64,000 nucleotides of DNA from Camillea tinctor (taxonomy: Eukaryota; Ascomycota; Sordariomycetes; Xylariales; Xylariaceae): NCBI GenBank assembly GCA_022578605.1, contig MU394140.1, positions 1 to 64,000 on the forward strand. The letters run 5' to 3'. Position 1 is the stretch's first letter. Each line of letters opens with the position of its first letter. The notes beneath the pieces are model-generated. The model was not told the DNA's origin. It ran no database searches and saw only the letters and a program-made list of their open reading frames with translations. Of the stretch, positions 1-64,000 are shown in pieces. The position numbers and the translations under genes were made by a program.

Positions 1-227
1 GGATGTTGGCGGGGTATGTGTGTATGCCGGCAATTAGCCGGCAATGATGTGGGTGCTCGGCGAAAAGTTTCGCCGATAGTGCTTTTATTGGCTATGAAAT
101 AGCCAATAAAAAGTGTTATGCCCTGGAAAAAGGGATGGTTAGTTGGACCACAATGGGATTCGAACCCATTACATTAGTATTCCACACTAATGTCTGCCAG
201 ACGCTTAACCACTACGCCATGTGGACC
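1..227 (-). mobile_element. SINE-like element copy 1 (head and part of body; truncated by window edge)
   Basis: Read on the minus strand from 227 downward, this begins with a tRNA-like head with an exact RNA polymerase III A box (TGGCGTAGTGG) and B box (GGTTCGAATCC), about 80 nt in all. A body follows with three short hairpins (TTGGCTAT/ATAGCCAA, GGCGAAA/TTTCGCC and GCCGGC repeats). The same order occurs in inverted orientation at 3831-4697 and, RIP-mutated, at 1201-1975. It is related to known fungal tRNA-derived SINEs in architecture only. The rest of the element lies outside the window. Few transition mutations are visible, so this copy is young or escaped RIP. Confidence 0.75.
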
Positions 228-228
228 A

Positions 229-2405
229 AAAAAAAGCTAAATTAAGCACTTTTTTTAAAGCTAATTAAATACTTTGCTTTTTTTTTTATTATTAATTAAA
301 AATTAGTTTAGCGTAATAGTAACTGCTAATTTAATAACAATGTTTTAAATTTAAAAAAAAGTTACGTTAGCTTATTTTTTTTAAAGGTTTTTTTTTACAT
401 ATTTTTTTAAATGCTATATTTAAGTAAAATAAAAAATTAATAAATATATTAAACTTAACTTTAACATTTACTTTTACTTTTTTTTTAATTACTTTTAATA
501 AAATTAAAATAAAAACCGTTAAATCTTTTATAAATCTAAACAAAATAAGTTCATAATTTCCTATTTGCGCTATTTAGCGCTTTTTAAATATAAAAAAGTT
601 ATTTTTTATCCTCTTTCTAGTCCCCGTAAAAAGCCGAAAAAAAAAAAAACAGTAGCTACTTTTTATCTTAAGTCTAAAAAAGTAGCTAATAAAGCAGCTA
701 GTCGTTTTCCTAACTGTCCCAAACTTAAAAAAAAAAAAAAAAGTTAAAATAAAAAAAAAAAAACTAATGTTTTTATATTTAATAAAAAGGCTAATACTTC
801 TATTCTCTCTTAAAAAAGAAAAGTTGCTTAATTTAAAAGCGAAAAGAAAAAGAAGTAAAGCTCACAATACCGCAAGTTTATATAGTGTAAAAGTCTTAGC
901 AAAGGTTAAAAAAAAGTTATAAGTGAAAAAGTGGATAATATTTAATTTTAAGAAAGTAAGTAAAGTTAAGCAAAAAAGGTTAAATTAAGTACTTTTTTTA
1001 AAGCTAATTATATGTTTTGCTTTTTTTTTTATTATTAATTAAAAATTAGTTTAATATAGTAGCAACTATTAATTTAATAATAATGTTTTAAATTTAAAAA
1101 AAAAAAAGCTACGTTAATTTATTTTTTTTAAAAGTTTTTTATATATTTTTTAAATATTATATTTAAATAAAATAAAAAGTTAATAAATATATTAAATTTA
1201 TAATAATAATAATAATAATATATTTTACATTTTAAAGCAAGCAATAAAACTAACTAACTAACTAGCTATTTATAACCTTAACTTATATAAACTATAAAAC
1301 AATTAAAGTAAAAAGCTTATATTTTTATACTTACGTGTTAAAATTTATATAGGAAATTTTTTGCGCTATTAGCGCTTTATTATTAGCTAACTTTTTTTAA
1401 AGCTTTATTAATAGGTTAGTTGGTAATAGTACCTTATAAAAAGCTATTTTATAAGAGGTTATTTTGTAAAAAGGTATTAGCGATAATGAGGTTAGCGATA
1501 AGAAGTATATAGGTTAATAATAGCTACTTTATTAAATAAAAAAGTGTTAGTAATAAAAAAGTATATAGGTTAGTAATAGTACTTTATAAAAAGTTACTTT
1601 ATAAAAAGCTACTTTATAAAAAAAAAGTGTTAATAATAATAAAGTTATTAGCAATAAATACTTTATTAATAAGGCTATTAGCAGTAAAAATTTTAATTAT
1701 TAACATTTTTTATTTTGTTAATGTAGCTTTATTTACAGTGCTACTTTAAGATATTAGCGAAATATGTATATATGCTAGTAATTAGCTAGCAATAATGTAA
1801 GTGCTTAGCAAAAGGTTTTGCCGATAGTGCTTTTATTAGCTATAAAATAGCTAATAAAAAATATTATGCCTTAAAAAAAAAGATAGTTAATTAAACCACA
1901 ATAAAATTTAAACCCATTACATTAATATTTTATACTAATGTCTGCTAAACGCTTAACTACTACGCTATATAAACGTATATTAAATTTAGCTTTAGCGTTT
2001 ATTTTTGTTTTTTTTTAATTGTTTTTAATAAAGTTAAAATAAATATTATTAAATTTTTTATAAATTTAAACAGAATAAGTTTATAATTTTTTATTTGCGT
2101 TATTTAGCGCTTTTTAAATATAAAAAGGTTATTTTTTGTTTTAAGTTTAAAAAAGTAGCTAGTAAAGTAATTAGTTATTTTTTTAATTATTTTAAACTTA
2201 AAAAAAAAAGTTAAAATAAGAAAAAAAAAGACTAGCGTTTTTATGTTTAGTAAAAAGGCTAATGCTTTTATTTTTTTTTAAAGAAAGAAGGTTGCTTGAT
2301 TTAAAAGCAAAAAAAAGGAAATAAAGCTTACAATGCTATAAGTTTGTATAGTATAAAAGTTTTAATAAAAGTTGAGAAAAAGTTATAAGTGGAAAAGTGG
2401 ATGTA
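229..2405. repeat. RIP-degraded AT-rich tandem duplication (about 0.7-kb unit, second unit interrupted by SINE copy 2)
   Basis: Unit 1 runs from about 229 to 933. Unit 2 resumes at about 966-1187 and continues at about 1989-2401. The two halves match in order: the stretch with TAAATTAAGNACTTTTTTTAAAG at 238 and 972, and the stretch with TTTGCG(C/T)TATTTAGCGC at 563 and 2094. The sequence is very poor in G and C, as expected after RIP, which mutates duplicated DNA in many ascomycetes. No intact reading frame remains, so the identity of the ancestral element cannot be given. Confidence 0.7.
1201..1975 (-). mobile_element. SINE-like element copy 2, RIP-mutated, with 13-bp target-site duplication
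   Basis: This is a full-length, inverted and transition-mutated version of the element at 3831-4697. The head at 1975 keeps the layout, but the A and B boxes read TAGCGTAGTAG and GGTTTAAATTT. The ATC-repeat tail has become a TAA repeat at 1201-1220. The flanks TATATTAAATTTA at 1188-1200 and 1976-1988 are identical. The uninterrupted counterpart in the first tandem unit (about 438-452) has a single related copy, which is direct evidence of insertion. Pol III boxes, tail repeat and target-site duplication together support retrotransposition by target-primed reverse transcription. Confidence 0.8.
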
Positions 2406-3830
2406 TTTAAATAGTTAATTATATTAAATATTTTAATAAAGTAACTAAAAAAGCTTTATTTAATAAAATAATTAAAGTAGTTAAAATATATATAATATTA
2501 ATAATAATATATATAATAAAAATATAATAATTTAAACATTATTAATAAAATACTTTTAAAAGCAAAGTAATGCATATTAATTATAAAGCTTAATTAATTA
2601 TTTTTAATAAATTTTTTAAAATAGCAATTAAAATAATGCTATTAATATAAAAAATAATTAATATATTAATATTTTATAAAAAGTTAAGTATTTTATTATT
2701 AAAAGTACTTTTTAAGCAAATATATAATAAGTATTTAATTTAATTTAAAGCATTAAACTTTTAATATTTTTTAATAATAAAAATAAACTTTAAAAATAAT
2801 TTAAAAAAAATAAATTTATAAGTAATAAATATATTAGTTTTTTTATATTTATATTTATTTTTTTAATAAATGCTAACTTAAAGCTTTTTTACTTTATTTT
2901 GCAAAAAAAGTATTAAAAATTATAAAGTATAAATATTAATTTAAATACTTTTTTTTATTTAATTTAGTTTTTTACTTAAATAAATTTAAAACTCTAAATA
3001 TTTATATTAATTAAAAAATTATAACATATTAAAGTAATAAAAAATTATATTTTTTTATAAACTTTTTAATTAAGTAAAATTTTTTAATGTAAAAATAATT
3101 ATTACGTAAAAAGTTATAAAATAAACTAAAATAAAATAGCATAATATAATTTTTATTTTTATTAACTTTTATTTATATTTAAATAATATAGCAATAATTT
3201 AAAAGCTTTTTAACTATTTTTTTTAATAATTTTTAAGTTAATTTTATTATTTTTATAAAAATAATTAACTATATTTACTTTTTTATTTATATTATTTAAT
3301 AGTTTTTTAAACATAAAAATATTTTTAAAAATAAAAAAGTAAATTAATAAATTAAAAAAAGCCTTAATTTTAACTACTTTAATTACTTTTTTTTTTACTT
3401 TTTTAAACTTTTTATTTTAATTTATACTTAATACGTTAATAAATTTAAAAAATATAATATATTTATTAAGTAATAAATATAAAATATTTTTTATTTATAT
3501 AAAAAATAAAAGTTACTTACAATTTTTACTTTTAAAAAGCTTACGTTTAATTATTAAACTTTATATTAACTTTTAACTAAATAAATAAGCTATAGTAACT
3601 TTATAAATTATTATTAGCGCTTTAATTACTTTAAAGTAATTAATTGCTATATATATTAATGTAATTAAAAATAAAACTTTAATTATATTATAAAATGTTA
3701 ATATATTTAATATATAATATAAAAACTTAAAATTTGCTTAAAACGTAAATTTCGTTATTTAATTGGCTATAAAGGCTATATTAACTTTGCAACTTTTTTT
3801 TTTTACAAGCTAGCTTATATAAAAAAACAA
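2406..3830. repeat. AT-saturated RIP relic without recognisable content
   Basis: This stretch is almost entirely A and T with only isolated G/C, mostly as AAGC, TTAGC or similar. No reading frame of interest survives and I could not match it to the neighbouring units. It is probably a heavily RIP-mutated transposon. It ends sharply at the SINE copy that starts near 3831, where base composition returns to normal. Confidence 0.6.
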
Positions 3831-4697
3831 GCCACATGGCGCAGTGGTTAAGCGCCTGGCAGACATTAGTGCGGAATATTAATGTAATGGGTTCGAATCC
3901 CATTGTGGTCCAACTAACCATTCCTTTTTTTAGGGCACAACACTTTTTATTGGCTATTTCATAGCCAATAAAAGCACTATCGGCGAAAACTTTTCGCCGA
4001 GCACCCACATCATTGCCGGCTAATTGCCGGCATACACACATACCCCGCCAACATCCCAGAGTAGCACTGCAAATGGAGCTGTTAAGCATTAGCTAAATGG
4101 AAAATGTTAGCGACCGAAATATCCACTGCTGACAGCCCCACTAATAGGGTAACTGTCGCCAACAACTAGCCCCACTAACAGGGTAACTGTCGCCAACAAC
4201 TAGCCCCACTAACAGGGTAACTGTCGCCAACAACTAGCCCCACTATCGCTGACACCCCCCTCCCCACAGGGTAGCTTCCTATAAGGTGGCTTCTTATAGG
4301 GTGCTGTTACCGACCCACATACCCCCCATCGCTAACACCTCCCTATTTAATAGGGTAGCTGTTGCCGACCTACCTACCATCGCTAACCCCACTATTGCTG
4401 ACACCCCCTACAGGGTAGCCCCCTATAGGGTGGCTGTCACCGACCAACCCCACCGGCAAGGCCTTGGAGAAAGGCTAGCTAACGGTAAGGCGCTGACCTC
4501 CCAGTAGGTCGGCGCGGAGGATTTCCTATGTAAATTTTCAACACGCAGGTACGGGGGACTCCAATGAGACCCCTCACTCCTGCCGTCCTATAGTCTAAAT
4601 AGGCTCAGGGTTGTAAATAGCTAGTTAGTTAGTTAGTTTCATCGCCTGCCCCGGACGTAAAATATATCATCATCATCATCATCATCATCATCATTAT
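3831..4697 (+). mobile_element. SINE-like element copy 3, largely unmutated
   Basis: The tRNA-like head (3834-3912) has exact A box (TGGCGCAGTGG, from 3838) and B box (GGTTCGAATCC) motifs and a stem-loop with GGA at the anticodon position. The body carries the three hairpins seen in copy 1, then a 34-bp minisatellite, then degenerate GGGTAGC/CCGACC-type units to about 4450. It ends in an ATC microsatellite at about 4666-4694, a typical simple-repeat SINE tail. About 0.87 kb is long for a SINE. I found no clear target-site duplication around this copy. It marks the edge between RIP-degraded DNA and gene space. Confidence 0.75.
4134..4250 (+). repeat. 34-bp minisatellite inside SINE copy 3
   Basis: Units begin AGCCCCACTA at 4134, 4168, 4202 and 4236, exactly 34 bp apart. 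The first three are nearly identical and the fourth is partial. More diverged units continue to about 4450. RIP-altered remains of the tract can be traced on the other strand at about 1420-1700 inside SINE copy 2, so the array belongs to the element and not to the locus. Confidence 0.85.
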
Positions 4698-5802
4698 AGG
4701 TAAGCAATAGTCATGGTTGACCTTTATTGAGATCCAGCTTGTGCACGATCTTGACTATTTAACTCTGCTCAGTATTTTGGTAATAGGCCGTCCATCACTG
4801 CAAATGCTATCCTAAACAGAAGGGGGCATGTTGGAGGGGAGCCTGGGAAAGAATAAAAGAAGAGAAGGAGCTCTAAAAAAACTAAAACTAAAAAAAAAAC
4901 TAAGGTCAGTGTGGAATAGACCTCATAAGGACAGTGGATACCAACGGACGGCAGATCCCTGGCTAACGGGAAGGCATTTGTTGCAAGCCCCAACATGGCA
5001 TCCAGTGATATCACACGAAAGCCTCGTGCTCGTCCCAATCAGGAAAGTAAATCTAGCTAGATTACCTAGCTAGCAACAACACCCGTTATTAGCAACCACA
5101 GCCAAGTTAGTGGGAGGTCCAGATACCTAGGTAGGCAGGAACAATACCCGTCCCCCTTCCCCAAAAAATTGCATGTGTAACCATTTTCCGCGACCGTTAG
5201 GTAAATAAGTGCTTATTTATATGTAGTAGCTAGCCCAGTGGTAAGTAAAAATGGGGATCTCATGGTGACACAAAGTGTCCTCCTGTGCGTCATAATAAAT
5301 ATATTGTCATACGCCTTCCAATAATCTCTTTCCTAGAAGGAAGGCATCTTTCAACACCACAGCCGCCCTTTAGCTTGTTCTTTGCTCACTTGCTGTTCTT
5401 TCTTTTTAGAAACGAAGGCGCAGGAGGATACCTTGTGTCATAATGGGACCATAGTTTTTTATGTACAGCCGAACGGGCAGGTTTACTTTCCTATCCAGAA
5501 TGAATATACCGTATCAAGTTTTTTGACGACATTGCCATCAATTCACTTGTCATTCCTTCTTGTCAAAAATGAGAGTACATGACAGGTGCAGGTGGAAAGG
5601 CCACTTAGTTTAAAAGGATCGCGGCGTGCTGTAATGTCATGTCTTGGACCCTCACATTGACATACTCTACCCTTCTCTCTGCTCTCTGCTATTCTTTATT
5701 CTTTATTCTTTATTCTCTATTCTCTCTATTCTGTTATTCTCTGCTCTATTCTCTGCTTTCTTTCAAGTTTCTTACTGAGAGGTTCATCGTCCAGAATCAA
5801 CC
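4698..5802. other. Intergenic spacer upstream of the Ppo gene
   Basis: I see no gene. The composition is normal. A pyrimidine-rich run of repeated TTATTC/TTCTC units at about 5689-5765 lies just upstream of the Ppo start codon and is probably its promoter or leader. Confidence 0.6.
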
Positions 5803-8800
5803 ATGTCTTCTGACGACCCAAAGTTCCACTCCAACACAGCCCCTGAAAGTTTGGCAGTAGAATTTTCCAAATTCTTTGCCGATCCTTTCAAGGTCGCTAA
5901 AGCTCTTTTGAAAGATTGTGCTGGCCTCTCGAAAGAGGCAACCATCGAAGAGCTCGTAGGCCTCCTCGATGAGTTGGTGCACAAGGATCAGGGCATTGAC
6001 GATAAAAAGGGGTAAATTTGACATTTGAGATTTAGATGGCTTGATCTGACAAACGACAATAGGAACACCGAGCTCTTAATGGGAATTCTATGTTCCCTTC
6101 CTCCCGACTCTAAAGCTAGAGAATTGCTAAATGAGAGGTTCCTCAACATTCTTTGGGACAGTCTTCAGCATCCGCCCTTGTCCTTCGTCAATAGTGATAT
6201 TAAATATGAGGTTATGGATCCTTCAGAGTCTTCTGACCAGCAAGATGTAGCACCTAATCTGCAAGATGCTATCGAATACAAGGCACCAGACAGCGACATT
6301 ATGCTACGTGTGCACCTCCCAGGGCCTCCTGATGGCCCCTATCATTACCGAACCCCCGATGGGAGTTATAACAACCCTCTACAGCCCAATTTAGGGAGGG
6401 CGGGCTCTCCCTACGCCAAGGCTGTAATAAACACGAAGTCTCTTGCTGGTGTCAGGCCTGATCCGGGACTGCTTTTTGACATCTTGATGGCGCGTGATGA
6501 TGATCACTTTAGAGAGAACCCAGCTGGCCTCTCTTCCATATTCTTTTACCATGCGTCCCTTATTATCCACGACCTCTTCCGTACCAGCAATACGAACCCA
6601 AATACGGCGGAAGTCTCGTCGTACCTTGACATGGCCTTCCTTTACGGCTCCTCTCTCAAGGATCAACTAAAGGTCAGAACCATGAAGGAGGGCAAGCTGA
6701 AGCCTGACGCCTTCCATGAGAAACGGCTCCTAGGCCAACCCCCGGGCGTCAATGTCTTGTTGGTGCTTTACAACCGCTTCCACAACTTCGCAGCAGATAT
6801 GCTTCTCAAGATCAATGAGAATGAGCGCTTCACGTTGACGTGTGGGCCCGATGCTAGCGCAGAGGAAAAGGCGCGTGCTGTTGCTAAACAGGACCATAAC
6901 CTCTTCAACACAGCTCGTCTGATCACCAACGGGCTATTTGCTAATATAAGCTTGCACGATTACATCCGAGGTATCATCAACACACACCACTCTAGCACTG
7001 AATGGACCATAGATCCGCGTACCCAAATACGCAAGCAATTTGACGGCGAGGGTGCGCCTCGAGGCGTCGGCAACCAGGTCACCGCCGAATTCAACCTACT
7101 ATATAGGTGGCATTCATGCATCTCCAAGAAAGATGAGCGTTGGACAAATGAGTTTTTCCTCAAACTCTTTCCAGGTCGCAACTTGGAAGACCTTGAGCAC
7201 GTTAGTGTACAGGAGCTTGGCAATGCTTGGCGCACCTTTCAAGAAAGTATCGACGAAGATCCTGGTGTTCGTACCTTTGATGGCTTGAAGCGTCAAGAGG
7301 ATGGTACTTTCAAAGACGAGGATCTCGTACGAATCCTCAAAGAGGGTATGGAGGATCCTGCCGGTACATTGTGAGTAGTAGTTTTTGGAGTCGTCCTTCT
7401 TCGAACACCAAATTATCCAATATGGCAATTACTAACTCCCGGTGCTGTAGTGGTGCACGTACAATTCCGAAGATCCTCAAATTTATCGAAGTCGCAGGAA
7501 TTATACAAGCTCGCAAGTGGGGGGTCGCGTCGTTAAACGAGTTCCGCGCGTTCTTCGGGCTCAAGAAACGGGAGAAGTTCTCCGATTTCAATTCGGAACC
7601 GGAAATCGCTAATATTCTGGAGAAGTTGTACACGCACCCCGACATGATAGAGCTCTATCCGGGACTCCTGATCGAAGATATCAAGCCTCAACGCAATACA
7701 GGTGATGGCTTGATGGCAACGTACTCGATGGGCCGTGCTATACTATCTGATGCCATCACCGTCGTGCGCGCCGATAGGTTTTTGACCATCGATTACAATG
7801 TCTCAAACTTAACTAACTGGGGTTATGCTGAAGTTGCTGGTGACACCAAGACCCTGGGAGGGTCTATGGCATGTAAGTAGTTTCTTGGGGCTGATCCCTT
7901 TTCGCTTTATGGCCTTTTCCGAAGCTAGTACCTAGTTAGACCTAGGTAGGGGTGTCGACCTCATGTTTATAATGTATACTCATGTCATTTGGAGTTGCTA
8001 ACTATCTCCGGTGCAGACAAATTGATCCAGCGTGGTGTACCTGGTTGGTTCCCTTACAACTCGATAACCGTCATGCAACCTTATTTCACCAAGAAGGCCA
8101 ACATAGAAATTGCTAAAGAGCTGGGTACTATCGACCAGTTCACTTTAGATGATCCGAAGCCACCCAGGAAGAATGTCACCTTGTTTAAAAGCGATTCTAT
8201 CAGACAAGTCTTGGGTAACCCTGAGGGTTTCATCTCGCCCTGGGCTATACCCATGAACGACATTTTCCCTGGGAAGATGAACATCAACTGGTTCATGCTG
8301 GCAGGCGATGAGCCGTACAACAAAGCCGACCGCGAAAACATGGTGAATGCAATGAGCAAATTCGATTTACCTGGCTTAATCTGGGAGTTTGTCGAGCGTG
8401 TGGGCTCAGCACTGATCCAAAAGGAGACGTTCAAGCTCAAGGAGGGGCTCCACCAAATTGACCTGATGCGTGATGTCGCCATTCCACTCAACGCACAGCT
8501 ACTGGCCGACCTCTTCTACATGGACATGAAGACTGATGAGAATCCAAATGGCGCGCTCAGTCGTGATGAATTCTATCACCACCTTCTCAATGTCCGCATA
8601 TGGGGTACCAACAACAACGACCCAGGCCAGGCCTGGAATCGGCGCCGACGCGCCCAGGAGGGTGCCAGAATCATCATAGATACTACTCGGAAGATTGTTG
8701 ATGAAGTCAATCACGACCGTGGCTCGGCTATCCATAGAGCAATTGGACGCAAAACCCATCTTAAACACGGCTCCCTACGCTCCTGCGGCTACAAGCTTGC

Positions 8801-9819
8801 CGAGGAATTCCTAAACCAACAAAGTCATATGCCGCTAGCTCGAGGAAGCGCTGTCAATAAAGTAACCGATATGCTATGGATCACTGCCTTTGGTGGGAGT
8901 GGTCTGGTAGCTAGTATAGTAAGTTTTAGTATCCTCCCAAATCATCTATACTTTTCTTACTGTCCATGGACCTTTTGTATCTACTGATCTGACTTGCCTC
9001 CGTGCTAAAATACTTGGTTTCCTCACTGCAGTTTTACGAAATCATGAGCTTCTTCCTAAAGCCAGAAAACGCATCTATATGGGCTGAGGTCCAGGTTTTA
9101 GCACAAAAGAACGACAACGACGCAAGTGAGTAATTTTGGGGGTCTTTGTCCCCGCCCTGTTATGGGAGCAAAAATTGCCTACTTTGCTAGGCGTATGTGT
9201 TTTTAATCCCGAATCATAATGACTGATTCCTTATGTTGTAGTCCGTGCCTACGTCATTGAAGCTCAACGCCTCACAAGCACACAGCGCACAATGCGTATT
9301 GCGAAAAAGCAGACTGAACTTGAGGGACAGATGATTCAACCAGGTAATTTTGTGATCATGATGATAGTACGTATACTCCTACATCAATACGAGAAATCAC
9401 TAGGTACTTATCACATCACTACCATAGGGGGCGGCTGGACGTAACCCCTCTGAGGTCACTGATGCGGATAAATTCGACCCGCAGCGCAAGAGCGATGCCG
9501 TGTCGCCCTTTGGCTACGGTCAGCATACATGTCCGATGCAAAACCTGATACCTATCTTCATGGCCGGGTTCGTAAAGCTTGTGGCTAGTCTACAAAATGT
9601 GCGCCCAGCACCAGGCCTAATGGGTCAGGTCAAGACCGTCCCATGGGGCCCTGAGACGATGTATCTAGATGAAACCTGGTCGTCCCTTAATTTCACCCCT
9701 AATTGTAGGTTTATTTACTTCATATTCCATGGACTATTTATGGGATATTCTTAGAAGAGACTGCTAACTACTCAACAGCATGGAAACTTCACTTCGACAG
9801 CTACGGACTAGGCAGATAA
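5803..9819 (+). CDS. ppo: Psi-producing oxygenase (Ppo): fatty-acid heme dioxygenase-cytochrome P450 fusion
   Basis: Exons 5803-6011, 6063-7370, 7451-7872, 8017-8918, 9032-9125, 9242-9366, 9428-9704 and 9779-9819 give 1125 aa, the usual Ppo/linoleate diol synthase length. The N-terminal half is the peroxidase-like dioxygenase: distal-histidine motif IIHD (His about 239), and YRWH holding the catalytic Tyr (about 417) and the proximal His (about 420). The C-terminal half is P450-like, with an ExxR motif (EAQR) and a heme-cysteine loop FGYGQHTC (Cys about 1055). These enzymes make hydroperoxides and diols of C18 fatty acids (psi factors) that steer sporulation and secondary metabolism. The P450 I-helix region (GLVASI/FYEIM) lacks the ANQxQ motif of diol synthases, so the final product may differ. 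Introns 2 and 5 belong to the shared intron family described separately. The paralogue (A, B, C or other) cannot be fixed by eye. Confidence 0.93.
7371..7450 (+). repeat. Introner-like intron A (Ppo intron 2)
   Basis: An 80-nt intron starting GTGAGTAGTAGTTTTTGGAG and ending ...TATGGCAATTACTAACTCCC plus GGTGCTGTAG. Its last 40 nt match the last 40 nt of the acetoacetyl-CoA synthetase intron at 35704-35882 at 33 positions, and all seven differences are transitions. GGAGT near the 5' end can pair with ACTCC just after the branch site. Confidence 0.75.
9126..9241 (+). repeat. Introner-like intron B (Ppo intron 5)
   Basis: A 116-nt intron starting GTGAGTAATTTTGGGGGTC and ending TGACTGATTCC...ATGTTGTAG. 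The 5' 15 nt equal those of the introns at 15836-15991 (minus) and 35704-35882. GGGGTC can pair with GATTCC through two G-U wobbles. The middle is diverged. Confidence 0.65.
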
Positions 9820-10837
9820 GAGGGCGACAAGCACCCCCATCTTGTAGGAGTATTGACATTAGATCTAGGGGGTCAAGAATCGGTTGTTGACCTAGAAAAA
9901 AAAGTCACTCACCTAGGTACTCAGGGCACTAGGACTCTTGGAACTTCATGTATTATGGGCAGACCTTCGAGGAAGACAGAGCTCCCCGATTAATGACCGC
10001 GTATTCTCCTATTGATACGTGGTGTGGCATTTTATTCCGTTTCAACTTTCAAGAGAAGACTCGTTGGCAGGCTTTACCTAATAAAGAACTTCAGATCAAA
10101 CAGCATTACACTCTACCTAGCTACATAGCCTGAATCCCTAGAAGAATAAAGAACTTTCAAATACCATCATGTTTTAAAAGGTGAGATGCAAATGAACAAA
10201 GCAGGATTATTAAGTTAAAAAATTATCTCTATGTTTGGTAAGTATGTGCCGTACCTTTAACGAGATATTTTCCTGCTGGCGACCCAGTTACTCATTAATC
10301 CCCTTCAAATACAGTATGTGAAGGGTCTTAATACGGTACTCAATTCCTATTACACTAACTGTCCCTAAGCTCTGCGGTGATGTGGTGGTTGCGTAAGACC
10401 GTCTCAATTCCTGTTTATATCTAGCATCCTCCTTATTATATTTCTTAGCCCTAGATCTTTTTAAGTTAAATTTCCTTAGTGCTTAAAATCAAAATAGTCA
10501 AATACTTTTACAAAAAAAGGGTTTAAACAATAACTTCTATGTAGTATGTGATTGTAAGACGTGTCGTGTTTTTTTCTCTCTCAGGTTTTGGATTGATGAC
10601 AAGTTCCTTGTAATCTAACAAAGAGACTCATTAATGGCAAACAAGAACAATCGGATTGTTAGCCAACAATTAACCAACACCATTGAATATCCTCTACTAC
10701 TTAGTGAAAGAGTTTATTTTGCCAACAAAAAAAGTATATATCCATCGATCATAGCCATCTCTTCGCCAAAATACTTTGCCATATAGTGTATCGGACCTTC
10801 TATAGGACATTTGTCTGAGGCATATATCTCACTCAGA
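9820..10837. other. Intergenic spacer
   Basis: Moderately AT-rich, with no credible coding region or RNA gene. Small open frames here (for example near 9948-10133) lack family motifs. Confidence 0.5.
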
Positions 10838-11509
10838 ATGATCATTGTTAGTTTACTTGGTATTCAAGGCAGTGGTAAGGGCACACTGGGTCCTCTCATC
10901 GCTGCAGAGTTTAGGCTCTATCACCTATCGATCGGAGAACTTTTGCGATCTGTTTGTAAACCTCCAATTCAAGGGGCTGGAGAATATATCAACGAGATAA
11001 TAAGGCATGGCAAGCTAGTTCCTGGTGAACTCGTTGATACCCTCAGCTTACCAGCATCAACTGCAGTCAATATCCATAATTATCGGATATTGCGCGAGAT
11101 CGTACCCTCGCACATCGCCTTCCCAGTTCTACAAAAGAAAATTTTAGAGCTTGAGGCTCAAGGTGCGTACAACGGAGTTCTTCTAGACGGGTTCCCACGA
11201 CAGCTCGATCACTACGAGGAGGCTCGAGAGCTATGCTTTGGCCCAAATTTCCCTACGCTTGTCATATACATTGACTGTCCCGTGGAGATTGCGCGAACGC
11301 GATATCTTTCACGTGCTAGAGATGGTGACAGTATTGCTGTCTTTGACAAGCGGCTAGCTCAGTTCCGAGAGCATACACCATCTCTTCTACAAAGATTTGC
11401 AGAGGAGAATATCCTTATAAGAACCATGAATGACGGCTCCATGACCGTCATGGAGGCATTTGAAGCACTAGTTGTATGTTTGAAAACCAATAATAAAATG
11501 CCGTTATGA
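10838..11509 (+). CDS. Nucleoside-monophosphate kinase-like protein (adenylate/UMP-CMP kinase family)
   Basis: A single exon encodes 223 aa. The Walker A loop GIQGSGKGT lies at residues 8-16. HLSIGELLR corresponds to the family's HLSxGDLLR nucleotide-binding segment. LLDGFPR matches the GFPR motif. A LID-like RYLSRARDGDS stretch and a RLxxFREHT helix follow. These features indicate phosphoryl transfer from ATP to a nucleoside monophosphate. The start at 10838 is chosen because the open frame upstream has no other ATG and the P-loop then sits at the usual distance from the N terminus. Asp to Glu in the HLSIGE motif and an unusual insert after LVDTLSLP suggest a divergent paralogue, not the housekeeping enzyme. 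It lies 1 kb downstream of the Ppo gene in the same direction. Confidence 0.85.
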   Translation: MIIVSLLGIQGSGKGTLGPLIAAEFRLYHLSIGELLRSVCKPPIQGAGEYINEIIRHGKLVPGELVDTLSLPASTAVNIHNYRILREIVPSHIAFPVLQKKILELEAQGAYNGVLLDGFPRQLDHYEEARELCFGPNFPTLVIYIDCPVEIARTRYLSRARDGDSIAVFDKRLAQFREHTPSLLQRFAEENILIRTMNDGSMTVMEAFEALVVCLKTNNKMPL

Positions 11510-12967
11510 GTTCTTGTATTTTAAGCTAGGCTGATCAGCTCTACCTATTGGCATGATCTTGATTTCACTCAGATGGGCTTAATACAGTTATCAACCGAAG
11601 ATCATAGATAAAATAGTTGGTGATGATTAAATAATGAGGATAATAATAACAACAACCGCACAGCTATAAACAGAGTGAATACAGGAATGTAATGGTTGAA
11701 AATCCGTTCTTAACAAAGTATATGATATGTATTTGAATCGTAATCTCCAAGCATGATCTTTCATCCTTCCATTGATTATCTCTGTATATTTACCTGTCCT
11801 ATGTCGAGTTGATCAAGCACCCCAGCTCTTACATTACACGGCAAGGCTGGTGACCCACCCTCATGCACGCTGTTTGATTAATGTATATGCTTGTTATCAT
11901 ATAATCAGTTTCCTACCTATTTGTGCTAATGTCAAATACTTTTTTAGGCACGGTCCTCTGATTCTTACGCATTTCCTTTATCCATTTACCTAGAGTGAGA
12001 CGATAGGTGAGGAAAAGGGGTGAGGAAAAGGGGTGAGGTATATTAGTCTAAGAGAGAGTCTGTTAAGGGGTAATATGCCTGTATTCAAGAACTACAATAA
12101 TTGTTTAGGCCCTCTTTCCATATATACGTCTAGTTATAGTATAGTACCGTGCAGTGGTGTGGTAGCCCCATATTCCAACACACCTAGCTGCGTTAAACAA
12201 TGCTTAGGGCCTGATAAGTACGTATTGGAGTCGTTAATCAAGGCGGATTGCGGATAAGGCTGTCAGGGGTTAGGTGGAACAAAGAAAGTGTTCCCATATA
12301 TTTATAACGGTGACATATTGCTGTAATTCTAGGTTTCTTGCACAGTAACACGGCGATTACCTACGCACCTGCTTGCGTGAGGAGCTGATAAGCCGAAGAG
12401 CTGAACCCTTAGTCCCGGAAACAGAACAAAGAAGCGGTTTGCATGTAAACAAACTGCTCCGCTCTGCGTGATCATCTAGGTAGCTTGGTTCTTCGCGCAC
12501 CAACAGTAACATTCCCCTCCCCTTAAAGCTCGCATCGTAACATTTAGTCTCTCGTGACAATAAACGAGTAACATCTCAATAAATGTTGGTATCTACAAAA
12601 CCAGAATGGATAGAAGCCAGAGAGTCACCTCCCGAGGAAGCAATGAACTACATTGCCGTTTATAATTAGGCCTTAGAACGTGTTCCTCGGAAGGTGTGGA
12701 CAAATACTTGAGGTTTGGTCATTCTAATTCGCTATCTGTCACGATTGGCTAAGCAGGGACTTTGGTACTCACGGCATCGTTGTTGTCCGCTACATATACC
12801 TAGATACTTCCTCCTCGTTCCTCGCAAAGGCATTGCTGTCATTTACCCTATGTTATACCATGCCTGAAACTACCTCCCTCCCCCCCTTACTTAGGTAGAT
12901 ACCAGGAAAGGCTGCTGACTGCTAGTCCTCCTTCGTTGAACAATTATCAGAACAGGCAAACTTGAAG
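11510..12967. other. Intergenic spacer with one dispersed repeat copy
   Basis: No gene is seen. It contains a short repeated GAGGAAAAGGGGT at about 12009-12035 and a copy of the TGTCA-type dispersed repeat from 12261. Confidence 0.5.
12261..12560 (+). repeat. TGTCA...TGACA dispersed repeat, copy 1 (interrupted)
   Basis: It starts TGTCAGGGGTTAGG at 12261 and follows the family sequence to about 12380 (CACCTGCTTGCGTGAGG). About 160 bp of other sequence then precedes a possible end, TCTCTCGTGACAAT, near 12547-12560. Related copies lie at 15363-15494, 25322-25445 and 26059-26223 (minus). Confidence 0.5.
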
Positions 12968-13956
12968 TCAAAAAATATTGTTCGTATAGAGAGAATCAAC
13001 TTCAACTTGCTTGGTCCACAATTCCCATGGTGTTTGCCGGAACCTCGTAGGAAGGTCTCGGGTGTCTTCTACTTGCTTCGGACCTAACGCCTCTATTCCC
13101 CCGTTAGACGCCGTGTCTGGGCTATAGTAGGCGTGTTGAAGCATTGCTTGCGACATTACCGCCAATGCTGCCTCCTTTGCATACACAGCTTGATACACCG
13201 CATCCTCGATCGTAGCGGCACATGTCGTAAATCCATGTTGTTTCATGAGCACGAAAACGCTTTGTGGAAAAGTTCCGTTCCCACCAAAAGCCTCAGCAAG
13301 GCTCGCACCGAACTTCTGCTGTGTGACCAGGTTGTCTTGAATATCGGTTGAATCGTACAGCTGTGTAATGTCCCATAGTGGAACGTTGTCACCTGCAAAT
13401 TGCTAAGTGTTCTTCCTTGATATTCTAATGTGCTCATACTTACCTAGATACCCAACCATGTGATAGACCGGTAGGAAAGGGATCTTGCTTGTAGCGAATG
13501 GGATTACTGCTACTGTATGAGCATGGACACAGCAGTTGATTCCAGAGAATCGCTTTAGAAGTTCGCTGTGGATAAATTTCTCCACGCGCTCCCTTCCGGA
13601 ATCTTGGGGGCGCACTGGAGACGCATCGGCGATATGGTAATATGCAAGATCGCTATCATTTGAAATGAGGGCAGAAGCCATCCCCTTTGCCATGATAAAG
13701 GTTGTTTTATCTTCCGGGTTTCGGATGGAGACATGTCCAAAAGCATCAACGATGTCATGGCGATCCAGAATGTGGTTCGCAGTAATATACTTGCGTTTTG
13801 TCTTCCTTCATATGTTAATGCTAAGCTGCTCCAAAGGATAGTCATCTTTTATACCTCTTTTAAAGTGGCTCGTGCGGCGCACTGTCGAATTAGGAGAACA
13901 AGTAGAACAGTGAGTTGGATCCACGCCATAATTTTTTGGGAAAGCATCGAAGCCAT
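12968..13956 (-). CDS. Class II aldolase/adducin-family protein with N-terminal hydrophobic signal segment
   Basis: Exons on the minus strand are 13956-13855, 13801-13444 and 13392-12968, giving 294 aa. Residues about 12-28 (WIQLTVLLVLLIRQCAA) form a signal peptide or anchor. The aldolase-II domain follows: ANHILDRHDIVDAFGHVS, then HAHTVAVIPFA with the paired histidines that bind the metal in this family, then VLMKQHG with the third histidine. Family members cleave or isomerise sugar phosphates or act as decarboxylases, so the substrate cannot be told. The signal segment is unusual for an enzyme family that is mostly cytosolic. It points to secretion or an endomembrane location, by inference only. 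It shares orientation with the secreted-protein gene upstream at 14519-15304. Confidence 0.88.
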
Positions 13957-14518
13957 GTTGAAATTAGCATACCGATCATCACGGCTCAGCTCTCGAAGAC
14001 CTGCGGGGTGAAAGACTGCTAGGTCTAAGGGGACGAGAGCATGAAAAGAAAGCATATATCCAACTGAGTGTGTCCAACTCAATTGCTTATAATACTATTT
14101 TGCATATGTGCGTGTTTTGTAATGTTCACGTCATGGCTGGCTTAAGACCGGAAAGCTGCATTTCCCTGGGTAGGAATAGACTAGTTGGTGTGACTTAAAG
14201 CGTAGTAGAAATTTTTGGTAGATATACTACATGTAACCGTCCATACCAGATATTTTCTTGCTACGGTGGAGGTGTAGCATTGAAATACCTTCACGATACC
14301 AACCCCCAACCCCTAACCCCCCTGTCCTTTCCCCTCCTTCCCCTTCTTTTACCCCCTTGATACTACGTGTCCATAGGGTAGTGTGAAGAAGGATATATCA
14401 ACGGAAGTAATATTTAGTCCACTTAACATCCAAATTATTATCAAGACATACCAGTCAACGGGTAAGAATTGATTGTATATACGGTATTTCGTAAACTATC
14501 TCTATAGTAAGGTGCTTA
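13957..14518. other. Intergenic spacer
   Basis: No gene is seen. A C-rich run with CCCCCAACCCCTAACCCCCC lies at about 14305-14325. Confidence 0.5.
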
Positions 14519-15304
14519 TCAAGCTCTCCCACGTGTCCTCGGCCGCAAGGAATATCTGGTCTGGGTGCTAACGCCATTGGCTTTCTTCGGCATCTGACCT
14601 GGTTGTTTGGTGCGCCGCCGACGGTCTAGCCAGGCAGAGTTTTTCCTGGCATTCTTCAGCGACTTCGATAGCTCAAAAACCATGCCTGTGTTGTAATCTC
14701 CGTCCTGCCGGACTTCAAATCCAGCCCGGCGTTCCTTTCCCTCCTTCATCTCGTAGAGCGTTGTGCCGTGGTAGTCCTTCGGATGCCACGCGGATACAGT
14801 ATTGCTTGCTGGTTCCATCATGATTCCATAGGAAGCCAAGTAGAAGTTACCTCCCTTAGTTGGGTCCTTAGGTGCGTGACAAGTATAGGCGAGAATCCAG
14901 TTGTTCCCATTGGTCTCTTTATGGGTGTGTCGTGCGTAGTTGATTGCTGATAATCCCGACGGTGGCGGCAGTTCCAGCCCTTCGAACGTAATATCGCCGC
15001 CGCTAGTTTTAAACGTAAATGTGTCGTCCTCTCGGCCCATGTCCATCCTAGGGAAATTGTTTTCCAAGATTGTATCATTGTAGTCATCAATTATCTCCGA
15101 TGGTAGACGAGATCTCATTGAATTCCACATAACCCCGGCCATACCCTGTGCTCGATTGTTCAGCTGCTCTTCGTTTATTCGTTTCGCCACAGTATTGAGC
15201 CGTAAGGAAGAAGCTGCTAGTTGAATTTGAGGATCGTGACGACTTCCACAGGTGTAGCCAAAATGCACCAGCACTATAATAGCCCACCACACATTAGCTG
15301 CCAT
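14519..15304 (-). CDS. Predicted secreted protein of unknown function
   Basis: A single exon encodes 261 aa. Residues 1 to about 20 (MAANVWWAIIVLVHFGYTCG) form a signal peptide. The mature part has an acidic stretch (LPSEIIDDYNDTILENNFPR), a compact Gly/Thr-rich central region (TFKTSGGDITFEGLELPPPS) and a WHPKDYHGTTLYEM motif. The C terminus is strongly basic (DRRRRTKQPGQMPKKANG and beyond). The mature protein has only one cysteine, in YTCHAP, so it is not a small cysteine-rich effector. I do not recognise the family. Position between the aldolase gene and the small gene at 15.6 kb, all on the minus strand, fits an accessory segment. Confidence 0.75.
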   Translation of the reverse strand: MAANVWWAIIVLVHFGYTCGSRHDPQIQLAASSLRLNTVAKRINEEQLNNRAQGMAGVMWNSMRSRLPSEIIDDYNDTILENNFPRMDMGREDDTFTFKTSGGDITFEGLELPPPSGLSAINYARHTHKETNGNNWILAYTCHAPKDPTKGGNFYLASYGIMMEPASNTVSAWHPKDYHGTTLYEMKEGKERRAGFEVRQDGDYNTGMVFELSKSLKNARKNSAWLDRRRRTKQPGQMPKKANGVSTQTRYSLRPRTRGRA

Positions 15305-15362
15305 ATCTTGAGAGCCAATTATGGGTGTTTCATCGTATAACTATGTATCAATAGGAAAGGAA

Positions 15363-15494
15363 TGTCAGGGGTTAAGAAGGAACAAAGAGGGTTCCTGTAT
15401 ATAGGTAAAATTAACATCATCCGTAGTTGTAGTCTGAGTTTCTCGCACAATAACGTATTAACTATCTAAGCACTTGCTTGGTCCCTCGTAACAA
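15363..15494 (+). repeat. TGTCA...TGACA dispersed repeat, copy 2
   Basis: It begins TGTCAGGGGTTAAG and ends GCACTTGCTTGGTCCC then TCGTAACAAT, about 130 bp. It aligns over its length with the copy at 25322-25445, including the shared core GTATATAGGTAA and GTAGTTGTAGTC. Short imperfect terminal inverted repeats (TGTCA...GGGG against CCCTCG...TGACA) suggest a small non-autonomous element. It has no coding capacity. Confidence 0.65.
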
Positions 15495-15571
15495 TAACAC
15501 AACCAGATATTGGTTGCATTCATCCTTTACGGTATCTAGAAGCGACTGATAATGGTTAAAATAACAGGAAT

Positions 15572-16186
15572 TCACCCACTTCCAGGGTCTTCGCGTCTGT
15601 CATCGCGACGATTCTTGACGATCTCCTTGCAGACTTCAACCATAGTTTCCCGGATATCTTCATCAGGGATGAAATCACGGATGATAACAAAAGACAGCTC
15701 TCCGGTATGTGCGTCTCGAAATATAACGCTTTCGTCTTGCCGTACGATATACCGAAGACGAGATTCGTCAAGGTTTAGAATATCACGACGTACGCCGCGG
15801 TGGTAACGAGGGTCCTTTAGTGGCTTGCCGTGCCACTAAAAATGCGGATAGTCAGTAATTGCCATATCGGGTAGCTTTTTACCCTTCGGACTGTGTCTCG
15901 GGAGCCAAACCCGCAGGCATAGCCATAACGAGCGGTTTCAACTCCCGGGACGTGCCGAAAGGGGAGAGAAACGATTCCCAAAATTACTCACGTACGTGTC
16001 CCATTCTTCCTTGGCCTTCTGGGTACCCGCTACATAAAAATCGTTGATAGGGTAGGGTTCCAACAACCGCGGAAGGTCCACAACCTTGATACTCTTGAGG
16101 AAAGCATCTCTTTGATCTGCAGTCCAATCTAGCCCTAATCTTTTACAAGCTTTGATTCCAGGAGGAATACTTCTGCGTGTCTTCAT
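15572..16186 (-). CDS. Small protein of unknown function carrying an introner-like intron
   Basis: Minus-strand exons 16186-15992 and 15835-15572 give 152 aa. The N-terminal part contains LDWTADQRDAFLKSIKVVDL and an EEWDTY/WHGKPLKD junction. The C-terminal part is LRYIVRQDESVIFRDAHTG, then ELSFVIIRDFIPDEDI, ending in a charged tail. There is no signal peptide or membrane segment. I do not recognise the family with certainty. The VIFRD...FVIIRDFIP pattern could be the start of a larger, now truncated fungal protein, but no downstream exon is visible. The single intron is a member of the shared intron family. Confidence 0.65.
15836..15991 (-). repeat. Introner-like intron C
   Basis: A 156-nt intron read on the minus strand: GTGAGTAATTTTGGGAATCG at the 5' end, CCCGGGAGTT and TTATGGCTATG in the middle, and ATATGGCAATTACTGAC near the branch site. 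It aligns over most of its length with the intron at 35704-35882 in acetoacetyl-CoA synthetase on the other strand, about 20 kb away. The intron is removed in phase 0 between EEWDTY and WHGKPL. Confidence 0.75.
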
Positions 16187-18342
16187 ATTAGAGATAGAAA
16201 CAACAGTCTTTTATAAAGAATAAATAAAATATGGAAGGGAAAATATTAGAAAAATTTGGATTTATGCTTCTAGCGAAATAAAACCAACCAAAATCCGGCC
16301 AGTCCCCCAAGATAAATCATTTGTAGCATAGAGAGGGTATACTTTTTTTTTACGTAGGCATTTGTACTTCATTTACCATAAAGACAGATCTTTTGTAATT
16401 TACAATGGTTTTCAGGACCCGGTTCTGGGACAGAGACAAAGCCCTCGCCTATCGTATACGAACTCGGATGATGAGGCACAAAGGAATAATACACTTGTGC
16501 TAAATTTGGCATGTTGAAGGGTCTTTCTCTCTCTGTATTTATCCACAACTGTTTCTTTAATATTCCTGGATCCTTTGTTAGGAAACATAGCTAGTATGCG
16601 CCAGATGGGGAGGAAAGGGGTGGGCACGAGTAACCTCCACATAGAATCAATGTCACTAAGCTGGTGACTTACTTTTCCTAGATATTAACGGCTTCTGTCA
16701 CGTTGAAGTACATTGTAGCATAATTATATCTTTAAATATGGAGTATTCGTAAGTTATTGGATATTGGTCTTTGGTATGGCCGGTTGCGCAGCTGAAATCC
16801 CGGCCCAGGAATGAGTTGAATACATAAGAAGGTACATAAAACTATCTACTTATAGTGGGCCAACAGGAATTAGGATCCGGACGATACTAGGTCAGTTTAG
16901 GGTTAAGATATCAACATATTTAACAATATACAGCTGACCCGCATATTCTAACGTACTGTAAATGTCATTAGGAATCAAGAAAACGCTTAAATAATCAATA
17001 AGTTGTTGTGCGGGAAGCTTAGATTGCAACTACACATGTTACCGTTACTTATATACAGGAATTCTCTTTGCCCCTTTTTAGTCCTTGACGGTAAAATTAT
17101 GTGAATAGCCTATTTTTTTTTTTCCTTTTTGAAGAAATTTTTTTAAAAAGGGGGTAGGGGAGGGCATTCATTGGTATATATCCTTATGTACCTAAAGGGA
17201 ATAATTTCAGAGCTGTACTGTAGTTTGCTAATTGTAACCCATAGAGAGTACTGATCTAGACACCTAAGCACTTGCCTGGTCCCTCGTGACATAATGCGTC
17301 GGGGGATGGAGGTCTGAAAAGGTAACTGGACTAGGGACAGGTCTAAGCAAAGTTTCATAAGTGAGAATATAAAGCAAGGGGATGCCATCAAGTTATCTTA
17401 CCTGTTAGCATGGTCACATTTGCACCATCAGGATACATATAGATTAAGTAACCACCTCAATTCCCCAATGTTAGATTTTGACTTCTGGGCAACCTTGGTT
17501 AACAGAAAAATCCCTCTCTGCACTGCCAGCCACCTCTTATAGTAGCTTGGTATGGAAAATTGATTATGTTAGTCTTGGGATTTGACAACAGATTCTTCAC
17601 TTCCATTAAGCTACATTCACTCGGCAATTATTTCGTCAATTGAACTCAATGCTCCTGGGGCTATTACTGCGCATGTAACAAATTAGAAAAATAAAATGAT
17701 GATAAAATAAGAAAGAGAAAAGCTTTTACGTAGTAGATAGTTATCATATCTTTCCACATAAATTACGTAGAAACTGGGAGGCTACCAAGTTCCCATAGCA
17801 GTCATCATCGCTATTATGGTGTAGGTTACCTTATTTAATGCGAAAAACCCCTCTCATATAAAACATGTATGCATCAATCTCGTTTTCCTTCGAATTTTGG
17901 CTCCGCCAGTCTTATCCATATGAAGACGACCGAGGTGACGAATGCAAAAGCGCAAGGGGGAGGGCTTTAAAAACAAAGCAACTGAAGCTAGCTAGTGCCT
18001 GTTCCAGATTCTAGGGGTATCTCGTAATATCGTTTCCGGGCCCATCCTCGTGTCCTCTAGGCAAGCAAAGGAGAAACTACAAGTCAGCGTGTCATGAGAC
18101 ACAAGATAAAACAAACGTAAGTGCGCCGGACATCTGAGAAGACTAGAACTAATAAGAACCGAGCTCGTAGGAAATGTTCAGAATGACTAGGTCTTCATCC
18201 TTTGTTGTTCTGTCGTTCTTGTTCCTTCATTCTCTTCCTGTTGAAAATTCAAAGGGAAAAAAAAAAAACTTGCTCCTTCTCATACGTACATGTGTCGTTT
18301 TTCTCTTTCGTCGTCTTCATTGTATTATTGATTAATGTGATC
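16187..18342. other. Intergenic spacer with a repeat remnant
   Basis: I see no gene in this 2.1 kb. A fragment ending CACCTAAGCACTTGCCTGG then TCCCTCGTGACA at about 17258-17293 matches the 3' end of the TGTCA-type dispersed repeat. Confidence 0.5.
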
Positions 18343-21300
18343 TTAGTACCCCGAGCCATCCATCGGATTATTGTTGAATGAAGGCGGGTCCATTGCCATG
18401 AATTCCAGTAGGTCGACACCTCCAACGTTGACACCCTGATCTGTCATAGTCACATTGGAGTTTTCGGACATATTCTGAAATAGACCGGGACCAGGAGGTA
18501 AGTACCACATCTGATCTTCAGACGTCCAATCGGGGTTGGGGTCAAATATATTGTCGCTAAGACCAGATGTGTCAATAACGTTACCACCGGGACCCGGGGT
18601 GGTCGGGCCAAAGACCGCATGTGTCCCGGCCGGATAATGAAAGCTGCCGGAAGACAGGTCAAACGGTGTTGCCGAAATATTACCGGAAGGTGTAGAGGAC
18701 CGTTCTAATACATACATCAATGGGGTTGGTCTCTCAAATTCTCTATAATGGAAGGTAGACATAGGAACTTAGCACGCACCTGGTACCGGAAGCCCATCTC
18801 GAAATTTAGCAACGTGAGTCGAGTATCCGCTCTCTATAGTGCTTGCTTGAACATTCCCGTTGGCACCCACGGGCTTAGTTGCATCTCCATTAGCACGTGG
18901 ACTCCTATTCTCACTGGAGGATGTTGTAGGGGCGTATTTAAACCGATCCCGAAGGCGGGTTGTGAGTGACTCGAGCAAATCACCGAATCTGGTGCCTAGA
19001 TGGATATCATCTACGACGCACGACCGTAATGCATGGACAGTACGATCTAGTAGAGTAATGCTTATTTCAACATCCGACTTGGGCGCCCCGAGGGCGAACG
19101 TTTTAAGCAAAAACATAGCACCGCTGATGATTCGGAAATAAGTTCGCACAGGGGCGTGCTTAAGATATCCATCTTTCAGCAGGCCATCTACAACAGTCTT
19201 AAGAAGATTCCTGCAGCCTTGTACAACTTCTTTGACGTACTCCTGGTCCTCCACGCTGAACCCACCTAGATGCGTCAGTGGTAGGTTGCCTAGGTAATTT
19301 TGAGTCTGAGGTGATAGTTCGACATTCCCATTAACTATGTTCCCATTGTGCGCTGCATCGCTATTTGATGCTCCTCCAGCATTGGTCGTGCACCTTTCAA
19401 CGACGGCTTGGAGGGCTAAGGAGTTAACGTATATTCGCACGTACTCATATTCTATTGTTAGTATGTGACGCGTAAATTCAGGCAAGCGGAAACGTTCGAA
19501 CTCTGTCCACCACTCTTTTAAAATGGGCTGGAAGTCCTTTAGCATCCTCGTGTAGCTACCGCTTTGGATGATATCCGTAGTGTGCTTTCGTGACCGAAAG
19601 AGTCTTTCGTTTCCGAGGTGCATAGCATTGCTGACACCTACCCAGCATTGGATTATCTGGTCGTCTAGTTCAATATCAGGTATATAACTGAATGCGGTGG
19701 ACAAGACGGACGGGTTTGTCCCTGGGGTGTTCCCCTCGTGGGAAGCTGGACGCCTGCGTGAAAAGACGGGATCCGTCTTTCTAAGACTCTCGGGGACCAT
19801 GTTCGTCCACCCTAGGCGACCAGCTAGCTGTGTAAGATATATTAATAATAGGCGTTTGATGCGCATAGCGCGGAGGCGGTACGACTCGTCCTCGTATTCC
19901 GGCCTCGTTATAGCATTGGCTGCTAAAAGTTCGTCGATGTCGTCAAAAACACCGAGCTCGTAGCCAAGCCCTAAGGCATTGCTCAACAACATCCAGCACA
20001 TGCGATCACTTCTCCACGCGGGTTCAAGCCAGCTCTCGATTCGCCGCCCCCCAACACCACCACCAGGGCGGAGCGTACCGTCGTCGTCGTCAAAGTCTTG
20101 ATCCTGTAGGTCACGAGACGGGAGCATTAGTTCGTCAATGGCCTCGTCTGGCGGGAAGTGGAGCGCGCGGGGATGCCACTCGGTTAGGATCATCAGCGAT
20201 TCAATGGTTCCTAGCGTACGGAGACTTCCCTTGCGTAAACCCCGCCAGGGTGCAGTGCTGGATGTCTGCGACTCGTCGGCGCCGGATCCGCAAAACCCGC
20301 CGCCGAAGGCTTCCTGGCCCCAGAGACATCTTTCAATCATCCTGCGAAGATACCTCCACAGCTCCTCGTGGATGGCGTGGGACCGGCAATGGCCTCCCGT
20401 GGTGCGGATATTGTAGTATCTCGAGGCAATGGTTAGCAGCGTGACGGCGAGGATAGGCTCCTCGGTCAGGAGGGTGATATGCGAAGACGGACTGCGAAAA
20501 GTTGGTGGCGAGATAGGTGTCATCGGAGATAAATACTCATAGTAACTATTTTCACAGGGCCTTGTTAGCAAGATGTATAAATAAGCACGGCGGCACGAAA
20601 TGTAAAGGGCCGGCTTGCTTACTATACAATATACTTGACAGCCTCCTCCCTAGTGAACCAGCCAGCCCTCACGAACCTAAACCTTGCCCAGGCCTTGAGT
20701 GCTTCCTGATAACCACCCTCGTCTTCAACATTGATGCGCCTCTCTACCTCGGCCTGCTCATCACTACCAGGAGGGGGCAATAGACGTGGATCAATAGGGT
20801 CGGCGGACTTGGAACTAACGCGGGCGGGGGGACGACCGTTAAAGGCCGAGCCTTGATCCCGGGGGGTCTTGCGTCCGGGAACGGAGACAGGAGACTGTCG
20901 GACGGCAGAGTTGACGCTGCTGTGGCGCTTATGCGTATCATGCGGGCTAGCTGGGTCATTAGCGGTTCGGTCCTGAAGCGCGAAACGGACGGACCTGTCG
21001 GTAGCAGCCTTGTACAGCAGATCGAGAGCATCGTGGGGGCCGTAGACCTCGGTCCTCATCACGTTCTGGGCCTCGAGATTCTCCAGACGCGCGTTGGAGT
21101 CCTCGGCGCCGTCGCTGTGACTAGCACCCCCGCTGTCCTTCCTCGTGGAGTCGTGCTCGGAATGGGGCCGCCGTAGGGGCTGGTTCCGGCCGACGGATCC
21201 TCCAGGCGTGAGTGGCACACTGTTGTAGGAACGATCAAAGGTTTCTGGCGGAGTGTCGTCCAGATAATGACGTTTTCGGCCGTTGCGGATGATGTACTCG

Positions 21301-21590
21301 TCCTCGTGGTCGTCGGGGTCGTCTTCATTCTTGCGCTTACGGCGAGTGGCACTAAAGAAGCACTCTTTGCTCTCGCGCCGACAACGCATGCAAGGGGGAT
21401 CATGAGGGTTATCAACACTGCCTAGGTCGCATCGGACCTTTCGTCTACGACAGGGTATGCATGCCTGGTATACTCGTTTGTGCTGAGCAGCCTGGGCGGC
21501 GGCGGACGGCGGGGCGGATTGCTGGGGATTCGGTTGCGTAGCAGAGGTGGGAGCCGAAGTAGAAGAAGCGGGCGTGGCGTATTGAGACAT
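18343..21590 (-). CDS. Zn(II)2Cys6 transcription factor, Aro80-like
   Basis: Minus-strand exons 21590-20623, 20545-18780 and 18740-18343 give 1043 aa. The zinc cluster follows C-x2-C-x6-C-x12-C-x2-C-x6-C ([11 protein letters not shown] ... [11 protein letters not shown]), then a basic stretch (RRKRKNEDD) with a linker. A fungal-specific middle homology region spans the second exon ([33 protein letters not shown]). The C terminus is Gly/Pro-rich with an acidic, Phe/Trp-containing end typical of activation domains ([19 protein letters not shown]). The [13 protein letters not shown] spacing resembles Aro80-type regulators of aromatic amino-acid catabolism, but this naming is by resemblance. The ATG at 21590 is chosen because the region upstream is low-complexity. 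The second intron would be only 39 nt, so that boundary is the least certain. Confidence 0.85.
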
Positions 21591-22286
21591 ACCGTTGTCT
21601 CCCTTCTGCGGACTTCTTCTACCGTCGGGCGATGATGAGGTTGGGCGGGCGGATGGTTCGCAGCACCAGTTGCTGGTCGCTCGGCTTTTGACGGGTTTCG
21701 AGGGTGTTGCGGGAGTGCTGTGTTGCGTGTGCGTGTGCGTGTGTATGTGTGTACGAGAGAGAGCGTGCATGTAAAAGGTATTTGGGTATTGGCTGTAGTA
21801 AAGATGACGAAGTGGGACGAAGGGCGGGAATTGGGGGAGGCGGATACGGCTGGTGGATGGCTGGGGGAGGGAGAGGGGGGGAGGGTCGGGGGAAACTCCC
21901 GCTACTAAAACATTTGTGTAGTTACTTAGCAACTCGGTACCTAGCTGCCTAGGTAGGTATTTGCTTGTATGTACCTAGGTACGTTTGTTTGTAATGTTCA
22001 AGTAGAACTGGGCCAATCTTTTTTTCGGGCTTTTTCATCCTATTGTACCGTATCTTCTTGCCTATCTACGTATGTGGTGTACGAGGGTTTTACGGGGTAC
22101 ATGGGTCTTAGCTGCAAACGAATCCCCGCAAAGCGTTACCAGTCTGCCAGTTAACCCTGTCCTGGATACCTATCCCGCAGCTATAAGTGTGTACTGCATA
22201 TGTAGGTAGGTATTCTTGTTAGGTTAACTGTATTTAAGCAGGCCTCTAAGTAAGCCCAGTTGTTTATTTCATTTAAACGTGCATTC
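21591..22286. other. Upstream region of the transcription factor gene
   Basis: No gene is seen. It contains a GT-rich run (about 21723-21755), a G-rich run (about 21830-21895) and TACCTAGGTA-type motifs at about 21949 and 21971. Confidence 0.5.
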
Positions 22287-22288
22287 TA

Positions 22289-22395
22289 CTCCCCTTCCAG
22301 CCTATTTTTTTAACTGTGGGGCGCCGTAGAAAAGATATATTCTGAGTGAACGTTTTCGCTGGGCCCCACAGTTAAAAAATAGGCTGGAAGGGGAG
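22289..22395. mobile_element. Short MITE with about 34-bp terminal inverted repeats and TA duplication
   Basis: The left arm (CTCCCCTTCCAGCC, T run, AACTGTGGGGC) at 22289-22322 is matched by its reverse complement ending at 22395, with one T/A length difference. About 40 bp of unrelated loop lies between. TA dinucleotides sit at 22287-22288 and 22396-22397. This fits a Tc1/mariner-type (Stowaway-like) non-autonomous element. An intrinsic terminator is not expected in a fungus. Confidence 0.75.
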
Positions 22396-22783
22396 TACCA
22401 ACCTTTATTTGTCGACTTGCCACATGTAATAGACTTAGATAATATAAGGTAAAAGTAGAGCAACCTGAGAAATAGGTACACCATAGGCAGATATAATCTT
22501 GGAATAGCGTTGGTTGGTTGAGCGGCCAGTCTGGAAGACCTTGACTGCTTGGGTAGATGGGGCTAGAAGAACGGGGAAATGGGGTTTCCAAGTTCTTATA
22601 TCAGTAGGCAGTTTCCGTTATGTAACCCACTCTCGTCTGCTTAGGTAGTTGTTGTAACACGTAGTGTACCGTGCCGTGTAGTGTAAAATATGTAACTACT
22701 GGGTACGTACATACTCCATACTCCATACTCCATTCTCCATTCTCCAATCTCCATACCCCATCCAGCCACCCCTATGGGAAGTA

Positions 22784-23041
22784 CCGTCTATTTTGGGTAA
22801 TTGGAGAATCCCAAATCCACCTTTTATACCCTTGCAACCAGTCTTTCTACGCAGATCAAACCGGAGTAGATATTTTTGATTGGATAGTCACAGTTTACCA
22901 GCGCCACTTGTGTGGATCCTTAACCTTTGGTTGGCTCCGCTGTGTTACTTGTTTTTTTTTCCTGGTTGATCTACGTAGAAAGACTGGTTATAAGGATATA
23001 AAAAGTGGATTTGGGATTCTCTAATTACCCAAAATAGACGG
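22784..23041. mobile_element. MITE of 258 bp with about 80-bp inverted repeats and TA duplication
   Basis: The left end CCGTCTATTTTGGGTAATT at 22784 is matched by AATTACCCAAAATAGACGG ending at 23041. The complementarity continues through the AATCCCAAATCCAC and CCAGTCTTTCTACG blocks, about 80 bp per arm with a few mismatches. Flanking TA at 22782-22783 and 23042-23043 indicates a Tc1/mariner-type target duplication. It has no coding capacity. Confidence 0.85.
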
Positions 23042-23043
23042 TA

Positions 23044-23660
23044 GGTCCATAGGTCCATACATCAACGCTGCACCTGTAGATAAGTGGGAACAGAGAACGA
23101 ATATCCCGGTAGAGATGTATATGGGCGGACGGTGGAACAAGAACCTTCTCACCCATCTATCCCTTTCTCCATTGATGTCAAACCGAACCTAGTCCCATGA
23201 CTAGCTGACTCTGTGGTCGAAGCAGAACCACAGGCTGTACAGGGTCGTTTTGCCATCTACGCGCTCTCTGAGGTCAGGCAAAAGTTCCTGGTCTGGAGCA
23301 GAGGTAGGTAAGGTACAGATTAGCCTAGGTCGATAGATATACGCCTACACAACCACACATGCAATGAACTGCCCCAATCAATACCATGAATCCAGTACTC
23401 ATTTATCCCTATTTGCGGTCGTTTGTCATTGACAAGACTATCTGTGCAGGGTATCTACGTAGGAAACGCAACCGTTGCCCCTGTCAATCAATGCCAGACT
23501 TTCTCGTTTTCCCCTGAAACGCCAGTGCAATGCAATGCAAGATTCCTTCCAAATCCTCCCTCCCAAGTCCTGTCTACGCCAACGACTGAAAGTCTCCAAC
23601 CTATGAGATCATCTTCTGGTCGACCTACACCAAAATTGTTAGCCTCTGCTGGTGTAATGA
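23044..23660. other. Intergenic spacer
   Basis: I see no gene or RNA. It is bounded by the MITE and the 3' end of TAF14. Confidence 0.5.
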
Positions 23661-24928
23661 CTAACCCACCCGCTTTGGACCACTAACCAAAAAGTCCCAG
23701 ACCATCTTGAGTAGAGGGTCGGGTAACGTGCAGAGGTCTACCGTGAACTCGCCCTTTTCCAGGTCGTTCTTAGTGAAAGTATCCTCCGACTTGTTGTCGT
23801 GGATCATCTGGATCACATGAAGGAGATCATCCTCGCCCAGCTTGCCCATGCCGTCCGCCATCTTCTCGTAGTCGTACGGAGCCTTGCGCTTCTTGCCGTC
23901 GTTGGCCTTTCGCGCCTTACCCGCCTTGGCCTCGTCCTCGTTACCGACGGGGCCCGTCTCGCGAAGAAGAGTGATGAGCGCCTGGGATGGGTTCTTGATG
24001 AAAACCGATTGCTTGTTCTCATATTTGGGCGATTGGAAGTTCAAGTCGTGGTAAACGGTGTGCTTCGCCTTCTCGGTCGTGTACAAGTCAATCGACATCT
24101 CAAACTCACCCCAGCCTTCATTGGTGCAGGTGAAGGGAGGCTCAGTAAAAGCTGCGGATTTGACGCGTTAGCATTAAGCATTACTTGGTCTAGTCCATAC
24201 TTCTCGCTGCAGCTTCACTCACTCTGCTGGGGGTTCTCAAAGGAGGGGTGAAGGTTGTAGACGGCCTTGGTAAAAACATTGGCCGGGTGCTCGTTGCCAT
24301 CCTCGTCGAGTAGATAGATCTTGACACTCCATTCCTTCATGGGAAAATCCGGCATAGGGCTCTCCTTCGGACTAAGCCACGCAGCAGGTCCGTCAGTGGT
24401 AGGTAACTAGAAACAACACAGTGTGACCGGGCCGGGGGAAAATAAAATAAAACAAAATGAAAATAATGAAAATAACGAGGTCCAAGATGGTTTCCAATAC
24501 GCGAATTGGTTATGACTTACATGGTGTGCTGCTCAGTGACGAGCTTGACTTTGCGCTACGAAATCGCCATCGCGTCAGTATCTGTTTAGGCGCGCTGATT
24601 TGATGCCGCCAGTATGACGAGGATGGGAATATGGGGAAAAGATGATGAGAGGTAAGCAGCATTGAATAAATGAGCCTCAACATCAGTCTTAGAATTTACT
24701 TACTTCAATCTGCATCTTGTTGGATATGGCAGATTTACCGGTCTTAGCAACAGTTGATGCTCCAGAATTGTTGTTCTTGGTATCAGTGGGCTTAGCAGTG
24801 TTGAAGCGCTTAGGCATGTGCTTCGGGCGAGCTGAGCGACGGAGCTGTTGCTGGTCAACACCTGCCCCAGACCCAACGCTTTGGCCAGGCGAAAGGTCGC
24901 GGTGCGAATTGTTCTGGGGCAGAGACAT
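23661..24928 (-). CDS. TAF14: YEATS-domain protein Taf14 (TFIID/TFIIF/chromatin-remodeller subunit)
   Basis: Minus-strand exons 24928-24704, 24555-24521, 24371-24223 and 24151-23661 give 299 aa. After a Ser/Lys-rich N-terminal segment of about 70 residues, the YEATS domain runs from RKVKLVTEQHT through FPMKEWSVKIYLLDEDG, NLHPSFENP and the diagnostic CTNEGWGEFEMSIDLY. A Lys/Asp-rich linker follows, then a C-terminal helical region (PYDYEKMADGMGKLGEDD ... LPDPLLKMVWDFL) like the extra-terminal-type domain that recruits partners. Taf14 reads acylated histone H3 and is shared by TFIID, TFIIF, SWI/SNF, INO80 and NuA3. Start uncertain: a second in-frame Met (MQIERKVKL) would remove the first 71 residues and better match the usual family N terminus. 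Confidence 0.9.
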
Positions 24929-25321
24929 TGTTTCGGATTTTATTATATCCGAAGACCGAAGATGTGGCGGTGTTCTAGTACATTATGTACTTAGAAGTAG
25001 TGTTTGAACTTGAAGCACCATTCAATGTTGTTGTAGTGGAATGGACCGTGCTCAAAATCACAGAAAGGTCACGTGCACAGTTGGTAAAACTAGGTAGTAC
25101 TCTGCAGCCTAGAATGTAATTACTAAGTACATGAAGCGTCCATACTAACTAGGTAGCCTACTCTGCCTACCTGGTACCTATCTACATTGGTACTCCATTG
25201 ATTCGAGCTTGGCAACTGTCACTTATGGACTGCAGCTGTATGACAGTTGTGGGTGCTTTTGCACCTTCTCAACTCTGTTAAGTACGGAGTACACTTTACC
25301 TACATAGTAGGTAAACATTAG

Positions 25322-25445
25322 TGTCAGGGGTTAGGAAGGGACAAAGAGAGATACTTGTATATAGGTAACAGGGACATCCATAGTTGTAGTCAGTTCCTCA
25401 CAACAACAGTTGATTACCTAAGCACTTGCTTGGTCCCTCGTGACA
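25322..25445 (+). repeat. TGTCA...TGACA dispersed repeat, copy 3
   Basis: It begins TGTCAGGGGTTAGG and ends GCACTTGCTTGGTCCC then TCGTGACA, 124 bp. It is the cleanest copy of the family and aligns end to end with 15363-15494. No clear target duplication is visible. Confidence 0.7.
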
Positions 25446-25546
25446 ATTACTTAGAATGCTTGTTGCCTCAGTACTTGCCTAACTTAGAAGTACCTACTCC
25501 GTAGACAACCTAGATAACCTAGAAGGTTTAATCTACCAGTCTACTA

Positions 25547-25846
25547 CGGAGAATCCTAGCAGAAGAACCTGCCTGCCAAGAGTCTTGGCATTGTTTCGAA
25601 CAGCTGCTGGACAGCTGATCAGCAGGTGTATAATGGCTCAAAATGAAGCCATTGTTAATAGCACTATAATTAAATAATTATACGCTAAATATTTTTGTTT
25701 ATGATAGCTAATGCCCACTATAAGCACTAAAAATTATAGCGAGTAAATTATCTACAGCTGCAGGCAGCTGATTGACAGGTGTACCTAGTCCCTGCTAAGA
25801 ATTGACAAAAGTCTTGGCAGGCAGGTTCTTTTGCTAGGATTCTCCG
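25547..25846. mobile_element. MITE of 300 bp with TA duplication
   Basis: The left end CGGAGAATCCTAGCA and AAGAACCTGCCTGCCAAGA (25547 onward) is matched by the right end, ending GGATTCTCCG at 25846. A second inner inverted segment (CAGCTG...CAGGTGTA) lies near 25600-25630 and 25750-25785. TA lies on both sides (25545-25546 and 25847-25848). The AT-rich core has no reading frame. Confidence 0.8.
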
Positions 25847-26058
25847 TACATTACCTGGCTACTATGTACCTAAGTACCTAGCCTGCCCTTTGTTTAATAA
25901 CCATCCAACAGACAATCAACTTACTTACTTCAAATCCAAGTAGGTTATATTATCAAACTCCCTGTGCGGGTGTTATACTTGGGGATAAATTAACATTAGA
26001 ATATAAATCCTTAAGCGATAATCATGACAGCAAACTCAAACTGCCTACCTATGCATAT

Positions 26059-26223
26059 TGCCACGAGGAACCAAGCAAATGCTTAGGTAGGTAAACACTA
26101 TATTTCCAGGGGGTTGCTCTCGTGACAATATTATTGTGTGGGAATTCTAGAAACTACGTCTACGTATGCCACCGTTACATATATATGGGAATACCTTCTT
26201 TATTCCCACCTAACCCCTAACAC
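26059..26223 (-). repeat. TGTCA...TGACA dispersed repeat, copy 4 (inverted, with internal insertion)
   Basis: Read on the minus strand it starts TGTTAGGGGTTAGGTGGG near 26223 and ends GCATTTGCTTGGTTCC near 26065. An inner TTGTCACGAGAG around 26120 suggests a nested or recombined copy. Its 5' half is closest to the copy at 12261. Confidence 0.55.
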
Positions 26224-27316
26224 ATATAGGCAACACTACCTTGCTATGAGAGACTTCGTTAGATTAGGGGCGCTTCATAGAAGTGACCTCATTGATGTAT
26301 ACTACGGTCATAATGCTAACGTTGGATCTCGAGGCTGTTACCCCTTATGCTACAGTTCATGTCTACATCGCCGTTACGACTCTGCGCCAAATTTACAACC
26401 TGCCAGAAGATATGTATAACACGAACGCGAGGAGACCCTGCAGATAGTCGTCCATAGTCAACCATGTGCCCCCTTTGGTCATTCCACATGCAACTGTTTT
26501 CCGAGACCTCTGTCAAAGAGACGGAATCACGTGAGTATAATATGGGTGCGCGCATATTGACTAAGGGATAGTTCTTTCTGTTGCCACCGCTCTAGGTACA
26601 CAGCGATCTTTGGGTTTGACACACAGACGCAGTCTAGAAGTGTTATAAATATGATATGTGCTTACGGCAGAACATAAGAGCATGCAGGTCCCCCCTCGTG
26701 ACTTGCTGCAGTCTCTTTATGTCCATTTCACTAATATTAATAATACTAATGCTCTGGACATGATATACCACTGCCTACTTCCCATAGAAGTACTCCAAGG
26801 CGCAGGTTACCTGGTTATACACAGATAGTCCCTGATCGTCCATATACACCTGAAAGACGTCACCAGAATTTAAGCAGAGATTTGAGATGAACTTAGGGTA
26901 CGTAACATCCCCTCTCCCCTAATAGATACTGGATGACTAATAGAGGTTTTTCTTTCTTTCGAGAAAGCCAACAACGATGATTTGATAAATCCGACAAGTT
27001 AATGTGCCTGCGTAGTTTGGGTATTACATAGCACGAGTAATAGTAATATAACAAATCCCGCCATAGATATGTTGGGAGTGAAAGCTTGAGTCGGAGTTGT
27101 ACAACCACCAATCAAAGAGCTCTGCGCGCAAACCATGCAACCGTCGCTAACCTTCTCCCCCTCCCCCCCTTTGAAAAAAAAAAGATCGAAAAAAATAATC
27201 CCTAATACAAATAAAGTCAATAGATGAAGACCTTTCCCCTCCCCTCATCCCTTTGAAATCGAGCATGATTTGCGTGTCGTGACTTTTGTACACTGAATAG
27301 AGAGCCTCTGCCTCTA
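26224..27316. other. Intergenic spacer downstream of STE50
   Basis: No gene is seen. Together with 24929-26223 it makes a 2.4-kb gene-free region made largely of repeat copies. Confidence 0.5.
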
Positions 27317-28911
27317 TCATATGATGCCCCCTGGCGGATCGTAACTGGCGCCTCTAGTATTCCCGGAATTCAGCCCAGCACTCCCCGGAGCCTCTGTGTC
27401 TACCTGAGCTGTGTTTGTCTTTCGCAACATGAACATGGGCTTCTTTCCCTCCTTGTCCAATTGTTTGAAAAGGATGAGCGGCTTCTCTTCTAATCCTAAA
27501 CATCGCTCTTGGTCACCGTAGACGATATAAAGCGCATACTGATCCCACGGAGCATTGATTTGGTACTTCTTGAGAGCAGCTGGGAGAACTTTGTAGCAAG
27601 GATCATCCATACTGACCCTGAATGACTTGAAGATCTCCACCGAAGCCGAGCTTGAACCCGGCGTTTCAGGTACCGGCGTTTGCATTCGGCGGGGTGCTAC
27701 GGGCTGTTTAGAATTGTAGCTGTGTTCGTTTTCGGAAAAGGTGGTGCGGCTGGACGGGGTTGTTTGGTCACGATAGGACCGAGAAGCAAGAGTACCGGAG
27801 CCCAAGGTTGGAGGTGATGTGGGCGAGGGTATATTTGGAGAATAGCCCGGAGAAGTTGCTTGACCAGAGCCGTTCATGGCGGCCAGATGTTGCGATGAGA
27901 GTACTGCTCTCTCGGCGGCATTGGCAGGGTCTAATGTTTGTTCTACAGAAGGCCGCTCGTGAGTGGTCTGTAGATGGGATGGAGAAGTGCTCTTAGGATT
28001 CGTACCCAGGACAAACTTTTTCGTGGAATACTGGCGCTTCAACCCAGCAGAGGACTGTGTCGATGCCGAGGCAGGGGCAGGAGGGGAAACCGTCGATGTC
28101 TCATAGCCATAGCTCGGATTATTCGCGACATTAGGTAATGGCTGCTGGGCATTCTTAGCAAGGCGCAGGGCTGGTAGCATGTCTTCGCGCAGGCGCCTGA
28201 AATCGTCGGTAAGCCGTCGTAAGTCTTGTTCCACCAAGCTCATTCTTTCATCACGTAATCTCAGCTGTTCGACAAGATGCTTGATGTCTTTTAGCGTCGC
28301 CGTGGCATACTGAGCCTCAGCATCGGCAGCTACGTAAATTGCCGATTAGCTTAGGAGTGGCTTGACAAAGTTTAGGGGAGATGATAGAACTACTCAGACC
28401 TACATAGAGGAACATAATGATCGCTCTCGATGGGGATATCCTGAGCCTTCTTGACATCGTAAACACTTTTCAAGATCGTTAAACGGTGGCCGACACTGGT
28501 CACGCCCATAGATTTCAAGTCGTCATGCAAAAGAGCGACCAGAGCCTCTCCGACAATCTCGTTTTCTAGCGACTAAGGTCAGAAAAGGACAGACAAATTT
28601 GGCGATTGTAGGATTGCAGAATTGCAAAACGCACCGATGAAGCGCTCTGAGTACTGTTGCAAACCGATGGTAGCAATGAAATCAGCGCACTCTTCCGCAG
28701 TCCATTCCGATATTATGGTCTCAGGGAGCCTGTCAGCACTGCTGCGATGTCCGTAGGTTGTGGGTGTGTGCTCAGCAGATGAACGGCCCTCCGAGTCAGT
28801 TGGAGAGATTTCAGAGTCGGTCGCAAGTACGGGCGAGCTCGTGTGAAGGCTTCTCTCGTATTCGTCGTCGGCGTCGGACTCGGCGTAGGCGGTACCCGAG
28901 TCGAAATTCAT
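27317..28911 (-). CDS. STE50: MAPK-pathway adaptor Ste50 (SAM and Ras-association domains)
   Basis: Minus-strand exons 28911-28635, 28565-28404 and 28329-27317 give 483 aa. The SAM domain (about residues 66-135) reads ISEWTAEECADFIATIGLQQ ... RFIENEIVGEALVALLHDDL ... MGVTSVGHRLTILKSV. A predicted coiled coil follows (LKDIKHLVEQLRLRDERM), then a Ser/Pro/Thr-rich linker. The Ras-association domain (about 375-465) starts EIFKSFRVSMDDPCYKVLPA and continues INAPWDQYALYIVYG. Ste50 holds the MAPKKK Ste11 through its SAM domain and binds Ras/Cdc42-type GTPases through the RA domain, feeding pheromone, invasive-growth and infection MAPK pathways. The acidic N terminus and long linker are normal for filamentous fungi. 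Splice sites are supported by frame and by the FIENEI junction. Confidence 0.93.
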
Positions 28912-29074
28912 GATGGCTACCTTTTGCGATGTGCCCAGTTTACTTTTAGCCCTTCATATACCTTCTCTTTCTCTTGTCTGTTTTCTTTTCCTTCTTTCTT
29001 TCTTCTTCTCTTTCTTGCGCGCGCACACACAGCACACGGCACACAGCACACACACACATACACACACACACACA

Positions 29075-29110
<36 letters not shown>

Positions 29111-30758
29111 CCCCTTCTTCGATTTCGATTGAGCTGGCCTCCTGGAAAAGAACTAGAGCGTATGCACAGGACGTAGACAGCGCTCTGTCGAGGAATATGT
29201 GCCAGTCAAGGTGGGAAGGAAAGGCGGGATTGATGGTGTAGGATGGAAAGTTGAGATGTCGGAAAGGGTGAGAGAGTTGGTAGAAGTGCGTCAATGTTGT
29301 TAGAGACGGACTGTCGTGGACGACGGGATGGATGGTGCATTTGAGAGGTACGGGCTTATGGCTCTTAGCCTGACATGCACGAACCCCCCACTCATCTATA
29401 CCCAATGGGGTACTATCCGCATAGCGGACCTACCTGCTAAAGGTAGCTAGTACAGTCCTCCTCGCCGAAATACGATAACCAATGTATGTATCCACTACCT
29501 TAGCAGCCGCTTCCACCAGAGTGGACACAACTAAAAGGTTTGTGGGGCCAGGCACTTACCACACTCCATTCAATTTCTGTACCTACCTACATAGTACTGC
29601 TAGGTACCTACATTTCTCATACCTCTCTCATTCTCTCTACTTGCCTACAAAGCTCACTCGGCCCAAGCAGCCAAGCACGATGCTACCTTTCCATATGTCA
29701 ATGTAACTAAGTCATTGATGCCTCAATCTCGTCCTACTGCCCTTTCAGTAAGCCGTGTAGAATAAATAAAATTCTCTAGTTGAAGGCGCCGATACTAAAG
29801 GTACAAGTAGTACCCACCTACCTGGGCCATTCAGGAGTTTTGACTACACTACCTGCTACGACAACATGCAGTTTCGACCATGCTAGACCCCTTAAACACA
29901 ACCTGACCACCGGATTGGATATTCAAGCGCCGTCGAACAAGTGTGTATATGTGAATAGCCGCCATTTCATTAAGGAATATAAGCCTAGCGTTACATTCAT
30001 TGCCTGTATCATATTCTCGGCATCGTAAGAGTTCAATCCCGTCTCGTCCTTCTGTCTCGTTCTCGTCTGCTTTCATAACCTGTGTTCTCCAACCCTGACT
30101 TATCCTCGTTCGAAGCATCCTCTCCTGGTCCTAACGCTCTACCGCAGCGTTTCAGCGGCCCCATCCACCTTCTCATCACATAATTACTACTTAACCACTA
30201 ACCACTACACTGTATCACTAGACCAAAACTCCATTCGCTATCTAAACACCTCAAACCTGATGTGGTAATTAGGATTGATATCTCAAGAATCTATGTCGTC
30301 TTCAAGTATTAAAACTTCCCCTTGCCGCATACAGAAGTTCAACACTGATGGGTTGCACCCGTGTTTCCCTTCGTTTTCGGCAAAGCCTCGTACCGTATCG
30401 CATAGATGAGAGTAAATCTATCATCCAAGGGAGGAATACAGCAGTAAGTACAATGTCAGGGTATCTATGGCTCGTGATGCTTTTAGCAGACAAGGAAAAA
30501 GTATGCTCTAGCGCCTCTCTCACCCGTATGACGTGCCGCTCCGTAGAAAGAAGAGAAGTAATGAAGCGAGCGCGGGCTATCCTCCCCACTCCCACCTTAT
30601 CCCAGCCAGTCATGGACCATGTCATCGATCATCTATTACCTCAACTCCGAGGCGCCCTAGTTTGAGAGTATATCCCTTCCCACACGCCATGATAAAACGC
30701 CGATCATGTCTCCCCAAAAATTCAACGTAGTCCTTGCATCTAGTGGAGGTTTAAAGGT
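28912..30758. other. Intergenic spacer with CA/CT microsatellite
   Basis: A compound (CA)n-(CT)n microsatellite lies at about 29022-29107, within the probable STE50 leader. Open frames over it are repeat artefacts. I see nothing further in the remaining 1.6 kb. Confidence 0.6.
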
Positions 30759-32762
30759 CTACCGAAGCCTGACTTTGGCGTCAGCCGCGCCAAGGGCGAT
30801 GACATCCTCCAGAGACCACCGGGGCGCCTCGATAACACCCTCGAGCCCATTGGCCCTGCGCCAGGCAGCCTCGTTCTCTGGGGACACCCCTTCAGGAAGA
30901 GGCTTAAGTCCACCTGCAATGCCCGTGGAAAACTTCAACTGGAGAATGTCACCCACTTCATCGCAAGCCGCTAGTAGCCGGTCCAAGTCGTCTTTGTTGT
31001 GGGCTGAAGACACACAGAATCGAGCACGAGAACTAATGAGGGGTGTCGCAGGGTAGCCAACCACTACCACCGAGATCTTGCGCTTGAGCATTTCGTGGCT
31101 GAAAGCAGAAATCTTGGCTGGATTGTACAGAGCAATGGGGATGATTGGGGAATCGTCATGGCCATAAACAATCAAGCCGAGACGTTTCAACCCAAGGCGG
31201 AGATAGCGCGAGTTAAAGGCGATACGCTGCAAACGCTCCTCGCCCTCGCCGGGGACCATTTCTCCAGTAATAATTTTCAATGAAGCCAGAATTTGCATCA
31301 ACACGGCGGGAGTGGGGGATTCGCCGAGCATAGTTGCCGCATTGGTACTTCTCAGCTTGTCAATGATATGCTTGTCGGCCGCAACGTAACCTCCATTCGC
31401 ACCGAAAGACTTTGTCAAGGTTCCCATCAAGATATCGACTCTGCTCGGGTCAATTCCGAAGTAATCACAAATACCACGGCCGTTGGGTCCAAGAGCACCC
31501 ACGCTGTGGGCTTCGTCGACGTATAGGGCAAACTTGTAAGTATCTTTGAGATTCAAAATGCCGGGTAGGTCACACATGGTACCCTCCATGGAATACAAGC
31601 CCTCAACAGCAACCAATATCTTTTTCCAAGGACGATGAGTTCGCGGTTGGCCCTGAGCAATAGCCTCTCTCAGACGCTTCTCCAGGTCCATCATATCATT
31701 ATGCTTAAAGGATCGGATAACGGCACCTGAGAGACGAGCGCCAAGACGGATGGAGGCGTGGTTCAGCTCATCGGATAGAATGAGACACCCTTTAGATACA
31801 AGAGCAGGGAAAGAACTGGCATTGGTGACAAAGCCCATAGAAAATACCATTGCAGAAGGCTTGCCAACGAACGCGGCGATTTCCCTCTCGACCTCGCAGA
31901 CAAGGTCGGAAGTACCGGCATCAGCGCGAGAACTACAAAAACTCAGGCCAAATCGACGAACACACTCCTCGACAGCATTAGCACAAGGACCCTCAGATTG
32001 AGCAAAGCCAAGGTAATTGTAAGAGCTCATGTTCAATGTCTCAGTAGTGGTGCCTAGGTAGTTGTAGGACTCATTGAAGTTGTCCGAGACGCGATCCATG
32101 AGGTTGATGAAACGACCAGGGACACCAGTGCTGGTTCTCGCAAAGACATCATCAATGCGTAGCTTCAGTCGTCTAGTGTAGAAGCTATCGAAGTCGTCAT
32201 TCAAAGGTGCGTAGCCATTGGCTGCCCTAAGCGTCCTGTACAAGGGTTTTTTGCTGAACCTTTTCCCAAAGAAATCTCGGATATGGCCAAGAGCAAGAAG
32301 CAAAAGATAGCTGATGTAGGTGGTAAGAACATAGTAGTAAGGCGGCTCATCGATGACAGGAGCCTGAAGCGGCTCGCCATGATGCTTGCTCACGTATCTG
32401 TGAGTCGGATGGAGAAGAGGACCAAACTGGGCCTCGAAGCGCTTCTGAAGAGAAGTCTCCGAGGAGGATGTAGGCTGGAAAATCGTTTTCGGTGGCTCAT
32501 CAGCATGAGGTTCGCTAGTAGCAACAGTCGATAACGAAATGCTGGGCAGAGATAAGCCGGGACCCGTGATAGAGGGGGTCGAGTTATTCTGCATGGCCAT
32601 TAAGGCCTGCTGTGCCGAAAGCTGATCCTTAGCCTTTGGCGACGACGAGAAAAACTGGCTGAGACGGTTGCCCCGGGATTGAGAGGGTCGTCTCTCACCG
32701 GGTCTCTCGGATTGGGACATGGTGCTCGAACCAGTGAAGGGGATCGATATCTTTCGTGGCAT
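30759..32762 (-). CDS. LCB2: Serine palmitoyltransferase subunit 2 (Lcb2)
   Basis: A single exon encodes 667 aa. It condenses L-serine with palmitoyl-CoA to 3-ketosphinganine, the first step of sphingolipid synthesis, together with Lcb1 at the ER. A Ser-rich N-terminal extension precedes a membrane segment at about residues 142-160 (YYYVLTTYISYLLLLALG). The alpha-oxoamine synthase fold follows: DELNHAS with His335 that stacks on PLP, YVDEAHS with Asp416 and His419, and GTLTKSFGANGGY with the PLP lysine at about 451. All catalytic residues are kept. MSQSERPG at residue 15 is a possible alternative start. Absence of introns is notable next to intron-rich neighbours. Confidence 0.97.
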   Translation of the reverse strand: MPRKISIPFTGSSTMSQSERPGERRPSQSRGNRLSQFFSSSPKAKDQLSAQQALMAMQNNSTPSITGPGLSLPSISLSTVATSEPHADEPPKTIFQPTSSSETSLQKRFEAQFGPLLHPTHRYVSKHHGEPLQAPVIDEPPYYYVLTTYISYLLLLALGHIRDFFGKRFSKKPLYRTLRAANGYAPLNDDFDSFYTRRLKLRIDDVFARTSTGVPGRFINLMDRVSDNFNESYNYLGTTTETLNMSSYNYLGFAQSEGPCANAVEECVRRFGLSFCSSRADAGTSDLVCEVEREIAAFVGKPSAMVFSMGFVTNASSFPALVSKGCLILSDELNHASIRLGARLSGAVIRSFKHNDMMDLEKRLREAIAQGQPRTHRPWKKILVAVEGLYSMEGTMCDLPGILNLKDTYKFALYVDEAHSVGALGPNGRGICDYFGIDPSRVDILMGTLTKSFGANGGYVAADKHIIDKLRSTNAATMLGESPTPAVLMQILASLKIITGEMVPGEGEERLQRIAFNSRYLRLGLKRLGLIVYGHDDSPIIPIALYNPAKISAFSHEMLKRKISVVVVGYPATPLISSRARFCVSSAHNKDDLDRLLAACDEVGDILQLKFSTGIAGGLKPLPEGVSPENEAAWRRANGLEGVIEAPRWSLEDVIALGAADAKVRLR

Positions 32763-34837
32763 CTCTAGAGCTGTCGCGTTGGATTCGAGGTTGATTAAGT
32801 AATTAAAGACCTAGGGAGATAGGATTTGCGTAGGGAAAAGAGATAGGGTTTGTTGATGACCGGAAGCACAGGTCTATATGAATTTTACCTGAATGCTGTT
32901 GAGTAAATTGAAAACAGTTAGAGGAGCTGGTGCGATAAGGCAGCGTGGGTCATGAGCCATGCAATGGTTTAGAGTGGGCAGAGTAATGGACGCGCAACAG
33001 AACAAGTCAAGCTTGTGGCGGTGGGAAGGCGAAGACTCGACATTGACGTAGACCGTGCATACAAAGAGACGGTGGGTGGTAAGAAAAGAAGAGCAAGAGG
33101 CGGAGCTTACAATGACTTGTTTTCTTCCTAGGAAGCTACTGAATGTTCTTCTTATGTTTTTTTTTTTTTTTTTTCGAGAAAAAAGATCTTGTCAACAATT
33201 GTCCTTTGAAAAAGGGGTGAGGACACAGAGTTGCAAGTTGAATAAAAGGAGTGGCAGGGAAGAAGAGATCCCCCAATTAGGTAGCTTTAGTAACAAGTGA
33301 ATTAAAAAACAACAAGACGTTTTCCTACTCTCTCGCTCACATACTCACTCACAAGCCCTTCTCTTTTGAAAGGAAAGAGAAAGAATTCGGAAGAGATGTT
33401 GAGGTTATCGGTGCTCGCAAGAAGGAGGAGGGGCGAGACAGCGAGGGAGTATGTCAAAGGAAAATGTGAGGGAAGAATTGGGAATTAAGTCAGTCGAATG
33501 AAAAAAATCGGTTTATACAAATGGGTACATAAGTAGGTGCTGTGTAAGGCCGGTGTAAGGCAAAGCTAGTTTGGTGCAAAGTGGGTCTACTATGTGCACT
33601 AACTTACATAGCTACACCACATACAACTAAATTGGACAAATCCTCTACTCGCACGGTATGAGTAGGAGCTATATACATAAGCTTGTAATCAAATTTATTA
33701 TGTCGGAGCAAAATCTGCTCATGGGTAGCCCCATGTAACTTGCATATCAATGGCCTTTCCGAGTGATCCGTGCCCCATTAATGTTCCCTTTTGGATGTAC
33801 TTCCATTGCTGCTCGCATCCATCGAGGTATCCATCCTACCCATTACACTACCTAGTACTTATGTATCTCCCGTCACACACCAGGTAGCTACATGCCTATC
33901 TCAACGGTGATACACCTTCAGCTTGCTTTCTTTCTTTCTTTCTATTTCACAGCAACAGCCAGCAACTCTTTGCCGCCTTGTCAAATTAAAGCACCTAGCA
34001 TCCTTGTTATTTAAGGATCATGGTAGAAACTCTCAACCCCTCCCCCTTCCGTCATTTTAATCAACATGGCTTGATTTCTTGCCTGATGATTTGCCTCATG
34101 CTGTCTTAAATAAATTTAGATTACCTACCTAGGTAATTATGAAAGTTAAATTGTGCATTTTGTATATATACTTTATATGCAGAGACGCCTACAACATCCC
34201 TCGTCGTTCTTTTATATGTACTGAATGCATCCTTACTTACAGCTACACGCTATAATGGTACAGCCGCCAAGGGAGAAAAAAACAACAACAATAACAACCA
34301 CAAAACAGAAACCGTATCAATGTTCGAACGTACATATAACCTACGTGACGTGTATGACATATGCAGGTATTTCGGTAAGCATAAAGTAGGTGTAGAAGAT
34401 AAGCAAGATGATGCATTCAAAGCCATATTGATTTACTTCTTGGTCGGCAGAGCATACACTAGAAGAGTCTTTACCCCATCGACAATCCTCAACCAAGGTA
34501 TGTACAGAGTAGGTAGGAGGTATACCTAGGTTAACCTAAGTATGTCAATTTATGTGTGTGGCTTGACAAATCTGACCTCCGGTCCGAAGCCCGACCTCAA
34601 TAATTTATTAGGTCAATTACTTATGTATTTGTAGCCTTCTCGGCCTCTATCGGGACATGCCACTACTTTCGGAGTTCGTAAGTCCTTACCTAAGATATTC
34701 TCTACTCAACGACAACAACAACAACTGCTTTCATCTTACATTATATGAGAAAGAAAGGTTGCTGGTTTACTCGTGTCACATATTCTTTTATATCTAAATA
34801 TCGAAGCAATAATAGTTTGCCAATTTCCCCCCTAAAA
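32763..34837. other. Divergent promoter region between LCB2 and the acetoacetyl-CoA synthetase gene
   Basis: No gene is seen in 2.1 kb. It holds a T tract at about 33158-33174 and several TACCTAGGTA-like motifs (for example about 34126 and 34521). Both flanking genes are transcribed outward. Confidence 0.5.
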
Positions 34838-37834
34838 ATGACTGTCGACACTAATACCTCCGCAGCTGTCGAGCTATGGCAGCACCCAAACCCGTCTTCG
34901 ACACGCATGTCCGATTTTCTACAACATGTGAAATCCAAATATAATGTAGATATTGATGACTATCCGGGACTATACAAATGGTCCATCGAGAATATCTCGA
35001 GCTTTTGGGCCGATATATGGCACTTTTGCGGCATAAAGGCATCTAAGCCTTACTCTGAGGTTAGTGCTGAGTCCTACGTTACAAGCTGCTCTATAGTCAC
35101 AAACAATCCGAAAATTATTATGACGACTGATGATTTCGGACTCGTTGATTATCACACCTCTTTTTTTTTTTTTTTTTTTTTTTGTTGTTGTTGCCTTGGA
35201 GGGGGGTTAAAAAGGCTCCCCGTGCTTGATCTGATACACTACTTTCACCCTCTCAGGTATATGTATAACTAATGGCTTCGTAGGTGCTGCCAACTCACGC
35301 ACCCCTATACCCCAGGCCGGATTTCTTCGCCGGGTGTCTCCTCAATTTCGCGGAGAATCTTCTGTACCCGGAAAATTCCCAGGTGTTGGAGTCTTCTGTT
35401 GCCGTCATTACGGCTACCGAAGTTGAAGGCCAACTGGAGTCAACGACCTGGGCCGAGTTGCGTGAAGCGGTGCGCATGTGTTCCAATGCGCTGAGGGCTG
35501 CTGGCCTCAAGCCCAACGATGTCGTGGCTGGTTTTATCTCAAACCACGTCCGGGCGCTTGTTGCGATGCTAGCTTCTGCTTCAATAGGCGCCATATGGAC
35601 TTCCATAAGCCCAGACAACGGTGTAAGTGCCGTGTTAGATCGACTAGTGCAGACTTCTCCTAAAGCCCTCTTTGCCGACAACGGCACGATCTACAATGGA
35701 AAGGTGAGTAATTTTGGGAGTCGTTTATTTCCCCTTTTGGTCTGTCTGGGCTCGGCCCGGGAGTCAACATTTCTTATCATGGCTACGCGTATGGGTTCGT
35801 ATGAGTTTTGACTCGCGAAACATGGTCTCAGGAGTAGAACAAGATTACCCAGTATGGCAACTACTGACTCCCAGTGTTGTAGTCATGGTCAAGTACAGAA
35901 AAAACTTCTCAGATCGTTAACGAGTTGCGGATCAACGGTCTAGAGCTTGTCGTTGTCGTCAACAATATCCAAGATTCCGACTTGGGCTTAGAGAGGTTGA
36001 GGTCAACTGGGCTCACGGTAGAAGAGTACGAAACATTTCTAAAAGGGTACGTGGTGTGGCTGTGATTAGAATATACCCTTTGTTTACGTATACTAATGCC
36101 GATAGACAGCGCTCCCGATAAACCGCTAGCATTCGAACAGCTACTCCCGTCACACCCCCTCTACATATTATATTCCAGTGGAACAACCGGGTTGCCCAAG
36201 GCCATCGTCCATACAGCATTAGGTACACTGATTCAGCACAAGAAGGAACATTCACTCCATTGCTCTCTGGACTCCTCTTCTCGTATGCTTTATTATACAA
36301 CCACTTCTTGGATGGTATGTCATTTCCTAAGTTGATTCGGTTAATTTCAGTACATGTTGGCTATCAAAACCCTCTCCAGCCCTGATTTGAAAATTATATT
36401 TATTCCTATCGTGCACATTGGATTATATTTACCTAGGTACTAACGCCATAGCCCTTAAGATGTGGCACTGGAGCATATCTGCTCTAGCTTGTGGTACTAC
36501 TCTTATTCTATATTCAGGCTCCCCGTTCAAGCCACATGGATACCTATCAATGCCAAAATTGCTGTCCTCACTCAAGGTTACTCATTTTGGTACATCAGCT
36601 GCGTATCTCTCGACGCTCGAAGTAAATGACATTTGTCCCTCGAAATCACTAGACCTCTCCCAACTACAAGCCATTTACTCAACAGCTTCCCCACTGCCCC
36701 CATCGACATTCCATTTCGTATACAACGCCTTCCCACCGCATGTTAACCTAGCCTCTATCACGGGCGGAACGGGTATGTAATTCTGATAGTTAACTTTCTC
36801 CTTTTCCTTTCATTTTATCGAGTGCATGATCCCATCCCTATCTGTCCTTGACCCAGCGTATCCAGTTTCAAGAATCGATGCAACCAGCCTGCTGAGATGA
36901 ACTACTAATTAGACATCATTTCCTTATTTGGCGCTCCATGTCCACTACTTCCCGTATACGCTGGGGAAATCCAATGTGCCGGCCTCGGGATGGCCATCGA
37001 GGTAGTAGACTCGATTAGCGGCCAACCTACTCCTGGAGAAGCTGGCGAGTTGGTGTGTACAAAACCGTTTCCCTGTCAGCCATTAACGTTCTGGGGTCCT
37101 TCGGGTGATGCCAAATATCGCGCGAGTTACTTCGAGCGTTTTGAAAATATGTGGCATCACGGAGATTTTGTCCGAATCGACCTAAAAACGGGTGGCTTGA
37201 CAATGTTGGGTCGAAGCGAGTAAGTGATATAGGGGTCAACCCCCTCCCCTCCAGCGGCCGATGTATCTCGGGATGGTAAATCGCCTCTTAAAGAGGACTT
37301 GGCGCATAGGCTTTTATTCCCAAGACACAATAAGAGAAAAAGAAAAGTGTGGCAATTACTGATCCTTAATGTTGTAGTGGTGTCCTTAAACCGGCCGGCG
37401 TGCGATTCGGCAGTGCTGAAATATACAATGTATTAACTAAGTTTTTTGGGCGAGAGATTGAGGACGCCGTATGCGTAGGTAGGAGACGAGAGACGGATCG
37501 TGACGAGACGGTCTGCCTATTTGTTGTCATGGGTGAGAATCAAGAGTTCACAGATGAGCTCCGAAAGCGTATACAAGAAACGATCCGAAAAGAGCTCAGT
37601 CCGCGGCATGTTCCAGGTGTTGTAGAAGAGTGCGGCGCTGGTATCCCTAAAACGGGGAATGGTAAAAAGTAAGTCGACTTTCTCATCATAACCCAGTGCT
37701 AGGGACTAACCCACATTAGGATCGAGGTTGCTGTGAAGCAGATCCTCTCTGGCATCAATATCAAGGTGAATGCAAGTATAGCCAACCCCGAAGCTCTAAG
37801 GTGGTTCCGGGAGTGGGCAGCTAGTCATGACTAG
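34838..37834 (+). CDS. Acetoacetyl-CoA synthetase
   Basis: Exons 34838-35059, 35284-35703, 35883-36046, 36110-36314, 36460-36772, 36913-37219, 37378-37668 and 37720-37834 give 678 aa, the family's usual length. It activates acetoacetate to acetoacetyl-CoA with ATP, feeding sterol and fatty-acid synthesis. Domains: the N-terminal ACAS_N region (WQHPNPSSTRMSDFLQHV); nucleotide loop YSSGTTGLPKAIVH at about residues 290-303; WMMWHW; GTGDIISLFGAPCP; HHGDFVRID; the hinge and A8 motif GVRFGSAEIYN; and PKTGNGKK with the catalytic lysine near the C terminus. One splice acceptor (36109) was chosen over a nearer AG because only it keeps the frame. Intron 1 (35060-35283) contains a run of about 23 T. Introns 2 and 6 belong to the shared intron family. 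Confidence 0.93.
35704..35882 (+). repeat. Introner-like intron D (acetoacetyl-CoA synthetase intron 2)
   Basis: A 179-nt intron starting GTGAGTAATTTTGGGAGTCG and ending TATGGCAACTACTGACTCCC plus AGTGTTGTAG. It has a perfect 7-nt complement, GGGAGTC near the 5' end and GACTCCC overlapping the branch site. It is the longest and best conserved member and matches intron C along most of its length. Confidence 0.8.
37220..37377 (+). repeat. Introner-like intron E (acetoacetyl-CoA synthetase intron 6)
   Basis: A 158-nt intron starting GTAAGTGATATAGGGGTCA and ending GTGTGGCAATTACTGATCC then TTAATGTTGTAG. AGGGGTCA and TGATCCTT can pair over 8 bp with two G-U wobbles. The 3' module matches the other family members, while the interior is diverged. 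Confidence 0.65.
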
Positions 37835-38430
37835 AGTAACATCATAAGAGCGAGATGATGGGGGTGGGGGCTTTGCGTTAGTTGCGCAGCACGGTTAAAT
37901 ATAGTATCAAGCTATATCTCGGTTTACTATTAGACAAGAAAGGGCTGCGCAAGACAGCAGGTAAAGGAAATGCGAGAGCCTCGTTATATTGTTACTCCTA
38001 GAGTGCTAGACGTGATTTTGGAATGGGAGAGGAGGCGTTGGCTGCCGGGCTCTAGAAGTTGGCTTCACCGAATCTTTGTGAATAACCTAACCTAGATTAT
38101 TAGCATGTGCCCATCATCCTTTTGGGATCTATCAGCAATGTATAGGTCCTCCCACTATGCTTGCTGGTAGTTATTTTAGAACTGTATGTCTTGACTGCTA
38201 CTGGTAGGTGATGTAAGGGTAGGCTATTGGAAAGTTCTCCAGCATATGAAGGGAGCGTGGCCGAGGCAAGAGAGAAGCTGGAGGGGCCAGGCCTGTGTTC
38301 ACCCCCGTTATATAGCACATAAGGAGTTCGGTGTTATGTACTCTGTAGAAGGGATGTAGTAAGTTACCTACCGAGGCGTATATGACTTACACTTCCCACT
38401 CTCCCTTACAATAAAAGGATATCTTTTCTC
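37835..38430. other. Spacer between convergent genes
   Basis: A 0.6-kb gap between two converging genes. It holds their 3' regions and nothing else I can identify. Confidence 0.5.
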
Positions 38431-39818
38431 CTACCACATGATATCCCGTAGCCGTCCTTTCTCTTCTTCCCCGCCAAAAATAACCTCGACGCCCTTCCTT
38501 GCAAGGCTCAGAATTTCTTCACGGCGAAGGTGAAAATGACTCTGGATGATTTCCCATTCGTTGGACAGGGGACTTCCAAAAACGCCCACGTCGTCAGTCT
38601 AGATGTCACATAGTTAGCTGGCAAGACCGTTGGCCGCTAGGTAAGTCGCAATATTGCTTACGCAAGGCACAACAGTAGGACCGTCAATAGACCACCATTC
38701 TCCAAAGTGATGGGCCTCAAAGCTGCCTACTATCATTTTTGCATGCACATTGCAGCTCAGACACAGCTCTAACCCAATGTTTTTCTGGGTTGAGATTTGA
38801 TGCTTCACGCGCTCAGGGACATGGATGACATGACCTAGCCGATCCGGTTTCCAGCTCATGATAGTATCGAGTTCTGCAAAGCTAGCGCTGTGTTCGGACT
38901 CGGCAAAATGCACCGTAACTTTCAAACCTACTTCATGGGCTTCCATAATGGCTGGAGTGAAGGTCGTGACGTCGCCTTTAGAGGGATCACCACAGAGATC
39001 AATTGCCACAACGCCTCGATGCCGGAATCGCTTGGCTAGGCCGACGACTTCATAGGCTTCTTCAAGAGTGTTTCGACGGTCGATGGAGAGAATAAGGTTA
39101 GCCTGCAGTGTTGGGAGCTCTTCTTCCTGGGCCACTTTCATTGCCCGTAATACCTGATCAACATAGCCTGCTTTATCCAAGCCCGCTTTTGGCATATTTC
39201 GGGGCGTCGTTCGGAGCTCAAGGTATACCACACCATCTACACAGAATATATATTAATGAACGACTCATGTTTTGAAGACACGGTCCACGTTATATAACAT
39301 AGACGAACTTATGCTTGATGTATGCAACGAGAACCGCTTCTTTGGAGCAGTGCCTAATAGGGGCGACAACTAGTCATTAGAACAGCCAAAATCACCTACC
39401 GGCAGCAAACTCGCGCATCACGGCTTTGGTAGAATAGATCAAAGAATCGACATCGTTGATGAGATGGTATATATAAGACGAAAACAAGGGAAAGAAGCTA
39501 CGACGATCTCAGCAGCGCCCTACCCAGCCTCATGTGGTAAATGTCTTACGTTTTGAGATCGTAGTCATGCTTCCCTGGAGGCATGACGATGAGAGGATCC
39601 GCCAGAACTGCCTCGCCAGCTGACTGTTTTATCTGCCATATCTCGTGTAGACATTGTCTGCTAATACTACCGGAAAGATGAGCGTGAAGCTGCAGGCCAA
39701 CCAGATCGAGTGATTGATTAGATTACGCGCTACCGCTACGTTGACAAGTGGTGGATTTGGTGTTGAGTACCTCGATCTTGGGCATAGACTTGAAATCTAG
39801 AGGATCTTGTGGTGCCAT
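38431..39818 (-). CDS. Adenosine deaminase-like protein (ADAL/N6-methyl-AMP deaminase type)
   Basis: Minus-strand exons 39818-39771, 39689-39550, 39497-39400, 39236-38662 and 38598-38431 give 342 aa. The zinc ligands HAH appear at residues 18-20 in LHAHLSGSI. VYLELRTTPR is the characteristic ADAL signature. VHFAESEHS provides the third histidine region, GHVIHVPE the substrate loop, and TDDVGVFGSPLSNEWEI (288 onward) the catalytic aspartate pair. ADAL enzymes hydrolyse N6-modified AMP, while classical adenosine deaminase acts on adenosine. The ELRTTPR motif favours ADAL. The fourth intron (38661-38599) lies directly before TDD. Confidence 0.92.
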
Positions 39819-42292
39819 GTATTCTGCCTCTGGAGAAGGATAGGAGGAAAGAGGGACGTAGGCAAGTATGAAAATTTGGGCTCCTCTATTTTTACTTTGT
39901 AGATCTTCTATGTAAGTGCCTATCTAGGTACAGTAATGGTGTATGTAAAAGGGGAGGGGGGAGGCGGTTTGTAAAGCGGAGTTTGATGATAATGATGGAG
40001 TGCTATGTATGTATCTAGCCTTAGTCTTAGTTGGGTAGGAAGTACTACTACTCCGTATGTAGGTATGTAGCTAACCTAAATACAATAGTACCTAGGTAGT
40101 CGGTAACTCTGTGTCCTGTAAGGGATATGTACATACCTAGGTACATAGTGCATACATCAATACAGGGCAACTGAGGAACTACAATGTAATAACCACCTGC
40201 ATATAGATACATACCTTGATACTAAGTACTCTCCCTACATAGATACTAGTAAATATGCAGTAGTTAATGCTATATTGTACATGAACATTAATCAACGTGT
40301 GTATGTGTAAATGTTGTGGTGTAAGTACAGTAGGTGGACATATACCTACCTAGATGTATGCATGGTACCTTTACATTCATTTACTCATTGCTCTCGTCTT
40401 TCTGCTTGCAAGAATAAAAGTAGTCAATAGAGGAGAAAACAAATTCCATTGCTGTAGCAGTGTAGGTGTAGAGGGAGGGATGTATGTAAGCAGTCGATGA
40501 GCAAAGCGATGCAAGTCATCCATCACCCACCCGCCTTGCTGGGTCCACCGTAACTGGTTGGTGTACGGAGTATGTACTGCCTAATTGCACACTACTTGCT
40601 GCGGTGTGGTATCATGATATAAAATTGAGGATTGATAATGGTTGGTGCCCCCGAGCTGCCTTGTGCTGGTGGGCGAATATTCCGCTGATTAATTCTTAAT
40701 CCCCTAAAGAGGTTTTTTTTTCTTATCCAATCTGTCCCTCCCTCTTTTCATTTACGCCATGATATACATAGGCACATATACGCATTACGGAGTGGCCGTA
40801 ACGTCGCTGAGATTGTGGGTAGTAGGCTGACGGACACCCAGCATTTAGATTGGATACACGTACGGCGTTCATTTCATGTAAACCGATTCCTAGAGAATAA
40901 AAAGAAAAGAAAGGGCAAAATATATTCAGACTCACAATACCAAACACAAGCAACGCTTGTTATATCTGCATACCGCGTATATCTTTCCCACTCGCTCAAA
41001 GGAAACACGCATAGTGTAGAACCAGCCTTCCTGTATGTAGATGTAGACAACCATAAATCAGAAAGGTACTAGGTTAGGGTGTAGGTACCTAGTAGGTATG
41101 CCAACCCCGGCGTCCAAATGGACGAAAGAAAGAAAAAACCAGAAGACTTAAAAGGACGGGGTTAACAGGGTTGCATGCCGAATTTAATTGAATGGTCGGC
41201 GGATTGGATGGGTTGGGATGATTGGACTGGGTCGCATACCAAATCGGGATTGGTCCGATAGAATCTGAACAGGGGCAATTATCGACATCCAAATCTCTCT
41301 TAAACTTGGCCAGCCCATCCTAATTCACCATGAATCTCGTCTTGTTAATATAAAAATACTAGGTTAGGTAGGTATGTGTGTGTGTATGGACTTGTGTAAG
41401 TATATACTATGTAGTACGTACATGATACACTACACTCTATTGTAAAAAGTAAAGTGACTATAAAGAACAACCCCATATTAAATTTACATCATATAAAAGC
41501 ACTTCAAGGTATTACCTATCTTAAGCAATACTACATAAATTTGGATGAGAGGCGTCTTTGAAAGGGCACAACTGGTATGTATTTATCCATACAAGTAAGT
41601 CTTCATTGGCATAAGAGGAATGACTTATACTTATCAAAGGTATTTGAGTTACATATCGATATGTGTGTTATAGGTAGGTATGTTTGGTCTTATGCTGCCT
41701 TATGAATACGGTCTTCTTTGCTGCTGCTGCGCGTCCCCATCCGTTGCACAGGAGAGAGGGAATTCGTCTACTACTGCTACATAATACTACACCCCTAGAT
41801 ACATAGCAGCATTAGGTGCGACCTACCTAACCTACTACTACTCTATCGTAGCCCTGCGCAGCCTACAGCAAAGTATATGTAGGGCCTAGCTTAGGGATAT
41901 CGCCTACCTACCTACCCATACTACCAAACCTACTTTGGGCACTTACAACCATAACCACTACTAGGTAGGTATTCTATCTATATACATAACCTGACTGCCA
42001 ACTAGAACTTAGTGCTTAACTTACCTCACTCAACCCAACTCATTATTATCTATCATTTTTTATGATGCCAGGGCTGCCTCCCTCTTTCGATTCTCTTCTT
42101 TTTACAACCTCAATTTCAAATTACACAAGTGGTAGAGGGCGCAAAGAAATATAACAAAATAAGGAAAAGAGAGAGAAAGTGTATATGTGTGTGTGTGTGT
42201 GTGTGTGTATGTGTGTTGTGTGCGAGGAAGTGAGAAATACATTTTTCCCACTCTATCTGTTTCGTTTCCCTTTTGATCCTTTCTCCGCTATT

Positions 42293-42334
<42 letters not shown>

Positions 42335-42921
42335 CTAATTTTTTTTTCCCTTTTCAATTTTTTTTTTCACCACTCACCCCCTGGATGATTGATTCTATAA
42401 GGTATCGACTGTCTTTTCTCCACCCTTAAGTTATTACGCATCGCCTTTCGCTTACTTCTCCATACCTAAAGTGGCACCCATTTTTTTCACCCCCGGTGAC
42501 AATCAGTGCCATTTCAACCTACTCACCCCAGACTGGTTTAGTTGGATGTCTTTTTCTTCCTTCCCTTCCTCGATGGTCCTGGTCAGAGCACTCAACCACT
42601 GAACAGCACCCACAGCAATCCCCCCCGACACCCCTGGAGCTTGCATCTGTATCCTCTAGTCCTTCTCATTCTCACTGCTTTCCTTACCCCGAGTCGATTC
42701 CAAGCTCACACCCTTTTGATTTTATTTTGATTTTTATTATTTTATTCTTTCCCCCCTTCCCTCCTTTCCCTTAATCCCCCTTTGGTGTCCTCTCCACCAC
42801 CCGAGTTCGACATCAATCAATTCGCGTCCTTCCACCATCCCGTCGTTTTCTTTCCTGCCGCAAAGCTTTTCGATAATCTGATCACCTAACGTACATCGTC
42901 GCCCGTCACGCCCTCGCCGCC
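39819..42921. other. Long intergenic region and G-beta leader
   Basis: No gene is seen in 3.1 kb. Microsatellites include (TG)n at about 42183-42209 and (CT)n at about 42297-42330. The last 600 bp upstream of the G-beta ATG are strongly pyrimidine-rich, probably promoter and 5' leader. Many TACCTAGGTA-like motifs occur between 40080 and 41100. Confidence 0.55.
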
Positions 42922-44254
42922 ATGGATTCCCAACGGCCGAACGACAGTTCGCCAGAAGCGATGCAGGCGCGCATTCAACAGGCGCGACGCGAGGCTGAGA
43001 CCTTGAAGGACAGGATCAAGCGAAAGAAGGATGAGCTTGCAGACACTACCCGTGAGTACGATTGATAGCAGTCTTCTGCTACTACCTATCGACGTGTCGT
43101 GGAACTCGTGCTAACTTGAGTCACCGCTGCTCGCAGTCCGCGCCGTGTCGCAGCAGTCGCATGAATGTATTCCTAAGAACCAATTGATGAAGACGAAGAG
43201 GACGCTGAAGGGACATCTGGCCAAGATCTACGCTATGCATTGGTCTACTGACCGGAGGCATTTAGTGTCGGCTTCACAAGATGGAAAGCTGATCATCTGG
43301 GATGCTTACACGACAAACAAAGTCCACGCCATCCCCTTGCGATCGTCTTGGGTCATGACTTGCGCCTATGCCCCGAGCGGTAATTATGTCGCCTGTGGTG
43401 GTCTTGATAACATCTGCTCTATTTACAACCTCAACCAAAACAGAGACGGCCCCACCCGCGTCGCCCGAGAGTTGTCGGGTCACGCCGGCTACCTGTCCTG
43501 CTGTCGCTTTATCAACGATCGTAGCATCCTCACCTCCTCTGGCGACATGACGTGCATGAAGTGGGATATCGAGACGGGCACCAAGGTTATGGAGTTTGCT
43601 GACCATCTAGGCGATGTCATGAGCATTAGCCTGAACCCGACGAATCAAAACACGTTCATCTCGGGTGCCTGCGATGCCTTTGCTAAGTTGTGGGATATTC
43701 GCGCCGGCAAGGCTGTGCAGACATTTGCCGGTCACGAATCTGACATCAACGCCATTCAATTTTTCCCAGACGGTCATTCGTTCGTCACCGGCTCGGACGA
43801 TGCTACTTGTAGGCTATTCGATATCCGAGCTGATAGGGAACTCAACCTCTACGGCGTAAGCTGATAAGCCCTTCCCACGGACCCTCTCTGCCTCTATACT
43901 AACAATACTTGACAGTCCGAATCCATCCTGTGCGGTATTACATCCGTGGCCACCTCTGTGTCCGGGCGGCTCCTCTTCGCTGGTTATGATGATTTTGAAT
44001 GCAAGGTTAGTGGCTCTTGGACCTATTGTCGCATCACGCCATGAACTAACCACGTTATAGGTATGGGATATTACGAGAGGAGAGAAGGTTGGTTCCCTCG
44101 TGGGCCATGAAAACCGTGTCAGCTGTTTGGGTGTTAGCAACGATGGCATCAGTCTGTGCACGGGTTCTTGGGACTCAGTGGTAAGTGTCTCCGTCTTCGC
44201 ATCGGTCAGCGACATATGGCTAACTTATCGCAGCTCAAAATCTGGGCCTACTAA
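42922..44254 (+). CDS. gnb1: Heterotrimeric G-protein beta subunit
   Basis: Exons 42922-43051, 43137-43855, 43916-44005, 44061-44180 and 44234-44254 give 359 aa. An N-terminal coiled-coil helix that binds G-gamma ([20 protein letters not shown]) precedes seven WD40 repeats: [14 protein letters not shown]...[28 protein letters not shown]...[43 protein letters not shown] and the terminal LKIWAY. It carries signals with G-gamma after G-alpha release and is needed in ascomycetes for mating, conidiation and virulence. Length and sequence are typical of Sordariomycete G-beta (gnb-1/MGB1/SfaD family). The last exon is only 21 nt. The phosducin-like gene at 48.5 kb encodes a known type of G-beta partner. 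Confidence 0.97.
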
Positions 44255-47200
44255 ACAAATTCGTCGCAATGTCGCAATGATGGGGGTTGTCTTTCCAACT
44301 CCCTAATCTTCACCCCCGGGAGCACGGCTCCGCTTCAATCGATTATTTACTCCGAATTAATTACAACCTGACACGCGACGGGATCTTCAGCGTCCGGTGT
44401 CGACGAAGTCACGATATCCTTTCCCGACACCTATTTCTTTTTTGGCCAGCACCGTACTTGTTTTTTTGCCGTTGGGGTGCGGCCTCGCCAACTGAGCACT
44501 GGGAGGATACATTGTTTGGTCTTGTCCACATGGCTCCCTGCTTCTATAATACCCTGTCTTGCCTCTTTCGTTATACCTAGCCGGCTATCCGCGTACTGCT
44601 TATGAAGTACCTTTGATCTTGCTCGAGAAAAACAAAAACGAAGCTTGGCCTGGCGTTTTGTTGGAGCCTGCAGGGGCGTACATCAGATCTAATTAGAGTC
44701 CACCTGGGACTTGGACCGCTCTTCCTTTTGTGATATGGTCTCCAAATCTCGGTTGCTCGATACACGGGTACAGTGTTTCCCCCTGGCAAGGACGTGTTCA
44801 TACTAAAGGGGAAATATGGAAAAAGCACCCCAAAAACAACTGTTTATTGCGCGTCTAGTTGATTCTTGTTCTTGCCTTTACTTGATCCCTCCCCCCAATC
44901 TTGTCATTGTAGATGGGGTCGAGGTACTACTATTTTGTTTTTCTGCGGATAAAAAGAACAAAAACTAAGGAAGGGGGTGGCGACGTTGGGTTTTCAGTCA
45001 GACATGAAAGAGCAATACAGCATTTGGGTCTCCGATGACGACTAGTACTACTGAAGGCGTTCCTTTAGAGATCTTCACCTGTGCCCGCGTTTCTCGAAGC
45101 AGTAGATTTGGGAGCGGGCTGGGTCCGGTTTAAGTTAAGGGGTAGGAGGAAGGGAGAAACGAATGTGTGGCGTCATTATGGCCCTTTACTTATTGTCTGT
45201 ACTATAGTCATGTTATATTGAATGCCAAAGCCGTCTAAACTACTATACTATCGATGCTACCGGTTCTACCCAGAAATAATAGTCGGGTCTTCGGAGTAAT
45301 ATGTCACGAGTTATTGAACTCCTATCAACTTCTAGTAATTCTAATTATCATTTGTTTGCCAAGACATAGATATGACCGAGAGCCAACTTCTAGGATAGTC
45401 GTGGAATCTAGAGTCGTGTGCATAAGAAGTTTTAACTCGTGTGCTTAAACACAGTGTACAGGTATGTAACACATGTGACAAGGCGGGAGGAACCTTAGAC
45501 TACGTAACTATGGGATGTACCTAGTATAACTTGTTCACGTAGAGCTCCCCAAAGTCTGACAGCGTTGACTGGTCCTCCTATATAAAGTAACATCGTGGGA
45601 GTTGACTCATCTGTGGGAACTCCCTCCGGAGCCCCGATGTTTCCACTTGAGGACGGGTACGGCGATCAGCTTGTTGTTAATTGTGGGGGAAGCGTATACG
45701 GCGCCGGCGGTGCGGCGGTGCGGCGGTGCCCCTCCATCTCTCGAACTAATGAGCAAGCGAGTGAGACAAGTGTCTTTCCTGTCCGATGGCCCTCTTGTTC
45801 CCTTGTTCGCTTGGATCTCGGATGGTCAAGATAGTACGGGGTAAATCTTGTCAAACCGCCTTCCGGGGAAGGGAAGGGGCGGTTCGGCTTGGTTTTGGCT
45901 TGGCCCTTTCTATGAAACATGAAACATAGGTTGACGATTTGTCGAGGCGCAATTTGAGGAGAGGGGAGTAAAGAACCCTTTGAACGTTACTATGATGCGA
46001 TTCATCGTTGCTCACTCATCTGCTACCCAATTTACCTCCACTAACACGCAAATAGACGAACCGCCTTGTAATGAAGACTTTCGATATATATTTACCTGCT
46101 TAGGTATATAAAGTATATATACCACCCGTTGACAATATTGACACGCATATATCTACACTTGCCGCAAGATTGACCTTTACCGTATATTCTACCGGCACGA
46201 AACTTTCATCGGTAGGTTCAGATGTTGAAACTAGTACACAGAGCCAGGAAATCCTACTCTAGTATATATGATGGATAATGTATGGGTGAATAGCCTAGGT
46301 AGTTTACCTACTTACATAACCTATGTAATGTCCACCGTGTTTATCTATAAATAGGCATGCGGATCCGTACATATTGGCCGGGACCGACGGGCTTGCTAGG
46401 CTGAGTTAAGTAGGCAATATCGAGCTGTAGGCTTCATACTTATACTTTATCTTTAGTAGCTGAGCTCATCTCAAGCTACGTACCAGACTTACATACGTAA
46501 GGTAGTCCAGACGGGCAACTTAGGTAGAGGAGAATGACTGTTACTTGTTTATGGGTGAATTTCACGTAGGGTGGAACGAACATATGTTCATCATCTGAGC
46601 ATATCACTTGATCGGACTAACCTGTTAAGATGGCAAATCTTGTTCGGAGGACTGGGCGGTGCTGGTGTTCGATAAGAGGTAGATTTGCTTATGTATCAAA
46701 AAAAATGGTGTTGGACTCTGCCGCGTGTTCTATTTTCGGCTCTCCCCTTCCCTGCCCCCCTTTCCCCAAGTCTAAACTAACCTTGGCATTTCAATGTTGA
46801 AGGTGATGTGCTAGAATTACGTAGAAGTGTATCTTTCTTCCTTGAAGTCGAAGTTGGGTAGCCTACATATCTTAGCATCATCGTCAGTCTAATAATAAAA
46901 CCAAACATAGGGATCGTGGGTAAATAAGAGGGGCGATTTCATCCTTCAAGAGATAATGTGCATTATTTTTATTCTAAATTGTGTACCTACCTACCTACCT
47001 ATGTACTTTCTTACTTTTCCTGTTTATATCTCTATTTTTATTTTTGCTTTTATTTTTATTTTTGGTTTATTTGAAATTTCCATCAGCATTAAACACCCCA
47101 AACAGGAAGAAGCAGCGTACTCCGTAAACTTGTTTTTCTCCCACTCTCCAGATCCGATCCGTATGTCGTACTCTCTCCCGAGCTATGTAGGGGTGAACCA

Positions 47201-48497
47201 GATAGATGAGAGATATTGCTAGCTATGCGAGACGACGAAGACGGCGACGCATTGAGCGGCGGTAGTACGGAGTATACGTGTAAAATTATGATAACTCCAC
47301 TCGTTCACCGTCCCCGTCCCATGAGCTCGTGATGGGATAGAAATTACTATACATAACCATCGTAATACTTGCTCTAAGTAGCGTGGCTGCGTGGATGTTA
47401 AGAGCAAGCATCCCTTAGCTTGCAGGGGAAATGGCACCACGTCCACTCCCTCTCTTTTCTTCTTCTTCTTCTTCTCCTCCTTCTCTTTCGTTTCCTTTTT
47501 CGCCTACTAAGTACATACAATACATATAGGCACACATAGTACATACATATGTACACTAATCAATATCCTTGCGCTGACATGCCAGAAGATGTCGCACACC
47601 GCCGACTTGCTTGTTTGGCCTGTGTTTGCGATTAATGTTATCCATCCCACCTCTTGAAAACATAGACCCTTGCCCATGCAAACCATATTCAACATTGAAG
47701 CAGGTGAGAGAGCAGGACAGAAGAGGAATAAGGTAAGAGGTGAGAAGGTTGGTGGACCTTTCCGATGATCGCCACAGCCTCAATCAATAATGTATGTTTC
47801 CCAATTGTCTTAGTCCGGTCCCAAATCGGTATCCCTAGGGGACCGGGGGGGAGGAAATTTAGTATGAGAATGTCTATATTAACTCAATGAACATAATAGC
47901 ATAGACAACTGTGATCTAGGCTAATTAAAAAAAATTAAAAATTTTGGCGGAGTGGCAGAGGAAAAAAAGGAAAGACAATCAATAAGATAGTCTATGCGAC
48001 TTGACCTTAGGCGCATCGTTAGGGTATTTAGTCCGTGTGTTAGTGGTCTTGGGTAGGGCCTTGGGTAGGGTCTTGGATTGGCCGTGACTGGCCTGGGCTG
48101 CCCGGCCTACCTGGTCTGAGCCCACCCTACATATTCTCTAACGGGCGGTATCCACCGACCGGCCGGGGTCAGTCCGATCCTATTCGCAATTGTCCACGCT
48201 TCTGCCAAACCCTGAAACACTCTGACGCATCCTAACCACGTCCTAACCCCGTCCTAACCCACGCCGCCACCAAGAATTCAAACCCCTTCCCCATTAGCTC
48301 GCCTCCTTGGATCCCGTATTGGGCATTATTCTAGAAGCCTATTGGACTTGCACAACCCCCGGCGAATATTTTCTCTTTCACCTTTCTCATCCATCCCTCC
48401 ATTCAACAAACCCAACTCCCAATCTGCTTGTACGCGCCACGTCCATATAATCCTCCCCCTTCCCCCCCTTGACCTATCTCTCCGCCACACACCCATC
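44255..48497. other. Long gene-poor spacer
   Basis: I see no gene in 4.2 kb. Small open frames (for example 45595-45920 and 47507-47783) have no coding character. A pyrimidine-rich TTC repeat lies at about 47456-47490. GTAGGTA/TACCTAC-type motifs recur near 46290-46310 and 46985-47000. Confidence 0.5.
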
Positions 48498-49469
48498 ATG
48501 ACATCGGCAGCCCCAAATAATACCAATCCAACTCCCGCTCAGGAAGAATTCAATAATTTCCTCGAGAAGAACACATACAAAGCCTCTTCCGCACACCCCG
48601 AGGACAGAGACGACGACCACTACGACGACAGCGACGAGGACGAAGAAGACCAGCACCGCAACGCCCAGATAGACGCCGCCATGCGCAACCCAAGTATTGG
48701 AGGCGACATTAAACTCCCGCCCGCGAGCTTCGATTCAGGCCGGAGCACCGGTGTGAAGGGTGTCATCGCCGATGCTAGAGCATACGAGCAGGCTCGCCAG
48801 AGCAAGTGGCGGAATAAGGTTCGCGCTGCTCGCCGGTCTGTTTTCGGCGTGGGAGAAATACCCAAGGTCCCCGATTCCCAGAGCGCCGGCGAAAGTGATG
48901 AGGATCTAGACCCCGACGAAGAGAGCTTCCTGAAGCAGTGGCGTGATGCCCGACGGCAGGAGCTTGAGAACGAGGCCAAAAATAACATTCGTACCCGACG
49001 CACGAGCCCAAGCTTGAGGACGTGGGGACGTATGGACACCGTGGATGCTCTAGGATATCTAGACGCTATTGAGCGAGTCGGAAGAGATACTACAGTTGTG
49101 GTATTCGTCTATGATCACGAGGTCGGCTCTCCTCCCAGCCCACCATGTTCTTTTTATTATTATTATATATATGTATATTTATATTTTTTGCCGAATGATA
49201 CACTAACATATGGCCAATAGTGTCAAGTATCTGGACTGGTCGAGTCGGCGCTGCGGCCCCTAGTCTCCGCTCACAACCAGGTCCATTTTGTCAAGGTTCA
49301 CTACGAGGATATCGAGTTTGACAACGCTGCTGTACCGACTCTCCTAGCATACAGAAACCAGGGCGATCTTTTCGCTAACCTCACGGGCATTATCGAGATG
49401 ATCCCGGAGGACGAAGACTTCGACAGCGATTCATTAAAGAGGCTGTTGCGGCAGCACGGTGTCTTATAG
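48498..49469 (+). CDS. Phosducin-like protein (G-beta/gamma chaperone, Bdm-1/PhLP type)
   Basis: Exons 48498-49121 and 49221-49469 give 290 aa. After a Ser/Asp-rich acidic N terminus (DDHYDDSDEDEEDQ), helices include AIDARAYEQ-like ADARAYEQARQSKWRNKV and DPDEESFLKQWRDARRQEL. The C-terminal thioredoxin-like domain contains LDAIERVGRDTTVVVFVYDH, then CQVSGLVESALRPLVSAHN, VHFVKVHYEDIEFDNAAVPT and LLAYRNQGDLFANLTGI. Family members help CCT fold G-beta and assemble G-beta/gamma; loss of the fungal homologue lowers G-beta levels. The start at 48498 is chosen over an upstream in-frame codon because of the MTSAAPN context and a leader-like sequence before it. The intron donor GTCGGC is non-consensus but required by frame and homology. 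Confidence 0.9.
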
Positions 49470-52400
49470 AAAAGATCCACATATCGACTTTTCTTTAAAT
49501 CAACAAGTTGCTAGCGAAGTTGCGATCACACCATCTCAACCAGTGACATCAATTATTTCTTAATTTCCATGATTTCGGCTGAGGTCTCGCTTAGACAACG
49601 GCACATACTGATACCCCATATTAAGGGAGTTTTTTCCGCAAGAAACTACCCTCTGCAACCTTCTAGATGGAGGGTTTCTCCTAATAGTTTTCACCTCTTT
49701 ACCCTCTTCCCCGGTCTTGGCCGGTCGATACATGCGCACAAGCATCTACATTCGAATGGAGTTTTATGTGTATGTGGGCTGCTCTGGTTCTGCATATATG
49801 GTCATGAGAACTATGACGCTCGGTGGATATGGAATGAAAAACGGTGGTGGGTGGAATGTCTCTCGGATTGCCCGCTTGGTACGTCAGATACAAGCTGGGC
49901 GAGGAAGAGGAATCAGGTCTAGGTTAGGACGGAGCTCCTTGTTCTGTTGAACGTCAAATAGCTTGCTCCTAATTAGGAAAAAAGGCATAGGGGAAGTGTT
50001 GGCAAGATGAATGTAGACCCGAGTAATAGAGGAGGTTTCTATACCTAGGCATGTAACCCACCTAAGGGCACCATGGCCTCGGATTTGACTTGATACAAAC
50101 CATAATAGTGTCAGTCAAACTGTGCGGCTAGGTACTGCTATAGAGTATCACGGGAACTCGTACAGTACTTAGTAATGGACATGAACACATTCACACCCAC
50201 ACCTACACCCATATATATTTATGTCTAACCTATGTGTTAATCATTCTTGAAGGGTTATACCAAAATATTTTGTCATACTGCATACCTACATACATAGTAG
50301 CAGCAAAGACATACTGATAATCTTGAATCTTATAAAATGTTCAGCTTATGTAACAATCTGTAAATACCTACCTAGGTAGCATAATGTTTATATGGGGCTT
50401 GAGGCTAAGGTTAGAGACTACCTACCTGTATGTACTAGGCAACTAGGTTACATAGTACTTATAGTACTTACCCAACCTACACATACATATATGTACATTC
50501 TTATCGTACATAGTAACTACTATGTAACTAGATACATGCATACCTAGGTTTATATGGTGATGGGAGTGCTAGCTCGCTACTACTACGTACTTAGTATGTA
50601 GGTAGGTGCGACATATGTAGGTTTCATATACCGTATATCTTATACGGGTACTATGTAGTACGCAATAAAGTAGACAAGTACCTCAAGCATACATTGAAGT
50701 ATTCGTCCATCAAAACATGGATAGATATCACCTGAGGTAAGATATATGTAGGACCCCTCTAATGCGTCAACTACTTGCCCATATAGATGTTGTTACCGTC
50801 GTTCTGGTTGGCACATAGATACCTGGTTGGATTGTATTATGCACCTTTCAGGCTCGGTCCAGTGTGGTTCAAAGAGGACGCACTTTACTTGGTATTGGCT
50901 ATGTAGAGATATGACTGCGCTTCAGTAAAATATATAAATATATACAAAGATGCAACTTGAACCTAAGGTGTAAGAAATGCATACCCCGCACTGGATCTTC
51001 CGTGGCAGGTGGATGAGAGCCCAAAAAGTGCGCGTGCCCTTTCCTTAGCGCCTGATACGCGTGGGAAGAGGTCCTAGTGGCCCCTCCCCCCCTCCTTTTG
51101 CGCTGAAAAGAGGTACTTATCAGCCTATCTACAGTAGTTATAGTACTGATAACAGATAACAGCGCAGTGGGCTAAGGCACTCTGTACCCAATATATCGAT
51201 CACCCACACACGCACAACCCCACCCTCTCGTCATTATGTACATCAGCTTGGCCATTATCTTCAATCTTTCTCTCATCCATACAAACCAGCACCATCGCAC
51301 ATCGACCAACTTCCACTCTCAACTTCGAACCCTTTTTTTTTTTTTTTTTCACCTTCTAGCAAACAAGCAATCAGTGGTGGCGGTTGTGTCAACCAGGAAA
51401 ACCACCCATCCATCTTGTACGGGTTTCTGGGTTTCTCACCTCGACCAGCTACCTACCCAAGCGAATACACAGCCAGCATACCAACGTCAACGTCGCGCAG
51501 ACCTTACTCCTATCCTACATATCATATCTCCAAGGTAAGGTAATGCCGACGACTCTTCTTCCCCGTTACCCATCAGGTGTTGGGGATCAAGTGTTGCCTC
51601 TAAGTGATAATGACTTCCCCTCTGTTAAGTCCTGATTGTACCTACACTTATGCGCATTACAGCTTGCACAGTTCTCCCAGTGAATTAATTGTCATTACCT
51701 TCTTACCTTTGCCTTCCTGCCAACGCTTCTCCTCCTCAGCTTACCTCTGACTTGCCCACCAAGCCACTATCGGCCTCCGGTAGGTCCTGGAACTTCCTTT
51801 CTATTCCCCCCTCCTTTCTCCTCCTCCTCCTCACTCTCCCGGCATTCTCCAGTTCAGCTCTTCTACTGTATTGTATTATTGCATAACAGTAGCAGTAGGC
51901 AGGCAGCATAGGCGCCCCGTCCATCTAATAGGTAGACAAGCTCTACCTTGTTCACCCTGTCAACCCCACCTTGCGTCTGTTGTCTGAACTTAACTTGAAC
52001 CTTGACATATTGCCTCCCATAAGCCTATCTAACTTAACACATAAACACACGCACTCATACGCACCCACGCACACAAATATCTTTTTTCTTCTCGTTATTA
52101 TTTAATCCACCCGCTTCCTCTTCCCTTCGCTACCTTTTCCTCCTACATATATTTTGGAGTGGACTCAACACTGCACATCCTTCCGCTCGAGTACCGAATC
52201 TCACCCAGCTTCGCGACGAGACTGACTAAACTGACTTGTGCTTCTTCTCCAACCCAGGGAACCAGCCGTTGCCTTGTTGCCTGCGTACGCTGCTACTATT
52301 GCAGCCTTACCAAACCAAGTATAATTTCTATGCAGCCTCCCCCGACCACGTCCATATCAACATCAGAGCACCGTATCGGACGAGAGAACTGCATCTAGCC

Positions 52401-52497
52401 TTCTCTTATCCTATTGTCCTCGACTTCGTTTACCAGTTCTCCACGGTAACCTCGAGGTATGACGTGATCTGCCTAAGGCTTCCTTTTCTACCACGTT
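49470..52497. other. Long intergenic region and pyrimidine-rich leader
   Basis: No gene is seen. From about 51200 the sequence becomes pyrimidine-rich with a T tract (about 51331-51349), a possible donor CCAAGGTAAGG (about 51530) and upstream open frames near 52159-52398. This suggests a long, perhaps spliced, 5' leader for the gene at 52498. TAGGTA-type motifs are dense at 50370-50660. Confidence 0.5.
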
Positions 52498-54465
52498 ATG
52501 GAACAGCCTGCTACTGCCGAACCACCGAGCATTGTTCTATCTCCACGACCGCAGTTGCCGCGGCCATCATCGCCGGAGGAATCATCCATTACTCGTCTTA
52601 CTACAAGCGAACCGAGCCCTCCTAACCCCCCTCCTCATCCTCACAACTTGGACGATTTATCCAACTCTGTGCCCTCTCTTCGATTCCCCCGACCCGCCGG
52701 GAACCGTCAACTAACTAACTGGATCTCGTCGAGCTCTCCAGACATCATGCATCCTGGAAACCTACCCGACGATGACCCTAGCTTAGCTGAGCTAGGATAC
52801 GATGTCATCGGAACCGACGGAGAAAGCCAAGCCGAATCTACCACAAGTTCCTTCGACTATCAACGACCTGATGATGTCCAGAGTCTTGCTGGTTCTGACA
52901 CAGGCACGGACGTTGATACAAACGAGGCTGATTCCGATTCATCTGAGGATGAGGATGAGACAGCACTCGAAGGCACTGCTGAACCGATTCACATTCCGGC
53001 CGAGGGTGGAGAGCCAGTTGATGAGGCCGAAATTGAGACTCTAGCAAACCGGAGCCTTGAGAGCCCTACCAACTTCTCACAGCATGGATTCCCGTCGTTC
53101 CACTCAATGGCCGCGTACGCAGAGAGACTACCCACCCAGGAGCAGCTTTCAACGGTAGATTCGCACCCTGTTCCAGGTACCATGTCAGATCATGAGGACC
53201 GTGACATGTCTTCCCCAGACAAGACAACGAGATCATCCCGTCAGCACGAGACAAAGATGCCGCTCCCAGATGAACTCCGCCGGCTAATACTCAGCTATGC
53301 AGTGGATAGCTGCTATATGTTTGTCTTCTTGTCTAGTATCTTGGTCTTGTATGGGCTTGCCACGACCGGAAAGTCATTTTTTGGTTCCCCTCTTCCGAAG
53401 GAGCTAGTTACAGTACCTGTGGCGTCCGTCTCCTCGTTGGTCGTTCCTTCTTCTACTCTGCGAACTTCTCTTTCTTCACCCTCGTCAATCCCAACTTTGG
53501 CCACCACGCAAATGCACAAGGCTTTGCAGACTGATAGTGCTTCTAACGGATTGGTGTTCATGCCATTTGGCAAGGACAAGGCGTCTGTAGACCCGGTTAA
53601 CAATCTACAACAGACTATTTGCTCTGTAGAGATGCATAGTCGCAACGAGATCCTAATCGCGATCCCGGAAGGTATCAAGTCTACCTGGCTCGCAAGAGAT
53701 GCCATACTTGTTGCTGTCAGCCGAGGTATCCAGGACATCCCAAGCAAGGTGACCTCCGTGGGTGAGGGATTTCTCATCCAGGTACCGTCGAAGGAGGCGT
53801 ATGGAGTGCTGGCTGTTTCTATCGCGACGACTCACAAACCTAAGATCAACGAAACATTCCGTATCAACTTTGGGAGCCATATGCTCACAGAGGCGTTTGA
53901 TGCCGGCAAGCAACTGATGAAGGGGTTCGCCCAGAAGGTAGTTGACACGGTCAATGGGACAACGACCTGGGTTGAAGAGACATATATCCCGGCTCTTGAT
54001 ACCATGTCGAAGCAAGTCAGCGTCCAGACAGCATCTCTTACGGATACATTGCTCCAAGGCGTACGAGATGCGGCTGATACTGCTGTTGCTATTCCTATAC
54101 ACCTCGCTTCAGAGATTATAGCTCATATTAAGAGATACTTCTCCGCGGAGATTGTTCGCCAGCGCACTGAACAGGTTCATCTGGAGTTGACACGACAAGC
54201 TCAGGATGTGCGTGACGAGCTGGCTCTTGTGTTGCTCAAGGCACAGCTCGGATCTAAACTGCTATGGCTCAAGATGCAGGGAAAGACGCAAGAATATGAC
54301 CGGTACCTCAATAAGGCGGAAGTATACTGGGAAGAGAAGCGTGCTGACGCCAACAACGCAAAACGCTCGAGGGACGAGCACGTCAAGAAACAGATTCGAG
54401 CCCAGCGAAAGTGGCCGGGTGAGATGAGAGGATCATTCTGGAACAAAGGCAAGGGTGGTTATTAA
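52498..54465 (+). CDS. Single-pass membrane protein of unknown function
   Basis: A single exon encodes 655 aa. The N-terminal 265 residues are Pro/Ser-rich then strongly acidic (DTNEADSDSSEDEDE) and contain short aromatic-acidic motifs such as LAELGYDVIG and SSFDYQRPDDV. One clear transmembrane helix lies at about residues 272-292 (YMFVFLSSILVLYGLATTG). The C-terminal part has a Ser/Thr-rich linker and then long amphipathic or coiled-coil helices (LMKGFAQKVVDTVNGTTTW, VRDELALVLLKAQLGSKLLW) with a basic end. No signal peptide is present. The layout, cytosolic acidic tail then one helix then coiled coil, recalls nuclear-envelope or ER proteins, but I do not recognise the family. Confidence 0.82.
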   Translation: MEQPATAEPPSIVLSPRPQLPRPSSPEESSITRLTTSEPSPPNPPPHPHNLDDLSNSVPSLRFPRPAGNRQLTNWISSSSPDIMHPGNLPDDDPSLAELGYDVIGTDGESQAESTTSSFDYQRPDDVQSLAGSDTGTDVDTNEADSDSSEDEDETALEGTAEPIHIPAEGGEPVDEAEIETLANRSLESPTNFSQHGFPSFHSMAAYAERLPTQEQLSTVDSHPVPGTMSDHEDRDMSSPDKTTRSSRQHETKMPLPDELRRLILSYAVDSCYMFVFLSSILVLYGLATTGKSFFGSPLPKELVTVPVASVSSLVVPSSTLRTSLSSPSSIPTLATTQMHKALQTDSASNGLVFMPFGKDKASVDPVNNLQQTICSVEMHSRNEILIAIPEGIKSTWLARDAILVAVSRGIQDIPSKVTSVGEGFLIQVPSKEAYGVLAVSIATTHKPKINETFRINFGSHMLTEAFDAGKQLMKGFAQKVVDTVNGTTTWVEETYIPALDTMSKQVSVQTASLTDTLLQGVRDAADTAVAIPIHLASEIIAHIKRYFSAEIVRQRTEQVHLELTRQAQDVRDELALVLLKAQLGSKLLWLKMQGKTQEYDRYLNKAEVYWEEKRADANNAKRSRDEHVKKQIRAQRKWPGEMRGSFWNKGKGGY

Positions 54466-55728
54466 AAGGATTGGCTGAACATGATACCATTGGCAGGTTA
54501 CGGACAAAATAGGGACGGCGTTGGGTTTTACGTTGTAATTATCTTTGTTGGTTTGTCTGGACTCGGTCCCTCCACATCTAGATATCATGGCAGACATTGT
54601 CTTCCATGCACACACGCACACACAACTCCACTCTCGACCATTCTCGGCTTCGGATCCAACCACTCTAGCAGTACTGGTAGATGAATGGACGGACGGACGG
54701 ACAGATGGATGGATAGATGAATTGTAGGGGGATGTACCAAGACGTATTATTTCTTTTCCGTCGTCGTGCTATAGGACATTGCTTGGGACCTGTGGGAAGA
54801 GAGATCGAGGAAGGGGAAAGTGGGTTGAACGATACACTTGATCCATCTTCTCGCAAATTATGGTGGTATAGTAGCATCGGTATCATCAGCTACGACGATT
54901 TTTATTGCAAGGCTCTCTAGACTAGGAGGTATTGATTCGTTGTTGCTTTTTACCCTTGGCTTTAATAGCGAGGAATCCCCTAGCCCAACGAACTTAAGCA
55001 ACCCCCCCCCCTCTCCTACGCGAATAGATGAATAGGATTTGATGGACTCTGGGTAGGTAGATGGCAAGCTAGCTAGGTTAGTAAATTCGACGGTGCACTT
55101 CTTCTTTTTCTTCTTCTTTTATGAGTACATGTTCGCTGTTTGCAGTTTTAATTATTCTCTTTCAACTAATGTAATTCCTTATGTTCAAGCATCATGCTAA
55201 CTTAGCTAACCTACGCACGTACCTATCTACCCTCCTAGATAGCTAAAGTACTTACTTATCCTTATAATTCCACTCTATAATCTAGACAGCCAACCTATAG
55301 CATTCTAATAGTGGGTTTTATCGATTTAGAGGCATGCATGTTGTAGAAGAACTCCATGAATGAAGAGAACGCTATGTACCTAACCTTACTAGCTGCCCTA
55401 GCTGCCAGGCAAGGTTAAGTTCTTCGTGGTTGGGCTCCTTTGTGGTAGGGCAGGGATATGCTTAGGTAGTTAGTGGAAAAGATAAGCGATAAGAAGCGTT
55501 ATCGTTATCAATGAGGCGACGCGCGCGATAGGTCAAGTCATTCGGCGCCTCATTGTTGCCTTCCACATTCGAAGTTCATTCAATGACCTCAACCTCACTT
55601 CATCAACCGACGGCGCATCATACATAATCCATCACTCTTTATTCTCCAGCACACAGCACACAGCACACTACGATCAACATCCTCTACACATAAGATACCA
55701 CAAACCATCTGATAACAGATGGTCTATC
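54466..55728. other. Intergenic spacer
   Basis: No gene is seen. A GGAC/GGAT short tandem run (about 54687-54720) and a TTC-rich tract (about 55099-55118) are the only features. Confidence 0.5.
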
Positions 55729-57295
<1,567 letters not shown>

Positions 57296-58718
57296 GGTAC
57301 CGGCGGTGCCTCATCGAATATTACGAGGTCTGGACAGTGAATATTGCAAGAATGATTCAATGTCTTGCTCGCTCGCTTGCTTGCTTAATTTTCAAACGGC
57401 ATGAATAGGCGCTTATCAGGCATAATAAGATTTATTTGGAGTAGGGCCAAGCAGGCGGCGTTTAGGCGTTTAGGAATATTAGCGTCGGAGGAGGGGAGGG
57501 GTGGGAGAACAAATCGTGTCAGGTCAAAACATCATTGGATCTTCTTCCTCGGTTTATTTTTACAACTCCAATGAGGAAAGCGTTGACCCATCGCGATCGG
57601 GGGCGAGCTACACTAGAAAACGGGGGTTCCTACCAGCACATAGCAGAGTTAGGAATCGAAATTTGTGATGGCACACGTGTCAGCCAACAAGGACAGACGT
57701 CGTGGATCCAGCACACCTCACTCCGCAAAAGGCGGGCAGTGGCTCGACCTTCGAAGACTTCATTCAATGTTGTCCGTTGATCACGCACTGTTCCACGTCA
57801 TTAAATCAGGAAACTGCTCTTCCTTTTCGATATAACGGTCTCTTCCCAACATAACGTACGTGTAGTCGGTAGTCGGTAGTGAAATTATTTGCTATATAAT
57901 GACCCCTAGCTTAGCACCTTGAAGCTCGAGGCGCTTCTCGGTCCGTCAATCCTGGGCCAACATGAAATCCCTTTTCAGCTCCCAACCTGACGGGCGGTTT
58001 TGATGGGAAGGCGGGATGACGAGTTGGGTACGGGCATATGTGCGTATTGTCTACATGGGAGTCTTTCTATGCTAAGTTGTAAACATGTTGACAAGCCTAC
58101 CTACACTACACTGCATATATCGGGGCATGACATCACTCTAGTTCCCTTGGCACGGGACCCCCCTTTTACATACCTAACACTAAGGGAGACTCTTCGCCGC
58201 GCGCGGGCCCTCGATCCATACTCAACTCACCAGCTCTTCCTATAGGCCCCTCACCAGCAAAGCATATGCATGTTTGCCTTTGGTGGTCCAATGATATAGA
58301 AACAAATATTAGGCCTATACGTTGGATCCGTGGGACGTGTTCCGGTCTAGCTAACAGCTTGTCCATCGAGCTTCTCTCTCTGTCTAATCCTCTTGACTCG
58401 CTTGCATACGTGCTTCGCATGCCTACCTGGCAACCTAGTTTTCTGCGAGGCCTCTCTACCTTCGTAGTTGGCATGTTCCCTTGCACAGGACCCGACACCT
58501 AGCCACACTAAGGTAAGTCTGACGGTGGCGGTAAACTCGATTCCGGTTGGTATTTGACCGCCCGCAAGGACCCCCGCCATGTTTTGAGCCCACTATGTCC
58601 TCCTCTGTGCCCGTGTAAAAGGGGGGTCCCGTCGAGTCAGGTTGGATATCTCGCTCTGCTATAAACAAACTCCCTTCTTGTCCTTCCGTTCTTCACCTGA
58701 AGGAGGCTCGAACCCACC
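57296..58718. other. Intergenic spacer
   Basis: No gene is seen in 1.4 kb. The short frames around 58000-58500 overlap on both strands without motifs. Confidence 0.5.
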
Positions 58719-60623
58719 ATGTCGTCCGACGGCAACCCTTATGTATCGACATCAACCAGCCAGCTGCTTCCGGCCCTGCATTCGGCCCTCTCCGGCTCTA
58801 CGGCCACTCTCGTGTCGACATGCACCCTGTACCCTCTCTCCCAAGTAATTACACGCCTCCAAGCCCAGGGGCAGCTCCGCCGCGAGGGCAAGCTCGCCCC
58901 GGCCGCTCACGGTCCCCATCCGCCCTCGGAACTCATCGGCGATCGCGCTCTGCCACAACGTCCTCCGCACGGTTTACGGCAACAGCAAAGGGAATACGCT
59001 GGCATCGTGGACGCTTTTCTCCAGATTTGGAAGTCCGATGGCGATGGCGGGCTGAAAGCGTTCTATACTGGCCTAGTACCCGACGTAGCCAGATCTGCCT
59101 TGGACTCTTTCCTCTTTTTTTTATTCTATGAGTGGTTCCGCGGGGCGCGGCTCGCCCGGAGGGGCGTGCAGGGGAGGGGCCACGCTATGCTCGGTGCATT
59201 GGAGGAGCTGGCCATCGGCGTGATAGCCGGAGCCTGTGCCAAGGGCCTGACCACGCCCATCGCCAACATCGCGTCCCGTAAGGAGGAGGCTTGGGCGACG
59301 AACCTCGAGCCAGCATTGGGGGAGATCAATCTCCGCGAGATCGTAGATGGCATCCGAAAGGACAAAGGCTTTGGGGGTCTCTGGTCCGGGTACTCATCGA
59401 ATCTATTGCTGACGCTAAACCCAAGCATCACCTTCTTTCTGCATGAATTCCTGAAGGGGCGTGTGGCTAGAAGAAGGGGACGTGAACCCGGAGCGGGGAT
59501 GAACTTCCTTCTCGCCGCTAGCAGCAAGGCTATCTCGACCTTGCTAACGTATCCCTTTCAGGTAGCCACTAGGAGGTTACAGGCCGGCATTCCCATCGAA
59601 CTCCCGATCGACCCGGAGCCATTGAGCCGGCAACGCCAGGCCTCTGTCGAAATCTCGCCCACCAACACCGTCACGAACCAGCACCACGAGGAAGAATTCG
59701 ATCGGGCGCGGGAGCGCCAAGAGAGAGCCGCCCGCGCCGTCCGAGAGTTCGCCCAGCAGAGCATCTTTGGGACCATGGCCCAGCTTGTTCGGACCGAAGG
59801 CATGGGCTCCCTGTACGACGGCCTCTGCGGCGAACTGCTCAATAGCTTCCTCGGCCACGGCACTACCATGGTTGTTAAAGATGTGATGCATCGGCTGCTG
59901 TTCCGGTTCTACTTCTTCGCCCTGGGACTCCTAGCTGAGCTCCGGCAGCGCCGGGAGACCAGGCAAGGGATCAGCGACGGCGCGCCGGAAGTGCCGCAAG
60001 AGCTGACACGAGAAACATCGTCTACCGTACCCGACCCGGATTCGACGCCAACATCACTGCCATCACCTCCGCCTTCATCACCGAAACCATCCACACTAGA
60101 GGCAACAACTGCAGCCGCACCGCCGCCGCCATCCTCCTTGGCCTCGGATCATTCCTCCTCAACGTCCACACCCACTTCGACCCCCGTCCCTCCTCCCGCT
60201 GTCCCTCTGCCCTCGACTATGCCCACACTACACCCCTCCTCCCTCCCCGTCCCTGTCCCCTCGCCGTCCTTCTCTTCTTCACAAATCCAAGCCGAACCGC
60301 CGACCCGCGCCGCGAACCCCGCCACGCTCCGCGCCACGTCGTCGTCGCCGTCCGGCCTGCCCCCGCCACCGTCCAAGATCCCCCTCCCCAAGTCCATAAC
60401 TGCGCCCGCACCCGCGCCGGTGCCGGTGCCGCAGGATGTGCCGATGGGCCTGCGATACCGGCTCGAGTGGGACGAGAACCGCAGGCGGCGGGGCAGCCTT
60501 CGGCGGCGGCCTACCCTAGGCGGCGTGCAGGATTACGGCGTCAATGTAGTAGCCAACCTGATCGATGGGACACATCGGGGGTTAGGAGCTAGGGATAAGG
60601 ATAAGGATAAAGAGCGGAGCTAA
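58719..60623 (+). CDS. Mitochondrial-carrier-family protein, peroxisomal PMP47/ANT1-like, with long proline-rich tail
   Basis: A single exon encodes 634 aa, about twice the usual carrier length. Three carrier repeats are visible, each with a modified PxD/ExxK/R signature: YPLSQVITRLQ (about residues 38-48), TPIANIASRKE (about 184-194) and YPFQVATRRLQ (about 278-288). Non-acidic residues at the second signature position resemble peroxisomal adenine-nucleotide carriers (PMP47/PMP34/Ant1), which import ATP for fatty-acid activation. FYTGLVPDVARSALDSFLFF and GGLWSGYSSNLLLTLNPSIT match that subfamily. An insert of about 50 residues with charged repeats (RARERQERAARAVREF) lies before FGTMAQLVRTEGMGSLYDGL. 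The last 230 residues are a Pro/Ser/Thr-rich, low-complexity tail ending in a basic segment. Confidence 0.88.
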   Translation: MSSDGNPYVSTSTSQLLPALHSALSGSTATLVSTCTLYPLSQVITRLQAQGQLRREGKLAPAAHGPHPPSELIGDRALPQRPPHGLRQQQREYAGIVDAFLQIWKSDGDGGLKAFYTGLVPDVARSALDSFLFFLFYEWFRGARLARRGVQGRGHAMLGALEELAIGVIAGACAKGLTTPIANIASRKEEAWATNLEPALGEINLREIVDGIRKDKGFGGLWSGYSSNLLLTLNPSITFFLHEFLKGRVARRRGREPGAGMNFLLAASSKAISTLLTYPFQVATRRLQAGIPIELPIDPEPLSRQRQASVEISPTNTVTNQHHEEEFDRARERQERAARAVREFAQQSIFGTMAQLVRTEGMGSLYDGLCGELLNSFLGHGTTMVVKDVMHRLLFRFYFFALGLLAELRQRRETRQGISDGAPEVPQELTRETSSTVPDPDSTPTSLPSPPPSSPKPSTLEATTAAAPPPPSSLASDHSSSTSTPTSTPVPPPAVPLPSTMPTLHPSSLPVPVPSPSFSSSQIQAEPPTRAANPATLRATSSSPSGLPPPPSKIPLPKSITAPAPAPVPVPQDVPMGLRYRLEWDENRRRRGSLRRRPTLGGVQDYGVNVVANLIDGTHRGLGARDKDKDKERS

Positions 60624-61241
60624 TCAGTAAAAAAAGAAAAAGAAAAGAAAAAGAAAAAGAAAAAAAAACAGTGAGTGTTCGTGGCGAGATGTGATCCGCT
60701 GACGTAGATGGGGATGATTAGAGAAAAGGGAGGAATAGAAAAGAAATCCTAATCTATATAATGTTGGTTATGGACGTTTGTACGCATCTAAGTGTGTATT
60801 TAGGGAAGAAAAGGAGGGGTGAGCGAACTAATGACTTAAGTTATGTACGTTTATGACGCGGATATCATTATAACTTCCTTGTAGTATAAACTTTCTATTC
60901 CCTATATATTTCGTAGGTATGCTTTCTACGCAGATATGTTTAATGGAGTCTCAAGGCCACAATTTTCTTCAGCCACTTATCAGGTATATAGATCAGTGGC
61001 CACCTAGGTATAGAAGTTCTTTTATTTCTCTATACCCGTCCTACCTTGTCTCGTCGTTTACACGCTTCGTCCTCATAGGATCATGAAAAATCCAGTGCTG
61101 AAATATGCAAGAGGTTATGTCCTTCCATGTCTAGTGTCCTTTTCTTCTTTTTCTATATCGTCCTGCTATATGCTTTGGCTATGCACGAGTAATTACATAT
61201 ATTCCGACTACTAGTATAATATGACCGGATACCGGTATCTC
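60624..61241. other. Spacer between convergent genes with A/G tract
   Basis: A purine tract of AAAAG-type units lies at about 60629-60669, just after the carrier stop codon. Nothing else is seen. Confidence 0.55.
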
Positions 61242-62524
61242 TCAACATTGGAATGCAATGCCTGATTTTCTAACCTGATTCGCGCCACCGGCTGAAAATC
61301 CGGTGCCCTCGCTCCGGAGCTCAACCAGGCCGGGTCGGACCTTATCTTTCTTCTTCTTGTCACTCTTTTTATTACCTTTCTTCTTCTTACCGTTTTCGGC
61401 ATCAAATCTATTGTCATCTTCATCGTTGTTCCCATCTCGGTCGATGAGGTCAGCGTCACAGACGTAACACCGCAAATCATCAGCAGCAACGGCGGGGGCG
61501 TGCGGGTCAAGGTGCTTAGCCGGCCGCATGAATTTGTCGACACAGCTTCGACATATAACATGGCCGCAAGGTTTTGCGAGCATCGCCTTGGAAGCATTGC
61601 TCAGCACCTTCTTGCAGGATGGACACACACGCACCGCTCGGTGGTGTTCTGCGCTCCGGGTTCCCTTCTCGTCTTCCTCTTCCGTGAAGCAGACCGCCAC
61701 CAGTGTGTGCAACGAATACGTGTGCGGCTTCTCGTCGACTGAGGCTGGGCATACTGGCATGGTCTTGGCTTTCTTGACTACATCATGAAGCACGTCTTTC
61801 GTGTTGGAGGAGGGCGTGATCGAGGGGGTCCAGAAGGACGGGAGGGTAGACTTGGCTGCCTTTTCGTCCTCGATGGCCTTACGTGCTTTTGCTCGATCCT
61901 CGGTAGCGATGCGCAATACTTCATCAGCATCCATCTCAAACTTCCGCTTAGCGACGCGGTTTACTTCGTCGCTATTCGTGTTCGTGTCCCGTATAGCAGC
62001 AGTACTATCTATTGTTGGTTTCGCAGTCGTATTCTTCTTAGCAGCAGTAGCAGCAGAGCTTAGACCGTGTTGGGTCATTTCGAATTCGCGGACAGCACGT
62101 TCATGATCTTCGGCATCGCGACGGGCACGATCCTCGTCGGCATCGCGGCGCTCATTCTCGCGGATACGCTCAAGGCGCTTGATTTCCTGTCTTTGGGCTA
62201 GGATATTACTCAGAGCACATTCGCGACAGAACACGTCGCCATGAGGACACGAAACAGGATCTCGAGCGATCTCGAGACATAGGCGGCAGGCTGAAAAGTC
62301 GAGAAAGCTCTCACGGGTCAGGCGAGCACTGGCCGAGCCCCAGGATTTACCGGCAAGCTCTCGCTCGTGTGAGGTAAAGACAGCACGCGAGGTGTTTCGT
62401 TTGCCTTGTAGGAGGGAGGGGGGGGTTTTCTGTTAGTCCAAGGTTGATATATCAAGGGAATACATAGAAGAACCGGTAAGGTAGATGGCGAGGTTTGAAG
62501 GTATGGTAACTTACTGTGGGACAT
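61242..62524 (-). CDS. NOSIP-like RING protein (nitric-oxide-synthase-interacting protein family)
   Basis: Minus-strand exons 62524-62515 (10 nt) and 62404-61242 give 390 aa. The start MSHSKRNTSRAVFTSHERE is typical of fungal NOSIP. A split zinc/U-box-like finger follows (CRLCLEIARDPVSCPHGDVF, then CRECAL). A long charged coiled coil comes next (RQEIKRLERIRENERRDADE). The C-terminal RING is CPSCKKVLSN, KPCGHVICRSCVDKF, CYVCDADL. The protein ends GTGFSAGGANQVRKSGIAFQC, close to the family's conserved GVAFQC end. NOSIP proteins are spliceosome-associated E3-like proteins; the animal name does not imply nitric-oxide synthase regulation here. The 10-nt first exon is needed to reach the conserved N terminus. 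Confidence 0.92.
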
Positions 62525-63107
62525 TTGTAAAAATTTAATTAAGAAAGATGGGAAAAGAACGAGGGGGGGGGGAGGAATTAAAATAAAAATAAAAATAAAG
62601 AATAAAATGAAAGGGAGAAGAAGAAAAAGAAGAGGAAGAGGAGGAAGGAGAGAGGCTGGAGGGGAAGGGTGTAGGTAGGTAGGCACTTGTAATAGGTTAC
62701 CTAAGGTTATTATTAAGTATGTATAAGTTGAAAGGACGACCTAGCTAACCTTAAAGGTAGAATAAGTGACGTTGTGAATTGGAGCTCCCTGGCTGGCTGT
62801 AAGCCTGTACACCCACCTAAAGGTTATAGAGCTTGGAAGGTGTATTAAGGAATTTAGGTCAATGTCCCCACATTCTCCCACTGCTTCTGTGACCATGATG
62901 GTGCTACTTCTCATTCTACCACACTGCCTATTATTTAACCTCAGCATGTAGGCTAGTTCTTCTTTTTCCCTCTTATTCTAATTCTTCCTCTTTCCCTTCC
63001 CTATGCTTATTACGCCTGAAATTTATGTGATAGACTATATATTGCTGTGTATACAGGCGCTGAGCAATTAAAAGAAAAAATAAGGAGGAAAAAAAAAAAA
63101 GCTTCCT
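62525..63107. other. Divergent promoter between NOSIP-like and tafazzin genes
   Basis: Purine-rich on the plus strand at 62560-62660 (the NOSIP-side leader), with no gene. A poly-A stretch lies at about 63090-63100, just before the tafazzin ATG. Confidence 0.5.
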
Positions 63108-64000
63108 ATGGCGTCCAAAGACGTCGATATGTCTCAATCCCCTCCCAACAAGCTATCATTACAGCAGCCAAGCTTACCATGGCGCATGACCTCATCCTTG
63201 ATCATGGGTCTGACAGCTTCACTTTCGAGGGGGTTCCTATACAGCTTGAACTCTGTGGAGGTTTTCGATTTACAGAGATTCCTGCATGTCCTGGACCAGA
63301 GAAAGGATGTTGGGAAGAGGCAAAGAGGTCTCATTACAGGTAAAAGACCTGAGTTTTCATCTTGACGATAGCCTATGGGCATGCTAACTAACTCATGTTT
63401 CCTAGTTTCGAATCATATAAGCGTGTAAGTGAGCATGGCACCTGCAGCAGCACACTTGTTTATTAGTCGATCTCTAGTCTAATGTGTCGTGTATCGTACG
63501 TATGTGTATGAACAGACTAGACGACCCTCTAATGTGGGGAGTCCTGCCGTTGCGGTATGCATTCAACCCTTCAAATCATAGATGGGGTTTAGGTGCCCAT
63601 GATATATGTTTCAAGAATAAGTGAGACGCTTCATTCCCATCACCGGAGCACCACTTACACCAACAACCAGACTCCTCGAGTCTTTCTTCTCACTTGGCCA
63701 GGTTCTGCCTACACATCGTGCCCAGCACTCGCCCCATGGCGGCTTATTCCAACCTACTGTGCCACAAGCTATCCGCCTTCTATCTTCACAACCTTTCATC
63801 AAGCCTCAGCCGGGTCGAGAGGTTGTGGATCGTCATGACCTGGTGGACCCCTTCACGTCTGGCGGCTTGACCTTTACCACGACTGGAACAGACAGTCATG
63901 TCGCGCCCTCTGTCTATGCCCGCAACCGGCATAGCTGGGTCCATATCTTTCCTGAAGCCTGTGTTCATCAGCACCCGAGCATGTTCCTTCGCTATTTCAA
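63108..64000 (+). CDS. TAZ1: Tafazzin (cardiolipin transacylase), 5' part
   Basis: Exons 63108-63339, 63406-63424 (19 nt), 63516-63620 and 63671 to beyond the window end. The frame gives SLPWRMTSSLIMGLTASLSR then VSNHISVLDDPLMWGVLPLR, which contains the acyltransferase HX4D motif (H..VLD). AFNPSNHRWGLGAHDICFKN and FFSLGQVLPTHR follow, both typical of tafazzin, then HSWVHIFPEACVHQHP, the region with the FPEG-like second motif (here FPEAC). Tafazzin remodels cardiolipin acyl chains at mitochondrial membranes. An insert of about 60 residues (PFIKPQPGREVVDRHDLVDP onward) lies between the motifs. The gene is cut by the window end and about 230 codons are visible. Confidence 0.9.

Follow-up and report, generated by a model that had tools for sequence, protein, structure and literature searches.

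Where new spliceosomal introns come from is an old open question, and the window analyzed here (64,000 nucleotides, bases 1 to 64000 of contig C90 of a fungal genome) raises it at five places. A sequence-only reading of the window had noticed five similar introns in three unrelated genes and had proposed that they are introner-like elements of an active or recently active family, perhaps outside the group in which such elements are known. The question is whether these introns are one family and, if so, how its copies came to lie in unrelated genes.

Related introns in three unrelated genes

All five introns were confirmed as exact GT...AG introns (Table 1). The host genes are indeed three unrelated ones, with A and B sharing the Ppo-like gene and D and E sharing the synthetase gene; in the Ppo-like gene, an An_peroxidase domain spans the joined exons around intron A. 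A family profile built from 54 copies, which included C and D and left out A, B, and E, matched all five introns and thus bore out the proposal that they belong to one family, the match to intron A covering its 3' part and that to intron B part of its length. The 5' block described as common to three of the five was recovered, with GTGAGTAATTTTGGG opening B, C, and D. Within their last 40 nt, introns A and D show seven differences, every one a transition, as had been pointed out; this is nothing special, however, given that 1943 of the 2872 departures from the consensus in 91 copies are transitions.

Table 1. Positions, host genes, exon junctions, and profile matches of the window introns and of the two conserved blocks of intron D (the caret marks the insertion point)
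Feature	Position	Strand	Length (nt)	Host gene	Flanks	Phase	Profile E value	Remarks
Intron A	7371..7450	+	80	Ppo-like gene	TT^TGG	2	2e-5	Deletion form; copy outside model
Intron B	9126..9241	+	116	Ppo-like gene	A^TC	1	4e-9	Copy outside model
Intron C	15836..15991	-	156	Small gene, function not assigned	TAC^TGG	0	8e-27	Copy itself in model
Intron D	35704..35882	+	179	Acetoacetyl-CoA synthetase	AAG^TCA	0	2.5e-43	Copy itself in model
Intron E	37220..37377	+	158	Acetoacetyl-CoA synthetase	GA^TGG	2	7.5e-9	Copy outside model
5' block of intron D	35704..35722	+						Donor GTGAGT plus GGGAGTC
3' block of intron D	35853..35871	+						TATGGCAACTACTGACTCC; contains branch-point motif CTGAC

Elsewhere in the window, positions 1 to 4000 are very AT rich (GC fractions of 0.22 and 0.14, versus about 0.46 elsewhere) and hold many short tandem repeats; this stretch may be a decayed repeat region. 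It is adjoined by a tandem repeat at 4134 to 4245 with a 34-bp unit, 3.3 repeats, and a 98% match.

Family size and distribution in the genome

The genome searched comprises 44,688,122 bases in 154 contigs. The profile search gave 182 matches, from which we removed 38 that overlapped a better match and 30 duplicates, leaving 114 distinct copies in the retrieved genomic DNA rather than the five alone; many of the 38 overlaps were one copy matched on the other strand, because the element is similar to its reverse complement. For 92 of the 114, the two ends and six or more flanking bases are available. Single queries recovered the family as well: the consensus gave 40 scored matches of 108 candidates, with identity of up to 92% over 177 nt, intron C gave 14 genome matches, and intron D gave 32 including itself, 26 of which cover at least positions 1 to 165. 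The 3' block occurs at 149 genome sites with at most three mismatches, compared with 5 for a reversed control, and that of intron D, with one mismatch, is among them; the 5' block occurs at 85 sites, compared with 4. A two-marker estimate from 88 3' block sites (at most two mismatches), 85 5' block sites, and 43 common to both gave ~174 copies in the 44.7-Mb genome, which is probably too low because degenerate copies miss both markers together. The exact 3' block had no match in viral contigs and two in prokaryote genomes, about the chance level for 19 bases in 257 Gb.

Ordinary introns also have donor and branch motifs, so such likeness could in principle reflect chance resemblance of splice signals, or else old introns carried along in duplicated host genes. 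Against this stand the likeness over 177 nt at up to 92% identity, the varied and unrelated proteins of the host genes, and two other introns of the Ppo-like gene, used as controls, which matched nothing in the genome except themselves. Together with block counts far above the reversed control, these controls show the likeness to exceed chance. For the copies tested, chance or host gene duplication is refuted, and we regard it as extremely improbable for the family as a whole. The introns almost certainly constitute one introner-like element family, a view supported by the 114 copies in unrelated genes and by two sites that are intronless in paralogues (see below).

Copies tend to cluster. Within 2 kb of each other, the 140 placed copies form 11 same-strand pairs and 1 opposite-strand pair, compared with 0.87 expected in all, although one of the 11, on contig C78, may be a single interrupted copy. 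One alpha/beta hydrolase gene (locus L014) contains three copies, at positions 620 to 786, 967 to 1125, and 1501 to 1676 of the locus, and two of them split Met codons. Seven placed copies lie on C74 (195 kb), four on C90 (144 kb), and four on C109 (88 kb), and the large contigs C2 (1.79 Mb) and C11 (0.83 Mb) carry nine each; the family may favor some genome compartment.

Anatomy and divergence of the copies

The copied unit runs from GT to AG, and beyond it the copies have only a short target motif in common. Both ends were called in 93 copies, of which 79 begin with GTGAGT and 12 with GTAAGT, 92 end in CAG or TAG, and all contain a branch-point motif within the last 40 nt. Their lengths range from 120 to 193 nt and are mostly 150 to 190 nt; deletion forms are shorter, such as intron A and two copies of 55 nt. 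Upstream of the branch point, the conserved block contains TATGG, the same letters as the target motif described below, an observation that carries no inference because copies found through the block are biased toward keeping it.

Identity to the consensus is 58 to 93% (median, 83%) in 91 copies. The closest of all pairs of these copies are 88% identical, and the median pair is 70% identical. Near-identical copies, a sign of ongoing activity in some but not all published introner families, are absent among the 91. The proposal that the family is active or recently active was not borne out, with the closest pair just 88% identical and the best consensus match at 92 to 93%. There was no strong CpA signal of repeat-induced mutation, with C-to-T rates of 0.209, 0.164, 0.137, and 0.121 before G, A, C, and T, respectively.

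The consensus is a long, imperfect inverted repeat

The consensus aligns end to end with its own reverse complement (score of 109, compared with a maximum of 78 in 200 shuffles) and folds as a hairpin in which GGGAGTC of the 5' block pairs with GACTCC of the 3' block. The predicted fold has an energy of -59.2 kcal/mol, compared with -38.95 on average for shuffled sequences (z of -5.06; none of 200 shuffles as low), and only 3 of its 62 pairs are G-U. Single copies are less regular. The folds of introns D (z of 0.02) and E (z of 0.58) are at chance and that of C is not (z of -2.68), and the mean z over 91 copies is -1.57 against mononucleotide shuffles, with 36% below -2, compared with +0.43 in ordinary introns (n = 20). 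RNAalifold predicted no pair on 54 copies, and the pairs of the consensus fold were therefore counted instead. In these 54 copies, the consensus pairs were kept in 82.9% of cells versus 82.5% when the two sides were dealt independently, so compensating changes were not detected; covariation was marginal, with a score reached by 13 of 500 shuffles and four other measures reached by 39 to 261 of 500. The stem does not extend into the exons, whose flanks are no more complementary than expected by chance (lowest P, 0.08). We read the hairpin as belonging to the source of the copies and as not being maintained by selection after insertion.

A whole-length inverted repeat poor in G-U pairs is also what one would expect of a DNA transposon of the MITE type, with complete splice sites in its inverted-repeat ends and an enzyme, itself unseen, that prefers a short target without duplicating it. 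The ends of the element, however, are exactly the splice sites, which counts against such a transposon; the insertion sites and the orientation of the copies, to which we now turn, bear on it further.

Insertion is seamless at the aligned sites

No residue was gained or lost across the junction at the seven sites that were aligned. At intron E, the joined exons give a gapless alignment with a solved acetoacetate-CoA ligase, and the same was obtained at copies L051, L014, L006, L017, and L105. The first Met codon split in the hydrolase gene L014 corresponds to Met in 117 of 120 homologues and to Leu in 3, with no indel within four residues in any of the 120; at the third copy, 51 of 120 homologues have Met, 52 have Leu, and one has an indel, and the second copy, in a stretch unsuited to judging, was left out. 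Intron A was not counted as a test of seamless insertion, since its PDB alignment begins only at the junction, and two further PDB searches gave one spurious match and one empty result. Two sites have intronless relatives: two GH13 paralogues in the same genome continue through the L051 site without an intron, and 22 of 24 other P450 matches run through the L041 site, the other two ending before it to judge from the listed ranges.

Target duplication was absent both at offsets of 3 to 6 nt over both junctions (75 copies) and at single positions (92 copies), where one pair with a P value of 0.022 among 52 tests equals the chance expectation. There was no locus-specific repeat between the flanks and the intron ends. 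AGTG at both junctions was considered as a duplication (28 seen versus 23.5 expected) and was rejected because the mRNA would then end one base short, against the protein alignments. We also rejected an element that brings A...TG and adds a Met, as six phase 1 sites show a homologue residue at that place and no gap. Of 92 copies, 73 have A, C, or T as the last upstream base and 5 have G as the first downstream base, so the target supplies neither AG nor GT as a rule.

The lack of a target duplication weighs against the DNA transposon. It agrees with a model proposed for the stwintrons of Xylariales (PMC12403724), in which a terminal stem stabilizes an intact intron RNA that becomes incorporated at a double-strand break as it is repaired and is then turned into DNA; seamless insertion without duplication and complementary consensus termini are features of that model. 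Random sites are a further feature of it, and here the family departs from the model.

Copies prefer a short target, phase 1, and the sense strand

What is new here is a strong target preference, YA^TGS. Among the 92 copies with complete flanks, 49 have A at -1, 78 have T at +1, and 67 have G at +2, and A^TG is found at 39 of them, compared with 1.6% of nearby exon positions (282 of 17539, insertion sites included). The 22 copies retrieved after the motif had been seen repeat it, with A at -1 in 12, T at +1 in 19, G at +2 in 16, and A^TG in 10. Ordinary introns lack it: in a control that is small because codon-usage prediction yielded only 20, T at +1 was present in 4, G at +2 in 1, and A at -1 in 4 (P of 4e-8, 1.5e-8, and 0.012, respectively, Fisher's test). 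Copies nearer the consensus are richer in the motif than those farther from it (0.91 versus 0.80 for T at +1, a difference that is not significant at this, the sole position tested [P = 0.14]; 0.83 versus 0.64 for G at +2; 0.63 versus 0.47 for A at -1). Subject to that lack of significance, the gradient points to a motif that arises in the insertion step rather than through later selection. The preference also argues against capture at random breaks, an explanation that we consider improbable for this family. A short target motif is, on the other hand, common among transposases.

Phase was assigned in reading frames predicted from the sequence. Codon usage gave scores for 90 copies, of which 32 were dropped and 58 passed the limits, with 13, 41, and 4 in phases 0, 1, and 2, respectively; the best call for all 90 gave 24, 55, and 11. 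When upstream and downstream sides were scored apart, 52 of 70 copies were coding on both, and 42 agreed (15, 25, and 2) and 10 disagreed. Open-frame length alone gave 16, 35, and 6, with 13 of 70 ambiguous, and the 20 control introns gave 8, 8, and 4. A Met codon is split in 24 of the 58 copies, and 7 of the 58 lie directly before a Trp codon. The motif alone predicts 13.3, 27.1, and 17.7, compared with the 13, 41, and 4 seen (P = 1.4e-4), and among ^TG sites there are 2 phase 2 copies where 17.5 are expected. In these predicted frames, phase 2 is scarcer than the motif accounts for, although the shortage is not absolute, since window introns A and E are in phase 2. It is conceivable, if doubtful, that insertion reads the target as a codon, with phase 1 copies entering inside ATG and phase 0 copies immediately ahead of TGG. 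If true, target choice would take place on translated mRNA or through something that follows the reading frame, and the family would offer direct evidence of an RNA target in intron gain.

Orientation was assessed in 70 copies flanked by 120 or more bases on each side. The sense strand scored higher for coding in 61, in 45 of them clearly; the antisense strand scored higher and above the limit in 3 (L022, one of L036, and one of L063), and 10 scored as coding on neither strand, so a few copies could be intergenic or antisense. A bias of 45 clearly sense copies to 3 antisense ones counts against a DNA transposon, and with the exact splice-site ends and the absence of duplication it makes that explanation unlikely, though it deserves to be kept in view.

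Copying probably proceeds through intron RNA

Given that the copied unit is the spliced intron and that copies are mostly genic, in sense, and scarless and have an inverted-repeat consensus, an RNA route fits, and copying by reverse splicing is the probable mechanism. The unit of multiplication would be the intron itself, from GT to AG. Spliced intron RNA, its ends kept together and perhaps protected by the hairpin, would be reinserted into another transcript or into DNA and then copied into the genome; the hairpin would decay thereafter because an inserted copy needs only its splice signals. RNA copying with a stem that holds the ends together has been proposed for other fungal introners. Splicing of the copies themselves is predicted from reading frames and protein alignments. 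For the reading as a whole, an introner-like family that appears to have spread as spliced intron RNA, we estimate a probability of about 0.58. Reverse splicing alone, however, predicts neither the A^TG site nor the phase 2 shortage, the inverted repeat would also suit a DNA transposon, and the copies retain, on average, somewhat more structure than mononucleotide shuffles.

Scarless insertion, self-contained splice signals, an inverted-repeat consensus, and a short target translate into measurable predictions, and those of this family distinguish among reverse splicing, break capture, and DNA transposition. Copies that often lie within an ATG codon offer a way into the question of how introns arise.

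Comparison with known introners

Protein matches identify the host as a Biscogniauxia or a very near relative, in the Xylariales and not in the Dothideomycetes. Two Biscogniauxia mediterranea entries match the serine palmitoyltransferase of the window at 98% identity and B. marginata matches it at 94%, with other matches at 89% or less among the best 120 of 5067; for a second host protein, identity is 91% to Biscogniauxia sp. FL1348 and 81% to B. marginata (best 120 of 1299). The suggestion that the family lies outside the known group was therefore right as regards the Dothideomycetes, but similar stwintrons and canonical introns derived from them have already been published for Hypoxylaceae and Xylariaceae (PMC8469720, PMC12403724). 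No title among the papers listed reports introners in Biscogniauxia, and an earlier report may stand in a supplementary table; the main text of PMC12403724 names neither Biscogniauxia nor Graphostroma.

The introner-like elements of the Dothideomycetes Fulvia fulva, Dothistroma, and Zymoseptoria (PMC4457414) resemble the present family in being canonical introns with many similar copies in unrelated genes, sometimes several per gene, and they are described as having stable structures or inverted repeats (PMC8469720). They differ in occurring in another fungal class and in preferring AG/GY sites (PMC8469720) rather than YA^TGS, and the present family has no near-identical copies.

Closer in host are the sister [D1,2] stwintrons and type 2 cropped canonical introns of Hypoxylaceae and Xylariaceae (PMC8469720, PMC12403724). 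As described there, these share with the present family the order, a symmetrical sequence, near-terminal complementarity, seamless insertion without target duplication, and the loss of symmetry in older copies. The available text of the two papers reports no exon bias, and that of PMC8469720 reports no phase bias. The present copies are single introns and not nested ones. In a [D1,2] stwintron, the internal intron lies between the G and U of the external donor, with G before it and TRWGY after it; in the flank sequences, G^TG was present in 8 of 92 copies, and none of the 8 continues as TRWG.

The DNA transposon introners of algae and protists (PMC9860276) also comprise many spliced copies, and part of those families have inverted repeats, but the present family shows no target duplication and takes no splice site from its target. 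Ascomycete introners appear in the same account as outliers without TIRs or TSDs (PMC9860276); in contrast to them, the consensus of the family described here is an inverted repeat.
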